From positions 3,968,001-4,032,000 of the forward strand of contig NZ_CP014513.1 of assembly GCF_001577365.1 (NCBI RefSeq): DNA of 64,000 nt, read 5' to 3'. The translations under genes were made by a program, and so were the position numbers. The stretch is from Frondihabitans sp. PAMC 28766. GTDB lineage: Bacteria; Actinomycetota; Actinomycetes; Actinomycetales; Microbacteriaceae. The notes under the pieces are model-generated. The model ran no database searches and was not told where the DNA came from. It saw only the letters and a list, made by a program, of their open reading frames with translations. How positions within the stretch are numbered: the first letter of the stretch is position 1; each line of letters begins with the position of its first letter. Shown one piece after another: positions 1 through 64,000 of this stretch.

Positions 1-214
1 CGGTCACGGCGTCCAAGCCGAGGCCCCCGAACTCCTCCGGGAGTTCGACTCCGAAGAAGCCCATCTCTCCCATTTCGAGAAGCGTGTCGCGATCGAAGGC
101 CCCCTCGCGCTCGCGCTGTTTGTAGAACGGTGCCAGACGCCGCACGCCGAAATCGCGGGCGCTGCGCGCGAACTGTTCCTGGTCTTCGCTGATGGTGAAA
201 CCGAGAGTCGACAT
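1..214 (-). CDS. Acyl-CoA dehydrogenase, N-terminal part (cut by window edge)
   Basis: The reading frame is open from an ATG at 212-214 to the window edge, giving 71 residues that begin MSTLGFTISEDQEQFARSAR. The start, the SEDQEQFA helix and the later GFFGVELPEEFGGLG stretch are typical of the N-terminal alpha-helical domain of flavin-dependent acyl-CoA dehydrogenases. The catalytic glutamate and FAD-binding parts lie outside the window. It is transcribed divergently from the ligase at 311 across a shared region holding a palindromic operator, so it probably belongs to the same regulon. Substrate cannot be told from this fragment. The family call is secure, the rest is inference. Confidence 0.8.
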   Translation of the reverse strand, partial: MSTLGFTISEDQEQFARSARDFGVRRLAPFYKQREREGAFDRDTLLEMGEMGFFGVELPEEFGGLGLDAVT

Positions 215-245
215 GCCCGTCCATTTCCATCCGTCACCCTCGACG

Positions 246-260
246 GATTGGTCCAATCAT
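246..260. promoter_or_regulatory. Palindromic operator, probable FadR/GntR site
   Basis: GATTGGTCCAATC (246-258) is a perfect 6+1+6 palindrome and continues as ATTGGTCCAATCAT to 260, followed by an AT-rich TAATATAC that could be a -10 box for the ligase at 311. It lies between divergent genes. Related sequences occur at 14071, 15241, 19231, 21893, 23838, 23936 and 34183. The TGGT-N3-ANCA layout resembles FadR-subfamily GntR operators. Binding is inferred. Confidence 0.65.
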
Positions 261-310
261 AATATACTTCTCCTGACGACGCCTCGTCGTGACAATCAAA
301 GGAGATTGGC

Positions 311-1882
311 ATGTGGCTTTATTCGGAGATCAAGACGATCGGCGACATTCCCCGTCATTTCGGCCGGACGACTCCCCACGCCCCTGCGCTGATCGATGCG
401 AACGGACCGATCTCGTTCGCCGAACTGGACCGGCGCTCGAATGCCGTGGCGAATCTGATCCGCGGGCTGGGCCTCTCCTCACAGGCCCGGGTCGGCTATC
501 TCGGCAAGAACTCGACTCGCTTCTTCGAGTTCTTGTTTGGCGCCAACAAGGCGGACACCGCCCTTCTGACTCTGAACTGGCGGCTGGCTGCACCCGAGCT
601 CGCCGAAGTCTTGCGCGACTCGACGCCGGAACTCCTTTTGATCGATCGCGAATTCGCCGATGTCGCCGCCGCGATCGTCTCGCTGAGCGGCATCACGTGC
701 CGTCAGCTCGTCTACGACTCCCAAGCCCCGGGCTCGTCCGAGCTCGACGCACTCCTGGCCGACTCGTCCACGGACGACCCGGCCATCGACGTCGATCCCT
801 GGTCGACGTCCGTTCTCATGTACACCTCGGGGACGACCGGCACTCCGAAGGGCGTCAAGATGTCGCACCAGGGGTACCTCTTCTTACGGCTCTGCGAACA
901 CCTCGAGCCCTCCTTCGACTACGACGCGAGCGACATCATGCTCACGGTCATGCCCCTCTTCCACGCCATGGGCGTGGGTCTTTCCCTCCAGGCGATCTAC
1001 AACGGGGCCGCCATCGCCGTTTACCCGATGCCGGATCCGGGCACCCTCATCACCCTGATCGCTCGCGACCGCCCCACCCTCGTGCCGATCGTGCCCACCG
1101 TGATCCAGATGCTGCTCGACCACCCGGATGCCGCACACGCCGACTATTCGTCGGTGCGACTCGTCGTCTACGCGGGATCGTCCATCAGCCCGTTCCTCTT
1201 GAAGCGGGCCATCACAGAGATGGGCTGCGACTTCCTGCAGTTCTACGGCGGCACCGAGACCGCGGCCGGTGTGACGTTCCTGCGACCGTCTGACCACCGC
1301 TCCGGTGACGAAACCCTCCTGAAGTCGTGCGGCAGCCCGCTGCCCCTGGTGGAGTTCCGAGTCGTCGGCTTCGACGGCGCCGACGCGCCTGACGGTGTCG
1401 TCGGCGAGTTCTGGATCCGGACGCCCTCGATCACCACCGGGTACTACAACAAGCCCGAGCAGACCGCCGAAGCGCTCGAGGGCGGCTGGTACCACTCGGG
1501 CGACGCCGGTTATCGGGATGCGAACGGCTACCTCTACATCGTCGACCGGGTCAAAGACATGATCGTCTCGGGAGGTGAGAACGTCTACTCGACGGAGGTC
1601 GAGAACGCCCTCGTCACTCTCGAGGGCGTGCAGATGTGCGCGGTCGTGGGCGTGCCCGACGAGAAGTGGGGCGAGCGGATCGTCGCCTTCATCGTTCCGA
1701 AGGCGGGCTCGTCCGTCTCCGAGGCCGAGGTCATGCTCCACTGCCGCGAGCGCATCGCCGGCTACAAGGTGCCGAAGCAGGTGAAGTTCGTGGAGGCGCT
1801 GCCCATCACTGCGAGCGGCAAAGTGATGAAGAGGCAGCTGGTCGCCGAGTTCGTGGCCGCGTCGGCCGTGGCCGAGGGCTGA
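311..1882 (+). CDS. AMP-forming acyl-CoA ligase (FadD/class I adenylate-forming)
   Basis: This 523-residue protein should activate a carboxylic acid to its CoA thioester through an acyl-AMP. It shows the P-loop-like YTSGTTGTPKG near residue 172, the A5-type motif YGGTETAAG, the hinge region around YIVDRVKDMIVSGGENVY, and the C-terminal catalytic lysine in ASGKVMKR. Length is normal for the family. The ATG at 311 is preceded by AAAGGAG at good spacing. The methylacyl-CoA racemase gene follows two bases after the stop, so they form one transcript. The substrate cannot be read from sequence; context suggests an alicyclic, aromatic or branched acid. Confidence 0.85.
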   Translation: MWLYSEIKTIGDIPRHFGRTTPHAPALIDANGPISFAELDRRSNAVANLIRGLGLSSQARVGYLGKNSTRFFEFLFGANKADTALLTLNWRLAAPELAEVLRDSTPELLLIDREFADVAAAIVSLSGITCRQLVYDSQAPGSSELDALLADSSTDDPAIDVDPWSTSVLMYTSGTTGTPKGVKMSHQGYLFLRLCEHLEPSFDYDASDIMLTVMPLFHAMGVGLSLQAIYNGAAIAVYPMPDPGTLITLIARDRPTLVPIVPTVIQMLLDHPDAAHADYSSVRLVVYAGSSISPFLLKRAITEMGCDFLQFYGGTETAAGVTFLRPSDHRSGDETLLKSCGSPLPLVEFRVVGFDGADAPDGVVGEFWIRTPSITTGYYNKPEQTAEALEGGWYHSGDAGYRDANGYLYIVDRVKDMIVSGGENVYSTEVENALVTLEGVQMCAVVGVPDEKWGERIVAFIVPKAGSSVSEAEVMLHCRERIAGYKVPKQVKFVEALPITASGKVMKRQLVAEFVAASAVAEG

Positions 1883-1884
1883 CG

Positions 1885-2997
1885 GTGTCGGCCGGAGCCC
1901 TCGAGGGAATTCGGGTCCTCGAGTTCGGCTCCACCGGCCCCGGTCCCTTCTGCGGAATGATGCTCGCCGATCACGGCGCGGATGTCGTGCGCGTCGAGCG
2001 ACCGAACCGAGCAGCGCCCATCACCCCGGCCGGAGACGCCAGCGAAGAACTGCTCCACCGAAACCGGACGTCGATCGCCCTCGACCTCAAGGATCCCGGT
2101 GATCACGCGCGGGCGCTCGACCTGATGCGGATCGCCGACGTGGTCCTCGAGGGTTTCCGCCCCGGCGTCATGGAGCGCCTCGGTCTCGGCCCCGACGTGG
2201 CGGTCGAGAGCAATCCCCTGCTCGTATACGTCAGGATCACGGGGTGGGGCCAGAGCGGCCCGGCGGCGACCCGCGTGGGTCACGATCTCGACTACTTGGC
2301 CGTCTCGGGAACGCTCTCCCTCCTCGGAAAGAAGAACGAGCCTCCCGCGATTCCCCTCGCTCTGGTCGGCGACTTCGGAGGCGGTGGGATGCTTGCGGCA
2401 TTCGGTGTGCTCGCAGCCCTGATGGAACGGACGCGCTCCGGGCGAGGCCAGGTGGTCGATGCCTCGATCCTGGACGGCTCGGCCCTGCTCGCGACTGCGT
2501 TTCACGGCTATCGAGGGACCGGCGCGTGGACCACCGAGCGGGAGGACAACCTCGTCGACGGCGGCGCCCCGTTCTACAACACCTACACGACTCTCGACGG
2601 ACGCTTCGTGGCGGTGGCGGCCCTGGAGCCGGCGTTCTACGCTGCACTGCTCAGAGTCCTGGGTCTCGCGGCGGCGGATCTGGCGCCGCAGGACGACAGG
2701 GAGTCCTGGCCCGTTCTCCGGCGGCTCTTCGCCGATGTGATCGCGCGTCGTACCCGAGACGACTGGGTCGCTGCGTCTCAGGGCACGGAGGCGTGCCTGA
2801 GCCCCGTTCTCACTCTCGAAGAAGCTCGCCTCGACGAGCAGATCGTCGCGCGCGGAACGATCGTGGAGTTCGCGGGAACTCCTCAGCCCTCTCCGGCACC
2901 CCGCTTCAGCCGAACGGCCGGGTCTCTGCGCACTCCCCCGACGACGACGATTCGGCCGACATCGGACGTGCTCGACGACTGGAAGAGCGACTGCTGA
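1885..2997 (+). CDS. Alpha-methylacyl-CoA racemase (class III CoA-transferase family)
   Basis: The 371-codon gene starts with GTG two bases after the ligase. The protein belongs to the CaiB/BaiF fold. It has the racemase signatures rather than the formyl-CoA transferase ones: VGHDLDYLAVSG carries the catalytic His-Asp segment and LVGDFGGGGML carries the second catalytic Asp, matching AMACR/MCR enzymes. Such racemases invert the 2-methyl centre of branched acyl-CoAs so that S-specific dehydrogenases can act. Its presence hints that the pathway handles methyl-branched intermediates. A CoA-transferase activity cannot be ruled out. It converges tail to tail with the crotonase gene at 2998, with no intergenic space. 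Confidence 0.75.
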   Translation: MSAGALEGIRVLEFGSTGPGPFCGMMLADHGADVVRVERPNRAAPITPAGDASEELLHRNRTSIALDLKDPGDHARALDLMRIADVVLEGFRPGVMERLGLGPDVAVESNPLLVYVRITGWGQSGPAATRVGHDLDYLAVSGTLSLLGKKNEPPAIPLALVGDFGGGGMLAAFGVLAALMERTRSGRGQVVDASILDGSALLATAFHGYRGTGAWTTEREDNLVDGGAPFYNTYTTLDGRFVAVAALEPAFYAALLRVLGLAAADLAPQDDRESWPVLRRLFADVIARRTRDDWVAASQGTEACLSPVLTLEEARLDEQIVARGTIVEFAGTPQPSPAPRFSRTAGSLRTPPTTTIRPTSDVLDDWKSDC

Positions 2998-3792
2998 CTA
3001 CTTGCCCTCGAACTTCGGCGCGCGCTTCTCGGTGAAGGCCGTGAGACCTTCGCGGGCATCCTGCGTGCCGGCCAGCATCGCGAGGGCCTGGGCCTCGTCT
3101 TCGAGCGACGCTTCGAAGGGCTGGCTGAGCGCGCGGCCCAGAAGGCGACGGATCTCGCCGTAGGCACGCGTCGGGCCTGCGCCGAGCTGCGTCACGAGCT
3201 CTTCCGCGCGGTCGGCGAGGCGGTCGTCGTCGACCACTTCGTCGACGAGCCCGGCCTGAAGCGCCGCGTCGGCGCCGAGCATCTCGGCGAGGAGCAAGAA
3301 CCGCCTGGCCCGAGAGACTCCCATGCGCGATGCCAGGCCGAACGACGCACCGAGGTCCATGCTGAAGCCGAGTCGTGGGTAGGCCGCGCCGAACTTGGCC
3401 GACCGGGCGCTGATCACGAGGTCGAAGTTCGACAGGACCGCGACAGCGCCGCCCATGGCGGTGCCCTGCACTGCGGCCACGAGAGGTGCATCCATCCGGC
3501 GAAGGCGTGCCAGCCCGGGGTGCATCGTGGAGGTGCCGTCGAGCACGGCGGCCGGCGCCTGATCGAGGTCCTTCGTGAAGACGCTGACGTCTCCTCCGAC
3601 GCTGAAGAACTTACCGGTGGACCGGAGCAGGACCGCCCTGATCTCGCCGCCGAGGACTGCCAGGTGGTTCGCCGCGTGCCCGAACTCCTCGAAGAAGTCG
3701 GCGTTCATGGCGTTCCCCGCGTCGGGTCGCGCGAGCGTCAGTCTCGCGATTCCTCTCTCGACGTCGAGTTGGATCGTCTTGTAGTCACGCAA
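2998..3792 (-). CDS. Enoyl-CoA hydratase/isomerase family protein
   Basis: This is a crotonase-fold protein of about 264 residues, last gene of the long minus-strand operon. The oxyanion-hole segment AVQGTAMGGAVAV is clear. The second region (AYPRLGFSMDLGASFGLASRMG) lacks the PE..LG glutamate of true hydratases, so isomerase, thioesterase or other crotonase chemistry is possible. I prefer the TTG at 3790-3792, which has GGAGGG seven bases upstream and gives a normal N-terminus (MRDYKTIQ). An ATG at 3807 in the same frame has no ribosome site. Either start overlaps the preceding SDR gene. Confidence 0.7.
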   Translation of the reverse strand: MRDYKTIQLDVERGIARLTLARPDAGNAMNADFFEEFGHAANHLAVLGGEIRAVLLRSTGKFFSVGGDVSVFTKDLDQAPAAVLDGTSTMHPGLARLRRMDAPLVAAVQGTAMGGAVAVLSNFDLVISARSAKFGAAYPRLGFSMDLGASFGLASRMGVSRARRFLLLAEMLGADAALQAGLVDEVVDDDRLADRAEELVTQLGAGPTRAYGEIRRLLGRALSQPFEASLEDEAQALAMLAGTQDAREGLTAFTEKRAPKFEGK

Positions 3793-4564
3793 CGGAAATC
3801 CCTCCATTGATACTGATGGCTTGGCCTGTCATCCGCCGAGCGGCCGGACTCGCGAGGAAGACAGCCATTGTGGCGAGATCCTCGGCTTCGACGACCCCGA
3901 GATGTGCGAGGGAGGCCGCCTTCACGAACATCTTGGCGCTGAACGGGTCGCCGTCGATGAGAGCCGATCCCGGCGTGTTCGCAATCAGGGACGGCGTGAG
4001 CACGTTGATCCGGATTCGCTCGCGCTTCACTTCGAGAGCGGTCGCCTTGCAGAACAGGACGAGGGCGGCCATCGCGGCACCGATCAGAGTCTCCCCGGGA
4101 GTCGGAACCTTCGCCGCATCCGAGGCCACCACGACGATGCATCCGTCATTTCGAGCCCGCATGTCGGCGAGCACAGCGTGGATCAGATGCAGCGGCGGCA
4201 GGATGATCTCCTCGATCCGGGGCGCCACCTGGTGGATCGTGATGTCGTGAAGGAGCCGTGGCGGCTGGCTCGGGCCGGTCGTGGTCACGAGCACGTCGAT
4301 GGCACCGAGCCGCGCCCGGCAGTCCGCCTCACAGGCGACGGCCTGGTCCGGATCCGCCGCGTCGACTCGTACGTACGACACGTCCGCCCCCGGCAGGTCG
4401 TCCGTCAAGCGGCGCACGGCCGCGTCACCGCGCTCCGAATCTCGCCCGAGCAGGATCACGTGCGCCCCGGACCGAGCGAAGTGCCGCGCCGTCTCCCAGC
4501 CGACTCCGGCTGTGCCGCCGAGAACGACGACTCGTCGGTCGGACTTCGTCGAGTCGGCGTCCAT
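3785..4564 (-). CDS. Atypical SDR-fold protein lacking the usual active site (copy 1)
   Basis: A 259-residue Rossmann protein of the short-chain dehydrogenase family. The dinucleotide-binding glycine motif is present (LGGTAGVGWETA), and the C-terminus ends TGQAISINGGISVA. However, the NNAG motif is replaced by TTTG, and the YxxxK region reads PTPGETLIGAAMAAL, with neither the tyrosine nor the lysine. Two close relatives lie at 31229-32023 and 32025-32831. It may bind NAD(P) but use different catalysis, or have lost oxidoreductase activity. Its start overlaps the stop of the upstream gene (TGATG), which indicates translational coupling. Confidence 0.75.
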   Translation of the reverse strand: MDADSTKSDRRVVVLGGTAGVGWETARHFARSGAHVILLGRDSERGDAAVRRLTDDLPGADVSYVRVDAADPDQAVACEADCRARLGAIDVLVTTTGPSQPPRLLHDITIHQVAPRIEEIILPPLHLIHAVLADMRARNDGCIVVVASDAAKVPTPGETLIGAAMAALVLFCKATALEVKRERIRINVLTPSLIANTPGSALIDGDPFSAKMFVKAASLAHLGVVEAEDLATMAVFLASPAARRMTGQAISINGGISVA

Positions 4565-5463
4565 CAGCCAGCGGTCCGCTGCGCTTTGCTGGCGGCGGAG
4601 GCCGCTTTGCTGGTCTCGCGGATGTCGATCCACTCCTGGTCGGTGACTTTCGTGAGAGCGGCGAAGGTACCGGGCCCCGCGAGGCGCTGGCCCCCGTCCA
4701 TGGCGATGGTCTCGCCGGTGAGGTAGTCGCAGGCGTCCGAGAGCAGGAAGATCGTCAGCGCCGCGAGCTCCTCGATCGTGCCGACCCGGCCCATCGGGAT
4801 CTGGTCGGGCTGGGTGGCGCCGACAGCGCTCGAGTCGGTCGGGTTGAGCATCTCCCAGGCGTAGTCGGTCGGAATCGGGCCTGGTGCCAGGGCGTTCAGG
4901 CGGATCCCGTAGCGGGCCCATTCCACGGCGAGCGACATCGTCATCGCGTGGACCGCGGCCTTGGCCATGGCCGAGGGCACGACGAACGCCGAGCCCGTCC
5001 AGACCCAGGTCGTGAGGGTCGAGAGGACCGAGCCCGGGAGCCCCTCGGCGATCCAGCGCCTTCCCGCGGCGTGGGTGGTGTTGAACGAGCCGTTCATCAC
5101 CGTCGAGCTCACGGCTTCGAACGCGCGCGTGCTCAGTGAGGCTGTCGGAGCGATGAAGTTACCGGCGGCATTGTTGATCACGCTCGTCAGAGGCCCGTGT
5201 TCGTCCCAGATGCGCGACATCGCAGCGTCGACCGAATCGCCCTGTCGGACGTCTACGCTGTCGACGAATACGCGTCCCGACCGACCGCCGGACGCTTCTT
5301 CCGCCGCCTCTTCGAGCACGGACAAGCGTCGGCCCCAGAGATGGACCTCGGCCCCGTGGGCGACGAGGTGACTAGCCACCCCGCGCCCCAGTCCGGTGCC
5401 GCCCCCGGTGATGAGCACCCGTTTGCCCTCGAGCACGTCCGGCGCGAAGATCGACTTCGCCAC
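4564..5463 (-). CDS. SDR of 2,4-dienoyl-CoA reductase type
   Basis: This 299-residue protein carries TGGGTGLG near residue 20, NNAAGNF in the place of NNAG, and PSAMAKAAV where classical SDRs have YxxxK. That combination, with serine instead of tyrosine, is the hallmark of mitochondrial/peroxisomal-type NADPH-dependent 2,4-dienoyl-CoA reductases. It would reduce a conjugated dienoyl-CoA. In this operon it could remove a second ring or side-chain double bond before the BadK/BadH/BadI steps. That role is inference. An alanine-rich tail follows the family core. Start ATG at 5461-5463, one base downstream of the badI stop. Confidence 0.75.
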   Translation of the reverse strand: MAKSIFAPDVLEGKRVLITGGGTGLGRGVASHLVAHGAEVHLWGRRLSVLEEAAEEASGGRSGRVFVDSVDVRQGDSVDAAMSRIWDEHGPLTSVINNAAGNFIAPTASLSTRAFEAVSSTVMNGSFNTTHAAGRRWIAEGLPGSVLSTLTTWVWTGSAFVVPSAMAKAAVHAMTMSLAVEWARYGIRLNALAPGPIPTDYAWEMLNPTDSSAVGATQPDQIPMGRVGTIEELAALTIFLLSDACDYLTGETIAMDGGQRLAGPGTFAALTKVTDQEWIDIRETSKAASAASKAQRTAG

Positions 5464-5464
5464 G

Positions 5465-6259
5465 TCAGTTGCCCCGGTACGGAGCGAAGTCGGGCTTCCG
5501 CTTCTCGTTGAACGCGGTGATGCCCTCCTTCGCCTCCGGCGAGTCGCCGAAGAGTCGGAGGCTCGAATACGCCATCTGCCCGATGCCCGCGAAGTGCTCG
5601 GTGTCGGTGTTGAACGACTGCTTGAGCACCTTGAGCGACGTGGGCGACAGGTTCAGGATCTCGTCCGCCCACTGGCGCACCTCGGCGTGCAGCTGGTCGA
5701 GCGGCACGACCTTGTTGATGAGCCCCCACGCCTCGGCCTGGACGGCCGAGTACTGCCGGCAGAGGAACCAGATCTCGCGCGCCCGCTTCTCGCCGATTAT
5801 CCGGGCCATGTAGCCGGTCCCGAAGCCGGCGTCGAAAGATCCGACGCGCGGACCGTTCTGGCCGAAGATCGCGTTGTCTGAGGCGATGGTCAGGTCGCAC
5901 AGCATGTGCAGCACGTGACCGCCGCCGATGGCGAAGCCGTTGACGGCCGCGATGACGGGCTTCGGGGCGTCGCGGATGACTCGGTGCAGAGACTCGACCT
6001 CGACGAGGCCTGACTCGGAGGGCCCGTAGTCGCCGGTCTCGGCGCGCTGCTTCTGGTCGCCGCCGGTGCAGAAGGCCTTCTCACCTGCTCCGGTGAGAGC
6101 GATGACGCCGACGTCGTCGCTCGCCCAGGCTTTCTTGAAACTCAGGATGAGTTCGTCGACGGTGCGCGCGCGGAACGAGTTGTACCTTTCGGGTCGGTTG
6201 ATCGTGATCCAGGCGAGACCGTTGTCGACCTCGTAGGTGACGTCTGTGAAGTCGTCCAT
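5465..6259 (-). CDS. badI: 2-ketocyclohexanecarboxyl-CoA hydrolase (BadI-like ring opening)
   Basis: The 264-residue crotonase-fold protein resembles Rhodopseudomonas BadI over its whole length, as judged from memory of that sequence. Diagnostic stretches are AFCTGGDQ (residues 62-69), AVNGFAIGGGHVL, and GPRVGSFDAGFGTGYMAR (136 onward), where the Asp of SFD is the MenB/BadI active-site residue. The REIWFLCRQYS and SFNTDTEH stretches match too. BadI hydrolyses the beta-keto ring of 2-ketocyclohexanecarboxyl-CoA to pimeloyl-CoA. MenB, the nearest alternative, is encoded separately at 54707. AAAGAGGA precedes the ATG. It lies in one operon with badH and a badK candidate. Confidence 0.82.
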   Translation of the reverse strand: MDDFTDVTYEVDNGLAWITINRPERYNSFRARTVDELILSFKKAWASDDVGVIALTGAGEKAFCTGGDQKQRAETGDYGPSESGLVEVESLHRVIRDAPKPVIAAVNGFAIGGGHVLHMLCDLTIASDNAIFGQNGPRVGSFDAGFGTGYMARIIGEKRAREIWFLCRQYSAVQAEAWGLINKVVPLDQLHAEVRQWADEILNLSPTSLKVLKQSFNTDTEHFAGIGQMAYSSLRLFGDSPEAKEGITAFNEKRKPDFAPYRGN

Positions 6260-6297
6260 GGTGATTCCTCTTTCTCGTGTTTGTCGGCCAGGCGAAG

Positions 6298-7101
6298 TCA
6301 GGATCCGGTGAAGTGCGGGGGGCGTTTCTCCCGGAAGGCGGCCAACGCTTCGGGCATGTCGGCGGTGCGTGTGAGGAGCGTCTGGCCGCGATTCTCGAGT
6401 TCCATCGCGGCCGCGTACGAGTCGATCTCCTGGTTGAGCCGAAGAGCCGTCTTGGAGAGCCGGACTCCCGACGGCGAGTTGCCGCAGATCGTCGTCGCCA
6501 TGGCGAGAGCGTCGTCGACGACTCCGCCTTCCGCGCTGATCGAGTTGACGAGCCCCAGTCGAAGTGCCTCGTCGGCCGCGACGAAGCGCCCGGTGAACGC
6601 TAGTTCGGCGGCGAACGCCGGGCCGATGAGCCGCGGCAAGAGCCACGACGCACCGAGGTCGCCGGCCGAGAGCCCGATCCGGGCGAAGGCGGCGTTGAAG
6701 CGAGCCGTCGGGGAGGCGATCCGGATGTCGGCGGCGAGAGCGAGCGAGAGTCCTCCGCCGGCCGCGGCCCCGTTGACCGCGGCGATGACCGGGATCCTGA
6801 GGTTGCGGATCGCAACGAGGCCCCGGCTCCCCCTCTCCTGCAGGTTCAGCATCTCCATTGCCGACAGGGTCGCGAGCTCGCCGGCGGCGTCGATGTCGTA
6901 GCCACCGCAGAACGCTCGTCCGGCGCCCGTGAGCACCAGGACGCGGACGGAGAAGTCCGTCGTGATCCTGCGCGCGAGAAGCTCGAACTCGTCGAACATG
7001 AGGGCCGTCATCGAGTTGAGGCGGTCCGGCCGGTTCAGCGTCGCCACGACGATGCCGTCGTCGCGCCACTTCACCTGGAGTGTCTCGAAGTCGTCGGTCA
7101 C
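6298..7101 (-). CDS. Enoyl-CoA hydratase/isomerase family protein
   Basis: A 267-residue crotonase homologue. The oxyanion-hole segment is AVNGAAAGGGLSLALA, and the second catalytic segment reads IGLSAGDLGASWLLPRLIG, with Asp where classical hydratases carry Glu164. This pattern is common in actinobacterial EchA paralogues of unknown substrate. Its ATG overlaps the stop of the BadK-like gene by four bases (ATGA), so translation is coupled. Possible jobs are hydration of a branched unsaturated intermediate such as 3-methylglutaconyl-CoA, or isomerisation. Substrate is not recognisable. Confidence 0.75.
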   Translation of the reverse strand: MTDDFETLQVKWRDDGIVVATLNRPDRLNSMTALMFDEFELLARRITTDFSVRVLVLTGAGRAFCGGYDIDAAGELATLSAMEMLNLQERGSRGLVAIRNLRIPVIAAVNGAAAGGGLSLALAADIRIASPTARFNAAFARIGLSAGDLGASWLLPRLIGPAFAAELAFTGRFVAADEALRLGLVNSISAEGGVVDDALAMATTICGNSPSGVRLSKTALRLNQEIDSYAAAMELENRGQTLLTRTADMPEALAAFREKRPPHFTGS

Positions 7102-7883
7102 GAGAACTCCGGTCGGCGCTTTTGCACGAAGGCGGCGATGCCCTCGCGCCCTTCGCCGGACTCGAAGAGGTCTCGGATCTCGTGACGCTCGAGGGCGATG
7201 CCGTCGGCGAGCGGAAGTGTGTCAGAGGCATCGACGGAACGGAGCGCGGCCAGGAGCGCGGGGTAGGACGACTCACGCAGCTGGCTCGCGAGGGCGAGCG
7301 CTTCCATCCGGGCCTGACCGGCCGGCACGAGCCGGTCGACGAGCCCCATGGTGAGGGCCTCCGGCGCCTTTATCTGCCGCCCGGTGAGGATCATGTCGAG
7401 CGCGTGCCCGCGGCCGACGAGGCGCGGAAGCCGCTGGGTTCCCGCAGCCCCGGGGATGAGCCCGAGTTTGACCTCGGGCACCCCGAACTCGGCGTCGGCC
7501 CCGGCGACCCGAAGGGTGCAGGCCGCCGCGAGTTCGAGGCCGCCGCCGAGGGCGAGTCCCTCGACTGCGGCGACGGTGATCCGGGTCGACGCCGCCACGC
7601 GCTCGATCATGTGCCGCAGGGCATCGCCGTATTCCTCGAAACCTCTCACGTCGACCGATGCCATGAGCTTGATATCGGCTCCGGCGGCGAAGAATCCCGG
7701 CACGGTCGACGCGAACAAGATGACCTTCACGTCGCCGTGGGCGTCGGCCGAGTCGAACGCCTGCTCGATGCCTTCGATCAGGGGAATGCCTAGGGCATTG
7801 GCCGGAGCGCGCCCGAGGTCGACTCGAACGATGCCGCCGGGGAGGGTCTCCCAGGTGACCACCGTCTTCTTGATGTCGGTCAT
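7098..7883 (-). CDS. Enoyl-CoA hydratase, candidate cyclohex-1-ene-carboxyl-CoA hydratase (BadK-like)
   Basis: This 261-residue protein has both classical hydratase glutamates: the one in GGGLELAAAC and the one in PEVKLGLIPGAAGTQRLPRL. It also has FAAGADIKLM in the CoA-binding loop. It is therefore a genuine syn-hydratase, unlike the other crotonases of the operon. Position directly after badH makes it the best candidate for hydrating cyclohex-1-ene-carboxyl-CoA to the 2-hydroxy compound used by BadH. A general short-chain enoyl-CoA hydratase remains possible. The ATG has AGGAGGAG just upstream, the strongest ribosome site in the operon. Confidence 0.78.
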   Translation of the reverse strand: MTDIKKTVVTWETLPGGIVRVDLGRAPANALGIPLIEGIEQAFDSADAHGDVKVILFASTVPGFFAAGADIKLMASVDVRGFEEYGDALRHMIERVAASTRITVAAVEGLALGGGLELAAACTLRVAGADAEFGVPEVKLGLIPGAAGTQRLPRLVGRGHALDMILTGRQIKAPEALTMGLVDRLVPAGQARMEALALASQLRESSYPALLAALRSVDASDTLPLADGIALERHEIRDLFESGEGREGIAAFVQKRRPEFS

Positions 7884-7894
7884 GGCGACTCCTC

Positions 7895-8653
7895 CTAGGC
7901 CATCGTCAGGCCGCCGCTGACGGACAGCGTCTGGCCGGTGATGTAGCCGGTCTGATCCCCGGCGAAGAAGACGACGGCCGCGGCGACGTCCGACGGCTGC
8001 GCCAGACGTCGCATCGGAACGCCGCGGGTCATCCCGGCGAGCACCTTGTCGGCGTCCTCGCCCGAGTTGTCGGCGAATTTGCGCAGAGCCGGGGTGTCGG
8101 TCGGCCCCGGGCAGACGGTGTTGGCCGTCACCCCGCTCTTGGCGACCTCGCGGGCGAGGGTCTTCGTGAAGGCGATGATGCCGCCCTTGGCGCCCGAGTA
8201 CACGGCCTCGAGTGACGAGCCCACCCGACCCGCATCCGAGCCGATGTTGATGATCCTGCCCCAGCCCCGCTCCATCATCCCGGGCACGATCGCGTGTGTC
8301 ACCCGGAGGGCGCCCTTGAAGTTGAGGTCGAGGATGCGGTCCCAGAACTCCTCGGTCGTGTCGACGAAGGGCATGAAGTCGTCCCAGCCCGCACAGTTGA
8401 CGACGATCTCGATGGGCCCGAACTCCGCCTCGACCGCCGCGACGCCGGCCTTCACCGACGCGGTGTCGGTGACGTTCGCGCTCACGGGGATCGCCGTCCC
8501 TCCGGCGTCGGTGATGCCCTGGGCCGTAGCCGTTGCGGCTTCGACATTCAGATCGGCGACGGCGACGCGGAAGCCGGCGACGCCGAGGGCCACGCAGATT
8601 CCCTGGCCGATTCCGGATCCGCCGCCGGTGACGAATGCGACTCTGTTACTCAT
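7895..8653 (-). CDS. badH: 2-hydroxycyclohexanecarboxyl-CoA dehydrogenase (BadH-like SDR)
   Basis: This 252-residue classical SDR has TGGGSGIG, NCAGWD and YSGAK in the right places. Several stretches match Rhodopseudomonas BadH as I recall it: the NCAGWDxFxPF loop, GRIINIGSDAGRVGSS, VCPGPTDT and the end TGQTLSVSGGLTM. BadH oxidises 2-hydroxycyclohexanecarboxyl-CoA to the 2-keto ester with NAD+. The ATG at 8651-8653 has GGAG nine bases upstream; earlier in-frame ATGs are less well placed. It sits just upstream of the BadK candidate and two genes before badI, giving the full hydrate-oxidise-hydrolyse set in one transcript. Confidence 0.82.
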   Translation of the reverse strand: MSNRVAFVTGGGSGIGQGICVALGVAGFRVAVADLNVEAATATAQGITDAGGTAIPVSANVTDTASVKAGVAAVEAEFGPIEIVVNCAGWDDFMPFVDTTEEFWDRILDLNFKGALRVTHAIVPGMMERGWGRIINIGSDAGRVGSSLEAVYSGAKGGIIAFTKTLAREVAKSGVTANTVCPGPTDTPALRKFADNSGEDADKVLAGMTRGVPMRRLAQPSDVAAAVVFFAGDQTGYITGQTLSVSGGLTMA

Positions 8654-8699
8654 GTCAAGCTCCATTGCTCTAGGGGTGATCATCTCTCGTCGGTCAGGA

Positions 8700-9629
8700 T
8701 CAGACGAGGGTCGAGTTCCATTCGACCGGTCCGGCCGTGATCGAGTGGCTGGTCAGCTTTCGCCCGAGAACCGCCTGCGCCTCTCGAGCCGACTCGATCA
8801 CGCCGGCCAGTGAGAGGCCTGTTTCGACGCCCATCTCGTGGAACATGCTGACGAGGTCTTCCGTGGCGATGTTGCCGGTCGAGCCGGCTGGAACCGGGCA
8901 GCCGCCCAGTTCGCCGAAGCTGGACTCGAAGCTCGCGCAGCCGACCTCCAGAGCGGCGAACGCGTTGGCCAGCCCCTGCCCGCGCGTGTTGTGGAAGTGC
9001 GCGGTGACCTCGACACCCTTGAGGCGATCGAGAGCGGCCGTGAAGAAGTCCGACACGTATGCCGGGTTCGCCATGCCGGTGGTGTCGCCGAAGCCGATCT
9101 CGGTGGCCCCGGCCGCAGCGAACCGCTCGGCGAGGTCGAGTACGCGCCCCAGCTCGACGTGGCCTTCGTAGGGGCAGCCGAACGACGTCGCGATGACGGC
9201 GGCGCAGGTGAGCCCTTCGGAGGTGATCCGGCGCGCCATCACCTCGTTGTCGGCCATCGACTCGGCGACGGTGCGGTTCACGTTCTTCTTGTTGTGCGTC
9301 TCGGAGGCGCTCACGAAGATCGCCGCCTCGTCGAACAGGTCACGGACGACGAGCGCGTTGTCGAGGCCCTTGCTGTTCGGGATCAGGACCATCTTCGCCA
9401 CGTCGGACGGCACGTCGATGCGGCGGAGAACCTCGACGCCGTCGGCCAGCTGCGGAATGACGTCGGGCCGCACGAAGCTGGCGATCTCGATGCGCTTGAA
9501 GCCGGCGCGACCAAGAGAGTTGATGAGCCGGATCTTGTCGTCGGTCGGCACTGTCTCGGGTTCGTTCTGAAAACCATCGCGCGGCCCGACTTCTCGGATC
9601 GTGACGCGACTCGGTCGGAGGTTGTTCAT
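8700..9629 (-). CDS. Hydroxymethylglutaryl-CoA lyase
   Basis: A 309-residue TIM-barrel lyase of the HMGL-like/DRE-TIM family. It has EVGPRDGFQNE at the N-terminus (catalytic Arg-Asp), SASETHNKKNVN, the metal ligands in AHFHNTRGQG, and GGCPVPAGSTGN with the active-site cysteine of the GGCP loop. It cleaves 3-hydroxy-3-methylglutaryl-CoA to acetyl-CoA and acetoacetate. The ATG at 9627-9629 follows an unusually long purine tract (9630-9660 on the minus strand) that should bind 16S rRNA strongly. Its location between a CoA-transferase and badH suggests a branched C6 intermediate arises in this pathway. Confidence 0.88.
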   Translation of the reverse strand: MNNLRPSRVTIREVGPRDGFQNEPETVPTDDKIRLINSLGRAGFKRIEIASFVRPDVIPQLADGVEVLRRIDVPSDVAKMVLIPNSKGLDNALVVRDLFDEAAIFVSASETHNKKNVNRTVAESMADNEVMARRITSEGLTCAAVIATSFGCPYEGHVELGRVLDLAERFAAAGATEIGFGDTTGMANPAYVSDFFTAALDRLKGVEVTAHFHNTRGQGLANAFAALEVGCASFESSFGELGGCPVPAGSTGNIATEDLVSMFHEMGVETGLSLAGVIESAREAQAVLGRKLTSHSITAGPVEWNSTLV

Positions 9630-9664
9630 GAATCCTTCCTCTTCTTCCTCTTCTTCTTGTTCTT

Positions 9665-10906
9665 CTAGGCGCTGAGCGCGGCGGCGAGGCCGGACGCGCG
9701 GTCGAGGTCGGCACGGAATTCGGGGGCGGCGATCGCCGTGAGTCGGCGCGCACGCTCTGCGAAACCCTGTCCGCGGAGGTGGGCGACGCCGAACTCCGTC
9801 ACGACCGCGTCGACGTCCGTTCGAGACGTCGACACCGGGCCGCCGGCGAGACTCGCAACGATCGTCGAGCGCTCTCCCGAGCGGGCGCGGAGAGCGATGA
9901 TGGACAGCGACCCGGAGAGACTGGCGGCTCGTGAGAAGTCGGCCTGGCCGCCGACGGCACCGATGTACGCGCCGCCGCGGGTCTCCGAGTTGACTTGGCC
10001 CGAGAGGTCGACCTCGATCGCCGAGTTGACGGCGACAAGCGAACGGAGGCGGGAGAGAACGGCAGGATCGTGCGTGTAGCTCGCCGCTCGGAACTCGATC
10101 GGCAGGTCGGACACGCTGTCGTACAGGGCACCGGTTCCGAGCGCAGCGCCGGCGACGACGAGCCCCATGTCGATCTCTTTGCGGGCGCCCGTGATCACTC
10201 CGGCGCGCATCAGGCGGACGATGCCGTCGGTGATCATGCCCGAGTGGACGCCGAGGTCGGCACGCCCGTCGAGTTGTTCGAGGACCGCGTCGGGAAGGGC
10301 TCCGACGCCGATCTGCAGCGTGTCGCCGTCGTCGATGAGGTCGCTCACGAATGAGGCGATCGTCCGCTCGACGTCGGTCACCCGCGCGGCCGGGACGGTG
10401 AGGAGCGGGCGGTCGGTCTCGACGGTCGCGGCGAAGCGATCGAGCGCAATCCGGACGCTGCCGCGCGTGGCGGGCATCCTGCGGTTGATCTCGGCGATCA
10501 GGACAGGCGTGTGCTCCACGGCGTCGGCGATGTAGTCGACTCCGGTGCCGAGCGTGCAGTAGCCGTCGGCATCGGGAGGCGAGACCTGGACGAAGCCGAC
10601 GTCGTGCGGCAGCTCGCCGCGCGCGAACATCGTCGGCAGGCCGGAGTAGTTGCACGGCACGATTTCGAGGCGTCCGGATCGGCTGAGCTTTCGCAAGGCC
10701 CCGAGGGCCCCGTACGAGAGCACCTGGAGCTCTTCGGGCGGATCGCTGCTGAGGCGCTCGTCCCACGACATCCCGACGAAGGCGCGCACGGAGCCGATCC
10801 TGGCCACCTGGTCGAGAAGCGCGTGGACGAGCGGCGTCGGTTCGGCGCTGGTCTGACTCCACCAGACGCCGTCGCCGGGGCGGATGAAGCGCGTCAGGTC
10901 GATCAT
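9665..10906 (-). CDS. Acetyl-CoA hydrolase / 4-hydroxybutyrate-type CoA-transferase (class I)
   Basis: The 413-residue protein belongs to the acetyl-CoA hydrolase/transferase family. It begins MIDLTRFIRPGDGVWW and contains DTLQIGVGALPDAVL, followed by the C-terminal domain segment VAVNSAIEVDLSGQVNSET, which carries the catalytic glutamate (AIEVDL). It would move CoA between acids, for example from an acyl-CoA to acetoacetate released by the neighbouring HMG-CoA lyase. The ATG at 10904-10906 overlaps the thiolase stop in ATGA. The precise donor and acceptor are unknown. Confidence 0.82.
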   Translation of the reverse strand: MIDLTRFIRPGDGVWWSQTSAEPTPLVHALLDQVARIGSVRAFVGMSWDERLSSDPPEELQVLSYGALGALRKLSRSGRLEIVPCNYSGLPTMFARGELPHDVGFVQVSPPDADGYCTLGTGVDYIADAVEHTPVLIAEINRRMPATRGSVRIALDRFAATVETDRPLLTVPAARVTDVERTIASFVSDLIDDGDTLQIGVGALPDAVLEQLDGRADLGVHSGMITDGIVRLMRAGVITGARKEIDMGLVVAGAALGTGALYDSVSDLPIEFRAASYTHDPAVLSRLRSLVAVNSAIEVDLSGQVNSETRGGAYIGAVGGQADFSRAASLSGSLSIIALRARSGERSTIVASLAGGPVSTSRTDVDAVVTEFGVAHLRGQGFAERARRLTAIAAPEFRADLDRASGLAAALSA

Positions 10907-12105
10907 GACTCGGTCCGCTGGATCAGGGTGGCGGTGCCGAGGCCGCCGCCGCAGCACATCGTCACGAGACCGATCTCGACATCGCGGCGTTCCATCTCGG
11001 CGAGGATCGTCGCGATGAGGCGCGCGCCGGTCGCCCCGACCGGGTGGCCGAGCGCGATGGCGCCCCCGTTGACGTTGACCCGGTCCATGTCGGGCTGGAG
11101 CTCTTTCTCCCAGGCGAGCACGACGGAGCTGAACGCCTCGTTGATCTCGATGAGGTCGACGTCGTCGATGGTCATGCCGTTCCGGGCGAGGAGTTTGCGG
11201 GTGGCCGGGATCGGACCGGTCAGCATGATGATCGGGTCGACCCCGACGGTCGTCTGGTCCAGGACCCGCGCGCGGGCCTTCAGGCCGTGGCTCTCGATCG
11301 CGCCCCTCGAGGCGAGCAGCAGGGCTCCGGCGCCGTCCGACAGCGGAGACGACGTTCCGGCCGTGACCCGGCCGTTCTCACTGCGGAAGACGGTTTTCAG
11401 ACCGGCCAGCGTCTCGAGGTTCGTGCCCGGTCGCACGGTCTGGTCGCCGTGGCGCTCCTGTCCGTCGAGGACGAACGGCACCATTTCGGCGTCGAAGCGA
11501 CCGGCCTCGATGGCTCCCGTCGCAAGGCGGTGCGACCGCACCGCGAACTCGTCCATCTCTTCGCGGCTGATCGCCCAGCGCTCGGCGATGAGCTCGGCGC
11601 TCTCGCCCTGGCTGACGAAGTCATACCGGTCGCGGAGAGCCGCGGGCCACGGTTCGCCGTACAGCTTCGAGATCTCGGCGGGCGAGTTCATCGGCACGTG
11701 GTCCATGTGCTCCACGCCGCCGGCGATCACCAGATCGTGCATCCCTGATGCGATGAACGCTGCACCCATGGCTGCGGCCGTCTGCCCGGAGCCGCAGCGC
11801 CGGTCGATGGTCGTCGCGGGCACCTCGGCCGGGTAGCCGACCTGAAGCCAGGCGTTCCGCCCGATGTTTCGCGACTGCTCGCCGAACGGCGCCGTGCAGC
11901 CGATGATGAGGTCGTCGACCTGCCCGGGGTCGATCCCTGTCCTGGCGACGAGTTCGGTATAGCAGGCGCCCAGGATCTCGTTCGGATGGACGTCGCGGTA
12001 CCAGCCCTTGTCGTGGTTGGACCGGCCGATCGGTGTCCTGACCGCCTCGGCGATGAGCACCTCGCGGCCGCTCTCGATGAACGGGTTGGTGTAATGGCGT
12101 GCCAT
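10903..12105 (-). CDS. Acetyl-CoA C-acyltransferase (thiolase)
   Basis: A 400-residue degradative thiolase. The acylated cysteine lies in DRRCGSGQTA (Cys104). The C-terminal triad is visible as NEAF, GHPVGATGAR (His) and MCCGGGLG (second Cys). It cleaves a 3-ketoacyl-CoA, here probably products of pimeloyl-CoA-type beta-oxidation or acetoacetyl-CoA. The start overlaps the stop of the upstream SDR (TGATG), and its stop overlaps the CoA-transferase start, so it is tightly coupled in the operon. A second, frameshifted thiolase lies at 32902. Confidence 0.88.
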   Translation of the reverse strand: MARHYTNPFIESGREVLIAEAVRTPIGRSNHDKGWYRDVHPNEILGACYTELVARTGIDPGQVDDLIIGCTAPFGEQSRNIGRNAWLQVGYPAEVPATTIDRRCGSGQTAAAMGAAFIASGMHDLVIAGGVEHMDHVPMNSPAEISKLYGEPWPAALRDRYDFVSQGESAELIAERWAISREEMDEFAVRSHRLATGAIEAGRFDAEMVPFVLDGQERHGDQTVRPGTNLETLAGLKTVFRSENGRVTAGTSSPLSDGAGALLLASRGAIESHGLKARARVLDQTTVGVDPIIMLTGPIPATRKLLARNGMTIDDVDLIEINEAFSSVVLAWEKELQPDMDRVNVNGGAIALGHPVGATGARLIATILAEMERRDVEIGLVTMCCGGGLGTATLIQRTES

Positions 12106-12854
12106 CAGATGACCGTCCCTCCGTCGACGGGCAGAACCTGCCCGGTGATGTACGACGCGGCGTCGGAGGCGAAGAAGACGAAAGTCTCCGCGATCTCGTC
12201 GGGCTGAGCCCAGCGCCCGAGCGGGATCCGCGCGAGCGTCAGGGCGGCGAGCTTCTCGTTCTCGCGGATGTTCTTCGTCATGGCCGTGGCGGCCAGCGGC
12301 GCGATCGCGTTCACCGTGATCTGGTTGCGGGCGAGCTCGCGGGCGAGTGACTTGGTCAGGCCGACGATGCCGGACTTCGCGGCCGAGTAGTTGACCTGGC
12401 CGATGGTTCCGACGAGGCCGGCGGCGCTCGTCACGTTGATGATCCTGCCGGTGCCGTCGTGCGGAAGGAACGGCAGTGCTGCCTGGCTGACGGTGAAGGT
12501 GCCGCCGAGGTGGATGTCGACGATGCGCCGGAACTGCTCCGACTCCATCTTCGAGAACATCGCCGGCGCGATGGCCCCGGCGTTGTTGACCAGGATCGAG
12601 AGGGTACCGCCAGTGAGGTCAGCGGCCGCCGCGGCCGCCGCTGCGGCCCCCTCGGCGTCCCGCACGTCGAACGCGAAGCTGTCGGCCCGGCCGCCGCGGT
12701 GCTGGATCAGCGAGGCGACGCGCGCGGCGGCTTCGGCGTCGATGTCCGTGACGAGCACGGACGCCCCCGCTTCGGCCATCGCGGTCGCCACGGCGGCTCC
12801 GATGCCGCCTCCGGCTCCCGTGATCAGGGCCGAGCGGTCGGTGAGGCTCGCCAT
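12105..12854 (-). CDS. SDR, 3-hydroxyacyl-CoA dehydrogenase / FabG type
   Basis: A 249-residue classical short-chain dehydrogenase with TGAGGGIG, NNAGAI and YSAAK, ending ITGQVLPVDGG. All catalytic residues are intact, in contrast to the atypical SDRs of the island. Placed between an acyl-CoA dehydrogenase and a thiolase, it most likely oxidises a 3-hydroxyacyl-CoA in the beta-oxidation part of the pathway. A run of alanines (residues 70-77) is unusual but lies in a surface loop. It shares a base or more with both neighbours, so it is translationally coupled. Confidence 0.82.
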   Translation of the reverse strand: MASLTDRSALITGAGGGIGAAVATAMAEAGASVLVTDIDAEAAARVASLIQHRGGRADSFAFDVRDAEGAAAAAAAAADLTGGTLSILVNNAGAIAPAMFSKMESEQFRRIVDIHLGGTFTVSQAALPFLPHDGTGRIINVTSAAGLVGTIGQVNYSAAKSGIVGLTKSLARELARNQITVNAIAPLAATAMTKNIRENEKLAALTLARIPLGRWAQPDEIAETFVFFASDAASYITGQVLPVDGGTVI

Positions 12855-14020
12855 CAGTAGCTCCTCGGCAGGCCGAGCACGTGCGACCCGATGTAGTTGA
12901 GCACCATCTCCTGGCTGAGCGGCGCGATCTTCAGAAGGCGCGCCTCACGGAAGTAGCGCGCGACGTGGTACTCCTCGGAGTACCCCATGCCGCCGTGCAC
13001 CTGGAGGGCGCGGTCGGCGGCGTCGAAGCCGGCTTCGGCGCAGAGGTATTTGGCGGAGTTCGCCTCGCGGGCGGAGTCGCGATGGTTGTCGTAGAGCCAG
13101 GTGGCCTTGCGCAGCATCATCTCGGCGGCGTCGAGCTTCATCATCGAGTCCGCCAGCGGAAACTGGATGCCCTGGTTCATGCCGATCGGTCGGCCGAACA
13201 CGTGGCGGTCGTTGCCGTACTTCACGGCCCGGCGCATCGCGGCGCGGCCGAGCCCGAGGGCCTCCGATGCCACGAGCATCCGCTCGGGGTTCAGGCCGTC
13301 GAGAATGTAGCGGAACCCCTGACCCTCTTCACCGACGCGATCCTCGACCGGAATGTGAAGGTCGTCGATGAAGAGCTCGTTCGAGCTGATCGCGTTCCGG
13401 CCCATCTTCTTGATGCCGCGCACGTCGATCTTGTTGCGATCGAGATCCGTGAAGAACAGGGTCAACCCATCGGTCTTCTTCTTCGAGTCCTCGAACTTCG
13501 TCGTGCGGGTGAGCAGCAGGATCTTCTCCGACTCCTGCGCCTTCGAGATCCAGACCTTGCGCCCGTTGACGACGTAGTGGTCGCCGTCGCGCTGGGCGAA
13601 CGTCGTGATGCGGGTCGTGTCGAGGCCGGCGTCGGGCTCGGTCACTCCGAAGCAGACGTGCATGGAGCCGTCGACGACTCGCGGGAGGTTGCGCTTCTTC
13701 AGCTCCTCGGAGCCGTGCACGATCACCGGGTGCATGCCGAAGATGGTGAGGTGGATCGCGCTGGCCGCGTTCATGCCGCCGCCCGACGCCGAAACGGCCT
13801 CCAGGATCAGTGAGGCCTCGGTGATGCCCATGCCGCCGCCGCCGTACTCCTCCGGCGTCGTGATCCCAAGCCAGCCTCCGCTTGCGAGGGCTTCGTAGAA
13901 CTCGGTCGGGAACTCGTGGTCGAGGTCGTGTTGCATCCAGTACTCGTCACTGAACCGCGAAGCGAGTTCGGTGACGGCGTCCTTGATGCTCTGCTGATCT
14001 TCCATCAGGTCGAAGTCCAC
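12854..14020 (-). CDS. Acyl-CoA dehydrogenase
   Basis: A 388-residue flavoprotein with the family signatures CFGVTEPDAGLDTT (FAD/substrate loop), GRKVWISKA, and the C-terminal GGMGYSEEYHVARYFREAR, which includes the candidate catalytic glutamate. It should introduce an alpha-beta double bond into a CoA ester. It is followed upstream by a second, more divergent acyl-CoA dehydrogenase (14031-15173). The pair resembles actinobacterial FadE heteromers such as those of steroid catabolism. An operator-like site lies 51 bases upstream of its start, inside the end of the previous gene. Confidence 0.85.
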   Translation of the reverse strand: MDFDLMEDQQSIKDAVTELASRFSDEYWMQHDLDHEFPTEFYEALASGGWLGITTPEEYGGGGMGITEASLILEAVSASGGGMNAASAIHLTIFGMHPVIVHGSEELKKRNLPRVVDGSMHVCFGVTEPDAGLDTTRITTFAQRDGDHYVVNGRKVWISKAQESEKILLLTRTTKFEDSKKKTDGLTLFFTDLDRNKIDVRGIKKMGRNAISSNELFIDDLHIPVEDRVGEEGQGFRYILDGLNPERMLVASEALGLGRAAMRRAVKYGNDRHVFGRPIGMNQGIQFPLADSMMKLDAAEMMLRKATWLYDNHRDSAREANSAKYLCAEAGFDAADRALQVHGGMGYSEEYHVARYFREARLLKIAPLSQEMVLNYIGSHVLGLPRSY

Positions 14021-14030
14021 GACCGGCCTC

Positions 14031-15173
14031 CTAGTGCTTGGCTGCGATGCTCTTTGGCTCGACTATATCAATGGACTGACCATTTAGGTCCACTCCGGCG
14101 ACAGGAATCGGCTCGAGATCGAGAGAACCGGCGAGGCGCTCGTTCCAGAGGGCCGGGTTTCCGAAGAGCGGGGCGTCGAGCATCGCGCGCTTGTAGAGCA
14201 GCTGGAGGTCGTGCTCCCACGTGTAGCCGATGGCGCCGTGCATGGCGAGGGATGAGTCGGCCGTGCGCACACCGGCGGCCGTCACCTGGGCCTTGGCGAC
14301 GGCGGCGTGCAGGGGCGACTCCTCGTCGCCGGCCTCCACCGTCGCCGCGGAGTAGAAGACGATGGATCGTGAGGCCTCCTCGTCGACGAGCATGGTCGCG
14401 GCCGCGTGTTTCATCGCCTGGAACGCTCCGATGAGCTGGCCGTACTGGGTGCGCTGCTTGCTGTAGTCGACGGCCAGCTCGCGCATCCGCGTCGCCGCCC
14501 CGAGAGAGTCCGCGGCCACCAGGACCGCGGCGCGCAGGGCGGCCGCTCGAAGCACGGCGTCGGCGTCGACGTCGAGCCGCTCGCCCTCAGCTCCGAGAAG
14601 TTCGACGGCGGCGGCACTCCGGCTGCGGTCGAGGAGGGCTGTCGGCGTCACGATGACGCCGGGAGACGCCGCGTCGACCAGCCAGAGTTCGGCGCCCTCG
14701 TCGCCCGAGACCGGCACGACGAGCCACCGAGCCCGGTCGGCTCCCAGCGCGATCTCGACGCGGCCGCGAAGACCCGGTTCAGATCTCGCGAAGCGCGCGG
14801 GAGCGTCCACGAAGCGGTCCGATTCGACCGCGAGGGCTGCGAAGGCGCTCTCGTCGAGGACGGAATCCGCGGCGGAGGATCCTGCGAGCGCCGGCAGTGC
14901 GAGAACCGTGGCGAGCCACGCGCTCGAGGGAGCCGCGTGCCGGGCGAGACGCTCGGCAACGAGGGCGAGCTCGAGGAGACCACCGCCCTGTCCGCCCGCG
15001 TCTTCGTCCAGGCCGATGGCGAGCCAGCCGTCCTCCGCGAGCTGCGCTTCGAACGACGACGGGTCGGCCGAATCCAGCCAGGTCCGCACGGCCTCGGGTG
15101 GCGCGGCGTCGTCCAGCCACCCCGCCAGGGCGTCGGCGAACATCTTCTGCTCGGAATCGAGTGCCCACCGCAT
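14031..15173 (-). CDS. Acyl-CoA dehydrogenase, divergent (FadE28-like) subunit
   Basis: A 380-residue member of the acyl-CoA dehydrogenase family with a degenerate middle domain. The C-terminal part is the most conserved: YSKQRTQYGQLIGAFQAMKH and AMHGAIGYTWEHDLQLLYKR. This short, alanine-rich form resembles the beta-like subunits that pair with a canonical partner in alpha2beta2 dehydrogenases of actinobacteria. The partner would be the gene at 12854-14020. It is the first gene of the large minus-strand operon and is transcribed divergently from the GntR regulator. The C-terminal tail is AT-rich compared with the rest, perhaps because it contains a promoter. Confidence 0.78.
   Translation of the reverse strand: MRWALDSEQKMFADALAGWLDDAAPPEAVRTWLDSADPSSFEAQLAEDGWLAIGLDEDAGGQGGGLLELALVAERLARHAAPSSAWLATVLALPALAGSSAADSVLDESAFAALAVESDRFVDAPARFARSEPGLRGRVEIALGADRARWLVVPVSGDEGAELWLVDAASPGVIVTPTALLDRSRSAAAVELLGAEGERLDVDADAVLRAAALRAAVLVAADSLGAATRMRELAVDYSKQRTQYGQLIGAFQAMKHAAATMLVDEEASRSIVFYSAATVEAGDEESPLHAAVAKAQVTAAGVRTADSSLAMHGAIGYTWEHDLQLLYKRAMLDAPLFGNPALWNERLAGSLDLEPIPVAGVDLNGQSIDIVEPKSIAAKH
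14071..14083 (-). promoter_or_regulatory. Operator-like site inside the 3' end of an acyl-CoA dehydrogenase gene
   Basis: ATGGACTGACCAT (on the minus strand ATGGTCAGTCCAT) is a near-palindrome of the TGGT-N3-NCCA type seen at the other operators. It is followed on the minus strand by GATATAG, a possible -10 region, about 50 bases before the ATG at 14020. This AT-richer patch lies within the last codons of the 14031-15173 gene, so it may be an internal promoter. Inference only. Confidence 0.4.
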
Positions 15174-15240
15174 GGCTGCTCCTTCGCATTTTCGAGGCCG
15201 GGTAGTCTATGAAGAACAGGTTTAACCACGACCATAGCTT

Positions 15241-15260
15241 CGGTCAGACCATTAGACCAC
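15241..15260. promoter_or_regulatory. Tandem operator between the regulator and the 12-kb operon
   Basis: CGGTCAGACCATTAGACCAC contains the palindrome GGTCAGACC followed by a second TTAGACCA half, ending 15 bases before the GntR gene. It matches the TGGTCNNANCA layout of the other island operators. Its place between divergent genes would allow both autoregulation and control of the minus-strand operon. Function is inferred from position and similarity. Confidence 0.6.
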
Positions 15261-15275
15261 AAACTTGGAGGTCCC

Positions 15276-16043
15276 ATGCCTGCTCCGGAGTCCCCCGGCG
15301 TGCCCGATCGTTCCTCGATCCAGCTCTCGCCGATGAAGGTCCCCAAGGCGTCCGACGTCCTGGCGAACGAGCTGCGCGAGCGTATCCTGACCGGTGAATT
15401 CGCCGAGGGGATGGGCCTTCCGCCCGAGCGAGACCTCGTCGTCCAGACGCGAATGAGCCGGACGACCGTCCGTGAGGCGCTCCGCATCCTCGAGGTCCAG
15501 GGCCTGATCCGCATCAAGTCGGGCCGAACCGGGGGCGCGTTCGTCCAGCAGCCGGGCGAAGAAGCGATGGCGAGCACCGTCAACCTCCTCATCCGCGGTC
15601 GTCAGATCCGACTCGCCGCTCTGCTCGAGACGCGCGAGGCCATCGAGCCCTACTGCGCCGAGCTCGCCGCCGCCCACCGCACGGAAAGCGACCTCACCGA
15701 CATCGAGGCGGCCAACGTCGCGCTCCGCAATGCCGACGACGACCTCACGGCCTTCCTCGAGGCGAACGTCGAGTGGCATGTCGCCGTCGCCCGCGCGAGT
15801 CACAACGAACTGCTGTCGGGCCTGATGATGGCCCTGTCACGCGCGATCTTCGCGGCGACCCTCGACGAGACGTTCGTCGACGTCGAGGTGCGCAAGCACG
15901 CGATCCACGCCCACGAGACCATCACCGAGGCGATCCGCGAGGGCGACGCGGCCGCCGCCCTGCGCCGCATGAAGCGTCACGTCTACTCGTACGCCGAAGA
16001 GGTGCTCAAATCGGGTGGCCGCTCCGAGGTCGACGTTCCCTGA
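15276..16043 (+). CDS. GntR-family regulator, FadR/FCD subfamily
   Basis: A 255-residue regulator. The N-terminal winged helix spans about residues 24-95, with LPPERDLVVQTRMSRTTVREALRILEVQGL as the recognition region. The FCD effector domain follows, with metal-binding candidates in ETREAIEPY, EANVEWHVAVARASHN and HAIHAHETI. FCD regulators usually bind carboxylates or acyl-CoAs and release DNA. The ATG at 15276 has GGAGG upstream. It faces the big operon, and the repeated operator of the island fits its family, so it is the best candidate for the cluster-wide regulator. Confidence 0.88.
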   Translation: MPAPESPGVPDRSSIQLSPMKVPKASDVLANELRERILTGEFAEGMGLPPERDLVVQTRMSRTTVREALRILEVQGLIRIKSGRTGGAFVQQPGEEAMASTVNLLIRGRQIRLAALLETREAIEPYCAELAAAHRTESDLTDIEAANVALRNADDDLTAFLEANVEWHVAVARASHNELLSGLMMALSRAIFAATLDETFVDVEVRKHAIHAHETITEAIREGDAAAALRRMKRHVYSYAEEVLKSGGRSEVDVP

Positions 16044-16064
16044 TGCTGCGCTCCTCCTCGCTCG

Positions 16065-18016
16065 CTACTTCGTCGAGGTGAGCCCCACGCGCTCGCGGAT
16101 CTGAGCGATCGCCTCGGGGTTCTCGGCACCCGACAGATCACCAGGATCCGTCCCGAGCGCCGCCGCGCGCACGGCGCGACGCATGATCTTGGCCGACCTC
16201 GTCTTCGGAAGCTGCTCGACCATCCGCACCAGCGACGGTGCGAACGGCTTCCCGAGCTCGGTGGCGACGAGGGCTTTGAGCTCGTCCGAGACGTCGTCGT
16301 CGGCGTGGCCGCGCCGCGGCACCCAGAACGCCCACACGGCCTCGCCCTTGGTCGAGTCCGGAACACCGACGACGGCGGCCTCGGCCACCGCCGGATGCGC
16401 GATGAGGATGGATTCCACTTCGGCCGGCGCGAGCCTCTTGCCGGCGACGTTCATCACGTCGTCCGAGCGCCCGAGGACGAACCACTGGCCGTCTTCGACG
16501 AGCGCGAAGTCACCGTGGTGCCACAGGCCGGGGAACCGCGTCCAGTAGGCGGCGAGATAGCGCGCTTCGTCGCGCCAGACTCCGCGGGTCATCGCGGGCC
16601 ACGGCTGCCGGCAGACGAGTTCGCCGACCTGTCCACGGAGCGAGTGGCCGTCGTCGTCGACCACGTCGACGTCCATCCCGAGCGACGGCCCCCGAGCGAG
16701 CAGCTGCGGATGGACTCGACGGGGTACGGCGCGAGGAACGACCCACCGACCTCCGTGCCGCCGGAGAAGTTGATGATCGGCACCCGGCCGTGGAACACCG
16801 ACTCGGCCAGCCAGTCGTAGGCGCTCGGATCCCAGGGCTCTCCCGTCGATCCGATCGCGTGCACGCTCGACAGGTCGTAGCCCGCGTATGTCGTCGTCCC
16901 CGCCGCTCGGAGCGTGCGGATGAGCGTCGGCGAGACTCCGAGCATCGTCACCCGGTGCGCTTCGACGAGGCGCCAGAGGCGATCCGTGTCGGGCACGTCG
17001 GGCGAACCCTCGTAGAGAAGCACCGCCGCACCGTTGGCGTGGGCGCCGAAGATCGACAGCGGGCCCATGATCCAGCCCATGTCCGTGATCCAGCAGAAGA
17101 CGTCGCCACGGTTGACGTCGAACGAGTACGCCACCTCGCTCGCCGTCTTGACGACGAACCCGGCGTGCGTGTGGATCGCCCCCTTCGGCCTGCCCGTGGT
17201 GCCGGAGGTATAGGCGAGGAGGAGCGTGTCGGTCGGAGCCATGTCGACGGGCTGGAGCTTGCGGTCGGAAGCGGTCACCAGCATCGACCAGGGCACGGTC
17301 AGGCGGTCGTCCTGCCTCGACGCCTCGGTCACGCGGCCGCCGACGGCGACGACGAGCTCAACCGACGGGCAGCTCACGAGCGCCTCGTCGAGCAGGCGCT
17401 TCATCTCGACCGTCTTCCGCCGCCTCACCGTCGAGTCGGCGACGATCACAGCGGTGGCCTCGGCGTCCTGAAGACGTGACGCGATGGCGGCCGGGGCGAA
17501 GCCGGAGAACAGCGGCACGATGATGGCGCCGAGCGACGCGACGGCGTAGCACGAGACGATCGCTTCGACGGTCATCGGCAAGAAGAGCGCGACGGCGTCC
17601 CCGCGACGGATTCCGTACGAGGCGAGCCCACCCGCCACTCGTTCGACCTGGTCGGCGAGCTCGGCGTACGTGAGCCGGGTGACGGTTCCGTCTTCGGCCT
17701 CGTGAATGACGGCGGGCATGCACGCATCGGCCGGATCGGCGAGCCAGCGGCCGACGCAGGCGTCGACGAGGTTGAACGTCGATCCGACGAACCAGTCGGG
17801 GTGCTCGATCCCGGCCCCGAGGTCGAGAACGGCGTCGTACGGGGTGCGGAAGGGGATTCCGAGGTCTTTCACGACGACGTCCCAATACCACGCGACGTCT
17901 TCGACCGAGTGCTGCCGGAGCTCGGGGAGCGTCGCATGCCCGTGAGCGCGACCGAGCCGCGTGACGTTGGCGTTCTCGATGTACTCGTCGGTCGGATTCC
18001 AGACGTAGTCGGTCAT
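16065..18016 (-). pseudogene. Acetyl-/propionyl-CoA synthetase-like acyl-CoA ligase, frameshifted
   Basis: Two adjoining frames make one AMP-forming ligase of the ACS type, about 650 residues. The N-terminal part (MTDYVWNPTDEYIENANVTR) includes the ACS-type N-terminal domain, YTSGTTGRPKG, WITDMGWIMGP and SGGTEVGG. The C-terminal part includes GRSDDVMNVAGKRLAPAEVE and TRSAKIMRR with the catalytic lysine. The frame breaks near 16688-16695, beside a run of five C bases, and one added base restores it. I think a sequencing error is more likely than decay. The start ATG overlaps the stop of the dehydrogenase at 18013 (ATGA). Confidence 0.78.
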
Positions 18017-19194
18017 TTGGCACTCCTCGGCATCTGGAGGATGCGTTCGGCGATGATGTTGCGTTGGATGAAGGTCGACCCTCCGGCGATGGCAGTCCCG
18101 CGGGCCTGGTAGGCGAGGCGGAGCCACCGTGACCGCTCGGGAAGGGCAGGATCCAGGGCGAGCTGGCCCCCGAGAGGCTCGAGTGACAGGCTGAAATCGG
18201 CTAGGTCTTCGACCAGCGGACAGAAGTAGAGCTTGCCGATCGACGTCACGGCGCCGGGAGGGCCGTCGTCGGTGGCGAGCGCGACCACCCGCTGGCCGAT
18301 GAGGTAGTGGACCAGCGAGCGTCCGTAGAGGTCGGCGACCTTCTGGCGGACGACTGGATCCGCACCCAGGGGCGCTCCGTCGGGCCCGGCCGAATCGCGG
18401 ACGACCCCGATGATGTCGCGGACGGCCTTGCGCGTGTTGACGCGACCGGTCGCGATTGCGACCCGTTCGAAGCCGAGCGTCGACATAGCCACCTTCCAGC
18501 CGCCGTCGACCTCGCCGATGACGCCCTCCTCGGGGATGAACACGTCGTCGAGGAACACCTCGTTGAACTCGGATTCGCCGAGCATGTGAGCCAACGGACG
18601 CACCGTCACGCCGTCGGTGTCCATCGGCAGGACGAAGAACGTGATGCCCCGGTGCCGCGGCTCGGTGCCGGTGCGCGCCAGCAGGATCGCGTTCTGGGCG
18701 ATGTGCGCGCGCGAGGTCCACACCTTCTGGCCGTTGACGAGCCAGCCACCATCGACCTTGGTCGCTGAGGTGCGGAGCGACGCGAGGTCGGATCCTGCCT
18801 CTGGTTCGGAGAAGAGCTGGCACCAGATCTCGTCGCCCGTAAGAATCGGCCGGAGGTAGCGCTCCTTCTGAGCCTCGGTGCCGTACTCGATGATGGTCGG
18901 GCCGCCGAAGTCTTCGCCGATGGTATTGAGACGCTCGGGGGCGCCGGCGCGGTCGAGCTCTTCGGTGAAGATGGCTCGGATGTTCGCTCCGGTGCCCTGG
19001 CCGCCGAATTCGGAAGGCCACGAGAGACCCGCGTAGCCGCCGTCGAACAGGAGCCTCTGCCAGGCTTTCCAGAACGGGACCTTGTCGACGAGGTCGGCCG
19101 GCTCGGGCCAGTCGAGCGTCGGCAGCGTTGCATCGAGAAAGGCGCGCGCGTCGGCGCGGAACCGCGCTTCTTCGGGCGAGTCCGAGAGTTCCAT
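18013..19194 (-). CDS. Acyl-CoA dehydrogenase
   Basis: A 393-residue acyl-CoA dehydrogenase of the longer FadE type. Visible signatures are WCQLFSEPEAGSDLASLRT, GQKVWTSRAHIA and a C-terminal region ending with GTAIAGGSTFIQRNIIAERIL. The usual glutamate motif near the end is replaced by an AIAGGS stretch, as in FadE members whose base lies elsewhere. It is transcribed divergently from the MaoC pair across an operator at 19231 and shares a transcript with the ligase gene downstream. Ligase, dehydrogenase and hydratase together would form one activation and beta-oxidation module. Confidence 0.83.
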   Translation of the reverse strand: MELSDSPEEARFRADARAFLDATLPTLDWPEPADLVDKVPFWKAWQRLLFDGGYAGLSWPSEFGGQGTGANIRAIFTEELDRAGAPERLNTIGEDFGGPTIIEYGTEAQKERYLRPILTGDEIWCQLFSEPEAGSDLASLRTSATKVDGGWLVNGQKVWTSRAHIAQNAILLARTGTEPRHRGITFFVLPMDTDGVTVRPLAHMLGESEFNEVFLDDVFIPEEGVIGEVDGGWKVAMSTLGFERVAIATGRVNTRKAVRDIIGVVRDSAGPDGAPLGADPVVRQKVADLYGRSLVHYLIGQRVVALATDDGPPGAVTSIGKLYFCPLVEDLADFSLSLEPLGGQLALDPALPERSRWLRLAYQARGTAIAGGSTFIQRNIIAERILQMPRSAK

Positions 19195-19230
19195 GGTGAA
19201 TCCCCGATCAAGTTAGGGTCTGAGAATACT

Positions 19231-19244
19231 ATTGGTCCAACCAT
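19231..19244. promoter_or_regulatory. Operator ATTGGTCCAACCAT
   Basis: This site holds the best FadR-type dyad of the set (TGGT-CCA-ACCA). It lies between divergent transcription starts, directly before the AAAGGAGG ribosome site of the MaoC gene and about 40 bases before the dehydrogenase start. On the minus strand it overlaps a possible -10 (TAGTATTCT). Repression of both directions would be expected if bound. Confidence 0.65.
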
Positions 19245-19260
19245 AAAGGAGGCAACCGTG

Positions 19261-19680
19261 ATGAATCTCTCAGTCGGCGACGCGGTCGACGAGGTCGAGT
19301 TCGACGTCGAGCGCGGCAAGATCCGCGAATTCGCACGGGCCTCCTTCACCGAAGACACGGTCCACACGGGGCCGGGATCCGACGCACTCGCGACCCTCAC
19401 CCACACCGCCGTCACCGCTCATCTCCGCGATCAGCGCGGCTTCGTCGCGGCTCTCGGCCTGGACATCCATCGCATCGTCGTCGGATCCTGCTCGTGGTCC
19501 TACCGCCGTCCGCTGGCGGCCGGCGACAGGCTGACGGCGACGCGCCGGGTGCTTTCCGACGAAACCCGGGAGGGTGCCAGCGGCACCATGCGCCTCGTCA
19601 CCCTCGAAACCGAATTCACCGACCAGGACGGCGAGGTCCCGGTCACGTTCCGCGAGGTCCTGATCGAGAGGGCATCGTGA
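19261..19680 (+). CDS. MaoC-like dehydratase, FAS1-type N-terminal hot-dog subunit
   Basis: A 140-residue single hot-dog domain of the MaoC N-terminal-type dehydratase family. It begins MNLSVGDAVDEVEFDVERG and has KIREFARASF and YRRPLAAGDRLTA. It lacks the catalytic Asp-His pair, as expected for the structural subunit of HadAB or ChsH1/H2-type heterodimers. AAGGAGG at 19246-19252 serves either the GTG at 19258 or the ATG at 19261; I choose the ATG. The catalytic partner follows with a GTGA overlap. Confidence 0.72.
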   Translation: MNLSVGDAVDEVEFDVERGKIREFARASFTEDTVHTGPGSDALATLTHTAVTAHLRDQRGFVAALGLDIHRIVVGSCSWSYRRPLAAGDRLTATRRVLSDETREGASGTMRLVTLETEFTDQDGEVPVTFREVLIERAS

Positions 19681-20075
19681 GAGCGGCGCCGCGCCTTGCC
19701 ATCGGCGACTCGCCGCCAGCGCGCGAAGTCGGCCCCGTGACACTCACCGACATCGTTCGGTTCGCCGGCGCCTCTGGCGACTTCAACTCACTGCACCACG
19801 ATGCCGCCGTCGCCCGAGAGTCGGGCTTCCCCGACGTGATCGCCATGGGCCAGCTCCAGGCCGCGCTCGCGGCCGGCCTCCTCAGCGACTGGGTCGGGGT
19901 CGAGCACGTCGCAGAGTTCTCGGTGCGGTTCCGGAGTCCGGTCGGCGTGGGCGACGTCATCCGACTCGAAGCCGAGGTGACGAGGATCGAAGGCGCCGAG
20001 GCCGTGGTCGACGTCACGGCGAGCGTCGATGGCCGAGCCGTCGCGACGGCGAGCGCTCGCGTGCGAACGGCCTAG
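19677..20075 (+). CDS. MaoC-like (R)-specific enoyl-CoA hydratase, catalytic subunit
   Basis: A 132-residue hot-dog protein starting at GTG within the stop of the previous gene. It contains the hydratase-2 signature as SGDFNSLHHDAAVARESGFPDV, with the catalytic Asp and His, followed by IAMGQLQAAL. The pair probably forms a heterodimeric hydratase for an unsaturated CoA ester, possibly one too bulky for crotonases. It converges with the crotonase gene at 20072, overlapping by four bases at the stops. Confidence 0.8.
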   Translation: MRAAPRLAIGDSPPAREVGPVTLTDIVRFAGASGDFNSLHHDAAVARESGFPDVIAMGQLQAALAAGLLSDWVGVEHVAEFSVRFRSPVGVGDVIRLEAEVTRIEGAEAVVDVTASVDGRAVATASARVRTA

Positions 20076-20857
20076 CGCCCCTTCCAGAGGGGCTCGCGCT
20101 TCTCGCGGAACGCCAGCGCGCCCTCGCGCATGTCGTCGGTCGAGAAGGCCAGCGCGAGCTGCGCCTGCAGGGTCGACAGAGACTCGCCCAGGGGCAGGTC
20201 GCGCGTCGCGGCCAGCGAATCCTTCCCGAGGCGCATGAGCAGCGGCGACTTCGACGCGATCGCGACCGCCCACTCGAGCACCGTCCGATCGAAGTCGTCG
20301 TCGGCGACGACGCGGTTGACGAATCCGAGGTCTCGCCCCTCGGACGCGGTGACCGGCTGTCCGATCATCATGAGTTCGTTCGCCTTCATCCGTGGAAGGT
20401 TCCGGTAGATGAGAGCCGAGATCATGAACGGGAAGACCCCGACGTTGATCTCGGGGCAGCCGAAACGGGCCGACTCTTTCGCGATCACGAGGTCGCAGGC
20501 GAGGGCTATGCCGAAGGCACCGGCGAGCACGGCGCCGTTGGCCGCGCAGATCACGGGCTTGCCGAGATCGCCGAGCAGCGTGAAGAGGCGGGGGAAGCGG
20601 TCGAGACCCGCGTATTTCTCGACGACGCTCCGGTCGTCGCCGAACGCCTTGAGGTCGCCGCCCGCCGAGAAGATCCGCTCGTGCGACGAGGCCAGGACGA
20701 CGACGCGGATCCCCTCGTCGCGGCGGACGCCTTCGAGAGCCTCGAGAAGCTGATCGAGGAGTTCGTCGCTCAGGGCGTTCCTGGTCTCGGGACTGTCGAG
20801 GGTCACATAGGCGACGCCGGCTTCCGGCCGACTCGCGCGGACGAGCGTGTTGGGCAT
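20072..20857 (-). CDS. Enoyl-CoA hydratase/isomerase family protein
   Basis: A 261-residue crotonase homologue beginning MPNTLVRASRPEAGVAYVTL. It has FSAGGDLKAF, the oxyanion-hole segment AANGAVLAGAFGIALACD and a second segment PEINVGVFPFMISALIYRNL. The catalytic second glutamate is absent, while the PE dyad is kept. This arrangement occurs in isomerase-like and ring-acting crotonases. GAGG lies upstream of the ATG at 20855-20857. Substrate is unknown. It shares a transcript with the zinc-free alcohol dehydrogenase-like gene upstream. Confidence 0.75.
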   Translation of the reverse strand: MPNTLVRASRPEAGVAYVTLDSPETRNALSDELLDQLLEALEGVRRDEGIRVVVLASSHERIFSAGGDLKAFGDDRSVVEKYAGLDRFPRLFTLLGDLGKPVICAANGAVLAGAFGIALACDLVIAKESARFGCPEINVGVFPFMISALIYRNLPRMKANELMMIGQPVTASEGRDLGFVNRVVADDDFDRTVLEWAVAIASKSPLLMRLGKDSLAATRDLPLGESLSTLQAQLALAFSTDDMREGALAFREKREPLWKGR

Positions 20858-20879
20858 CAGATACTCCTCGAGGTGTCGA

Positions 20880-21859
20880 TCATCGGTTCGCGAGCACGAT
20901 CTTGCCGTAGGCGCTGCCGGAAGCCAGGCGGTCGTGGGCCTCGCGTGCCGAGTCGAGCGGAAAGACGCTGTCGATGACGGGCGGCGGGACGTCGAAGAAG
21001 TCGATGAGCTCGAGGAGGTCGCGAAGGTCGCGAGGGCTGCCCATCGTCGTGCCGATGAGTTCGTACTGTCCGAAGTAGAACGGCCGGACGTCGATGGTCG
21101 CACTCGCCCCCTTCGACGCTCCCAGGACCACGAGACGGCCGCCCGGGCGAAGAGCCTTCAGCGAGTTCGACCAGTCGCCGACCGAGTCGAGAACGACGTC
21201 GAAGCCCTCACCGCGCGGGGTCAGCCGCCGGGCCTGTTCCGGCCAGTCGGCATCCGTATGGAGGACGCCGTCGACTGCGCCGTTCTCGCGAGCGCGCGAC
21301 ACTTTTCCGGGCGCCGACGAAGTGACGAATACATTGGCACCGGCCGCCGTGGCCAGGGCGGTGGCCATCGTGGCCACGCCTCCTCCGGCCCCGAGCACGA
21401 GAAGGTTCTCGCCGGCCTGCAGCCGCCCGCGCGCGAAGAGCCCGCGATAGGTCGTCACGCCGACGAGCGGCAGGGCCGCCGTCTCGACGGCGCTGTAGCC
21501 GGCCGGCGGCGCGAACAGGCACTCGGTCGGTACCGAGACGTACTCGGCGTAGGTTCCCGGCCGGCGATCCCCAGGATCTCCCACCCCTCGGCGGGAGCGC
21601 TCTCGCGCCCTCCCCAGCCGAGCGATGGCAGGATGAGCACGTCGTCACCCCCGTCGACCGTCGTTCCGCAGCCGTCCGCACCGATGACGTGCGGCAATGG
21701 CGAGTCGTACCGCCCCTGCCTGACCAAGACGTCGTGCCAGTTCAGGGCACTCGCTTCGAGGCTCACGGTCGTCCAGCCGCTACGTGGTGCAGGATCCGGA
21801 AACTCACGGCTCTCGAGCACCTCGGACGACCCGAAGCGCGTGAGGACGGCGGCGTGCAC
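20880..21859 (-). pseudogene. Quinone oxidoreductase-like MDR protein, frameshifted
   Basis: Two overlapping frames reconstruct a medium-chain dehydrogenase/reductase of about 325 residues. The N-terminal part starts with GTG at 21859 (AAGGAG upstream) and runs to EGWEILG. The C-terminal part continues with GTYAEYVSVP and contains the NADPH fold LVLGAGGGVATMA. No zinc ligands are seen, so it resembles quinone oxidoreductase or enoyl reductase. The break lies in the CCCC run at 21569-21572; one more base restores the frame. It is divergent from the thioesterase gene across an operator. Confidence 0.75.
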
Positions 21860-21892
21860 CCGGCTCTCCTTCGAACGCGACCACGGACCTTG

Positions 21893-21906
21893 ATTGGTCT
21901 AATCAT
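21893..21906. promoter_or_regulatory. Operator ATTGGTCTAATCAT
   Basis: This site differs from the 247-260 copy at one base. It lies between the divergent oxidoreductase (start 21859) and thioesterase (start 21939) genes, 33 bases before the latter. The position is typical for an operator overlapping a promoter. Confidence 0.62.
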
Positions 21907-21938
21907 TGTACTGTGAGAAAAGAGAGGAACGAGATCTC

Positions 21939-22643
21939 ATGACCACTTCGTCCGACCATGGCACCGAGGGTTCCCGCCTGGATGCTGCCCTCGACCTGAG
22001 CGCGGCCGTCCGGGCAGTCCTCGTGGCGACCTCCGCCACGGAAGCCGACAGCGCTCGACTGGTCGAGGCGACCACCCTGGCGCGGAGGATCGAGGGCCTG
22101 CTCGCCTCGGACCTGCGCCCCCTCGACACCGTCCCGTCCATCGACGACCTCGAGCACGGGATCCGGTACTTCAACCCGGTATCGGGCGCAGCGAACCCCA
22201 TGGCCCTTCCACTGGTCTTCGAAACCGAGGGCGACGGGATCCTGGCCAGGGCCACTTTCGACCGTCGCTTCGAAGGCCCGCCCGGGCACCTCCACGGCGG
22301 CATCATCGCCCTCGTGTTCGATGAGATCCTGGGCCAGGCCAATATGACCGGTGGCGGCTGGGGCATGACGGCCTACCTCAACTCGACCTACCGGCGCGCT
22401 CTGCCGCTCGACGTCGAACTCGTGCTGCACGCCCGGGTCACCGAGATCGACGGCCGCAAGACGACAGTGACGGGCTGGATCTCGACGGCCGCGGAACCCG
22501 AGACCCGGTTCGCGGAGGCGAGCGCCCTTTTCGTCGAACCGCGGCCCGAGAAGAAGGCGGGCTACTTCTCCACGCTGACCGACTCCGAGGGACGCCCGGT
22601 CGAAGCCCGTCTGGGTCGTCCGGATCGCGCTACCGCTGGCTGA
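21939..22643 (+). CDS. Hot-dog acyl-CoA thioesterase (PaaI/4HBT type)
   Basis: A 234-residue protein with an N-terminal helical extension of about 90 residues and a C-terminal hot-dog domain. The thioesterase signature reads GHLHGGIIALVFDEILGQ, with the HGG turn and the acidic residue on the hot-dog helix. It would release CoA from stalled or dead-end acyl-CoAs and keep CoA free during catabolism. The ATG at 21939 is preceded by a purine-rich AGAGGAACGAG. It converges with the dehydrogenase gene at 22666. Confidence 0.8.
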   Translation: MTTSSDHGTEGSRLDAALDLSAAVRAVLVATSATEADSARLVEATTLARRIEGLLASDLRPLDTVPSIDDLEHGIRYFNPVSGAANPMALPLVFETEGDGILARATFDRRFEGPPGHLHGGIIALVFDEILGQANMTGGGWGMTAYLNSTYRRALPLDVELVLHARVTEIDGRKTTVTGWISTAAEPETRFAEASALFVEPRPEKKAGYFSTLTDSEGRPVEARLGRPDRATAG

Positions 22644-22665
22644 GCACCCCGGGAGCGACCCGGTG

Positions 22666-23820
22666 TCAGAGCGAGACGGTGCCGCGCGCGATGATCTCTC
22701 TCGAGATGATCGTCTTCTGGATCTCGGCCGTTCCGTCAGCGGTGAGGTAAGCCATGACGTCGCGGAATCGCTGCTGCAGCGGAAATTCGGCCGAGTACCC
22801 GAGGTTTCCGAAGATCTTCATGGACGCCTCGATGGCCTCTTTGGCGACCAGCGGCCCCCACCACTTGCCCATCGATGCCAGAGACGTGTGCGACTTGCCC
22901 TCGCCTCGCAGCCACAGCGCCCGGTAGCAGACCCAGCGAGCACCCTCGACGTAGGTCGCGTGCTCGGCGAGCGGGAACGTCACGCCCTGGTACTCCGAGA
23001 GCGGCTTGCCGAAGGTCTCGCGCTGGGTCGCGTAGACGGCGGCCTCCTCGAGGCTCTGCTGGGCAGCGCCGAGGCACATGAGGCCGAGAGCGGCCCGACT
23101 GAAGTCGAACTTGTTCATCGCCACCTGGAAGCCGCGCCCCTCTTCGCCGACGAGGTGCGAGTCGGGCACGAACACGCTGTCGAGGTTGATCGATCCCCAT
23201 CCGAGCACGAGGCAGCCCATGCCGCGCATGTGCCGCACCGACACGCCCTCCGACGCCAGGTCGACGAGGAAGCAACTGACCCCCTTCGAGCGCGACGAGC
23301 CGGGCTCTCGGGCGTAGACGAGCGCCGCGGTCGCACTCAGGGCCCAGCTGATCGCGGTCTTCTCACCGCTGAGGCGCCAGCCGCCGGGAACCCTCGTGGC
23401 CGTCGTGCGAAGCGCGCTCGCGTCGGATCCTGAACCGGGTTCGGTCAGCGCGATGGCGAGGTTGATCTCGCCGGCGATCACCCGGGGCAGGTAGGCCTGT
23501 TGGACCTCGTCCGATCCGTGCAGCAGCTGGGCGCCGACGAGGCCCACCTGGATGGGCGCCGACGCCAGGTTGACGTCGCCATAGGCGAGCGTCTCAGTGG
23601 CGAGGCCGAGCAGCACCGGGTCGTCTTCACCGGTGCCGCCGAACCGCTCGGGGAAGCCGATGCCCAGGACCCCGAGGTCGCCCATCTTCTTGAGAGTGGC
23701 GAACGGGAACTCGGTGGTCGCGGAGTTCGCGAGGTAGTTCGGGAGGAGCTCTCTGTCGCTGAACTCCTTCAAGACCTTGCGGAAATCCTCGTGCTCTTCG
23801 CTGAGTGAGAAGTCAAGCAT
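22666..23820 (-). CDS. Acyl-CoA dehydrogenase, cyclohexanecarboxyl-CoA dehydrogenase candidate
   Basis: A 384-residue acyl-CoA dehydrogenase with ALTEPGSGSDASALRTTA, SGEKTAISWA and the C-terminal segment FGNLGYSAEFPLQQRFRD, whose Glu is the likely base. The tail ADGTAEIQKTIISREIIA resembles enzymes acting on alicyclic CoA esters (AliB-like), in place of the EGTS form of straight-chain enzymes. It is divergent from an acyl-CoA ligase (24018) across an operator, so ligase plus dehydrogenase could activate and desaturate a cyclohexanecarboxylate for BadK. That specific role is inference. Confidence 0.83.
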   Translation of the reverse strand: MLDFSLSEEHEDFRKVLKEFSDRELLPNYLANSATTEFPFATLKKMGDLGVLGIGFPERFGGTGEDDPVLLGLATETLAYGDVNLASAPIQVGLVGAQLLHGSDEVQQAYLPRVIAGEINLAIALTEPGSGSDASALRTTATRVPGGWRLSGEKTAISWALSATAALVYAREPGSSRSKGVSCFLVDLASEGVSVRHMRGMGCLVLGWGSINLDSVFVPDSHLVGEEGRGFQVAMNKFDFSRAALGLMCLGAAQQSLEEAAVYATQRETFGKPLSEYQGVTFPLAEHATYVEGARWVCYRALWLRGEGKSHTSLASMGKWWGPLVAKEAIEASMKIFGNLGYSAEFPLQQRFRDVMAYLTADGTAEIQKTIISREIIARGTVSL

Positions 23821-23837
23821 CGGCGCTCTCCCGGTAA

Positions 23838-23850
23838 ATGGTCCAATGAT
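23838..23850. promoter_or_regulatory. Operator ATGGTCCAATGAT
   Basis: A member of the island operator family, 18 bases upstream of the dehydrogenase ATG at 23820 on the minus strand. It is followed by TGG, so that a second inverted copy overlaps it. Such a position would block transcription or early elongation of the dehydrogenase gene. Confidence 0.58.
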
Positions 23851-23935
23851 TGGCTGGACAGATCCGAGTGTATCCGGCGGGAATGACAGGTTGGTGAAGA
23901 TCCCGACGCCCCGATTCTCGGGGGTTGGGCGATTA

Positions 23936-23949
23936 ATTGGTTGAATTAT
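23936..23949 (+). promoter_or_regulatory. Weak operator-like site ATTGGTTGAATTAT
   Basis: Eleven of 14 positions match the island operator. It lies about 70 bases upstream of the ligase ATG at 24018 in an AT-rich patch (GATTAATTGGTTGAATTATT), which probably also contains the ligase promoter. Weaker than the other copies. Confidence 0.4.
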
Positions 23950-24017
23950 TCGACCATGCAGCCTACTCTCCTGTCAGGAGTTCCCGACTCCGTTCGACCT
24001 GCGAAGAAGGAGCGTCG

Positions 24018-25667
24018 ATGACCACGTCCGTTCATGCCCTAAGACAGTCTTTCTGGCCGGCTGAAGGCAGCTCCGGAGTCCGCGACATCACCCTGGGCGA
24101 GCTTCTTCGCGAGGCTGCGGAGGCCGCCCCCGAACGGCTCGCCCTCGTGGACGCCGTGGCGGATCCTGCCCTCCGTCGTCACTGGACGTACGCGGAGTTC
24201 CTCGCCGAGACCGAGAACGCGGCGAGGGCCCTCCTGAGCCGCTTCGAGCAGGGCGACCGGATAGCGATCTGGGCTCCGAACAGCGCGGAGTGGGTGATTC
24301 TGCAGCAGGCGATCGCCATGGCCGGGATGATCGTCGTCGCCATCAACCCCGCCTACCGCGCTCATGAATTGGAGTACGTCCTGACGCAGTCGGGCGCAGT
24401 CGGCATGTTCCACATCGAGTCGTACCGGGGGGCCGATCTCACCTCGACCATCACGGAAGTGCGCCAGAAGGCGCCGCACCTGCGTGAGCTGATCCGATTC
24501 TCGGAGTGGGACGCCTTCGTCGCTTCGGGCGACCCGGCCACGGCAATGCCCTCGGTCAAGCCGACCGACCCCGTCCAGATCCAGTACACCTCCGGCACGA
24601 CCGGGTTCCCGAAGGGTGCTCTCCTGCACCACAAGGGAATCGCGAACGAAGCGGCGTTCGTCGGAGAACGCGCCGGAATGACCGACGGCGACATCTGCAT
24701 CAACGCCATGCCGATGTACCACATCGGTGGCGGAGCGGTCACGGAGCTCTCGACGATCGCCTGGCACGGCACCTACGTCGTGATGCCGAACTTCGACCCC
24801 GGCCTGACCCTGGAACTCTTCGAGACGTACCACGGCACCCACGCCCTCATGGTGCCCACAATGCTCATCGCGACGCTCGACCACCCCGACTTCGCGAGCC
24901 GCGACAAGTCGTCGATCAAGACGCTCATGTCCGGGGCTGCGGCAGTCGCCGAACAGCTCGTGCACCGCGTGATGGAACAGTTCGGCTGCCAGTTCAGCAT
25001 CCTCTTCGGTCAGACCGAGATGCACGGAGTCGTCAGCCAGACCCGGGTCACCGACAGCGCGGCCGACCAGGCCGGCACAGTAGGTCAGCCGCTCCCCGAG
25101 CTCGAAGTGAAGCTTGTCCATCCCGACACCGGCGAGATCGTGGGAATAGGCGAGCAGGGCGAGATCTGCTGCCGCGGTTACCAGAACATGCTCGGGTACT
25201 ACGAGATGCCCGCGGCGACCGCCGAGACGATCGACAGCGACGGCTGGCTGCACATGGGCGACATCGGCACCATGGACCAGCGCGGGTTCCTTCGGGTCAC
25301 GAGTCGCGTCAAAGACATGATCATCCGCGGCGGGATCAACGTCTACCCGCGCGAGATCGAAGACCTTCTGTTCGACCACCCCGACATCGCCGAGGTCGCG
25401 ATCATCGGGATCCCGGATCCCAAGTGGGGCGAGCACGTGGGCGCGGTAGTCCGCCTCCGTGACGGGCGCCCCGCGCCGGACCCCGAGCTCGTCCGCCTCT
25501 GGTGCAAGGAGAGAATCTCCGCGCACAAGGTGCCGAGTCACTGGTACTTTGTCGACGACTTCCCGATGACGCCGTCTGGCAAGATCCAGAAGTTCGTCCT
25601 GCGCGATCTCATCGCCGCCGGAGAGCTCGTCGCCGTCGCGGTTCACAAGTCGGCGTCGCCAATGTGA
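24018..25667 (+). CDS. AMP-forming acyl-CoA ligase (FadD/AliA-like)
   Basis: A 549-residue adenylate-forming ligase. The motifs YTSGTTGFPKG, FGQTEMHG, WLHMGDIGTMDQRG, KDMIIRGGINVYPREIE and PSGKIQKF (catalytic Lys) are all present. AAGGAG stands nine bases before the ATG. It activates an acid to its CoA ester. Its regulatory pairing with the candidate cyclohexanecarboxyl-CoA dehydrogenase makes cyclohexanecarboxylate or a substituted relative a reasonable substrate, but medium-chain fatty acids cannot be excluded. It converges with the PaaX gene, with 30 bases between. Confidence 0.85.
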   Translation: MTTSVHALRQSFWPAEGSSGVRDITLGELLREAAEAAPERLALVDAVADPALRRHWTYAEFLAETENAARALLSRFEQGDRIAIWAPNSAEWVILQQAIAMAGMIVVAINPAYRAHELEYVLTQSGAVGMFHIESYRGADLTSTITEVRQKAPHLRELIRFSEWDAFVASGDPATAMPSVKPTDPVQIQYTSGTTGFPKGALLHHKGIANEAAFVGERAGMTDGDICINAMPMYHIGGGAVTELSTIAWHGTYVVMPNFDPGLTLELFETYHGTHALMVPTMLIATLDHPDFASRDKSSIKTLMSGAAAVAEQLVHRVMEQFGCQFSILFGQTEMHGVVSQTRVTDSAADQAGTVGQPLPELEVKLVHPDTGEIVGIGEQGEICCRGYQNMLGYYEMPAATAETIDSDGWLHMGDIGTMDQRGFLRVTSRVKDMIIRGGINVYPREIEDLLFDHPDIAEVAIIGIPDPKWGEHVGAVVRLRDGRPAPDPELVRLWCKERISAHKVPSHWYFVDDFPMTPSGKIQKFVLRDLIAAGELVAVAVHKSASPM

Positions 25668-25697
25668 TCGGCCGAGGCCCGCGGCCGACCGCGGGCC

Positions 25698-26585
25698 TCA
25701 GTCGGCGAGCTCGTCGATCGCCGACCAGCGGTCGGCGACCTCCTCGGCCCAGCCTTCACGCAGGGACTGCAATCGATGCGACACCCGGCGCCCGATCCAG
25801 CCGGGCAGAAGGGCCTCGGGCAACTGAGGGTCGGAGAACGGGAAGCGCTGGATCTCGTCGAGCGCCCGGACATGGGCGAACAGGACGCCGTCGACCTCGC
25901 CGGATCGCGGCCGGGAAAAGTGCGACTCAACCTCGGCGTAGTCGTCCGCGAGAGTTTCGAGGTCCCAGCCCTTCGCTACCAGGTCGGCTTCGGAGAGTCC
26001 GAGCGGCTCGGTGGACCCGGTGAAGGCGAGGGTGGACTCCGCCAGCCCGAGCTTGTCGATCAGAGCGCTCGCCTGCGCGCGGCGTTCCCGGTGCGGGGTG
26101 ATCCAGACCGCAGCGGCGGGGTTGCCGAAGCCGGCCCACTCGAGGGCGCGATAGAGGCGCTTCCGGCTCGTTCGGAGGGCCTGCGGCACAGTCACGAACA
26201 GGATCAGCCAGCTGCCGTCCCAGTCGACGAACGGGTCGCTCAGCGAGAGGAGCCGCCGCGATCCCTCCTCGAAGATCGCGGAGAGATGAGGGGTCACCGA
26301 CCAGCTGACCTCGCGCCCGTGACGGTGCGCTTCGATCCAGCCGGAGTCGGCGGCTCGCACGATGGCCTGCCGAGCGGCGCTCTCCTCGATGCCGAGTCCG
26401 TTCATGACGTAGAGGAGCGACGACGTCTTCGCCGACCGACCCGTCGGCCACACCAGCTCGCCCAGGATCGTCAGCAGCACGGATCGCGCACTCCCCCGCG
26501 CCAGATCGGCGTGCCCCCCCTGTCGCTCGCGCCGAGGGGGCGACGCTGCCGGTGCGGGCGCGGTCACCCGTGCCGACGTCGTCAC
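25698..26585 (-). CDS. PaaX-family transcriptional regulator
   Basis: A 295-residue PaaX-like protein. It has an N-terminal winged helix (SVLLTILGELVWPTGRSAKTSSLLYVMNGLGI and the following SAARQAIVRAADSGW), the central SWLILFVTVPQALRTSRKRL segment, and the C-terminal PaaX domain with PEALLPGWIGRR. PaaX repressors respond to aryl-CoA esters such as phenylacetyl-CoA. Here it is the last gene of the reductase operon, and its ATG overlaps the activator stop (ATGA). This suggests that an aromatic or alicyclic CoA ester controls the operon. Confidence 0.85.
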   Translation of the reverse strand: MTTSARVTAPAPAASPPRRERQGGHADLARGSARSVLLTILGELVWPTGRSAKTSSLLYVMNGLGIEESAARQAIVRAADSGWIEAHRHGREVSWSVTPHLSAIFEEGSRRLLSLSDPFVDWDGSWLILFVTVPQALRTSRKRLYRALEWAGFGNPAAAVWITPHRERRAQASALIDKLGLAESTLAFTGSTEPLGLSEADLVAKGWDLETLADDYAEVESHFSRPRSGEVDGVLFAHVRALDEIQRFPFSDPQLPEALLPGWIGRRVSHRLQSLREGWAEEVADRWSAIDELAD

Positions 26586-27523
26586 CCGACGAGTCGCTTG
26601 GTCTGAAGCGTCAGCGAGACGGGTCCGTGCGAGTGACCGGCGAGGTTGCCGTCGCAGTCCTGGCAGTGCGGCGCGGCGACCGCGAGCCCCGCGACCAGGT
26701 CGCGCTCGGTAGCGACGTCGGACTCGGCCGCCTTGAGGTTGCCGAGGTGCTCCTCGCGGGCGATGATCGCGGCGCCATAAGCGCCGGCTATCTGCGGCTC
26801 GTCGAGCATCTCGATCGGCAGGCGCAGGGCGTCGGAGAGGAACGCGACGAGCGCCTCATTCTTGGCGACCCCGCCGGTCATCACCACCGGAGACGCCTTG
26901 CCGACCTGGGCCACGAGCCCCAGGGTCCGGGAGGCCACGGCCTTGTGCACCGAGGCGGCGATATCGGTCCTCTCGGCGCCCTGAGCCAGGAGCGAGATGA
27001 CCTCGGTCTCGGCGAAGGTCGCGCACATGCTGCTGACCTCCAAGTCGCTGTCGCCGGTCAGCGCGAGCGCGCCGACCTCGTTCACCGGCACCTCGAGGGC
27101 GCGGGCGAGCACGTCGAAGAATCGACCGGTACCGCTGGCGCAGCGGTCGTTCATGGCGAACCGGTCGACCAGGCCGTCGTCGTCGACGGCGATCGCCTTG
27201 CTGTCCTGCCCGCCGATGTCGATGACTAGCCGGACGCCGGGGAACAGAGCCGCGGCGCCGCGTGCATGGCAGGTGATCTCGGTGAATGTCTTGTCGGAGG
27301 TCGGAACGAGCTTGCGCCCGTAGCCCGTGCTGATGGTCCGGACGATGTCGTCCTGCGTGATTCCGGCTTCGTCGAGCGCGGCGGCCATCGCGACGGTGAC
27401 CGCCTCCTTGCTGACGGCACCCATCTGGACGATCTTGGATCCGACCATCGTGCCCGAGGCGTCGACAATCGAGACCTTCGCCGTCGTCGATCCGAGGTCG
27501 ACGCCCATCACGTACCAGTTCAT
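26582..27523 (-). CDS. 2-hydroxyacyl-CoA dehydratase / benzoyl-CoA reductase ATPase activator (ASKHA, [4Fe-4S])
   Basis: This 313-residue ATPase drives one electron at very low potential into its partner enzyme in HgdC, BcrA and BcrD systems. It shows the actin-fold phosphate loop DLGSTTAK (9-16), IDIGGQDSKAI (101-111) and VMTGGVAKN. Cysteines 128 (CASGTGRF) and 167 (CATFAETEV) sit almost exactly at the cluster ligand positions of HgdC. Unlike HgdC it has about 45 extra C-terminal residues containing C287-x2-C290 and HSH. Only one ATPase is encoded, so it probably works as a homodimer. It lies in one operon with the BcrB- and BcrC-like genes. Confidence 0.88.
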   Translation of the reverse strand: MNWYVMGVDLGSTTAKVSIVDASGTMVGSKIVQMGAVSKEAVTVAMAAALDEAGITQDDIVRTISTGYGRKLVPTSDKTFTEITCHARGAAALFPGVRLVIDIGGQDSKAIAVDDDGLVDRFAMNDRCASGTGRFFDVLARALEVPVNEVGALALTGDSDLEVSSMCATFAETEVISLLAQGAERTDIAASVHKAVASRTLGLVAQVGKASPVVMTGGVAKNEALVAFLSDALRLPIEMLDEPQIAGAYGAAIIAREEHLGNLKAAESDVATERDLVAGLAVAAPHCQDCDGNLAGHSHGPVSLTLQTKRLVG

Positions 27524-27568
27524 CGCGGTTCCCTTCGTCTGCTCACCCTACGACCCGAGCGCCTGCCG

Positions 27569-28963
27569 TCAGACGAGCGCCCGGGCGCGCTGCATGTCGA
27601 TCGTCTCGAGCATGGCGACGAGGCCGCTCTCGAGCTGGTCGTCCTTATAGAAGGAGGCGTCGGCGACGTCGCCCTCGAAGAAGAACGACTTGATGCCGCG
27701 GTCGCGCTCGGCCGTCTTGGCCAGGATGTGCTGCGGGTTGGTCATGGCGCGGCAGGTGCGGGTCGAGTGGAACGCGATCCCGTCGATGCCGTATTCGTCG
27801 CAGCGCTTGATCAGCAGCTCTTCCATGATCTTCAGGCCGTGGTTGATCGGGCAGATCAGGTAGTGCTGCGCCATGCCGAGCAGCGGGTTGTCGACGTCGA
27901 TGAGGTCGGGTTCCTGCCAGAACGAGTCGTGCGTGTAGCGGCCCGCGACGACGGCGACGTCGAACTCGGCGAACTTGCGGGTGAGCCAGCCCAGCTTGTT
28001 CCAGTTCATGATCCCGTCGAAGTAGACCCGGTAGCGCTCGTTCGCAACGGCCGAGACGTTGTCGATGATCCGCTGCTGGATCTCGTCTTTCACGGCCTGG
28101 AAGTAGTCGACCAGCATCTGGTTGGCCGGCAGGAAGTTGATCGGCGCGATGCTCGCCACCCAGTCCCAGTAGGTCGCCGGCGTCGGTGCCGCGGCGCACA
28201 GGGCCATCGCCTCGAGACGCAGCTCGGAGGCGCGCTTGATGTAGTACATGTTCTCGCTCAGGGCGTCCCAGTCGAACGGCTTCTTCGTCTGGTACTCGAT
28301 GAACTCGATCAGCTTCTTCAGCTGCTCCTCGACGTATTTCGGGGTGGTCTCCCACTCCTTGCCGCGCAGGTAGCCCGCGTCGGGCTTGTTGCCCCAGATC
28401 ATCGGCAGCGACACGTTGAAAATCGGGAACTCCTTGCCGAAGACCCGATAGGTCATGGCATCCCACTGCTGGCCGGTGCTGCATCCGGCGTAGGCGTTGA
28501 CGAAGAAGTCCGGTGACGGGAGCTTGGCGGCAAGCTCGTCCTGATCGACCATGCCGACGATGCCGGACTGCTTCTCGGTGATGCCCTTCTGCGTCATGAC
28601 GGCGCAGCCGAGGTGGGTGCGCGCGTACGAGCAGAGCTCGCCGATGTAGCCGTACTCCTCACCTGCCGCCTGCGCCGGACCCTCGAGGTGCATCGCAGCG
28701 AGGCGGGCCGAAAACGCCTCACCGTGGCACCACTCGAGGCCGGCGGCCTGGAAGATCGGATTCAGCGCCGTGCCGTTGTACCAGACGACGTGCTTGCCGC
28801 GCTCCTTGGCAGTGAAGATGTTCTCCCAATACTGGGCGACCATCTTGCCGCCGGACTTCGTGGTTGCGAGTCGGTTCGACTTGTCGGGCACGGCGAGCGT
28901 ACGGTCGCGGGTCGAGAGCAGCTCGAGCGGCTGACGCGTGGGGGGTTCGAGGTCCAACGACAT
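27569..28963 (-). CDS. Benzoyl-CoA reductase BcrB-like / 2-hydroxyacyl-CoA dehydratase subunit
   Basis: A 464-residue protein of the HGD-D superfamily. Cysteines at 79 (GLEWCHGE), 111 and 120 (ELCSYARTHLGC) and 161 (AYAGCSTG) are candidate [4Fe-4S] ligands, and STRTCRAM near the C-terminus precedes FFFEGDVADASFY, the counterpart of the (D/E)GD.xD motif. This subunit with the BcrC-like one forms the heterodimer that reduces or dehydrates a CoA ester. The ATG at 28961-28963 lies 11 bases downstream of the preceding gene. Whether it is a ring reductase or a dehydratase cannot be decided from sequence alone. Confidence 0.82.
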   Translation of the reverse strand: MSLDLEPPTRQPLELLSTRDRTLAVPDKSNRLATTKSGGKMVAQYWENIFTAKERGKHVVWYNGTALNPIFQAAGLEWCHGEAFSARLAAMHLEGPAQAAGEEYGYIGELCSYARTHLGCAVMTQKGITEKQSGIVGMVDQDELAAKLPSPDFFVNAYAGCSTGQQWDAMTYRVFGKEFPIFNVSLPMIWGNKPDAGYLRGKEWETTPKYVEEQLKKLIEFIEYQTKKPFDWDALSENMYYIKRASELRLEAMALCAAAPTPATYWDWVASIAPINFLPANQMLVDYFQAVKDEIQQRIIDNVSAVANERYRVYFDGIMNWNKLGWLTRKFAEFDVAVVAGRYTHDSFWQEPDLIDVDNPLLGMAQHYLICPINHGLKIMEELLIKRCDEYGIDGIAFHSTRTCRAMTNPQHILAKTAERDRGIKSFFFEGDVADASFYKDDQLESGLVAMLETIDMQRARALV

Positions 28964-28974
28964 GGTGTGCCTTC

Positions 28975-30153
28975 CTAGGCCAGGCTCGGGACAGTGGATT
29001 TGCTGCGGCGGATGCGTTCGACGAAGGTCTCGACGCGGGTCCGGACGGACTCTTCGGCGAGCCCCTCGTGTTCGGTCTCGATCAGCAGCACGGGGATGTC
29101 GTGGCCGTCGAGAGCCTTCTTCAGTTCGGGGTAGTAGAGCATCAGCGGTTCGCAGAACTTCGACATCAGCGTGATGACGCCGTCGGCGGCGCTGTCGTCG
29201 AGGCTCGACACCAGGTAGCTGTCCCAGTCGACGTTCCGCTGCACCCGCGTGCCGCAGGGAGCGTTGACGTTGCGATCGAGGTACCAGAGGGCCAGCGCGT
29301 CGAAGGGGTCGACGTCTTCGGGCACATCCGTCGAGATGTAGCGGAACCCGTGGTACAGGTCGTCGTTCACGACGAGCACGCCGCACTCCTCGATGACGTC
29401 GAGCAGCTCGGGCCGGGGAGGAGCGCAGAAGTGGCCCGAAAGATGGATCCGGACGAGCGAGTCGGGTGCAGCAGCGTCGGGCGTGAGACCGTCTCGAAGC
29501 CGGAGCAGGATCGCGGTGTGCTCCTCGATGTCCATGACCATGCTCGACTTGACGAGGGTCTGCATCTCGGAGGCGGTGATCCGGAGGACGCCCTGGCGGC
29601 GGAGGTCGTAGAACTCGCGCAGGATCCTGCGGTTCTCGTTGAAGAGGCGGATGCTGTTCGCAAGACGCTCAGCCGTCACGACCGTGCCGACGATCTCTTC
29701 GACCTCGACCCGGAGCGAGCCGATCTTGTCGCGCACCTGGGCCCCGCTCCACGGGTCGTCCATCGAGCTGATGAACTGGGCGAAGTGCACGGGCTTCGAA
29801 GGGATCGACCAGCGGATCACGTCGACGGCACCGAGGAGCTGAACGCAATGATCGGCGAGGACGAACGCGTCGAACACGTCGAGTTCGCCGACTGCCGCCT
29901 GGTCGGCGAGGCTCCGCGTGTAGCCGCAATAGAACTCCGGAAGAAGGCTGCGGCCCTCAGTGATCGGAGTGCGGCTCTCCTGAATCACGACGGGCAGCGC
30001 CCCGGTCGCATGAGTGAGCTCGGAGGGGAAGTTCATCGGGAAGCTGCCCACGACCGGATGCCCCGTGCGCGCCTTCCAGCCCTGGGCGTAGGTCACCGGA
30101 TCGGCCGCAGCGGACGCCAGCAGGGCGTACGCCTCGGGGTTCAAATCGGACAT
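28975..30153 (-). CDS. Benzoyl-CoA reductase BcrC/BadD-like subunit
   Basis: A 392-residue partner of the same superfamily. Three conserved cysteines are visible: C76 in EFYCGYTRSLADQAA, C103 in LADHCVQLLGAVD and C334 in SKFCEPLMLYYPELKKA, the last followed by VLLIETEHEG. The order and surroundings match BcrC/BadD and HgdB-type subunits that hold a [4Fe-4S] cluster. It is the first gene of the operon, downstream of a sigma70-like promoter. Known family members are oxygen-sensitive, so its presence in a presumably aerobic actinobacterium is notable. Confidence 0.83.
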   Translation of the reverse strand: MSDLNPEAYALLASAAADPVTYAQGWKARTGHPVVGSFPMNFPSELTHATGALPVVIQESRTPITEGRSLLPEFYCGYTRSLADQAAVGELDVFDAFVLADHCVQLLGAVDVIRWSIPSKPVHFAQFISSMDDPWSGAQVRDKIGSLRVEVEEIVGTVVTAERLANSIRLFNENRRILREFYDLRRQGVLRITASEMQTLVKSSMVMDIEEHTAILLRLRDGLTPDAAAPDSLVRIHLSGHFCAPPRPELLDVIEECGVLVVNDDLYHGFRYISTDVPEDVDPFDALALWYLDRNVNAPCGTRVQRNVDWDSYLVSSLDDSAADGVITLMSKFCEPLMLYYPELKKALDGHDIPVLLIETEHEGLAEESVRTRVETFVERIRRSKSTVPSLA

Positions 30154-30213
30154 CGTGCCGTTCCCATCGTCGTCGCTGGGCGGGGTCTCTCGCCGGAGGA
30201 AGCCGGTGTCACT

Positions 30214-30241
30214 AGACTATGAAGCCACGAACAGTTGTCAA
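30214..30241 (-). promoter_or_regulatory. Sigma70-type promoter of the reductase operon
   Basis: On the minus strand, TTGACA (30241-30236) and TAGTCT (30219-30214) are separated by 16 bases, about 60 bases before the BcrC-like ATG. A second TTGACA lies exactly 30 bases further upstream (30271-30266), giving direct repeats that could be an activator or PaaX site. No copy of the island operator is seen here, which suggests separate control. Confidence 0.5.
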
Positions 30242-30311
30242 GAAGAGGAACATTGTTTCTCAGACTGTCAAAGGTCAGCGTTCATCAACACATCCGAGAG
30301 AAGGACCGCTC

Positions 30312-31232
30312 GTGACGACCCAGGAGTCCGACGTCGACACACCGGAGTGGTTCCGCGAGGCGCTCGCGCACGAGCCGCGCACCTTCGAGACACTGGTCGA
30401 CGGCATTCCGATCGCCTGCCGGTCGTGGGGCGAGGGCCCTGGCCGCACCATCGTCCTCGTCCACGGGGGCGGCGCCAACTCTCGATGGTGGGACCACGTC
30501 GCTCCCCTTCTCGCGCGCGGGCGCCGCGTCGTCGCCCTCGACCTCTCCGGGCACGGCGACAGCGGGCGTCGGGAGCAATACGGCGTCGAGTCGTGGGCCG
30601 ACGAGGTCCTCGCCGTCGCGGCCCTCGACGAGGTCGGCGCCGATCCGATCATCGCGGGCCACAGTCTCGGCGGGATCGTCACGCTGCGGGGTGCCGGTCG
30701 CAAGTCTGCTCCCCTCGGCGGGGTCATCATCGTCGACGCCTCGATCGTCGAGTTCGGAGACCAGGATCGCCATGTGGCCAGCCGCATGGGCAGCGCGGCG
30801 GTCCGCGCGTACCCGACTCGCGAGATCGCCGAGTCGCGGTTCCGTCCCGTGCCCGCGCAGCCGACCCTTCCGTACGTGATGGCCCACATCGCAGCTCACT
30901 CGATCCGCGAGCGACCCGACGGCTGGACCTGGAAGTTCGACCCCCATGTGTTCGACGGCTCGCTGACCGATTCGCCTCCGCTCGCTCCTCTCGTCTATCC
31001 CGCGGCCGTCCTCCGCGGCGAATTCGGGCTGATCGCCGGGCCGGCCGAGCGTCTCATCCGCGACGGTCTCGGCAGCGACGTCCCCGTCGTCGAGATCCCG
31101 GCCGCGGGTCATCACCTCATGCTCGATGAGCCCCTGGCGCTGGTGACCGCGATCCGCACGCTGGTCGCCGTGTGGGACCGGCCCGCCAGACTCCACTCCC
31201 AAAGGTCTCCTCGAAAGAGCAACCCGCAATGA
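30312..31232 (+). CDS. Alpha/beta-hydrolase
   Basis: A 306-residue alpha/beta hydrolase. HGGGANSRWWD forms the oxyanion hole, AGHSLGGIV is the nucleophile elbow with the serine, and GHHLMLDEP carries the catalytic histidine. It could hydrolyse an ester, a carbon-carbon bond or a CoA thioester. I use the GTG at 30312, which has AAGGA upstream; the frame is open further to 30219 without a good ribosome site. It is divergent from the reductase operon and overlaps the following SDR start (ATGA). Confidence 0.78.
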   Translation: MTTQESDVDTPEWFREALAHEPRTFETLVDGIPIACRSWGEGPGRTIVLVHGGGANSRWWDHVAPLLARGRRVVALDLSGHGDSGRREQYGVESWADEVLAVAALDEVGADPIIAGHSLGGIVTLRGAGRKSAPLGGVIIVDASIVEFGDQDRHVASRMGSAAVRAYPTREIAESRFRPVPAQPTLPYVMAHIAAHSIRERPDGWTWKFDPHVFDGSLTDSPPLAPLVYPAAVLRGEFGLIAGPAERLIRDGLGSDVPVVEIPAAGHHLMLDEPLALVTAIRTLVAVWDRPARLHSQRSPRKSNPQ

Positions 31233-32023
31233 CGCAGGCCACCTCTCTTCCCGAGCCCAAGACGCTGGCCGACAGCGGCGTCCTCGTCGTCGGCGGGTCG
31301 GCCGGTATCGGCTTCGCCTGCGCCCAGAAGCTCGCAGAGGCGGGTGTGCGCCGGCTCGTCATCAACGCCCGCGACCCCGAGCGCGGCGAAGCGGCGCGCA
31401 GTCGCCTGGAGCAGACGGGCGCGACCGTGCACTTCATCGCCGGCGACGCACGAGACCTCAATGACGTGGCACGTATCACCGCCGAGTCCGAGAGACTCCT
31501 CGGCGGGATCGACGTGCTCGTCGTCTCGACGGTCGCCGACAACCGGCCCGAGCTCTTCCACGACATTCCCGTCGCCGACATCGGCCCGATCCTGCACCAG
31601 ATGCTGCTGCCGACGATGCAGATGGTGAGCGAGGTCCTTCCGCACATGTCGAAGCGCCAGAACGGCGTCATCATCACAGTTGCCTCCGACGCGGGCAAGA
31701 CGGCGACGCCGGGCGAGACGATCATCGGCGCCTGCAAGGCCGCGATCATCATGTTCACGCGCACAGTCGCAGTCGAAGCGAAACGCGACGGGATCCGCGC
31801 GAACATCCTGACTCCCTCGCTCGTCCTTGGCACCGCATCGACGGAACGCATTACGAATGACGGCTTCAGCGCCAAGCTCTTCGCGAGCGCGGCCCAGCAG
31901 GCGAAGCTCGGCGTGCCGCACGCCTCCGAGCTCGGTGACCTCGCGGTATTCCTCGCGAGCCCGGCTGCTCGACGCCTCACGGGTCAGGCCATCAGCATCA
32001 ACGGCGGTATCAGCGCCGCATGA
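31229..32023 (+). CDS. Atypical SDR-fold protein lacking the usual active site (copy 2)
   Basis: A 264-residue relative of the proteins at 3785 and 32025. The nucleotide motif VGGSAGIGFACA is intact, but the NNAG position reads STVAD and the active-site segment reads ATPGETIIGACKAAI, so the tyrosine is lost while the lysine is kept. It ends GQAISINGGISAA. This copy looks closest to a conventional SDR and may show an intermediate state of the subfamily. It is co-transcribed with the hydrolase and converges with copy 3, the stops one base apart. Confidence 0.75.
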   Translation: MTQATSLPEPKTLADSGVLVVGGSAGIGFACAQKLAEAGVRRLVINARDPERGEAARSRLEQTGATVHFIAGDARDLNDVARITAESERLLGGIDVLVVSTVADNRPELFHDIPVADIGPILHQMLLPTMQMVSEVLPHMSKRQNGVIITVASDAGKTATPGETIIGACKAAIIMFTRTVAVEAKRDGIRANILTPSLVLGTASTERITNDGFSAKLFASAAQQAKLGVPHASELGDLAVFLASPAARRLTGQAISINGGISAA

Positions 32024-32024
32024 G

Positions 32025-32831
32025 TCAGGCGATCGATATGCCGCCGTTGACGCTGATGGTCTGCCCGGTCAGACGGGCCGCGGCAGGCCCCCCGAGATAG
32101 ACGACGAGTTCGGCGATGTCGATAGGTTCGGCGACTCCGAGGTGCGCCTGCCTCGCGGCCTTCTCGAACAGCGACCTGCTGAAGCCATCCGAGAGGACCC
32201 GCTCGGCCGTGGCCGTCCCGGCGATCAAGGAGGGCGTGAGCACGTTCACTCGGATTCCATCCCGCTTGCCCTCGATGGCCGCCGTTCGCGAGAACATCAC
32301 GATGGCCGACATCGCCGCGCCCAGCACGGATTCGCCCGGTGTGGGCACCTTGGCAGCATCGGAAGCGATGTTCACGATGCTGCCGCCACCCTGTTCACGC
32401 ATGATGGGCAGCACGGCTCGGGTGAAGTACATCGGAGGCAGCGCCTGAGCCGTGAGGATACGAGCCATGTCCTTCGGCGGGATCCTGTGCAGCAGATCGG
32501 GTGTGTAGGCCGCGGTCAACGAACTCACCAGAACATCGATGCTGCCGAGAATGTCACGAGCACTGTCGACCGCAGCGAACACCTCGTCGACGTCATCCGC
32601 TTCGACGGGGACGAACGTCGCCTCGACACGTTCGGCTCGCGCACCGACGAGGTCGCGTGCGGCGGTGCCGCGTTCGACGTTCCGCCCGAGCAGGACGATC
32701 TTGCGCACACCGGCATCGATGAATCCGAGGGCGGCCGCCAGCCCCACTCCTCCGCTGCCGCCGGCTATCACCACACCCGAGTCGTGATAGCTGCGCACAG
32801 TGGGCGCCCCGTCACCGGTTGGATCGAGCAT
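32025..32831 (-). CDS. Atypical SDR-fold protein lacking the usual active site (copy 3)
   Basis: A 268-residue protein very similar to copy 1 in its core: SDAAKVPTPGESVLGAAMSA, then KRDGIRVNVLTPSLIAGTA. The glycine motif AGGSGGVGLAA is intact, NNAG is replaced by SSLTA, and both the active-site Tyr and Lys are missing. It lies downstream of the frameshifted thiolase. Three such genes in one island suggest a dedicated function rather than random decay. Confidence 0.75.
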   Translation of the reverse strand: MLDPTGDGAPTVRSYHDSGVVIAGGSGGVGLAAALGFIDAGVRKIVLLGRNVERGTAARDLVGARAERVEATFVPVEADDVDEVFAAVDSARDILGSIDVLVSSLTAAYTPDLLHRIPPKDMARILTAQALPPMYFTRAVLPIMREQGGGSIVNIASDAAKVPTPGESVLGAAMSAIVMFSRTAAIEGKRDGIRVNVLTPSLIAGTATAERVLSDGFSRSLFEKAARQAHLGVAEPIDIAELVVYLGGPAAARLTGQTISVNGGISIA

Positions 32832-32901
32832 GTCGGCACTCCCTCGTGCAACTCGAACGGCAGGGGGCTCGACGAAGCGCGATATCGATGGAAGAAGGCA
32901 T

Positions 32902-34082
<1,181 letters not shown>

Positions 34083-34182
34083 GAAAGTTCCTCCGGGAAT
34101 TCACGCCGATTTCTCCACATGAATGGATAACGGCACAAAGACTGACATCGTAAAACGTGGCCACTTACGGTCTGCTGAATTA

Positions 34183-34195
34183 ATGATTGGACCAT
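34183..34195 (-). promoter_or_regulatory. Operator ATGGTCCAATCAT (minus strand)
   Basis: This copy lies about 100 bases upstream of the thiolase gene. It matches the consensus at all core positions and sits in an AT-rich stretch (GAATTAATGATTGG). It is the last copy before the tRNA genes that mark the end of the island. Confidence 0.6.
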
Positions 34196-34484
34196 AGCTC
34201 TCGATCACCCTATCGGGCCGAGGTGGAAAGCGCAGAAAGTTGTGGCACAACGGCGCGGAACACAGGAGTCGGTTCCCATGATGCTCGAGCAACGAGTGAT
34301 CAGACTGAAGAAGCCCGAAGCACACGGAGAATTTCCTCACTCGTAGACCCGGCACATGGTCGCCACCGTTCGAGTGATCGGAACGACCGACGACCTCAGC
34401 ACTCACCTTCGTGGCGGGAGACCTCAGCATCAAGCAGTTCGCCGAGACGCTCATCAGCGGCTTCCCGATCCGCCGGCACCACAA
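34196..34484. other. Non-coding stretch at the island boundary
   Basis: Apart from the operator just before it and the terminator just after it, I see no convincing gene here. Short open frames exist on both strands, but none has a ribosome site or recognisable motif. Base composition is less GC-rich than in the flanking genes. It may contain decayed sequence at the edge of the island. Confidence 0.4.
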
Positions 34485-34524
34485 ACGGCAAGAGGCTCCA
34501 CCCGGAGGTGGAGCCTCTTGCCGT
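34485..34524 (-). terminator. Terminator after tRNA-Met
   Basis: An 18-bp perfect stem (34485-34502 with 34507-34524) and a four-base loop, followed on the minus strand by TTTGTGG. It lies four bases beyond the 3' end of tRNA-Met. Confidence 0.8.
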
Positions 34525-34527
34525 CTG

Positions 34528-34601
34528 TAGCGAGGGCGGGACTCGAACCCGCGACACCACGATTATGAGCCGTGTGCTCTAACCAACTGAGCTACCCCGC
34601 C
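34528..34601 (-). tRNA. tRNA-Met (CAT)
   Basis: A 74-base cloverleaf on the minus strand starting GGCGGGGTAGCTCAG. The anticodon loop is CTCATAA, the T-loop TTCGAGT, and the discriminator is A at 34528. The acceptor stem pairs with two G-U pairs. CAT could also be an elongator or modified Ile2 tRNA, but the body resembles actinobacterial elongator tRNA-Met. The 3' end faces the catabolic island. Confidence 0.9.
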
Positions 34602-34664
34602 GCGCGTATCCGTTTCTACCACGACATCGAAGAGGGGCTCTCTTCAGTGACGTGACTGAATACG

Positions 34665-34736
<72 letters not shown>

Positions 34737-34849
34737 GTGACACCGAGAAGCCGGGCGAACTTTCCGCCCGGCGAATGGCACCAGACGAGAATAGCAGGAC
34801 TTCGGGGCCACCTCGGACACCTGTCGCCGCGCCGCCCGGCTCGGGGTTG

Positions 34850-34905
34850 CGAGATCGCGCTCGGGCCGCCCGGACCGCGCCGAAGGCGGCCCGAGTGCGA
34901 TCTCG
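34850..34905 (-). terminator. Large stem-loop after the aldo/keto reductase gene
   Basis: Two 21-base arms (34850-34870 and 34885-34905) pair at 20 positions, seven bases beyond the reductase stop. There is no U-run, which is common for actinobacterial terminators. A second, 8-bp hairpin at 34750-34772 lies between this and tRNA-Thr. Confidence 0.6.
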
Positions 34906-34912
34906 CGGCGTC

Positions 34913-35893
34913 CTACGCGGCCACGGCGGACGAGGACGCGGCGCTCAGCGCCTCGACCTCGGAAGGTTCGAGCGACAGGGTGGCCGCAGCCAGGAGGTCG
35001 GGCAGCTGCGACGTGGTGCGCGCACTGGCGATCGGCGTGGCGACGGAGGGCTGCGCGAGCAGCCACGCGAGCGAGACGGCCGTCACCGACGTCGAGTGCG
35101 CGGCGGCGATGCGGTCGAGCTCGGCCAGGATCCTGCGGCCCTTCTCGTTGAGGTAGGCCGACGCACCCGCGGCGCGCTGGCTGTCGACCGCCGCGCCGCC
35201 GTCGCGGTACTTGCCGGTGAGGAAACCGCTGGCGAGCGAGTAGTACGGCAGCACGGCGACGCCCTCGGCGAGCGAGACCTCGGCGACCGTCGGGCCGCCC
35301 TCACTGCCCTCGACGGCGTCTCGCTCGACGAGGCTGTAGAGGTTCTGGATGGCGGCGTACTTGGCGAGGTTCTCGGATTCGGAGAACCGCAGGGCCTGCT
35401 CGAGGCGCTGGCCCGAGAAGTTCGAGGCGCCGATCTGCCTGACCTTGCCTAACTCGACCTGCTCGTTGAGGGCTTCGACGGCCTCTTCGACGGGGCGGTC
35501 GGTGAAGTCCTTGTGTGCGTAATAGAGGTCGATGTGGTCGGTGTCGAGGCGCGTGAGGGCGTTGTCGACGGCGACGCGGACATTGTCGCGCGAAGTGCCC
35601 TCGAACCCGGGCATCGAGCCGACCTTCGTGGCGATGACCATGTCGTCGCGGTTGCCGCGCGCCTTCATCCACTTGCCGATGATCGTCTCGGACTCGCCGC
35701 CCGAGTTGCCGGGCACCCAGGCCGAGTAGGAGTCGGCCGTGTCGATGAAGTTGCCGCCGGCCTCGTAGTAGGCGTCGAGCACGTCAAACGAGGTCTGCTC
35801 GTCGGCCGTCCAGCCGAAGACGTTGCCGCCGAGGTTGATGGGGAAGACCTGGATGCCGGTCGTGCCGAGGGGGATGCGGGGTGCGTCTGCCAT
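34913..35893 (-). CDS. Aldo/keto reductase
   Basis: A 326-residue NADPH-dependent aldo/keto reductase of the (alpha/beta)8 fold. The catalytic tetrad is visible: FIDTADSY (Asp and Tyr), ATKVG (Lys) and YYAHKDF (His). The C-terminal ASARTTSQL segment binds the cofactor phosphate. GAGGAG precedes the ATG at 35891-35893. Substrate is unknown; this AKR11-like group reduces sugars or small aldehydes. A second, similar gene at 36568 is frameshifted; the two are paralogues. Confidence 0.85.
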   Translation of the reverse strand: MADAPRIPLGTTGIQVFPINLGGNVFGWTADEQTSFDVLDAYYEAGGNFIDTADSYSAWVPGNSGGESETIIGKWMKARGNRDDMVIATKVGSMPGFEGTSRDNVRVAVDNALTRLDTDHIDLYYAHKDFTDRPVEEAVEALNEQVELGKVRQIGASNFSGQRLEQALRFSESENLAKYAAIQNLYSLVERDAVEGSEGGPTVAEVSLAEGVAVLPYYSLASGFLTGKYRDGGAAVDSQRAAGASAYLNEKGRRILAELDRIAAAHSTSVTAVSLAWLLAQPSVATPIASARTTSQLPDLLAAATLSLEPSEVEALSAASSSAVAA

Positions 35894-36011
35894 GGGAGTG
35901 CTCCTCAGAGTTGTTCGCGCGGGAGTGCGATCGAGTGGTCGTTCTCGAGACAACACCGCGGGCCTTCGACTATTCCGAGTGCAGACTGCACTGCCGGGGC
36001 AGGATCGAGAG

Positions 36012-36578
36012 GTGCACAGCATCGAGCTCCTCCTCGACACCGCGACCGACGCGGCCGTCCGCCGGGCCTGGCAGGAGCTCGCCGACGCGGGCCTGCCGAG
36101 CCAGGCGCGGCACACCGGAGAGACGAACGCGCCGCACGTCACTCTCGCCGCGCGTCCGGTGATCGAAGCCGACACCGACGACGAACTCGCGAGCCTGGCC
36201 GCGACGCTGCCCGAGCCGGTTTGGCTGGGATCGCTCGTCGTCTTCGGGCGCGGGCCCCGCGGGCTGGTGCTGGCTCGTCTCGTCGTGCCGAGCCGTGGCA
36301 TCCTGCGCCTTCATGAACAGGTGCACGAGATCGCACCCGACCCCGACGGCTCGGAATCGACGAACACTCTGCCGGCGCAGTGGACGCCGCACGTGACGCT
36401 GGCCTCCCGGCTGACGCTCGACGAGATCGGGCGCGCCGTCGACGTGGCGGCCGCCGATCCGCACGACGGTGAGTTCACGACCCTGCGGCGCTGGGACTCG
36501 ACGACGCGCCGGGTCACGCTGCTCGGCGGCGGACGCGACGGAGACGACCGAGACGCTGGTGCCGGGCTCAGGCGCTGA
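36012..36578 (+). CDS. 2'-5' RNA ligase family (2H phosphoesterase) protein
   Basis: A 188-residue protein starting with GTG at 36012 (GAGAG upstream). It carries the two family motifs as APHVTLA near residue 44 and TPHVTLA near residue 128. These are the HxTx pairs that form the 2H active site. Members are ligases or cyclic phosphodiesterases acting on RNA ends or nucleotides; the true substrate here is unknown. Its end overlaps the end of the opposing aldo/keto reductase gene by a few bases. Confidence 0.75.
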   Translation: MHSIELLLDTATDAAVRRAWQELADAGLPSQARHTGETNAPHVTLAARPVIEADTDDELASLAATLPEPVWLGSLVVFGRGPRGLVLARLVVPSRGILRLHEQVHEIAPDPDGSESTNTLPAQWTPHVTLASRLTLDEIGRAVDVAAADPHDGEFTTLRRWDSTTRRVTLLGGGRDGDDRDAGAGLRR

Positions 36579-37571
36579 AGTCGCGCTCGACGCCGCGGTC
36601 GCCGTCTCGGGGCGACTCGTCGGGCGCAGGATCCGACGCCGCCGTCAGCCGGCCGGTCTCGTCGGCCGAGAGGGTCACGTCCATCGCCGACAGCAGACTC
36701 TCGAGTTGGATCGTCGATCGGGCGCTCGCGAGGGCCCCGATCACGCCGGGCCGCCCCGCGACCCACGCGATCGCGACAGCGCCCGGCGAGACCCCGTGCT
36801 GCTCGGCGATCTCGACGAGCACGTCGAGGGTCGCGATGTTCTGCGGTGTCAAGTAGCTGCGGGCCCGGCCGCCGCGCGGCGAATCGGGCTGGTTCTCGAG
36901 GTCGCGGTACTTGCCGGTGAGGAAGCCGCTGGCGAGCGACGAGTGGGGCAGGACGGCCAGGTCGTAGTGGTCGACGATCGGGGCCAGGTCGCTCTCGTAC
37001 TCGGCCGGCGCACGAGGTTGTAGGCCGGCTGGACGGCGGCGAACGGGTGCTTGCCGTCGCGGTCGGCGATGGCGCGCGCCTGCCGCATGCGGGCGCCGGT
37101 GTAGTTGGAGGCCGCGGGATAGCGGATCTTGCCCTCGTCGACGAGGTCGCTGAAGACGCCGACCGTCTCGTCGAGCGGGGTCTCGTCGTCGTCGTAGTGG
37201 GCGAAGAGCAGGTCGATGCGATCGGTGCGGAGGCGCTTCAAAGACGCCTCGACCGCGCGGCGGACGCTCTCGGCGGTGAGCCCCGGCGCGTCGGGGTGCT
37301 GGCCCACTTTCGTGCTGACGACGACGCGGTCGCGGTTGCCGGGCTTGACCAGCCACCGCCCGATGATGGCCTCCGACTCGCCGCCGGAGTTGCCCGGCAG
37401 CCACGCCGAGTACACGTCGGCGGTGTCGATGACCCGACCGCCGTAGGACGCGAAGACGTCGAGGATCTCGAGGGCCGTGGGTGCACCGACCGTCCACCCG
37501 AACACGTTCGTGCCGAGGGCGAGCGGAAACGGTGCGTCGTCCCCGGGAAGGAGGTCGTCGAGAAGGTTCAG
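36568..37571 (-). pseudogene. Aldo/keto reductase, frameshifted
   Basis: Two frames reconstruct a paralogue of the reductase at 34913. The N-terminal part has NVFGWTVG, VIDTADVYSAW, STKVGQHPD and LLFAHYD (all tetrad residues). The C-terminal part continues EYESDLAPIVDHYDLAVLPHSS and ends with ASARSTIQL. The break is near 37008-37016 in GCGCCGGCCGAG, where one base seems to be missing. The start is unclear: the frame opens at about 37571 without an ATG, so the N-terminus may contain a further error. Confidence 0.7.
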
Positions 37572-37673
37572 GGCTCCGCCAATCGGATCGGTTGCTCATA
37601 ACCTAACGGATCGGCCGAGCCGCCTCCGTCGGCGTCGCCGCTTGTCATGACGTCGTGTCGTATCGTGGCTGGC

Positions 37674-39395
37674 ATGTCCCTCGACGAGACCGCTGAGCCG
37701 TCCGACGTCCTTTCGCCCGATGCACCGACCGAGGTCTCACCCGAGGCGCTCGCCACCGGTCTCGGCCACGAGTGGTGGCGCACCGCCGTGATCTACCAGG
37801 TCTACCCGCGCTCGTTCGCCGATGCGGACGGCGACGGGATCGGCGACCTGCCCGGCATCGCCTCGCGTCTCGGCGCCCTCGCCGACCTCGGAGTGGACGC
37901 CGTCTGGCTTTCGCCGTTCTCGAAGTCGCCGCAGAAGGACGCCGGCTACGACGTCTCCGACTACTGCGATGTCGACCCGCTCTTCGGCACCCTCGACGAC
38001 TTCGACGCCCTGCGGCGCGAGGCGACCGACCTCGGCCTCCGCCTCATCGTCGACCTCGTGCCGAACCACACGTCGACGGTGCACCCGTGGTTCCAGGCGG
38101 CCCTCGAGGCCGGCCCGGGCTCGGTCGAGCGCGGCCACTACATGTTCCGCGACGGGCGCGGCGACGACGGCGAGCTGCCGCCGAACAACTGGCCGTCGGT
38201 CTTCGGCGGCGACGCGTGGACGCGGGTGACCGAGGCCGACGGCACCCCGGGGCAGTGGTATCTGCACCTCTTCGACTCGTCGCAGCCCGACCTGAACTGG
38301 GACGACGAGTGGGTGCGCGCGCAGTTCCTCGACATCCTGCGCTTCTGGCTCGACCGCGGCGTCGACGGGTTCCGCATCGACGTCGCGCACGGCCTGATCA
38401 AGAAGGAGGGGCTGCCCGACTACACGCCGCCCGCCCACGCCGGCAGCATGGGCGGAGGTCTCGCCGAGGCGCCGCCGTTCTGGGCGCAGGACGGCGTGCA
38501 CGAGATCTACCGCGCGTGGCACGAGGTGCTCGCGTCGTACCCGGGCGATCGCATCCTGGTCGCCGAGGCGTGGGTCGACCCGCTGTCGAAGCTGGCCGAC
38601 TGGGTGCGACCCGACGAGATGCAGCAGGCCTTCAACTTCTCGTACCTCGAGAGCGGCTGGTCGGCCACCTCGATCAAGCGCATCGTCGACGCCTCCGTCG
38701 AGGTGTTCTCGAGCGTCGGCGCTCCCTCGACCTGGGTGCTGTCGAACCACGACGTGGTGCGCCACGCCTCCCGCCTGGCCTTGACCGCCGAGAACCCGCA
38801 GGGTGCCGGCATCGGGCCGAAGAGCCCCGGCCTGCCCGACCGTCTCGTGGGCCTGGCTCGAGCCCGCGCCGCGACCGCGGTCATGATGGCTTTGCCCGGC
38901 TCGGCCTACCTCTACCAGGGCGAAGAGCTGGGTCTGCCCGAGGTCATCGACCTCCCCGACGAGTCACGGCAGGATCCGACGTGGTTCCGCACCGACGGCG
39001 AGCGCTACGGCCGCGACGGCTGCCGGGTTCCGATCCCGTGGGAGGCCGCTTCGCCCGCGTACGGTTTCAACACCACGGGCGAGTCGTGGCTGCCGCAGCC
39101 GTCCTCGTGGGTGACGTACGCCCGCGACGCGCAGGTCGGCGTGCCCGGGTCGACGCTCGAGCTCTACCGGCTCGCGCTGCAGACGCGGGCGGAGTTCTCG
39201 CTTGGGTCGGGGGCGGTCGAATGGCTGCCCGGCTACGGGGCCGACGTCGTGGCCTTCCGCAACGGCGAGGTCACCGTCATCGCGAACACCGGCAGTGTGC
39301 CGGTCGAGCTGCCGGTCGCCGACGAGCTGCTCTCGACCGTGCCCCTCGACGGGCCGGCCCTGCCGGGCGACGCGACGGTGTGGCTGCGGGTGTAG
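37674..39395 (+). CDS. GH13 alpha-glucosidase / oligo-1,6-glucosidase type
   Basis: A 573-residue glycoside hydrolase family 13 enzyme. After a short variable N-terminus it shows AVIYQVYPRSFAD, DLVPNHTS, the nucleophile in DGFRIDVAHGL, the acid/base in ILVAEAW and the transition-state Asp in VLSNHDVVRH. QGEELGLPE follows, and a C-terminal beta domain ends the protein. It hydrolyses alpha-glucosidic bonds of maltose, isomaltose, sucrose or trehalose-type sugars in the cytoplasm (no signal peptide). I chose the second ATG (37674); an in-frame ATG at 37647 is possible. Confidence 0.87.
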   Translation: MSLDETAEPSDVLSPDAPTEVSPEALATGLGHEWWRTAVIYQVYPRSFADADGDGIGDLPGIASRLGALADLGVDAVWLSPFSKSPQKDAGYDVSDYCDVDPLFGTLDDFDALRREATDLGLRLIVDLVPNHTSTVHPWFQAALEAGPGSVERGHYMFRDGRGDDGELPPNNWPSVFGGDAWTRVTEADGTPGQWYLHLFDSSQPDLNWDDEWVRAQFLDILRFWLDRGVDGFRIDVAHGLIKKEGLPDYTPPAHAGSMGGGLAEAPPFWAQDGVHEIYRAWHEVLASYPGDRILVAEAWVDPLSKLADWVRPDEMQQAFNFSYLESGWSATSIKRIVDASVEVFSSVGAPSTWVLSNHDVVRHASRLALTAENPQGAGIGPKSPGLPDRLVGLARARAATAVMMALPGSAYLYQGEELGLPEVIDLPDESRQDPTWFRTDGERYGRDGCRVPIPWEAASPAYGFNTTGESWLPQPSSWVTYARDAQVGVPGSTLELYRLALQTRAEFSLGSGAVEWLPGYGADVVAFRNGEVTVIANTGSVPVELPVADELLSTVPLDGPALPGDATVWLRV

Positions 39396-39731
39396 CAGCT
39401 CTGGTCGGCGGCGGCGGGCGGTGCCGGTTGGGGTCGCCGGTCGGCGGCTGCTCTCAGCCGCTGCTGAGCCGAGCACGCGCCTCTGGACGCCGGGTCGCTC
39501 GGTGACCGCGTGCTCGCGCGCGCAAGTCGAGAACTGCGGGGCACGGCGACCGTCGAGGCCGTTAGATCGGCGTCCGACCACGCGTTCGCGCGGGCGCGGG
39601 CAGAACTGCCGGGCAAGGAGCGCCGGGCGACTGGCCGTCGGCGGGTCTCCCGCCGGACGGCTTGCCGCAGCGCGGCGTCGCCAAGCAGGCGTCGCCGGTC
39701 AGGCGGCGCGGGTTCGGCAGCGCGGCGCCGG
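39396..39731. other. GC-rich intergenic stretch without recognised gene
   Basis: Between convergent genes for the glucosidase and the M23 peptidase. Open frames exist on all strands because of the high GC content, but none has a ribosome site or motif. Short repeated words such as GAACTGC(C/G)GGG and GGCGGCGCG occur. I see nothing functional. Confidence 0.35.
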
Positions 39732-40871
39732 TCAGGCCGCGCCGGCGTGGGTTTTCAGCCACGGCAGCGGGTCGACGGCAGCGCCCGCCACGTGCACCTC
39801 GAAGTGCATGTGCGGCCCGGTGCTGTTGCCCGTGCTGCCGACGGCACCCAGCACTTCGCCGGGGTTCAGGCGTTGGCCCTGGTGCACCGCGATCGATCCT
39901 GCCGTCATGTGGGCGTAGACGGTCGTGACCGGCGCACCGTCGATGACGTGGTCGACCCACACGTTGTAGCCGAGGGCGCCTGAGCCCTGGTCGACTCGCG
40001 AGACGACCCCCGCCGCCACCACGTGGATGGGTGTGCCGGCGGCGGGAGTGAAGTCGAGGCCCTGGTGGTTGGTCGAGCAGAAGCCGCAGTTGGCGACGTA
40101 GCGTGACCCGAAGCCGCTCGAGATCGGCACCGGAGCCGGGAAGGGCCACTGCACGGCCGCGCTCGAGGCGGTGACGCCCGACGTGCCGCCGGCACCGGCG
40201 ACGCCCAGCGCGGGTGCGACACTCACGCTGTAGCCGTCGCGGCCGACGGCCTGGAGCTGAACCTCGGTCGCGGCGCTCGCACTGCCCGCAGTCGCCCGCC
40301 AGCCCTGCGCCGGGCTGACCGTGACACCGGCACCGGAGGCCGCCGCGAACTTCGCCGCCGAGTGCGCCGGGGTGTCGACGTAGTACGCGCTGGCCGGGGT
40401 GGACGTCGCGACGACCGTGGCGCCGACGAAGAGCATCGCGCCGAGCACGCCGAGGCGGGTTCCTGCGCGCGTGCGGCGGCGGAAGGCGCTGCCAGGTGCG
40501 GCGGCGCTACCAGGTGCGGCGGCGCTGCCGCGTGCGGCGGCACTGCCGCGGGGTCGAGGGTGAGCGGCGCGCAGCGCCTGGCGGTCGCGCGTGAGAGGCG
40601 TCTCGACCGGCGGGGCCGCTGCGGCGCGCTCCCTCGCGGCGCTCTCCCTCGCGACGCTCTCCCTCGCGGCGCGCTCCAGCGCCAACGCTTCGCGTCGCGA
40701 CCGAGGCACACCGGCGCCCGCTGCGGCAGCGACGGCCGCACGGTCGCCCGACACACGCCACTCGGGCGCACACGTAGCGCTCGGCGTCGCAGCAGTCAAC
40801 GACTCAGCACGCAACAGCACAGGGAGGATTCCTCGGGGGTCAGGGGCCGGATGGTCACGGTCGGTCACCAC
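39732..40871 (-). CDS. M23-family peptidase, membrane-anchored or secreted
   Basis: A protein of up to 379 residues with three parts: a low-complexity Ala/Arg/Ser-rich N-terminal arm, a hydrophobic segment (LGVLGAMLFVGATVVATS) with an AxA site, and a C-terminal LytM/M23 domain. The domain has zinc ligands NHQGLDF and HMHFEVH. It should cleave peptidoglycan peptides outside the membrane. The first about 60 residues may not be translated; a GTG inside that region preceded by GAGG is an alternative start. An AT-rich patch at 40940-40974 is the probable promoter. DNA repeats (GGTGCGGCGGCGCT-type units) encode the arm. Confidence 0.8.
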   Translation of the reverse strand: MVTDRDHPAPDPRGILPVLLRAESLTAATPSATCAPEWRVSGDRAAVAAAAGAGVPRSRREALALERAARESVARESAARERAAAAPPVETPLTRDRQALRAAHPRPRGSAAARGSAAAPGSAAAPGSAFRRRTRAGTRLGVLGAMLFVGATVVATSTPASAYYVDTPAHSAAKFAAASGAGVTVSPAQGWRATAGSASAATEVQLQAVGRDGYSVSVAPALGVAGAGGTSGVTASSAAVQWPFPAPVPISSGFGSRYVANCGFCSTNHQGLDFTPAAGTPIHVVAAGVVSRVDQGSGALGYNVWVDHVIDGAPVTTVYAHMTAGSIAVHQGQRLNPGEVLGAVGSTGNSTGPHMHFEVHVAGAAVDPLPWLKTHAGAA

Positions 40872-40995
40872 CCTGAGATCGTCCTCGAAGGGCTCGGCGA
40901 CAGGTCGATTCTACCGAACATCAGGCGCGACGTCGCCAGGTGATATAAATATTCTGTCAATTGCCAGGAAAACCGGGGTGCTCACGATCCTGCGC

Positions 40996-41799
40996 TCACC
41001 ACCCGATCGCCGTGATCGCGGCGCCGAGCTCGGCGGCGATCGAGGGGGCTGCGACGAAGGTCAGGGCGCGGCTGGGCGGGGCGCCTTCCGGGGTGAGGAC
41101 GACGGCGCCGGCCTCTTCGGCGATCAGGGCGCCGCCCGCGTGATCCCACGGCTGCAGGCCGCGCTCGACGTAGGCGTCGAGTCGCCCGCACGCGACGTAG
41201 CAGAGGTCGAGCGAGGCGGCTCCGATGCGCCGGATGTCGCGCACCTGCGACACCAGCGGCCCGAGCAGCGCTCCCTGCTCGGCACGCCTGACCGGGTCGT
41301 ACGAGAAGCCCGTCGCCAGGAGGCTCTGCGAGAGGTCGACCGGCGTCGAGGGCGCGATCGGGCGGCCGTCCAGCTGGGCGCCGAGACCGCGGGCCGCCGT
41401 GAACTCCTCCCCGGTCGACGGGTTGACGACGCAGGATGCCAGTGCCCGCCAGGTCAGCGGCTCCGGCTCGCCCTCGACCACCGCGATGCTCACCGTGTAC
41501 GTCGGGTGGCCGTACAGAAAATTGACCGTCCCATCGATCGGGTCGACGACCCACGTCAGGCCGCTCGTACTCGCCGACGCCCCGCTCTCCTCGCCGTAGA
41601 AGCCGTCGCCCGGCCGGCGCTCGGCCAGCCTCGCGCGGATCAGCGCCTCTACCTCTCGATCGGCGAACGTGACGATGTCGACGGGGCTCGACTTGCTGGC
41701 CGCCACCTCCACGCCCTCGGCTCGGCGCCGGGCTGCGAGCGCCCCGGCCTCCTGGGCGATCTCGCGGGCGATCTCGAGCAGTTCGGCGGGTGTCGGCAT
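40996..41799 (-). CDS. Inositol monophosphatase family protein
   Basis: A 267-residue Mg-dependent phosphatase. The metal-binding motifs are GEESG (residues 70-74), WVVDPIDGTVNFL and WDHAGGALIAEEAG, all intact. Family members dephosphorylate inositol-1-phosphate, histidinol phosphate or fructose-1,6-bisphosphate; the closest in actinobacteria are SuhB/ImpA-like. It lies downstream of tRNA-Tyr and its terminator and is transcribed alone. Confidence 0.85.
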   Translation of the reverse strand: MPTPAELLEIAREIAQEAGALAARRRAEGVEVAASKSSPVDIVTFADREVEALIRARLAERRPGDGFYGEESGASASTSGLTWVVDPIDGTVNFLYGHPTYTVSIAVVEGEPEPLTWRALASCVVNPSTGEEFTAARGLGAQLDGRPIAPSTPVDLSQSLLATGFSYDPVRRAEQGALLGPLVSQVRDIRRIGAASLDLCYVACGRLDAYVERGLQPWDHAGGALIAEEAGAVVLTPEGAPPSRALTFVAAPSIAAELGAAITAIGW

Positions 41800-41817
41800 G
41801 CGTGCTCCTCAGACGGA

Positions 41818-41847
41818 AGAGCCCCGCGACGCTTCGTCGCGGGCTCT
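41818..41847 (-). terminator. Terminator after tRNA-Tyr
   Basis: A 13-bp stem with one bulged C (AGAGCCCCGCGACG with CGTCGCGGGCTCT), followed on the minus strand by TCTTCCGTCT. It lies 11 bases past the tRNA 3' end. Confidence 0.7.
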
Positions 41848-41857
41848 TCTGATCGGG

Positions 41858-41939
41858 TGGCAAGTGAGGGATTCGAACCCCCGGAGGCTACGCCGGCTGA
41901 TTTACAGTCAGATCCCTTTGGCCGCTTGGGTAACTTGCC
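41858..41939 (-). tRNA. tRNA-Tyr (GTA)
   Basis: An 82-base class II tRNA on the minus strand. It starts GGCAAGTTACCCAAGCGGCC, has the anticodon stem-loop with GTA in CTGACTGTAAATCAG, and a long variable arm (GCCGGCGTAGCCTCCGG region). The acceptor stem GGCAAGT pairs fully with ACTTGCC, followed by A73. Confidence 0.93.
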
Positions 41940-42075
41940 CGATGCGCTCTGCCGATGTTTCCACCAACCGAAGGCGCCAGTCAACAATACAGCCTCCCAG
42001 CGGTTCGCTCGACCACGCGCGCCCCGGCGTCTCCGCTCCCCTCCCCCGCCCCGCGCACCTCCCCTCCCCTCCTCC

Positions 42076-42155
42076 CAATTGCGAGGAGAACCTCGCCTGC
42101 GCTCGCCAACCACGGGCCTGAACGGTGTTCCGCCGTACTTTCTCCTCGATTTTCA
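42076..42155 (+). repeat. Inverted repeat, left copy, flanking the AbiEi/DUF559 gene
   Basis: The copy starts CAATTGCGAGGAGA (42076-42089) and ends CTTTCTCCTCGATTTTCA (42138-42155). The right copy at 43142-43220 carries the same two words in inverted orientation with almost the same spacing. Each copy can also fold on itself, as GAGGAGA pairs with TCTCCTC. The middle 50 bases are not conserved. Confidence 0.7.
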
Positions 42156-42265
42156 CCCTGGAGGCGCAGACCTCCTGTCCTCCACAGCCGGACACCGCGC
42201 CTGAGCTGTCCACAGCTGCGCTCGAAACGTCGCCCCGACAACCGCCGACGCGGGAGTCTCGACCG

Positions 42266-43132
42266 ATGAACACGGTGATCCTCTCGACTCTTCGCGCCCA
42301 CGGCGGCATCGCACGCCGCAGCGAATTCATCACCGCGGGTGCGACCGACCGCGACATCCGTCTTGATTGGGCGGCGGCGTCCATCCTGCGTGTCCGCAAC
42401 GGCGTCTATGCCCTCCCCACGGTGCACCCCGAGATCCTGCGCGCCGTCCGCGTGGGCGGCGTTTTAGCCGCGGGTTCGGCCGCCGCGCATCATGGGCTCT
42501 GGGTTCCGCCCGGGGGCAAGTTGCACGTCAGCATCCGCCCCAACGCCAACGGACTCCGCGATCCTGACGATGCCGGGATCCGGCTCGACCGGGATCGAAC
42601 GAACGTGGCCCTCCTCCATGACGGACATCGCCTCGATGCGGCTCGTGAGCGCAACGTCGTCCTGCCACGAACGTGCATCCTGCAGACCATCCGTCGAGTC
42701 GACGAGCCCGCGGCCCTGGCCGTCCTCGATTCGGCGATCCGAAAATACGGTCTGAATGAAACCGAGCTGGAAGCCATGAGAGCCGAGGTGCCCTCGCGTC
42801 TCTCGCGACTCCTCGACGTGGCCGAAGGCTCCGCCGAATCAGGAACGGAGTCGGCGATGCGTCTGGGTCTCCTCGACCTCGGGTTGCGGTTCGAAGCCCA
42901 GAGATGGCTGACCGACGAGATCAGAGTGGATTTCCTCGTATCCGGCCGGCTCGTCGTCGAGTGCGTGAGTTTCGAGTACCACGCGTCCCCACACGACTAC
43001 GAGAAAGACCGCCGCAGGATCGCCGAGATCGTGCGTCTCGGCTACGTGGTGCTCGAATTCACGTACCACCAGGTCTTCTCGGGCTGGGCGCAGGTTCGCG
43101 AGACACTTCTGTGCGCGCTCAGTCGCGGATGA
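42266..43132 (+). CDS. AbiEi-like winged helix plus DUF559/Vsr-like domain protein
   Basis: A 288-residue protein. Residues 1-60 (LRAHGGIARRSEFITAGAT, then ILRVRNGVYALP) match the N-terminal winged-helix domain of AbiEi-family antitoxins. The C-terminal part has the layout of a PD-(D/E)xK/Vsr-like fold: ESAMRLGLLDLG, EIRVDFLV, VVECVSFEYH, then YEKDRRRIAEIVRLGYVVLEF. The E-xD-ExS residues could bind metal. No toxin partner gene is adjacent. It sits between inverted repeats, which suggests mobility as a single unit. Function is unknown; members are often linked to defence or DNA repair. Confidence 0.75.
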   Translation: MNTVILSTLRAHGGIARRSEFITAGATDRDIRLDWAAASILRVRNGVYALPTVHPEILRAVRVGGVLAAGSAAAHHGLWVPPGGKLHVSIRPNANGLRDPDDAGIRLDRDRTNVALLHDGHRLDAARERNVVLPRTCILQTIRRVDEPAALAVLDSAIRKYGLNETELEAMRAEVPSRLSRLLDVAEGSAESGTESAMRLGLLDLGLRFEAQRWLTDEIRVDFLVSGRLVVECVSFEYHASPHDYEKDRRRIAEIVRLGYVVLEFTYHQVFSGWAQVRETLLCALSRG

Positions 43133-43141
43133 TCTGACGTC

Positions 43142-43220
43142 TGAAATCGAGGAGAAAGGTCGAAGTGGCCCCACTCTCCGGGGCAGGCGGACGCACTCGG
43201 GCAGGATCTCCTCGCAATTG
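43142..43220 (-). repeat. Inverted repeat, right copy, flanking the AbiEi/DUF559 gene
   Basis: TGAAATCGAGGAGAAAG (43142-43158) and TCTCCTCGCAATTG (43207-43220) are the reverse complements of the two ends of the left copy. The gene at 42266-43132 and little else lies between the copies. Confidence 0.7.
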
Positions 43221-43262
43221 AGAGGAAGGGCGGAGGGCCAGAGCGGCAGGTAGGCTGGCGGC

Positions 43263-43751
43263 ATGGCAGACAGCTCTTTCGACGTGGTCAGCAAGGTCGA
43301 CACGATGGAGGCCGACAACGCGCTCAACCAGGCGCGCAAAGAGGTCGAGCAGCGCTACGACTTCAAGAACGTCGGCGCCGCGATCGACCCCAGCGGCGAC
43401 ACGATCCTGATCAAGGCGAACACCGAAGAGCGGGCGAAGGCCGTGCTCGACGTGTACGAGTCGAAGCTGATCAAGCGCGGCATCTCGCTCAAGTCGATCG
43501 ACGCGGGCGAGCCGTACGCGAGCGGCAAGGAGTACCGCATCGAGGTGTCCATGAAAGACGGCATCGACCAAGAGCACGCCAAGAAGATCAACAAGCTGAT
43601 TCGCGACGAGGCCCCCAAGGGTGTCAAGAGCCAGATCCAGGGCGACGAGCTGCGGGTGCAGTCGAAGAGCCGCGACGACCTCCAGGCCACGATGGCTCTG
43701 CTCAAGGGCGCCGACCTCGACGTGTCGCTGCAGTTCGTCAACTTCCGCTAG
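43263..43751 (+). CDS. yajQ: YajQ-family nucleotide-binding protein (UPF0234)
   Basis: A 162-residue protein, full length for the family. It begins [20 protein letters not shown], has the two ferredoxin-like halves, and shows RYDFKNV and VSLQFVNFR. YajQ proteins bind nucleotides, tRNA or cyclic di-GMP in other bacteria; the role in actinobacteria is not settled. It stands alone, upstream of a bidirectional-looking terminator. Confidence 0.92.
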
Positions 43752-43772
43752 TCAAAACCATCAGAAACAGTA

Positions 43773-43806
43773 GGATCCCGGCGCCTCACCAGAGACGCCG
43801 GGATCC
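43773..43806. terminator. Terminator between yajQ and the ferredoxin reductase gene
   Basis: An 11-bp perfect stem GGATCCCGGCG/CGCCGGGATCC with a 12-base loop. The minus-strand exit is T-rich (TACTGTTTCTGATGGTTTT), so it fits termination of the ferredoxin reductase transcript best, but it can serve both. Confidence 0.75.
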
Positions 43807-43824
43807 GTTCGCTTCGAGTCGAGC

Positions 43825-45204
43825 TCAGTCTGCGGCGATGCTCTCGGCAGCCCGCGAGATGGCGACCATCTCGTCGCGCGGCACGACTTTGACGCGGACA
43901 CGTTCGGTCGGCGCGTCCGCACCGAGGGCGATCTCGTGCTCGTCGAGGCGGTGCCAGCCCTCGAGATCGGTGTACTCGACACCGCGCGACTCGAGCAGCG
44001 ACACGATGTCGGCCGGGTCGGACGACGCCGGGGCCCACCACGACGCCTGGTCGGTCAGCACGTGCTGCACGGTCTCCATCGCGTCGCTCTTGGTGTGGCC
44101 GATGAGGCCGACGGGGCCGCGCTTGATCCAGCCGGTGGCGTAGACGCCGGGCACGATCTGATCGTCGTCGTCGAGCACCTGGCCCTCGTGGTTGGGGATG
44201 ACGCCGCGCTTCTCGTCGAACGGGATGCCGTCGAGCGGCGATCCGAAGTAGCCCACGGCGCGGTACATCGCCTGGATGTCGACGGTGCGGATCTCGCCGG
44301 TGCCCTCGACGCCGCCGGCACCGTCGGGTCGGGTGCGCTCGTACCGGAACCCGGCCACTCGGCCGTCGGCTCCTGCGACGACCTCGAGGGGCTTCGCGTA
44401 GAAGTGCAGGTGCAGTCGACGGGAGGCTTCGCCGACAGAGCGGGCCCGCCACTGGTTCAGCACCTTGTCGATGACGAAGACCTGCTTGTTGGTCTTGATC
44501 GCGGTGAGCGACGCCTCGTCGTAGTCGAAGTCCTCGTCGTAGACGACCATGTCGACGTCGCGCAGCTCGCCGAGCTCGCGCAGCTCGAGCGGCGAGAACT
44601 TCACCTGCGCGGGCCCGCGGCGCCCGAAGACGTGCACGTCGGTGACGGGCGACGACTTGAGCACGTCGTAGACGTTCGCCGGGATCTCGGTCGGCAGGAG
44701 GTCGTCGGCGTGTTTCGCGAGGATGCGGGACACGTCGAGGGCCACGTTGCCGACGCCGACCACGGCCACCGACTGCGCGTCGAGAGGCCAGTCGCGCGGC
44801 ACGTCGGGGTGCCCGTCGAACCAGCTGACGAAGTCGGCGGCGCCGTACGAGCCGGGCAGGTCGATGCCGGGCACGTCGAGGTCGGCGTCGCGGATGGCGC
44901 CGGTCGAGAAGATGACGGCGTTGTAGTGCTGCTTGAGGTCGTCGAGACCGATGTCGACGCCATAGCGCACGTTGCCGAAGATGCGGATGTCGCCGCGGTC
45001 GAGCACGTCGCGGAGGGCGGTGATGATGCCCTTGATGCGCGGGTGGTCGGGCGCGACGCCGTAGCGTACGAGGCCGTAGGGCGCCGGCAGCTGCTCGAAC
45101 AGGTCGATCTGGACGCCGAACTGGCGTTCGGCCTTCAGGATGATGTCGGCGGCGTAGATGCCGGCGGGGCCGGCTCCGACGATGGCCAGGCGCAACGTGG
45201 TCAC
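43825..45204 (-). CDS. fprA: Ferredoxin-NADP+ reductase (FprA type)
   Basis: A 459-residue flavoprotein of the adrenodoxin-reductase family. It has the FAD motif IVGAGPAGIYAAD at the N-terminus, PYGLVRYGVAPDHP, the NADPH motif VVGVGNVALDVSR, and ATGWIKRGPVGLIGHTKSDA near the C-terminus. It transfers electrons between NADPH and ferredoxin. Such a donor could in principle supply reduced ferredoxin to the benzoyl-CoA-reductase-like system, but it is 15 kb away and is probably a housekeeping gene. The start ATG follows CAGGAGAG. Confidence 0.9.
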   Translation of the reverse strand: MTTLRLAIVGAGPAGIYAADIILKAERQFGVQIDLFEQLPAPYGLVRYGVAPDHPRIKGIITALRDVLDRGDIRIFGNVRYGVDIGLDDLKQHYNAVIFSTGAIRDADLDVPGIDLPGSYGAADFVSWFDGHPDVPRDWPLDAQSVAVVGVGNVALDVSRILAKHADDLLPTEIPANVYDVLKSSPVTDVHVFGRRGPAQVKFSPLELRELGELRDVDMVVYDEDFDYDEASLTAIKTNKQVFVIDKVLNQWRARSVGEASRRLHLHFYAKPLEVVAGADGRVAGFRYERTRPDGAGGVEGTGEIRTVDIQAMYRAVGYFGSPLDGIPFDEKRGVIPNHEGQVLDDDDQIVPGVYATGWIKRGPVGLIGHTKSDAMETVQHVLTDQASWWAPASSDPADIVSLLESRGVEYTDLEGWHRLDEHEIALGADAPTERVRVKVVPRDEMVAISRAAESIAAD

Positions 45205-45344
45205 GGGGTATTCACTCTCCTGCGGTGCGGGGGTCCGAGTGGTGATCGGACTCGTGTGATCAGAATCGTGGCCGCGAAGCGACCGGGGGTTGTTCGGAGC
45301 CGGCCGGACACGCGGCAGGCCGGGCTGATGTGAGGCAGCGGGCG

Positions 45345-46424
45345 TCAGCCCTTGCGTTCGACGACGCGGTCGGCGAAGCGCGTGAGCGCTTTCTTGACCG
45401 GGCCGGCCGGCAGCGGCGCGAGCGCGTCGACGGCCGACATCGCCCAGCGGCGTGCCTCGTCGTGCGTGCGGCGGGTGACGTCGTGCTCGCGCAGCTGCGT
45501 GACGGTGTCTTGCAGGTCGGCCTCGCTCATCTGCGAACCCGCGAGCGCTGCCTTGACCGTGGCCTCGATCTCGCTGAGCAGCGCCGCCGAGTCGATGTCG
45601 GTCTGCGCCTCCTGGCGGAGGTACATGAGCGGCAGGGTCTCGACACCGGCCAGCAGGTCGGTGCCGGCGCGTTTGCCCGTGTCGGAGGTCGTCGGTGACA
45701 GGTCGATGACGTCGTCGACGAGCTGGAAGGCCACGCCGATCTTCTCGCCGAACGAGGCGACCGGGCCCAGGTACTCACGAGGAGCACCCGAGAACATGAC
45801 GCCGACCTTGGCCGCCATCGAGATGAGCGAGCCGGTCTTGTCGGAGAGCACGTCGAGATAGTGGTCGATCGGGTCGTCGCCCTCTCGGGGGCCGATGGTC
45901 TCGTGCAGCTGGCCGAGGCAGAGGCGCTCGAACGTCTGAGCCTGAAGCCGTATGGCCTCTTCACCGAGGTCGGCGACGATGGTCGAGGCGCGAGCGAAGA
46001 GCAGATCGCCGGTCAGGATCGCGACGTTGTTGCCCCATTTGGTCTGGGCGCTCGGCACTCCGCGGCGAACGACGGCGTCGTCCATCACGTCGTCATGGTA
46101 GAGCGAGGCGAGGTGGGTGATCTCGACGGCCTGCGCCGCCGAGACGACGGCGTCGGTCGACCCCTCGCCGAGTTGCGCGACGAGCAGGGCGAGCGTCGGC
46201 CGGGTGCGCTTGCCTCCGGCGACGAGGAGGTAACGGCTGGTGACGTCGGCGAGGTCGTCGCCGAAGGCCATCTCGCGCACGAGCCCCTCTTCGACGCGCT
46301 CGAGCCCTGCGTCGATGTCACGGAGGAATCGACGCTCGGAGGCTGACGAGAACAGCTTCTCGGCAAGCCCCAGCGACGAGGTCAGGGAGGACGCGCGACG
46401 TGCGGTCGGTGCGCTCGGGGTCAC
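45345..46424 (-). CDS. Polyprenyl diphosphate synthase (menaquinone side chain)
   Basis: A 359-residue trans-prenyltransferase. The first aspartate-rich motif lies in SLYHDDVMDDA and the second in QLVDDVIDLS; GGKRTRP precedes the first, and GDLLFARA follows. It condenses isopentenyl diphosphate units into the long polyprenyl tail. The next gene downstream encodes the demethylmenaquinone methyltransferase and the two are separate but same-strand, so the product probably goes to menaquinone. Length is normal for heptaprenyl/nonaprenyl synthases. Confidence 0.88.
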   Translation of the reverse strand: MTPSAPTARRASSLTSSLGLAEKLFSSASERRFLRDIDAGLERVEEGLVREMAFGDDLADVTSRYLLVAGGKRTRPTLALLVAQLGEGSTDAVVSAAQAVEITHLASLYHDDVMDDAVVRRGVPSAQTKWGNNVAILTGDLLFARASTIVADLGEEAIRLQAQTFERLCLGQLHETIGPREGDDPIDHYLDVLSDKTGSLISMAAKVGVMFSGAPREYLGPVASFGEKIGVAFQLVDDVIDLSPTTSDTGKRAGTDLLAGVETLPLMYLRQEAQTDIDSAALLSEIEATVKAALAGSQMSEADLQDTVTQLREHDVTRRTHDEARRWAMSAVDALAPLPAGPVKKALTRFADRVVERKG

Positions 46425-46452
46425 AGGATCACCTCAGGTCGGGTGGCGAAGG

Positions 46453-47181
46453 TCAGGCGGGAGCCGACGAGGGGCGCCGGGTCGAGGTGGCGGGCTTGTG
46501 GCCGCGGTGCAGGGCGACGATGCCCGCGGTGAGGTTGCGGTGCGCGACGCGCGTGAAGCCGGCGCCTCGGATCCACTGGCTGAGGATCTCCTGCTCGGGC
46601 CACTTCTCGATCGACTCGGCGAGGTAGGAGTAAGCCGGGCCGTTGCTCGAGGTGACCTTCGCGATGCCGGGCAGGATGTGCTTGAGGTAGGCCTGGTAGC
46701 CGATGCGGAGGCCCGCGAGCGGCGGCGTCGAGAACTCGCAGATGACGAGACGGCCGCCGGGCTTCAGCACCCGGTACATCTCGGCGAGCGCCGTCTTCGG
46801 CTTGTTGACGTTGCGGAGGCCGAACGAGATGGTGACGGCGTCGAACTCGTCGGCGCCGAACGGCAGGTCTTCGGCGTCGCCGACGATGAATTCGAGGTGG
46901 GGCTGGCGCTTACGACCGACCTCGACCATGCCGGCTGAGAAGTCGAGGGCGGTGACCGTGGCGCCGCTCTTCGCGATCGCGGCCGACGACGTCCCCGTGC
47001 CCGCGGCGATGTCGAGCACCTTCTCGCCGGGCTTGGCGCCGATCGCCTTGACGGTGGCGATGCGCCAGAGCACGGCGTTGCCGGCCGACAGGATGTCGTT
47101 GGTCACGTCGTAGTGCGCGGCCACCCCATCGAACATGGAGGCAACCTCGTGGGGCTGCTTGTTCATATCGGCCTTGGTCAC
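46453..47181 (-). CDS. menG: Demethylmenaquinone methyltransferase
   Basis: A 242-residue SAM-dependent methyltransferase of the UbiE/MenG family. It has VASMFDGVAAHYDVTND near the start, the SAM motif VLDIAAGTGTSS, VGDAEDLPF and the FGLRNV signature. A basic Ser/Thr/Arg-rich tail of about 20 residues is extra. It makes the last step of menaquinone synthesis. It lies upstream of the polyprenyl synthase on the same strand and is divergent from menF. Confidence 0.9.
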   Translation of the reverse strand: MTKADMNKQPHEVASMFDGVAAHYDVTNDILSAGNAVLWRIATVKAIGAKPGEKVLDIAAGTGTSSAAIAKSGATVTALDFSAGMVEVGRKRQPHLEFIVGDAEDLPFGADEFDAVTISFGLRNVNKPKTALAEMYRVLKPGGRLVICEFSTPPLAGLRIGYQAYLKHILPGIAKVTSSNGPAYSYLAESIEKWPEQEILSQWIRGAGFTRVAHRNLTAGIVALHRGHKPATSTRRPSSAPA

Positions 47182-47313
47182 CCCGTGATCCTACCGGCTC
47201 GGTCTGCACCCCACCCGAGTGGAGTGGCCGCTCGGGCGATGCACGACGAACACCCAGGGAGAGAGGACGGAACGGCAGGCCGACCTCGCATCCTGCGTCG
47301 TTACGATGAGGCG

Positions 47314-48645
47314 GTGAACGACCTCGCAACCGGTGAGAGCCCCGTCGGCCTGACCGTCAAGACCACCCGTATCGACGACATCACACCACTGCTGACACTC
47401 GTCGACCCGCGCCAGCCTCTGGCGTTCGTCCGACGCAACGACGGCATCGCCGGTGTCGGGACGGCCCTGCGACTGGAGTTCCGCGGCGAGACGCGAATGA
47501 GCGACGCAGCACGCGCCTGGCGAGAGATCGCCGCGGCCGCGCAGGTCGACGACGAGGTCACGGTCGCAGGATCCGGATTGGTCGCGTTCGGCTCGTTCGC
47601 CTTCGCCGCCGAGTCGCAGGAGGCCAGCGTGCTGATCGTTCCCCGCCTCGTGCTGGGCCACCGGGACGGGGTGCACTGGATCACTCGTATCGGCACGGTC
47701 GACGACGTCGCCGCCGAGAGCGTCGACCCGGTGCTGCTGGGGGCGGAGTACCACGTGCCGATGGCGCCCGGGGCCTTCGGGCCGGCCGAGTACGCGGCAG
47801 CCGTGGCGGGTGCGGTCGAGGCGATCGAGCGCGGCGAGGTGAGCAAGGTCGTGCTCGCCCGCACTCTCGAGGGCACGCTGCCTCTCGGGGCCGACGTGCG
47901 CGTGCTGGCGGCCGACCTGGCGAGCGGCTACCCCGACACCTACACGTTCGCCGTCGAGGGCCTGATCGGCTCCAGCCCGGAGACGCTGATCCGCAGCGAG
48001 AAAGGTGAGCTGACTGCCCGGGTCCTGGCCGGCAGCAAGGCTCGAGGCACCGATGCGCTGAGCGACTCGGCCGCGGCCGCCGAGCTGGCCACCTCGCCGA
48101 AAGACCTCGACGAGCACGCCTTCGCGCTGCAGAGCCTGCTGCAGACCTTCGCTCGGCACGCGACGCACGTCGTGACGGCCGAGACGCCGTTCACCCTCAA
48201 GCTGCCGAACGTCTGGCACCTGGCGACCGACGTGCGGGGGCGGTTGGCCGACGGCGCCTCGTCCCTCGACCTCATCGACACGCTGCACCCGACCGCCGCC
48301 GTGGCCGGCACGCCGACGACCGAGGCCCTGGCCGCGATCGCGCGCCTGGAGCCGTTCGACCGCGGGCGCTATGCGGGCCCGGTCGGCTGGGTCGGAGCCG
48401 ACGGCGACGGCGAGTGGGCGATCGCACTGCGGTGTGCCCAGGTCAGCTACCCCGAAGGCGGCGGCCCGGCGACGGTCACCGCCTTCGCCGGGGCTGGAAT
48501 CGTGCGCGAGTCGGTGCCCGAGGCCGAAGTCGCCGAGACGACGATGAAGTTCAGGCCGATCGTCGACGCGCTCGGCCGCGGAATCCCCGACGAGCCGGGG
48601 CGACCGCTGCCGTCGCGGCCGGCGTGGGCGTCGCCCGCCGGCTGA
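47314..48645 (+). CDS. menF: Isochorismate synthase
   Basis: A 443-residue chorismate-utilising enzyme starting with GTG at 47314. The C-terminal catalytic domain has SKVVLARTLEG (catalytic Lys), GSSPETLIR, VLAGSKARGT, LHPTAAVAGTPT and AGAGIVRESVPEAEVAET. These fit MenF/EntC rather than anthranilate or salicylate synthases. It converts chorismate to isochorismate, the first step of menaquinone synthesis. The downstream MenD gene lies 1 kb away on the other strand. Confidence 0.88.
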   Translation: MNDLATGESPVGLTVKTTRIDDITPLLTLVDPRQPLAFVRRNDGIAGVGTALRLEFRGETRMSDAARAWREIAAAAQVDDEVTVAGSGLVAFGSFAFAAESQEASVLIVPRLVLGHRDGVHWITRIGTVDDVAAESVDPVLLGAEYHVPMAPGAFGPAEYAAAVAGAVEAIERGEVSKVVLARTLEGTLPLGADVRVLAADLASGYPDTYTFAVEGLIGSSPETLIRSEKGELTARVLAGSKARGTDALSDSAAAAELATSPKDLDEHAFALQSLLQTFARHATHVVTAETPFTLKLPNVWHLATDVRGRLADGASSLDLIDTLHPTAAVAGTPTTEALAAIARLEPFDRGRYAGPVGWVGADGDGEWAIALRCAQVSYPEGGGPATVTAFAGAGIVRESVPEAEVAETTMKFRPIVDALGRGIPDEPGRPLPSRPAWASPAG

Positions 48646-48660
48646 CGCACACCAGGGCTG

Positions 48661-48724
48661 AAACCCTCGTGGCCGGCGTCGGCGCAATGCCTAGGCATTG
48701 CGCCGACGCCGCTCGCGAGGGTTT
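48661..48724. terminator. Bidirectional palindromic terminator between menF and ppk2
   Basis: A perfect 36-base palindrome (48675-48710, centre CCTAGG) is enclosed by a second pair of arms, AAACCCTCG and CGAGGGTTT. It lies between convergent genes. The right outer arm overlaps the stop codon of ppk2. Confidence 0.85.
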
Positions 48725-49574
48725 AGCTCGCGGCGAGGCGTGTCTTCTCGACGGCGACGTCGAAGTCGGCCGGGGGCCAGCCCAGATCGAGCCCGCGGAG
48801 AGCGTTCGTGAGGAGGCGCTGCACGGCTACCCGCGCATACCACTTGCGATCTGCCGGCACCACGAACCAGGGCGCGCTCTCGGTCGAGGTGCGCTGCAAG
48901 GCGACCTCGTAGGCATCCTGGTAGTCGGCCCAGAGGTTCCGCTCGTCGATGTCGCCGGGGTTGTACTTCCAGAACTTGTCGGGGCGGGCCAGGCGGTCGG
49001 CGAGGCGCGCCTTCTGCTCGTCGAACGAGATGTGCAGCATCACCTTGACCAGGGTGGTGCCGCTCGCCGCCAGCTCCTCCTCGAAGGCGACGATCTCGCC
49101 ATAGCGCTGCTCGATCACGTCGGGCGAGACCAGCGAGCGCACCTTCGCGACCAGCACGTCTTCGTAGTGCGACCGGTCGAAGACGCCGATCATGCCGACG
49201 CCCGGCAACTCGCGGCGGATGCGCCAGAGAAAGTCGTGGGCGAGCTCCTCTTCGGTCGGCTTCTTGAACGCGTAGTGGTCGATGCCCTGCGGGTCGACGG
49301 CGCCCACGACGTGGCGCACGATGCCGCCCTTGCCGGCGGTGTCCATCGCCTGCAACACCAGCAGCACCCGCTTCGTGCCGCCCCCCGCGCGGGAGTCGGC
49401 GAACAGCTTCTCCTGCAGCTCGGACAGCTGCTCGGCGCCTGACTCGAGCGACTGCACGCCGTACTGCTTGCCGCCCGTGAATCCGGGGGTCGACGCCGGG
49501 TCGACGTCGGCGAGCCGGAACCCCTCGCCGACTCGGAGCTGCTCGGTGGGCTCGGTCTTCCACGTCTTGGCCAT
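48723..49574 (-). CDS. ppk2: Polyphosphate kinase 2 family protein
   Basis: A 283-residue PPK2-type P-loop kinase. Walker A is LQAMDTAGKGGIVRH, Walker B lies in GVFDRSHYEDVLV, and the lid region is KVMLHISFDEQKARLADRL. WKYNPGDIDERNLW and DRKWYARVAV follow. It transfers phosphate between polyphosphate and nucleotides; sequence alone does not tell AMP-, ADP- or GDP-preferring classes apart with certainty. Length and single domain fit class I or III. It stands alone between menF and menD. Confidence 0.88.
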   Translation of the reverse strand: MAKTWKTEPTEQLRVGEGFRLADVDPASTPGFTGGKQYGVQSLESGAEQLSELQEKLFADSRAGGGTKRVLLVLQAMDTAGKGGIVRHVVGAVDPQGIDHYAFKKPTEEELAHDFLWRIRRELPGVGMIGVFDRSHYEDVLVAKVRSLVSPDVIEQRYGEIVAFEEELAASGTTLVKVMLHISFDEQKARLADRLARPDKFWKYNPGDIDERNLWADYQDAYEVALQRTSTESAPWFVVPADRKWYARVAVQRLLTNALRGLDLGWPPADFDVAVEKTRLAAS

Positions 49575-49678
49575 GGCTTCGACCCTAGACCTGTTGGTTA
49601 TTCAGGCGGATTGCCGGATTCGAGCCGTTGAGGGCATCCGATCGGGCGCCAGTCCTGAATCGTCGACGCCAGCAGCGC

Positions 49679-51469
49679 TCAGCCGAGCGGCACCTCGACG
49701 AGCACCGGTCCGGGCGAGCCGACCAGCGCCTGCTCGAGTTCGCCCCGAGTCGCCGCCCGCACGTACTCCCAGCCGTAGGCCGCCGCCAGGTGCTCGAACG
49801 AGATCGGCTGCGGCGTCGACTGCACGCGGCGCATGGCGTCGGCCGGCGCGACCTGAGCCACCTCGAGGCCGTCGAAGATGGTGCCGCCGCCGTCGTTGCC
49901 CACGATCACCTGGATGCGGGGTTTCGCCTCACCCTCGCCGAAGAGCAGCGAGCCGGCGTCGTGCAGCAGGGTCAGGTCGCCCACGAGCACGCGAGTCACG
50001 CCGCGCGCCCCGTCGGCCCAGCCGAGGCGGCCGCCGCCGACGCCCCCCGCTTGGCTGGCCAGCCCGATGCCCGTCGCCGTCGCGATCGTGCCGTCGATGC
50101 CGGCCAGACCGCGATTGGCGTGCACGGCGATCTTCTTGCCGGGCACGAACACGTCGGCCTCGCGGATCAGCCGCGACGCCCCGAGCACGAGCCGGTCGTG
50201 CGGCCAGGTGGCGCGCCAGAGCGCCTCGACGAGGCTGCGCCGAGTGACGGGTCGGCGGATCACGTCGACCTCGCCCCGCAAGAACGCAGCCCGGACGGCA
50301 GGATCATCGCTGGTCGCCGCATCGAGATCGGGCGCGGCCTCGTCGTCGTCGCCGACCAGTTCGCGGCCGGTCTGCACCCACGTGCCGACCCACTCGCGGT
50401 GCGCAAGGTCGCTCGACCGCTCGGACGCCTCGACCTGCACCGCCTCCACCACCGTCGCGCCGTGCGACGGGTCGTACGCCTCCGGCACGGGGCCGCGCAC
50501 CACGATCACCTCGACGTCAGCCCGCTTCAGCAGCGCCGGCACCTGCCGGGTCAGCGTCGGGTGCCCGAAGACGATCGCGCGCCGCACCCGGCCGCCGAAC
50601 TCCGGCGCGTCGAGCAGCTCGCGGTAGGCGGGGGCGAGGTTGCGGCCGAACCTCGCACCGCTCGAGACCTCGGCGACGAGGGGCGCCCCGAGCAGGTGCG
50701 CAGTCTCTTCGGCGTCGGGCCCGGCGCCGTGGCCCGCCACCACGACGGTGGCCGGGTCGACATCGACCTCGAGGGCTAGCGGGGGCGTCATCGAAGCGGC
50801 AGGATGCCACGGGGCCGGGCCGCCGGATCCTGCGCCCTCGGTCTCGTCGGCACGGGCCGGGAGGCTCGTGGCCTTCGCCGAGAGGGGCTCGCGGAAGGCG
50901 ATGTTCAGCTGCACGGGCCCGGGCGTGGCGGGCTCGTCGGGGCTCGACGAGCGACCGAGCGCCGCCGACATGGCCTCGCGGACGAGCTCGCGGACGACGG
51001 CGCCGTCGACCCTGCTGTCGCCGGGTGCGTCGACGTCGCGCAGCAGCCGCAGCGACTCGCCGAAGAGCGCCGACTGATGGGTGGTCTGGTTGGCGCCGAT
51101 GCCACGCAGCTCGGGCGGCCGATCGGCCGTCAGCAGGATCATGGGCACACCCGAGTGGTGCGCCTCGAGCACCGCCGGATGAAGGTTCGCGACTGCCGTG
51201 CCCGACGTCGTGACGACGGCGGCCGGCAGGCCCTGCTCGACCGCCAGCCCGAGGGCGAGGAACCCGCTCGAGCGCTCGTCGAGCCGGACATGCAGGCGCA
51301 GACGCCCCGCCCGCTCGAACTCGGCTGCCGCCAACGCGAGAGCCTGCGAGCGCGACCCGGGGCTCAGCACGATGTCGCGCACACCGGCCCGCTCGAGCTC
51401 GGCGAGTAGGACCACGGCGAAGTCGGTGGCGGGGCTGCCGGAAGGAAGAGGAAGTTCGGTCGAAGGCAC
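49679..51469 (-). CDS. menD: SEPHCHC synthase (MenD)
   Basis: A 596-residue ThDP-dependent enzyme. The N-terminal domain begins after GTG with ATDFAVVLLAELERAGV and has SPGSRSQALALA and DERSSGFLALGLA with the catalytic Glu. The ThDP-binding GDLTLLHDAGSLL segment is followed by VGNDGGGTIFDGLEVA. It adds a succinyl group from 2-oxoglutarate to isochorismate. The GTG shares one base with the stop of the upstream small membrane protein gene (TAGTG). A Glu-Gly-Ala-rich insert at about residues 195-220 is not conserved in the family. Confidence 0.9.
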   Translation of the reverse strand: MPSTELPLPSGSPATDFAVVLLAELERAGVRDIVLSPGSRSQALALAAAEFERAGRLRLHVRLDERSSGFLALGLAVEQGLPAAVVTTSGTAVANLHPAVLEAHHSGVPMILLTADRPPELRGIGANQTTHQSALFGESLRLLRDVDAPGDSRVDGAVVRELVREAMSAALGRSSSPDEPATPGPVQLNIAFREPLSAKATSLPARADETEGAGSGGPAPWHPAASMTPPLALEVDVDPATVVVAGHGAGPDAEETAHLLGAPLVAEVSSGARFGRNLAPAYRELLDAPEFGGRVRRAIVFGHPTLTRQVPALLKRADVEVIVVRGPVPEAYDPSHGATVVEAVQVEASERSSDLAHREWVGTWVQTGRELVGDDDEAAPDLDAATSDDPAVRAAFLRGEVDVIRRPVTRRSLVEALWRATWPHDRLVLGASRLIREADVFVPGKKIAVHANRGLAGIDGTIATATGIGLASQAGGVGGGRLGWADGARGVTRVLVGDLTLLHDAGSLLFGEGEAKPRIQVIVGNDGGGTIFDGLEVAQVAPADAMRRVQSTPQPISFEHLAAAYGWEYVRAATRGELEQALVGSPGPVLVEVPLG

Positions 51470-51843
51470 TACTTCATCTTGCCAGCGGGGCCGTCGTCGT
51501 CGTGCTCGGCGAACTCCTGCTCGAGCTTTCGGAGGCGCTCCTCCAGGGTCTCGCGGTCGGCGGCCGAGACGGGCCGGCTTGTCGTGCCCAGGAAGTCGGG
51601 GTCGTCGTCGGGCCCGCGCACGCCGCGACCGGCCCGCGTCACGCCGGAGCCGTATCGGCGGCCGAGCGTGAACCACAGCACGCTGCCGATCAACGGAAGC
51701 ACGACGATCACGGTCACCCAGAGGGCCTTGCCGAACACGCGGAAGCGACTGCGGTCGGCGAAGAGGCAGTCGACCAGCGAGTAGATGTAGAACGCTACTG
51801 CGGCGACGACGGCGACGAACAGGCCCTTGACCATGGGAGTCAT
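51469..51843 (-). CDS. PLDc_N-domain small membrane protein
   Basis: A 124-residue protein with two transmembrane segments (VKGLFVAVVAAVAFYIYSLVDCLF and ALWVTVIVVLPLIGSVLWFTLG) and a charged C-terminal helix (ETLEERLRKLEQEFAEH). This is the phospholipase D N-terminal-type domain found alone in many actinobacteria. It has no catalytic HKD motif. It overlaps menD by one base, so the two are coupled, though a functional link with menaquinone is unproven. An in-frame ATG at 51834 is another possible start. Confidence 0.75.
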   Translation of the reverse strand: MTPMVKGLFVAVVAAVAFYIYSLVDCLFADRSRFRVFGKALWVTVIVVLPLIGSVLWFTLGRRYGSGVTRAGRGVRGPDDDPDFLGTTSRPVSAADRETLEERLRKLEQEFAEHDDDGPAGKMK

Positions 51844-51911
51844 CGTAGGCGCGGATCCTGTGCGCCCCGCGCACCCATCCCGTGCCGAGACCGCTCGCTT
51901 AGACTGCGGCT

Positions 51912-52328
51912 GTGAAAGCCACGATTCTGTACACCCTCGCCCGGCTCGGCGTCTTCGTCGTCCTCTTCCTGGTCGTGAGCCTCACCCATCTCTCGGTCTA
52001 CCTCTCGGCCGCGATCGCAGCCGTGCTGGCCCTGCTCGTCTCGTACATTTTCTTCGGACGGCTTCGTCGCGGGGTCGCCGAATCCATCGTGCGTCGCCGC
52101 GCCGCCCCCGAGCGCGACGAAGACGCCGACCTCGAGGACTCCGTGCTCGACGGCCCAGCGATCGCCGGCCCAGCGATCGCCGGCACCGGCCTCGCCGCAC
52201 CGTCAGTCGGCACCGTGCCGAGCGGCGGCCCGGTGCCGAGCGGCGGCCCGGTGCTGAACGGCGGCACGCCCGCGCAGGCTCCGCGCCCGACTGCCCGCCG
52301 CGCCGCTCCCCCGGCCGAGGACGACTAG
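51912..52328 (+). CDS. DUF4229 membrane protein
   Basis: A 138-residue protein. Two transmembrane helices (YTLARLGVFVVLFLVVS and VYLSAAIAAVLALLVSYIFF) are followed by RLRRGVAESIVRR and a low-complexity tail with repeats GPAIAGPAIAG and VPSGGPVPSGGPV. The first half matches the DUF4229 family of actinobacteria, often found next to men genes. The repeated tail corresponds to repeated DNA and may vary between strains. Function is unknown. Confidence 0.75.
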   Translation: MKATILYTLARLGVFVVLFLVVSLTHLSVYLSAAIAAVLALLVSYIFFGRLRRGVAESIVRRRAAPERDEDADLEDSVLDGPAIAGPAIAGTGLAAPSVGTVPSGGPVPSGGPVLNGGTPAQAPRPTARRAAPPAEDD

Positions 52329-52493
52329 CCCCACGCGGCTCCCGTACCGCTCCGAGGGCGTGCCCTCCGAGCGGCTCCCGTGCCGCTCCGAGGCGTGCCC
52401 TCCGGAGGAGAAACCGGCGGCTGAGAGCCTTCCAACGGCCGACGCGCCGCGCGTCTCCTCTGCATGGGACTGCGGCACAGCAGCGGCGCTCAC

Positions 52494-53470
52494 CTACAGG
52501 AGGAAGAACAGCACCGCGGCGAGCGCCAGCGAGAAGAGCAGCGCCGAGAACGATGACAGCTTGAGGGCGAGGATCAGCTCTTTCGGCGTCTTGCCGGTCA
52601 CACCGATGATGAGCGCGGGCACCGTCAGGATCGCGGTGAAGTAGACGTATCCGGCGCCGAAGTACAGCCAGGCGAAGTAGACCAGCAGGAGATAGGGCAG
52701 CGCAAGGAACAGCGCGTAGACGATGCGGGCGCCCCGCTGGCCGAGCACGACGGCGAGTGTCCGCTTGCCCGCGAGGCGATCCTGGTCGATGTCGCGGATG
52801 TTGTTGACCATGAGCACGGCGCACGAGAAGAGCCCGATCATGATTGCCATGACGACCGCGACCTCGCGGATCTGGTGGGCCTGCACGAAGTAGGTGCCGA
52901 CCGTGGCGACGAGCCCGAAGAAGACGAACACGAAGATCTCGCCCATGGCGTTGTAGCCGTAGGGGCGCTTGCCGCCGGTGTAGAACCATGCGGCGACGAC
53001 GCACGCGGCGCCGATGGCGAACATCCACCAGAACTGCGTGATGACGATCACGGCGATGCCGGCGGCGGCGGCCACCGCGAACGATGCGAAGGCCACGTTG
53101 CGCACACGCTTGGGGTTGGCGACGCCGCCGCCGGTGAGACGGGGCGGCCCGAGGCGATACTTGTCGGTGCCGCGGATTCCGTCGGAGTAGTCGTTCGCGT
53201 AGTTGACCCCGACCTGCAAGAACAGGGCGACGACGAAGCACAACACGGCGAGAGGCCAGTCGAACCGGTTGATCGTCGATGCCGCCGAGCTGCCGAGCAC
53301 CACCGGGGCGATGGCGAGGGTCAGGGTGCGGGGCGGGCGCCGCTGATCCAGTCGGCCGCGGTCGCCTTGCGCGCGGGGGCACCGCCAGGGCGACCTCCGG
53401 GGCGACCGCCAGGTCGACCGCCCGGGCGCCCGCTGCTCTTCTGCCTGCTCTTGGTTCTGCTCGATGCCAC
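52494..53470 (-). pseudogene. menA: 1,4-dihydroxy-2-naphthoate polyprenyltransferase, frameshifted
   Basis: The main frame encodes a multi-pass UbiA-family prenyltransferase with NYANDYSDGIRGTD (first Asp-rich motif), YTGGKRPYGY and NNIRDIDQDRLAGKRT (second motif). The N-terminus (GTG at 53470, then KATAADWISGAR) lies in another frame. The break is the GGGG run at 53330-53333; a fifth G would join RPRTLTLAIAPVVLGS. Since menaquinone is normally essential, a sequencing error is likely. The N-terminal arm contains four RPGG repeats. Last gene of menB-menE-menA. Confidence 0.82.
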
Positions 53471-53479
53471 CCTGGAATC

Positions 53480-54685
53480 TTACGGGCCTGACCCAGAAGG
53501 CGAGAGCCGGTCTCCCTGCACGAGTCGCGTGAGTGCGACCCGGTCGGGCTTGCCGCTCGGGAGGAGCGGGATGACGTCGACCTCGACCAGGCGGTCGGGA
53601 CGGGCTGCGCGGCCGGCCGTCTCGGCGACGGCGACCCGCACGCGGTCGAGGGCGTCAGGACCGTGCATCCCGCCCTGGGTGCGCCCGTCGCGTGCGACGA
53701 CCACCACCGGCACCTCTCCCCAGCGCTCCGACGGCGCACGCACGACTACGGCCAGCCCGAGGCCCGGCAGCTCGCGGACGGCCCGCTCGACGACGCCGAG
53801 CGACACCTTCTCGCCGCCGGAGATGACGACGTCGTCGAGGCGGCCGGTCACCGAGACGACGCCCTCGGCAGAGACGGTGCCGGCGTCGCCGGTGCGGTAC
53901 CAGCGGGCTCCGTCGCGCTCGACGAACGCGGCCGCTGTGAGGTCGAGGTCGCCGAGGTAGCCCTCGGCGAGGGTCGGGCCCGTGAGCTCGAGCTGACTGT
54001 CGACGACCTCGGCGCGCGTCGCCCCGACCGGCACGCCGTCGTAGACGCAGCCGCCGCTGGTCTCGCTCGAGCCGTAGGTGCGCACCACTGTCACTCCGGC
54101 CGCTCGGGCGCGCTCGAGCAGCGCCAGCGGTGTCGCCTGGCCGCCGACCAGGACGGCGTCGAACAGGCCCAGCACCCCGGCGACGTCGGGGTCGCCCTCG
54201 GCCGCGTCGAGGAGGCTCGCGAGCTGCGCCGGCACGAGCGAGGTGTAGCGCGCCGGGGCGTCGACCCGGGTCGGCCCCGGCAGGCGCCGAGCCGTAGCGG
54301 CGAAGATGAGCGGGTCGAAGTGGCCGGACGGCAGGATCTCGGGCACGGTGCCGGCCGCGATCGACCGCACGAGCACGTTCGTACCCGCCACGTAGTGCGC
54401 CGGGAGGGCCAGCACCCACTGGCCCGGGCCGGCGAGCGCCTGGTCGGCCGCCTGCGCCCCGGCGAGAAGAGCACTCGTCGAGAGGGCCACGCGCTTGGCG
54501 TGGCCGGTCGACCCGCTCGTCTCGATGACGAGGGCGACTCGCGTGTCGACCTCGCGCGGCAGATCGGCGGGCACCGTGTCGTCGGTGCGCGGATTGATCG
54601 CGGGGCCACCTGAGAGCGCTTCGCGCAGGGCCACCAGGACGCGCGCCGCCTCGCGAGCATCGATCGGGAGGAGCGGGTGGGTCAC
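53480..54685 (-). CDS. menE: o-Succinylbenzoate-CoA ligase
   Basis: A 401-residue adenylate-forming ligase, shorter than fatty-acid ligases, as expected for MenE. It has IETSGSTGHAKRVAL (phosphate loop), TYGSSETSGGCVYDG, GDAGTVSAEGVVSVTGRLDDVVISGG and the catalytic lysine in PSGKPDR. It starts with GTG at 54685, 21 bases beyond the menB stop, and ends ten bases before menA. It activates o-succinylbenzoate for MenB. Confidence 0.9.
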   Translation of the reverse strand: MTHPLLPIDAREAARVLVALREALSGGPAINPRTDDTVPADLPREVDTRVALVIETSGSTGHAKRVALSTSALLAGAQAADQALAGPGQWVLALPAHYVAGTNVLVRSIAAGTVPEILPSGHFDPLIFAATARRLPGPTRVDAPARYTSLVPAQLASLLDAAEGDPDVAGVLGLFDAVLVGGQATPLALLERARAAGVTVVRTYGSSETSGGCVYDGVPVGATRAEVVDSQLELTGPTLAEGYLGDLDLTAAAFVERDGARWYRTGDAGTVSAEGVVSVTGRLDDVVISGGEKVSLGVVERAVRELPGLGLAVVVRAPSERWGEVPVVVVARDGRTQGGMHGPDALDRVRVAVAETAGRAARPDRLVEVDVIPLLPSGKPDRVALTRLVQGDRLSPSGSGP

Positions 54686-54706
54686 TGGGTCAGCGCCCCG
54701 GCCCGG

Positions 54707-55614
54707 TCAGAACTGCCACGGGTAGGGCGACCAGTCGGGCTCGCGCTTCTCGAGGAAGGAGTCGCGCCCCTCGACGGCCTCGTCGGTGCCGTAGGCGAGA
54801 CGCGTCGCCTCGCCGGCGAACACCTGCTGGCCGACGAGCCCGTCGTCGACGGCGTTGAAGCTGAACTTGAGCATGCGGATGCTCGTGGGCGACTTCGTCA
54901 TGATGATGCGGGCCCAGCGCAGAGCCTCGACCTCGAGGGCGGCGTGATCGACCACGGCGTTGACCGCACCCATCTCGTAGGCGCGCTGCGCCGAGTACTC
55001 CTGGGCCAGGAAGAACACCTCGCGCGCGAACTTCTGGCCGATCTGGCGGGCGTAGTAGGCACTGCCGTAGCCGCCGTCGAACGAGCCCACGTCAGCGTCG
55101 GACTGCTTGAACTTGCCGTGCTCACGGCTGGCGAGCGTGAGGTCGCACACGGCGTGCAGCGAGTGCCCGCCGCCGGCAGCCCAGCCGGGCACAACGGCGA
55201 TGACGACCTTGGGCATGGTGCGGATGAGGCGCTGCACCTCGAGGATGTGGAGACGGCCGCTCCGCGCCGGGTCGGGGCGGTTCGCCTCGTCGCCTTCGTA
55301 TCTGTAGCCGTCGCGCCCGCGGATGCGCTGGTCGCCGCCCGAGCAGAACGCCCAGCCGCCGTCTTTGGGGCTGGGGCCGTTGCCGGTCAGCAGGACGACG
55401 CCGATCCGGGGTTCATCCGCGCGTCGTCGAGGGCGCGGTAGAGCTCGTCGACGGTCTTCGGGCGGAAGGCGTTGCGCACCTCCGGCCGGTTGAAGGCGAT
55501 ACGCGCGACCTGGCCGCCCGTGTCGTGGTGGTAGGTGATGTCGGTGAGCTCACCGGCCCCCGGCGCCTCGCGCCACTCAGCGGGATCGAACAGGTCGGAG
55601 ACAGCGTCTGGCAT
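54707..55614 (-). pseudogene. menB: 1,4-dihydroxy-2-naphthoyl-CoA synthase, frameshifted
   Basis: The N-terminal frame (MPDAVSDLFDPAEW to NAFRPKTVDELYRALDDARMNP) and the C-terminal frame (VVIAVVPGWAAGGGHSLH, VGSFDGGYGSAYYARQIGQK, and the end DWSPYPWQF) together make a normal MenB of about 302 residues. The break is a GGGG run at 55409-55412; a fifth base joins NPRIGVVLLTGNG. The catalytic Asp of GSFDGG and the CSGGDQ loop are present. A consensus error is the simplest explanation. It is divergent from menC. Confidence 0.82.
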
Positions 55615-55656
55615 GACTGCAAGCTTATCGAGAGCCCGCTGGGGAAGACTAGAAGG

Positions 55657-56661
55657 ATGCCTCACGCGCTCCCCCTCCCTCCGCTCGACGACCTCACGCG
55701 CGACGCGCATGTGGTCGCGCTCCCTCTCCGCAACCGCTTCCGTGGTGTCGACGTGCGCGAGGCGCTGCTCGTCGAAGGGCCGAACGGCTGGACGGAGTTC
55801 AGCCCGTTCGTCGAGTACGAGTCGGCGGAGGCCTCGGCGTGGCTGGCCGCCACCATCGACTTCGGCTGGGGGCCGGCGCCTGTGGCCGTGCGGTCGAGCG
55901 TGCTCGTCAACGCCACACTTCCGGCGGTGGATGCGGCGCTCGTCCCTGGCATCCTGCGCCGGTATCCCGGCTGCCGCACGGTCAAGGTGAAGGTCGCCGA
56001 GCCGGGGCAGAGCCTCGCCCACGACGTGGCACGAGTGCGCGCGGCCCGCGAGTTCGTCGGCGACTCAGGGCGGGTCAGGATCGACGCCAACACGAACTGG
56101 TCGATCGACCAGACCCTCGAGGCGCTCGAAGCCCTGGCGCCTTTCGCCCTCGAGTACGTCGAGCAGCCCGTCCGCACCGTGCCCGAGCTCGCCGCCGTCC
56201 GCGACCGGATCGCAGCGGAGGGCCTGGGCGTGCCCGTCGCCGCCGACGAGAGCGTGCGAAAGGCGACCGACCCGCTCGCCGTCGCCCGCGCCGGTGCGGC
56301 CGACCTGCTCGTCATCAAGGCCCAGCCGCTCGGCGGCATCACCCCGGCGCTTCGGGTGGTGCAGGATGCCGGGCTGCCGGTGGTCGTGTCGAGTGCGATC
56401 GACACCTCGGTGGGGCTCTCGATGGGCGCCTACCTCGCGGCCTCGGTGCCCTCCCTCGACCACGACTGCGGGCTGGGCACTGCCGCGATGTTCACGTCGG
56501 ACGTCACGCGCGAGCCGCTGCTGCCTTCCGGTGGGGCGATCGACGTGCGGCGGGTCGACGTGGACGTCGACCTGCTTCGCGCCTCGGCGGCCGCGCCCGA
56601 GCGCCGCGAGTGGTGGCTCGCCCGCGTCGCCGCCTGCTACCGCCAGCTCGAGCAGCGCTGA
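55657..56661 (+). CDS. menC: o-Succinylbenzoate synthase
   Basis: A 334-residue enolase-superfamily enzyme. The catalytic lysine lies in TVKVKVAEPG, metal ligands in RIDANTNW, EYVEQPV and AADESV, and the second lysine in LLVIKAQPLGG. It dehydrates SHCHC to o-succinylbenzoate. The ATG at 55657 faces away from menB, 42 bases apart, so the two start sites share a short regulatory region. Its stop lies in the left arm of the next terminator. Confidence 0.9.
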   Translation: MPHALPLPPLDDLTRDAHVVALPLRNRFRGVDVREALLVEGPNGWTEFSPFVEYESAEASAWLAATIDFGWGPAPVAVRSSVLVNATLPAVDAALVPGILRRYPGCRTVKVKVAEPGQSLAHDVARVRAAREFVGDSGRVRIDANTNWSIDQTLEALEALAPFALEYVEQPVRTVPELAAVRDRIAAEGLGVPVAADESVRKATDPLAVARAGAADLLVIKAQPLGGITPALRVVQDAGLPVVVSSAIDTSVGLSMGAYLAASVPSLDHDCGLGTAAMFTSDVTREPLLPSGGAIDVRRVDVDVDLLRASAAAPERREWWLARVAACYRQLEQR

Positions 56662-56717
56662 GAGTGCGCAAAACGCGGCTCACCTTGGAAGGTGAGCCGC
56701 GTTTTGCGCACTCTCAG
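56658..56717. terminator. Long perfect hairpin terminator between menC and ccsB
   Basis: Two 29-base arms pair perfectly around a two-base loop (56658-56686 with 56689-56717). The arms contain AAAACGCGGCTC. It lies between convergent genes and overlaps the menC stop codon, so it should end transcription from both sides. Confidence 0.85.
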
Positions 56718-56724
56718 GCGGGGA

Positions 56725-57780
56725 TCAGAGGCCGGAATAGGCGTGCAGACCCTTGAAGAAGAGGTTCACGACCGAGAAGTTGAACATCACGGCAGCGAAG
56801 CCGACGATCGACAGGTAGCTCGACCGGGCTCCACGCCAGCCTCGCGTGGCCCGAGCGTGGATGTAGCCGGCGTAGATGACCCAGATGATGAAGGTCCAGA
56901 CCTCTTTGGTGTCCCAGCCCCAATACCGGCCCCACGCCTTCTCGGCCCAGATGGCGCCCGCGATCAGCGTGAACGTCCAGAGCACGAAGCCGACGAGTGC
57001 AATGCGGTAGGCGAGGTCTTCGAGGCGGTCGGCACCCGGAAGGGTGTCGAAGAGCTTGATGCCGGCGTTGCGGGAGACCTCGCGGCGCGCCTGGATGATC
57101 TGCGCGGCCGAGAGGCCCGCGGCGATCGCGAAGAACGCGGTGCCCAGGCACGCGACGAAGACGTGGATCACCAGCCAGTACGACTGCAGGGCCGGCACGA
57201 GCGGGCTGATCGGCACGTAGAAGTTGACGACCGCGACCCCGAGCAGCACGAGGTTGAGGCCCATCACATAGGCGCCGAGGTAGCGGAGGTTGACGAAGAC
57301 GTTGACGAGCAGGAAGACGAACACGATGAGCGCCGTGCCGGTGAGGCCGAACTCGAACATGTTGGCCCACGGCACGCGCCCGGCGGCGAGGCCGCGGAAG
57401 ACGACCGAGGCGACGTGGACGATCAGGCCGAGGCCCATCATCGACAGGCCGACACGCTCGAACTTCGACGAGCGGCGCGGTGCGCGATCGGGGTCGGCGA
57501 CATCGGTGCGCTCGAGAACGGCGACCGCCGGCCCACTGCCGCCGCCGACCATCGCCATCTGGCCGCCGGAGACGGCGGCGCTCGCGTTCTGCGTCTGCGT
57601 CTGCGCCCTCTGCGTCTGCGCCCTCTGCGTCTGGGCCTTGAGCGCCGCGGTCGCTGCGATCTGCGCGTCGCCCGAGCGCTTCGCGAGGTCGAGGGCGAAG
57701 GCGATGAACGAGATGACGTAGATGGCCATTGCCGAATACGCCGCGTAGAGGCAGTAGAGCGAGAGATCTGCAGACGTCAC
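56725..57780 (-). CDS. ccsB: Cytochrome c biogenesis protein CcsB (ResC/CcsA family)
   Basis: A 351-residue membrane protein of system II cytochrome c maturation. It has eight or so hydrophobic helices, with the heme-handling tryptophan-rich motif WGRYWGWDTKEVW and conserved histidines in SYWLVIHVFVA and GYIHARATRG. A cytoplasmic insert near residues 40-110 contains AQTQR repeats that are not conserved. With ResB it carries heme to the outside and joins it to apocytochrome. It overlaps the resB stop by four bases. Confidence 0.9.
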   Translation of the reverse strand: MTSADLSLYCLYAAYSAMAIYVISFIAFALDLAKRSGDAQIAATAALKAQTQRAQTQRAQTQTQNASAAVSGGQMAMVGGGSGPAVAVLERTDVADPDRAPRRSSKFERVGLSMMGLGLIVHVASVVFRGLAAGRVPWANMFEFGLTGTALIVFVFLLVNVFVNLRYLGAYVMGLNLVLLGVAVVNFYVPISPLVPALQSYWLVIHVFVACLGTAFFAIAAGLSAAQIIQARREVSRNAGIKLFDTLPGADRLEDLAYRIALVGFVLWTFTLIAGAIWAEKAWGRYWGWDTKEVWTFIIWVIYAGYIHARATRGWRGARSSYLSIVGFAAVMFNFSVVNLFFKGLHAYSGL

Positions 57781-59567
57781 TTGATCACCTTACGTCGGTC
57801 GGAGGCCACGGGAGAGCCCAGGGATGCGAGATGTTTCTTGGCCAGATCGTTGACGGCCCGCTCGAGAGTCGGGTCCTCGCCACGGGCAAGCCCCGCGTAC
57901 TCGAGGCGGATGCCGTCGTCACCCTGCACGGCCTTCACCCACACGCGCCGACGAGGCACGAAGAGGCCGGTCAGGAGGCCGAGGACGATCAAGATCGCGA
58001 AGATCAGCACGTAGTACTGCGAGGGGTCGTGGTGCACGTCGAGCGACACGTAGCGGGTGACACCGTTGAACTGCACGGTGCCGAGGCCGTTGGGAAGCGT
58101 CGCCGTCTGACCGGGTGTGAGGGTCAGCGCCTTCTCCGGCGCCTTGGCCGGGTTGACCGCGGTCGGGGTCACGGCGACGGGCTTCAGGTTGTCGGTGTTG
58201 AGCGTGTAGACCGACTTCGGCACGCCGTCGTTCAGGCCGAGGTTGCCCGAGTAGACGTCGAGGGTGAGCTCGGGGTTGATGTCGTCGGGGTAGTTCGACG
58301 CCAGTGCGCCACTGGCCGACTTGACCGCGCTCGGGTAGAAGAAGCCGATCATGCCGAGCTGCGTCGGCTGTGCGTCAGGCACCTTGATGACGCCCAGAGA
58401 CGTCAGGTTGTTGTCCTGGGGCAGGAAGGGGATGCTGTCCTTCAGCGCGATGTTGCCCTTGCCGTCACGCACGGTCACGTTCACGGCGTAGCCGTTGCCG
58501 AGCAGGTAGACCTGCGTGCCGCCGATCTCCAGCGGGTCGTTGACGCGGAGGTTCTGCGTCTTCGAGGCCTTGTGCGGCTCGCTCGTGGTGACCTTGGCGT
58601 TGTAGTCGATCGGCGTGCCGAGGGCGGCCTGGATCTTCTCTTCGTACTTGACGGTGAAATTGTCGATCTTGACGTTGTAGGGCACGAGCTGCGAGTCGTT
58701 GAACCAGCGGCCCGGGTTGAACGAGTCGTACGAGCCGAGCACGTTCGAGAACGTCTGCCCAGCCACCACGACGCGCTGACCGGTGTAGCCGAAGCCGCCG
58801 CCGATGGCGACGGTCACCAGGACGCCGAGGAGTGCCATGTGGAAGACCAGGTTGCCGGTCTCGCGCAGATAGCCGCGCTCGGCGCTGACGGAGTCGCCGT
58901 AGACCTTCGTGCGGTAGCCGGAGCGTCGCAGCTGCGATCGAGCGGTCGCGATGGCGATCTCGGCGGAGGCCGGAGCCCGGCCGCCGTCGAGATCCTGCAC
59001 GAGCGGGTGCGACTGGAACCCGGCGAGGCGCGACAGCCGGGCCGGGGTCTTCGGCGGGGCTGCGCGGAGGGCGTCGAAGTGGTGCTTCGTGCGCGGGATG
59101 ATGCAGCCGACCAGCGAGATGAACAGCAGCAGGTAGACCGCCGAAAACCACGGCGTCGTATAGGTGTTGAAGAGCCCGAAATCTTTGACGAACGGGTAGA
59201 GCGCCGGGTGGTCGAGCTTGTATTGCGCGACGCCGTTGGGGTCGGACGAGGTCTGCGGCACGAGCGACCCGGGGATCGCGGCCACCGCGAGAAGCATGAG
59301 CAGGAAGAGGGCCGTGCGCATGCTCGTGAGCTGGCGCCAGAAGAAGCGCACGTAGCCGATCGGGCCGAGCCGCGGCTGGGCGATGCCGTCACCCCTGGTC
59401 GCCGGCACCGGAGAGTCGAAGTGATCGGCGGGGCGCAGCGGGTCGGCGCGCTCGTCGGTGCTGTCGAGCCCCGTCGTGTCGAGCCCCGTCGTGTCGTGGC
59501 CGGGGGCCTCCGGCGGCGACTGCACCGTGGCCTTCTCGGGCCCCGACTCGTCAGATGACCGTGCCAT
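57777..59567 (-). CDS. resB: Cytochrome c biogenesis protein ResB
   Basis: A 596-residue ResB-family protein. Three transmembrane helices stand near the N-terminus (MRTALFLLMLLAVAAIPGSLVPQ, FSAVYLLLFISLVGCIIPRTKHH, and the helix after LVFHMALLG), a large extracytoplasmic domain follows, and one helix lies near the C-terminus (YYVLIFAILIVLGLL). The N-terminal arm has DTTGL repeats. It forms the heme-ligation complex with CcsB. Its start overlaps the end of ccdA by 17 bases. Confidence 0.9.
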   Translation of the reverse strand: MARSSDESGPEKATVQSPPEAPGHDTTGLDTTGLDSTDERADPLRPADHFDSPVPATRGDGIAQPRLGPIGYVRFFWRQLTSMRTALFLLMLLAVAAIPGSLVPQTSSDPNGVAQYKLDHPALYPFVKDFGLFNTYTTPWFSAVYLLLFISLVGCIIPRTKHHFDALRAAPPKTPARLSRLAGFQSHPLVQDLDGGRAPASAEIAIATARSQLRRSGYRTKVYGDSVSAERGYLRETGNLVFHMALLGVLVTVAIGGGFGYTGQRVVVAGQTFSNVLGSYDSFNPGRWFNDSQLVPYNVKIDNFTVKYEEKIQAALGTPIDYNAKVTTSEPHKASKTQNLRVNDPLEIGGTQVYLLGNGYAVNVTVRDGKGNIALKDSIPFLPQDNNLTSLGVIKVPDAQPTQLGMIGFFYPSAVKSASGALASNYPDDINPELTLDVYSGNLGLNDGVPKSVYTLNTDNLKPVAVTPTAVNPAKAPEKALTLTPGQTATLPNGLGTVQFNGVTRYVSLDVHHDPSQYYVLIFAILIVLGLLTGLFVPRRRVWVKAVQGDDGIRLEYAGLARGEDPTLERAVNDLAKKHLASLGSPVASDRRKVIK

Positions 59568-60315
59568 AGTTCGCGATCACCGCCCCGAATCGCGACATGA
59601 GGTCGGTCCAGACCCCGGCGACCATGAGAACACCGATGAGCACGAGAAGGCTGCCTCCCAGGAGGTTGACGGCACGGATGTGCCGTTTGACGAATGCGAC
59701 GGAGCGCGTCATCCAGCCGAGGCCGAGCGCGACGAGCAGGAAGGGGACGCCCAGCCCCACACAGTAGAACAGACCCAGAAGGAATCCCTGCCCGGCTGAC
59801 CCCGAGCTGTACGACAGCGAGATGATCGCAGCGAGCGTCGGGCCGAGGCACGGGCTCCAGCCGAGGCCGAAGACGAGGCCCAAGAGCGGCGCGCCGATGA
59901 GGCCGGTCTTCGGGCTGATCCCGAGCTTGATCGTCCGCTGGAAGAACGGGAAGTTGCCGATGAAGACGAGCCCCATGGCGATGACCACGACGCCCATCAG
60001 GCGAGTGATCAGAGTGCGCCACTCCAAGAACCAGAAGCCCACGAGGCTGGCACCGGTGTTGAGGGCCACGAACACCACGGTGAACCCCAGGATGAAGAGC
60101 ACCACCCCGAGGACGAGGCGGAACCTGTCGACCCGCTTGCCCCTGGCATCCTGCGCCCCACCGCTCAGGCCGCCGACGTAGCCGAGATAGCCGGGGACGA
60201 GAGGCAGGACGCAGGGGCTGACGAACGAGATGATGCCGGCCAGGACCGCGACTGGAAGCGCCACGGCCAGCTGGCCGCTGGTGACGGCGTCGTAGAACGG
60301 GTTGCCCGCGAACAC
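59551..60315 (-). CDS. ccdA: Thiol-disulfide transporter CcdA
   Basis: A 254-residue DsbD-type membrane protein with six hydrophobic helices. The redox-active cysteines lie in ISFVSPCVLPLVPGY and LGWSPCLGPTLA. It carries electrons from cytoplasmic thioredoxin to ResA outside. It starts with GTG at 60315, directly after the resA stop, and ends inside resB. The gene order resA-ccdA-resB-ccsB is the classical one for system II. Confidence 0.92.
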   Translation of the reverse strand: MFAGNPFYDAVTSGQLAVALPVAVLAGIISFVSPCVLPLVPGYLGYVGGLSGGAQDARGKRVDRFRLVLGVVLFILGFTVVFVALNTGASLVGFWFLEWRTLITRLMGVVVIAMGLVFIGNFPFFQRTIKLGISPKTGLIGAPLLGLVFGLGWSPCLGPTLAAIISLSYSSGSAGQGFLLGLFYCVGLGVPFLLVALGLGWMTRSVAFVKRHIRAVNLLGGSLLVLIGVLMVAGVWTDLMSRFGAVIANYGTVI

Positions 60316-60936
60316 CTAGTTCGCCTCTTTGAGGGTGTCGGAGATGAGGGTGTCGAGCACGTTCTTGTTGGCCTCGCCGAGGATTCGAGCGGCGACACGG
60401 CCCTTCTGGTCGAGCACGATCGTGGTGGGGGTGGCGTTCGGGCCGCGCTGGCCGGCGAGGGCGAGCTGGACCTTGGCGTCGGTCGCGTCGATGATCGACG
60501 GGTAGGTGATCTTGAACGAGCGCTCGAAGGCGGCGGCCGTATCGGTCTCGTCGCGGACGTTGACGCCGATGAACTGCACGCGGCCGGCGTACTTCTTGCT
60601 CAGCGACTCGAGGTCGGGGGCCTCGAGGCGGCAGGGCGGGCACGAGGCATACCAGAAGTTGAGCACGACGACCTTGCCCTCGTAGGTCTTGCGAGAGATC
60701 GAATCGCCCTGAGCGGTGGTCGAGGTGAATTCGATCGGCGCCTTGCGGTCGGCCGGCTTGAACTCGACCACCGTGCCGTCGCCCGAGATGTAGTTCTTGG
60801 TGGTGCCGTTGTTGTACTGGCTGACCAGGCTGCCGTTCGACGAGCAGGCCGTGAGAGCCACGGTCGCTGCGGCAGCGAGCACACCGGCCCGCAAGAGGGT
60901 GCGGCGAGAGACGGACGAGAGGGGGCGGGGTTTCAC
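60316..60936 (-). CDS. resA: TlpA/ResA-like thiol-disulfide lipoprotein
   Basis: A 206-residue protein. The signal peptide has a twin-arginine-like SRRTLLRAG and a lipobox LTAC with the lipid-accepting Cys. The thioredoxin domain has NFWYASCPPCRLEAP (CPPC) and ATPTTIVLD with the cis-proline. It reduces the disulfide of apocytochrome c before heme attachment. The GTG start at 60936 overlaps the stop of the phosphatase gene (GTGA). Confidence 0.88.
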   Translation of the reverse strand: MKPRPLSSVSRRTLLRAGVLAAAATVALTACSSNGSLVSQYNNGTTKNYISGDGTVVEFKPADRKAPIEFTSTTAQGDSISRKTYEGKVVVLNFWYASCPPCRLEAPDLESLSKKYAGRVQFIGVNVRDETDTAAAFERSFKITYPSIIDATDAKVQLALAGQRGPNATPTTIVLDQKGRVAARILGEANKNVLDTLISDTLKEAN

Positions 60937-61577
60937 ACTGCTCCTGAGTCGACTGCGGTTGCCAGCAGGGTCGCGGCGGGCTCGCGGTAGTTCACTTCGA
61001 CGAACGCGTCGCCGTGCCGCTCGAGCGTCGTGATGCTCGACAGAGAGCAGCGCCGCCGGCGAGGATCGTGGAACAGGCGCTCACCCTTGAGGCTGCGGTG
61101 GACCATCCAGATGGGCAGCTGGTGGCTGACGAGCACGACGTCGCCGCCGTCGTCGACGCTGCGCCAGGCGGCGTCGACCGCGGCGAGCATGCGCGCGGCG
61201 ATGCTGACGTAGGCCTCGCCCCAGCTGGGCTTCAGCGGGTTGGCGATCCAGGGCCACTCGGCAGGATGCGACAGCGTCTGCCTGATGCCGGTCTGTCGCC
61301 CCTCGAACCTGTTGGTCGGCTCGATGAGGCGCTCATCCGTCGCGATCTCGAGGTCGAAGCGCCTGGACCACGGGGCAGCCGACTCTTGTGTGCGCTGCAG
61401 CGGGCTCGCGACGAGAGTGCGGACCGGAGCCTGCTGGTTGCGAAGGAAGAGGGCGGCCGACTCGGCCATCCGGTGGCCGAGAGTCGACAGGCCGAACCCC
61501 TCGATGCGCCCGTACAGGACACCGTCGGGGTTGAACACCTCGCCGTGACGGACGAGATGGATCTGGTTCGCGGGCAC
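60933..61577 (-). CDS. Histidine phosphatase family protein
   Basis: A 214-residue member of the phosphoglycerate-mutase-like superfamily. It has IHLVRHGEVFNPDG at the start (RHG with the phosphorylated His), ASPLQRTQESA, GEAYVSI and the second His in LVSHQLPI. I chose the GTG at 61577 because the motif begins six residues later. Gene order with the cytochrome c genes is common in actinobacteria. The substrate is unknown. Confidence 0.85.
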   Translation of the reverse strand: MPANQIHLVRHGEVFNPDGVLYGRIEGFGLSTLGHRMAESAALFLRNQQAPVRTLVASPLQRTQESAAPWSRRFDLEIATDERLIEPTNRFEGRQTGIRQTLSHPAEWPWIANPLKPSWGEAYVSIAARMLAAVDAAWRSVDDGGDVVLVSHQLPIWMVHRSLKGERLFHDPRRRRCSLSSITTLERHGDAFVEVNYREPAATLLATAVDSGAV

Positions 61578-61686
61578 GGGATCCAGTGTAGATTGCGCCC
61601 GCGCGCACACCTCCCACCAGGGTTTTCCACAGCCGGGACTCGCTCGGAATCGAGAGAGTGCCCTCCTCCCGGTAAAGTCGTCCCTC

Positions 61687-63015
<1,329 letters not shown>

Positions 63016-63060
63016 GCTCCGGCGCCCCGCCCGTCGGCGCCGCACGTGCCCCGCACCGCA

Positions 63061-63105
63061 GAACGGCCCCCGCACCACGCCTCGGCGAGGTGGCGGGGGC
63101 CGGTT
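63061..63105 (+). terminator. Terminator after aspS
   Basis: GAACGGCCCCCGC pairs with GCGGGGGCCGGTTC with a short inner CAC/GTG pairing, about 45 bases after the aspS stop. GC-rich, without U-run. Confidence 0.6.
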
Positions 63106-63119
63106 CGTGGTGCGGGGCG

Positions 63120-63272
63120 TCACCCCTGACGGCGCAGCTCGTCGAGGACCGCCTTGCGGTCGACGGTTCGGAGTTCGCCGCGGAGGCGGCAGCGCACGTA
63201 GGCTGCGCCGCCTCCGATGAGGATGGAAGCCGGGGCGCCGATCACCGCGAGCCACTCGACCACCTGGGTCAT
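63120..63272 (-). CDS. Small membrane protein (50 residues)
   Basis: A 50-residue protein, MTQVVEWLAVIGAPASILIG at the start, then one transmembrane helix and a basic tail (RCRLRGELRTVDRKAV). The ATG at 63270-63272 overlaps the stop of the next small gene upstream (ATGA), which supports both being real and coupled. No family is recognised. Function is unknown. Confidence 0.5.
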   Translation of the reverse strand: MTQVVEWLAVIGAPASILIGGGAAYVRCRLRGELRTVDRKAVLDELRRQG

Positions 63273-63433
63273 TTCGGATCCTGCTGTTCACGTGCCATCA
63301 CGAGTGAGCAGGCCCGCATGACCTCGATCTTCGGCGCCCGACGAATGTGCCCGCGGCGGATGCCTCGTGTAACGCCGATGAAGCTGGCGACCGTCGACAA
63401 TACGAGGGCGACGCACACGACGAGAAGCGGCAT
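63269..63433 (-). CDS. Small membrane protein (54 residues)
   Basis: A 54-residue protein, MPLLVVCVALVLSTVASFIG at the start, one transmembrane helix, then TRGIRRGHIRRAPK and a basic tail. It is coupled by ATGA to the gene at 63120. The same topology in both suggests a small two-component membrane assembly or a recent prophage-type remnant. No family is recognised. Confidence 0.45.
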   Translation of the reverse strand: MPLLVVCVALVLSTVASFIGVTRGIRRGHIRRAPKIEVMRACSLVMAREQQDPK

Positions 63434-63600
63434 CTTCAGGTGCTCGACACGATGGCCAGGCCGGCGAGCAACGTCGTGCGGCGGTTCGGACGGAATGCGG
63501 TGGAGATCGACATGACTGACTTTCGTACGGTCTCGTCGTCGAAACCCGACCACCGTATCGGCAGTCAGAACATCATGTCCAGAATGTGTATGTAGAGAAG

Positions 63601-63903
63601 TCAATACTCGTAGTCGATGGCGGCGCGCGACGAGACGAGGGTGCGGATGAGGGCGGCCACCTCGAGGTGGTCGGGGTGCGTCTGGTAGGCCTCGAGGCCC
63701 TCGTAGTCGGCGAAGTCGGCCACGACGGCGACGTCGGAGTTCTCGTCGGGGTAAGCGCCGTTGACGCCGACGGTGAGGCTCAGGATCGAGGGCACCCGGC
63801 CCACGAGACCAGTGAGAGCCGACTCGATGGTCGCCAGCGCTTCGGCCTTCTCGGTCTCGTCGGTGGCGGCGAGGCCCCAGATCACGATGTGCTTGACGGT
63901 CAC
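63601..63903 (-). CDS. Dabb-family (stress-responsive A/B barrel) protein
   Basis: A 100-residue protein, MTVKHIVIWGLAATDETEKA at the start, with SLTVGVNGAYPDENSDVAVVADFADYEGLEAYQTHPDH in the middle. This is the dimeric alpha+beta barrel Dabb fold, in which the conserved histidines (KHIVIW, HPDH) line a pocket. Role is unknown; members act as small oxygenases, cyclases or stress proteins. It starts with GTG inside the stop of the upstream gene (GTGA). Confidence 0.82.
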   Translation of the reverse strand: MTVKHIVIWGLAATDETEKAEALATIESALTGLVGRVPSILSLTVGVNGAYPDENSDVAVVADFADYEGLEAYQTHPDHLEVAALIRTLVSSRAAIDYEY

Positions 63904-64000
63904 GCGGGGGCTCCTGGGGAGGTGGGGGCGGCGGCGCCCGGGGTGGCGGCACCGGGGGTCGCGGCACCGGGGGTCGCGGCGCGGAGCGCGGTGCGGAGGC
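63900..64000 (-). CDS. C-terminal end of an unidentified gene (cut by window edge)
   Basis: The frame that ends at the TGA 63900-63902 is open to the window edge. It encodes a low-complexity tail with AATPGAATPGAATPGAAAP repeats from a 15-base DNA repeat. The GTGA overlap with the Dabb gene supports this frame. No function can be given from the tail. Confidence 0.5.
   Translation of the reverse strand, partial: LRTALRAATPGAATPGAATPGAAAPTSPGAPA

Follow-up and report, generated by a model that had tools for sequence, protein, structure and literature searches.

Gene content of the island

A catabolic gene island lies in the genome of the soil actinobacterium Frondihabitans sp. PAMC 28766, within the 64-kb stretch of DNA analysed here (the window, to which all coordinates refer; Table 1). 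Its first operon (2998-15173) combines BadI-, BadH- and hydratase-like genes with genes for an HMG-CoA lyase, a CoA-transferase, a thiolase and acyl-CoA dehydrogenases, and the second (25698-30153) encodes a pair of HGD-D subunits, a single activase and a regulator of the PaaX family. The sequence-only reading had placed BadH- and BadI-like genes and a BadK candidate in one operon and BcrC- and BcrB-like subunits with an ATPase activator in another, and both sets were found where it had put them, by profile scores (Pfam/NCBIfam for the second). The hydratase, BadH-like and BadI-like genes share one operon (5465-8683), are also adjacent in the G007 region, and look like an alicyclic acyl-CoA ring-opening set.

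Table 1. Genes of the island, with profile scores and matches in relatives
Feature	Position	Strand	Evidence
Acyl-CoA ligase (AMP-binding)	311..1882	+	Pfam AMP-binding 264 bits; conserved in Subtercola; 74% G007 region
Class III (CaiB/BaiF) CoA-transferase	1636..2997	+	PF02515 284 bits; domain start near 1900; top NCBIfam succinate-glutarate CoA-transferase, under cut-off
Enoyl-CoA hydratase/isomerase family	2998..3807	-	PF00378 147 bits
SDR dehydrogenase (domain part of ORF 3785-4921)	3785..4564	-	PF13561; 72% G007
2,4-Dienoyl-CoA-reductase-like SDR	4564..5463	-	NF005811 226 bits, cut-off 318; 86% G007, 80% R. opacus
BadI/MrcE-like ring hydrolase (type A)	5465..6268	-	TIGR03210 340 bits, cut-off 467.6; PRK07396 menB 352.5, cut-off 380; 92% G007, 80% R. 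opacus
Enoyl-CoA hydratase family	6298..7101	-	PF00378 180 bits
Enoyl-CoA hydratase, BadK/MrcF candidate	7098..7883	-	PF00378 171 bits
BadH/MrcD-like 2-hydroxycyclohexanecarboxyl-CoA dehydrogenase	7895..8683	-	TIGR03206 297 bits, cut-off 431.2; next family 208; 82% G007, 74% R. opacus
HMG-CoA lyase family	8700..9623	-	NF004283 319 bits, cut-off 246 passed; 78-84% in relatives
Acetyl-CoA hydrolase/CoA-transferase family	9665..10957	-	PF13336 133 bits
Thiolase	10903..12105	-	TIGR01930 427 bits, above cut-off
FabG-like SDR	12105..12854	-	NF009466 229 bits, above cut-off
Acyl-CoA dehydrogenase	12854..14020	-	PF00441 132 bits; NCBIfam
Acyl-CoA dehydrogenase, IpdE2-like	14031..15173	-	PF00441 80 bits; NF050027 118/450 bits
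GntR/FCD regulator	15276..16043	+	PF07729, PF00392
Acetoacetyl-CoA-synthetase-like ligase	16065..18016	-	two frames, break near 16690; R. ruber counterpart a single 652-codon frame
Acyl-CoA dehydrogenase, PimC-like	18013..19194	-	TIGR03204 194 bits, cut-off 624
MaoC-like hydratase	19494..20075	+	PF01575 78 bits
Enoyl-CoA hydratase family	20072..20860	-	PF00378 192 bits (on ORF 20072-21103)
Zinc-binding oxidoreductase	20880..21859	-	PF00107; spread over two frames
Hot-dog thioesterase	21906..22643	+	PF03061 30 bits
AliB-like acyl-CoA dehydrogenase	22666..23820	-	TIGR03207 306 bits, cut-off 575
Acyl-CoA ligase of HGD-D module	23937..25667	+	PF00501 285 bits
PaaX-family regulator	25698..26585	-	PF20803, PF07848, PF08223
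Acyl-CoA dehydratase activase, single ATPase	26582..27523	-	BcrAD_BadFG 202 bits; TIGR00241 239 bits, above cut-off
Alpha subunit (HadB/BcrB position), active-site subunit	27569..28963	-	Pfam 145 bits on ORF 27569-29386
Beta subunit (HadC/BcrC position)	28975..30153	-	PF06050 226 bits; Cys pattern
Alpha/beta hydrolase, divergent from HGD-D module	30219..31232	+	PF12697 84 bits
SDR dehydrogenase	31172..32023	+	76% G007
SDR dehydrogenase	32025..32831	-	nearest to SDRs beside HGD-D module elsewhere

Judged by score, the BadH and BadI of the window are relatives and not equivalogs. The possibility that the 5465 gene is the housekeeping MenB was rejected, because a separate menB-like reading frame sits at ~54.7 kb, with genes for a TPP-enzyme, an AMP-ligase and an enolase-like protein close by, among men-type genes (menD/menE/menC kind) at 49.7-56.7 kb.

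Relationships of the HGD-D complex

With HadC/HadB the two subunits scored 166/126 bits, above the 148/70 bits obtained with BcrC/BcrB, and no equivalog cut-off was reached for HAD, BCR, BadH or BadI. Against their cut-offs, the BCR equivalogs TIGR02260/02263 gave 69.9/486.6 and 148.5/421.2 bits, TIGR03191/03190 gave 47.2/448.6 and 109.4/453.8 bits, and the HadBC equivalogs NF052455/NF052456 gave 126/750 and 166/700 bits. The predicted fold of the alpha subunit is nearest to HadB. Two HGD-D subunits with one activase, which would act as a homodimer, are what a 2-hydroxyacyl-CoA dehydratase requires; the activase is the only strong PF01869 match in the genome, the only other one over cut-off (62 bits) being 2.6 Mb distant. 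Class I benzoyl-CoA reductases contain two different ATPase subunits (BcrA/D, BzdP/Q, MbdP/Q), as seen for Mbd in PDB rows. Additionally, no PF01558 oxidoreductase, the sole electron donor family sought, was found in the genome.

Cys95, Cys128, Cys380, Glu65, Tyr97 and Tyr298 are invariant in all 63 alpha rows and equally kept in 30 HAD rows, and are therefore not diagnostic of a benzoyl-CoA reductase. The alpha rows also carry a unique CSTGQQW motif and, as a further difference from HADs, a WYxG motif; where 30 HAD and 29 Mbd rows retain a Lys, 63/63 alpha rows have Gln. BzdO His131 and Trp46 are not conserved in the alpha rows; since Mbd rows lack them too, this argues only against the Bzd type. 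In the beta subunit, four of the six positions that hold the Cys ligands of the [8Fe-9S] cluster in BzdN (PMC11971306) are Cys, while Cys36 is replaced by Pro and Cys263 by an aromatic residue in 60/60 rows; MbdN likewise has no equivalents of these two, so that the Cys pattern excludes the Bzd type only, and beta Cys243 is common to MbdN. In the tree, the 21 new alpha rows grouped together (100/100), separately from the 13 HAD and 15 Mbd rows, and joined the Mbd rows weakly (93/54) and over long branches. The firm grouping with HADs that the sequence-only reading had envisaged as evidence against itself was thus not what the tree gave, and the complex apparently represents a third and so far undescribed subfamily among the BCR/HAD radical enzymes.

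Conservation and co-occurrence

Subtercola, Rhodococcus opacus and an R. ruber plasmid contain most of the island as one unit, which makes the gene set more than chance; this unit of 38-56 kb is conserved between genera and between families, and is found on a plasmid as well as on chromosomes. Among 28 genomes of the R. jostii genus, the alpha subunit was present in nine of the ten with the island P450 and in none of the 18 without it. The recurrence and this co-occurrence support both operons serving one pathway. That two independent catabolic operons are no more than chance neighbours within a variable region is highly improbable in view of the conserved unit, even though catabolic islands collect genes and either operon occurs without the other somewhere. 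The window BadI matched type-A genes of nine of the 28 genomes at 80-81% and a second badI group at 65-67%; this group, probably of cyclohexanecarboxylate type, occurs in 11 genomes, four of them without alpha. Ring-cleavage genes are also present in genome G602, from which the HGD-D complex is absent, and an M. paragordonae plasmid, the one replicon searched there, matched 16 of 35 window queries at no less than 55% with no alpha.

Around the complex, the module ligase fell in the same 42%-identity cluster in 48/60 loci, the PaaX regulator cluster was found in 32/60, and the SDR at 32025..32831 had a match of at least 50% in 45/59. BadI was found in the flanks of none of 15 proteobacterial loci, a periplasmic binding protein gene (Peripla_BP_6) occurs in seven loci with neighbours that resemble an ABC importer by appearance, and APH-type phosphotransferase genes (annotated or lookalike), which point to other hydroxyacyl-CoA chemistry, recur in islands of relatives. 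All this would suit a complex whose substrates are the linear compounds that ring opening yields, or an acyl-CoA unrelated to the ring such as a hydroxylated chain, and whose only ties to the BadHI operon are common regulation or inheritance. We find this somewhat doubtful, since within the R. jostii genus the complex is found together with the P450 and the genes for ring cleavage, and one Azoarcus KH32C plasmid holds both the complex and BadI/BadH-like genes, about 30 kb apart.

Oxygenase genes bear on a further alternative. Five of the nine alpha-positive genomes of this genus have a ring-dioxygenase homologue (45-46%) at a distance of 14-49 kb from the type-A badI, one further genome has one on another contig, and in three of the nine none was found at E<=1e-90. 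In G620, genes 14-22 kb from BadI encode counterparts of three enzymes of the M. paragordonae plasmid, namely its ring dioxygenase (43%), extradiol dioxygenase (70%) and amidohydrolase (36%), so that an aromatic acid may be degraded by a separate, oxygen-dependent route. The island P450 of relatives is nearest to P450tol, an enzyme that according to the matched text of PMC11219674 hydroxylates toluenes at the methyl group; no P450tol/terp-like enzyme was found in the window's genome (best match 28%). A reductive, benzoyl-CoA-reductase-like dearomatase in aerobes, acting for example on 4-isopropylbenzoyl-CoA or 4-methylbenzoyl-CoA, with the dienoyl-CoA-reductase-like SDR giving the monoene for BadH/BadI, would explain the BadI/BadH linkage, the retention of this SDR at 80-86% in the island and the P450tol likeness, together with beta Cys243, the weak joining to Mbd rows and the R. 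opacus stretch (232-252 kb), in which no cumate-type dioxygenase genes were found. It is nevertheless unlikely given the single activase, HadB as the nearest in fold and score, the genome without a PF01558 donor enzyme and the G620 genes, the missing BzdO residues counting against a Bzd-type dearomatase only. Decidedly unlikely is the wider proposal that aerobic actinobacteria and proteobacteria run ATP-driven Birch-type dearomatisation of alkyl aryl-CoA (e.g. 4-isopropylbenzoyl-CoA), the diene passing through a dienoyl-CoA reductase to BadH/BadI in parallel to oxygenase routes.

Of the joint pathway that the sequence-only reading had proposed, two operons that travel together, one of them ring-opening-like, have stood. 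Its benzoyl-CoA reductase is unsupported, because of the single activase, the fold and score nearest to HadB and the separate alpha clade with its CSTGQQW motif; the missed BCR cut-offs, the lack of a PF01558 oxidoreductase and the dioxygenase near badI in five of nine genomes also speak against it. The claimed rarity holds for the complex, no HGD-D complex in aerobes being described among the literature matches listed, but not for BadHI, since bad-ali genes of aerobic Rhodococcus appear in the matched passages of PMC5906575 and PMC9795900.

A possible pathway and its known relatives

We tentatively favour an aerobic CoA-dependent pathway for 4-alkyl cyclohexane-type carboxylic acids in which the complex is HAD-like; the substrate would most likely be of the p-menthane (monoterpenoid) kind. 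Ligases would form the acyl-CoA, and the alpha/beta/activase complex would most likely act as a 2-hydroxyacyl-CoA dehydratase: the ATP-driven activase would inject one electron, a ketyl radical would form at the alpha subunit's [4Fe-4S] cluster, and an oxygen substituent alpha to the thioester (ring C1) would be eliminated to give cyclohexene-carboxyl-CoA, the substrate required by the ring-opening enzymes. Beta-oxidation enzymes could then yield a 3-alkylglutaryl-type CoA, whose branch would pass to the HMG-CoA lyase, the CoA-transferase or acetoacetyl-CoA-synthetase-like ligase, and the thiolase. The substrates documented for these strains include no alpha-hydroxy ring acid, which counts against this scheme.

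Several observations weigh against a dehydratase pathway, namely the missed HAD, BCR, BadH and BadI cut-offs, an alpha clade apart from HAD and Mbd rows, the Lys to Gln replacement in every alpha row, the absence of BadI near all 15 proteobacterial loci, ring-cleavage genes without the complex in G602 and on the M. paragordonae plasmid, and the window's genome without a P450tol/terp-like enzyme.

BCR/HAD-family radical enzymes are known as oxygen-sensitive tools of anaerobes. This branch occurs in catabolic neighbourhoods of Rhodococcus, Nocardia, Gordonia, Mesorhizobium and Novosphingobium, and the pairing of ring-opening genes with a radical-enzyme relative recurs in other air-living bacteria. 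Our assignment of a function to the complex is a guess from sequence; if true, BCR/HAD radical chemistry would be in use by bacteria living in air, and the complex would point to a step so far lacking in the degradation of cyclic terpenoids from plants and of related acids. Benzoyl-CoA reductase, a frequent automatic annotation already carried by a Subtercola boreus relative, may cause the pathways of aerobic soil bacteria to be predicted wrongly.

Compared with HadBC/HadI of Clostridioides difficile, the island alpha is a separate deep clade with Gln for Lys and the CSTGQQW and WYxG motifs, the context is ring cleavage and not amino-acid fermentation, and the hosts are known as aerobes. With class I BCR (BzdNOPQ, MbdNOPQ, BcrABCD/BadDEFG) the complex has in common the superfamily, the catalytic ligands and BadHI-type genes nearby, but it has one activase and not two, lacks BzdN Cys36 and Cys263 in 60/60 rows and misses the equivalog cut-offs widely. 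The mrc genes of Castellaniella defragrans (PMC4109377) share BadH-like, BadI-like, hydratase and MaoC genes and one annotated as 2,4-dienoyl reductase, like the island SDR, whereas the matched part of their description holds no HGD-D complex and the island adds an HMG-CoA lyase. This likeness is by gene description, sequences being compared only with the Azoarcus KH32C stretch; there, the window dienoyl SDR and HMG-CoA lyase had no match at E<=1e-20, so that the mrc likeness of both is annotation-based or absent. Lastly, the bad-ali/chcpca clusters of aerobic Rhodococcus, as far as the matched text of PMC5906575 and PMC9795900 describes them, share BadI, BadH and AliA/AliB-like functions with the island, whose BadI is of type A (80-81%) and reaches only 65-67% with the second group.

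Gene content of the catabolic island

The 4.77 Mb genome carries, within the window, a catabolic island with two tRNA genes beyond its end. The gene families named in the sequence-only reading were found again in two operons of this island, and between both operons lie ligases, more dehydrogenases, an AliB-like dehydrogenase (TIGR03207, 306/575 bits) and hydratases. Four genes appear to have reading-frame breaks; because a housekeeping gene, the menB-like one, is apparently among them, assembly errors (indels) are a more likely cause than decay. In the activase, the C-terminal tail has a Cys-x-x-Cys motif, both Cys columns being kept in at least 80% of 53 aligned relatives.

Features of the island and of other genes in the window (window positions)
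Feature	Position	Strand	Content or remark
Catabolic island	311 to ~34,100
Ring-cleavage operon	15173-2998	minus	2 acyl-CoA dehydrogenases, FabG-like SDR, thiolase, CoA-transferase, HMG-CoA lyase, BadH-like, 2 hydratases, BadI-like, 2,4-dienoyl-CoA-reductase-like SDR, further SDR, hydratase-family gene
HGD-D operon	30153-25698	minus	beta and alpha HGD-D subunits, one activase, PaaX regulator
Activase	26582-27523		Cys-x-x-Cys tail
Synthetase	16065-18016	minus	frame apparently broken near 16,690
Zinc oxidoreductase	20880-21859	minus	frame apparently broken near 21,500
Thiolase	32902-34082		frame apparently broken near 33,490
menB-like gene	54707-55549		apparently read in two frames
menD-, menE- and menC-type genes	49.7-56.7 kb		near menB-like frame
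Cytochrome c biogenesis genes	57777-60315		ResB and DsbD-like

The BadI-like gene scored between the menB and BadI models, under both cut-offs. Since a separate menB-like frame adjoins menD-, menE- and menC-type genes, the BadI-like copy is the catabolic one. The ResB and DsbD-like genes also adjoin these menaquinone-type genes. The sequence-only reading had regarded the system as rare, which does not hold for BadH/BadI, already published for aerobic Rhodococcus: cyclohexanecarboxylate induces a BadH/BadI cluster in R. aetherivorans (PMC5906575), and bad-ali clusters have been surveyed in aerobic Rhodococcus (PMC9795900).

Conservation and distribution of the two operons

A relative from the same family, probably a Subtercola (3.761-3.808 Mb), carries BadI, BadH, HMG-CoA lyase, CoA-transferase, thiolase, FabG, dehydrogenases, synthetase, alpha, beta, activase, ligase and dienoyl SDR genes, and R. 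opacus has the same gene set on one contig (189-232 kb), with 57-92% identity of the set genes to the window across both genomes. At E<=1e-15, the GntR gene was not found in the Subtercola region, nor were the zinc oxidoreductase, thioesterase and alpha/beta hydrolase in the R. opacus region, where the AliB-like match reached 28% only. The core set is also present on the R. ruber plasmid pmega_1, adjoined by P450, ferredoxin, FAD oxidoreductase, and alcohol and aldehyde dehydrogenase genes. Among 28 genomes of the R. jostii genus, alpha occurred in 9, and P450 in 10 that covered all 9 alpha-positive ones. The window BadI belongs to type A, whose relatives (80-81% identity) were found in 9 of the 28, as was HMG-CoA lyase, each sharing 8 genomes with alpha; one genome (G602) had P450, BadI and HMG-CoA lyase without alpha. 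Fisher p values for association with alpha, which ignore the shared ancestry of the 28 genomes, were 1.4e-6 for P450 and 2.5e-5 for each of the other two. A second BadI group (65-67% identity), present in 11 of the 28 and lacking alpha in 4 of those, was also skewed to alpha-positive genomes (7/9 vs 4/19, p 0.01). With wider flanks, the link of both operons in actinobacteria is strong. Of the joint pathway proposed in the sequence-only reading, the co-occurrence of the operons was thus borne out in the Subtercola relative, R. opacus, pmega_1 and the 28 genomes, and from it we infer that both may function in one pathway.

A protein search returned 1166 relatives, the best 120 at 65-89% identity; one alignment used the window and 10 of these best 120. 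Scanning one genome per species (84,980 species) with two peptide patterns gave 59 loci with the complex, including Rhodococcus, Nocardia, Gordonia, Brevibacterium, Citricoccus, Amycolatopsis, Pseudonocardia and Nocardioides, and 15 proteobacterial ones, e.g. Paracoccus, Mesorhizobium, Novosphingobium and Zhongshania. These host genera are known as aerobes. The complex is rare overall: at E<=1e-60 it was found in 1 of 396 Actinomycetota genomes, the window's own. Of 199 genomes of the window's family, 6 encode any HGD-D protein. Four other family genomes carry HGD-D pairs with lower Pfam scores of 51-148 bits (loci L004, L005, L006 and L007 in G143, G091, G008 and G097). Several genomes (loci L023, L026, L039 and L069; G199, which is R. 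jostii, and G621) have two alpha copies 5-36 kb apart, the second being 66-71% identical to window alpha where measured.

Neighbours were sought in 10 kb flanks clipped at contig ends, so that counts are lower bounds, using ORFs picked by conservation and clusters at 42% identity that lump paralogues (SDR, ligases, hydratases). Within the 60 loci including the window, these clusters were ligase (48), SDR (45), PaaX (32), class III CoA-transferase (25), AliB-like (16) and BadI-like (15). In the 59 loci, BadI at >=70% identity lay within 10 kb of the complex in 12, dienoyl SDR at >=70% in 11 and BadH at >=60% in 4; within these clipped flanks, none of the 15 proteobacterial loci had the BadI cluster. 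APH-type phosphotransferase and DUF7064 genes recur beside ring-cleavage or complex genes (L021, L038, L045, L071, L074), and neither was found in the window.

Dehydratase or reductase

The sequence-only reading had described the complex as benzoyl-CoA-reductase-like; our analysis leans to a dehydratase instead. This leaning rests on the single activase gene, on fold and score, both nearest HadB, and on the recurrent class III CoA-transferase (25/60 loci, window included), the class to which FldA/HadA belong. Input to the model was an alignment of 29 of 64 alpha rows and four reference rows. Additionally, a PF01558 search found no such oxidoreductase in the window's genome, with 11 of 14 control genomes positive, which removes one usual source of low-potential electrons. 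A reductive dearomatase would fit the ring-cleavage gene context, the dienoyl-reductase-like SDR in the island, beta Cys243, common to MbdN (60 of 63 beta rows compared), and the alpha clade, which joins Mbd weakly in a tree of 21 of 64 alpha rows. The alpha residue table held 63 of 64 rows, one below 430 residues being left out, together with every fourth of the 120 HAD and 120 Mbd rows listed, less one Mbd row dropped for length. Taken together, a dehydratase appears more likely than a reductase.

Candidate substrates and likeness to known systems

The P450 matches, the parallel with the Mrc pathway, the plasmid gene sets and the 3-alkyl branch enzymes together point to p-menthane-type acids as substrate, with an aromatic branch via oxygenases in some strains. 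The R. ruber P450 best matched P450tol (688 bits) and P450terp (473 bits), the latter acting on alpha-terpineol. P450tol carries out benzylic hydroxylation of toluenes (PMC11219674). The window's genome has no P450tol/terp relative (best 28%), so that this strain's pathway would begin at the acid or alcohol. The complex would form C1=C2 in a putative class of ring acids with oxygen on C1. A 3-alkyl branch can be processed by HMG-CoA lyase, an acetoacetate-type ligase and thiolase, and opening of a 4-alkylcyclohexane ring could here deliver such a branch to these enzymes. An aerobic pathway for p-menthane-type ring acids with a dehydratase-like complex is our best reading, a tentative one that falls somewhat short of even chances; that the complex acts on linear products after ring opening, or on an acyl-CoA unrelated to the ring, seems rather unlikely.

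Of 35 window queries, 16 matched the M. paragordonae plasmid at >=55% (BadI 83%, dienoyl SDR 77%, BadH 77%, HMG-CoA lyase 78%). BadI and the BadH operon are separated there by about 55 kb, and window alpha had no match. It also carries a ring dioxygenase, extradiol dioxygenase, aldolase and acetaldehyde dehydrogenase set, and looks like a monoterpene catabolic plasmid. Besides many window ring-cleavage genes, the plasmid (L100, L101) has P450s, LuxR pairs and a dioxygenase set of cumate-like type. In another genome, G620, three genes like those of this set were found 14-22 kb away from BadI: a dioxygenase (43%), an extradiol dioxygenase (70%) and an amidohydrolase (36%). The 36 kb searched there did not yield the aldolase, acetaldehyde dehydrogenase or hydratase; none of the dioxygenase set was found in 20 kb searched in R. 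opacus.

For Castellaniella defragrans, PMC4109377 proposes perillyl-CoA ring opening via MrcF, MrcD (BadH-like) and MrcE (BadI-like), in a cluster that also has MaoC proteins and MrcC, annotated as a 2,4-dienoyl reductase and required for growth on limonene; of the Azoarcus and Thauera strains, KH32C is the one with the nearest MrcDEF relatives. In the KH32C stretch, neither the dienoyl SDR nor the HMG-CoA lyase of the window had a match at E<=1e-20, which, together with the lack of BadI within the flanks of the proteobacterial loci, slightly lowers our confidence in the p-menthane reading; we rate the reading with linear or ring-unrelated substrates slightly higher than before. On the KH32C plasmid, the complex occupies 362-366 kb, whereas a BadI-like gene (54%) and, next to it, a BadH-like one (49%) lie at 393-394.6 kb among MaoC, thiolase, CoA-transferase and acetoacetate-CoA-ligase genes.
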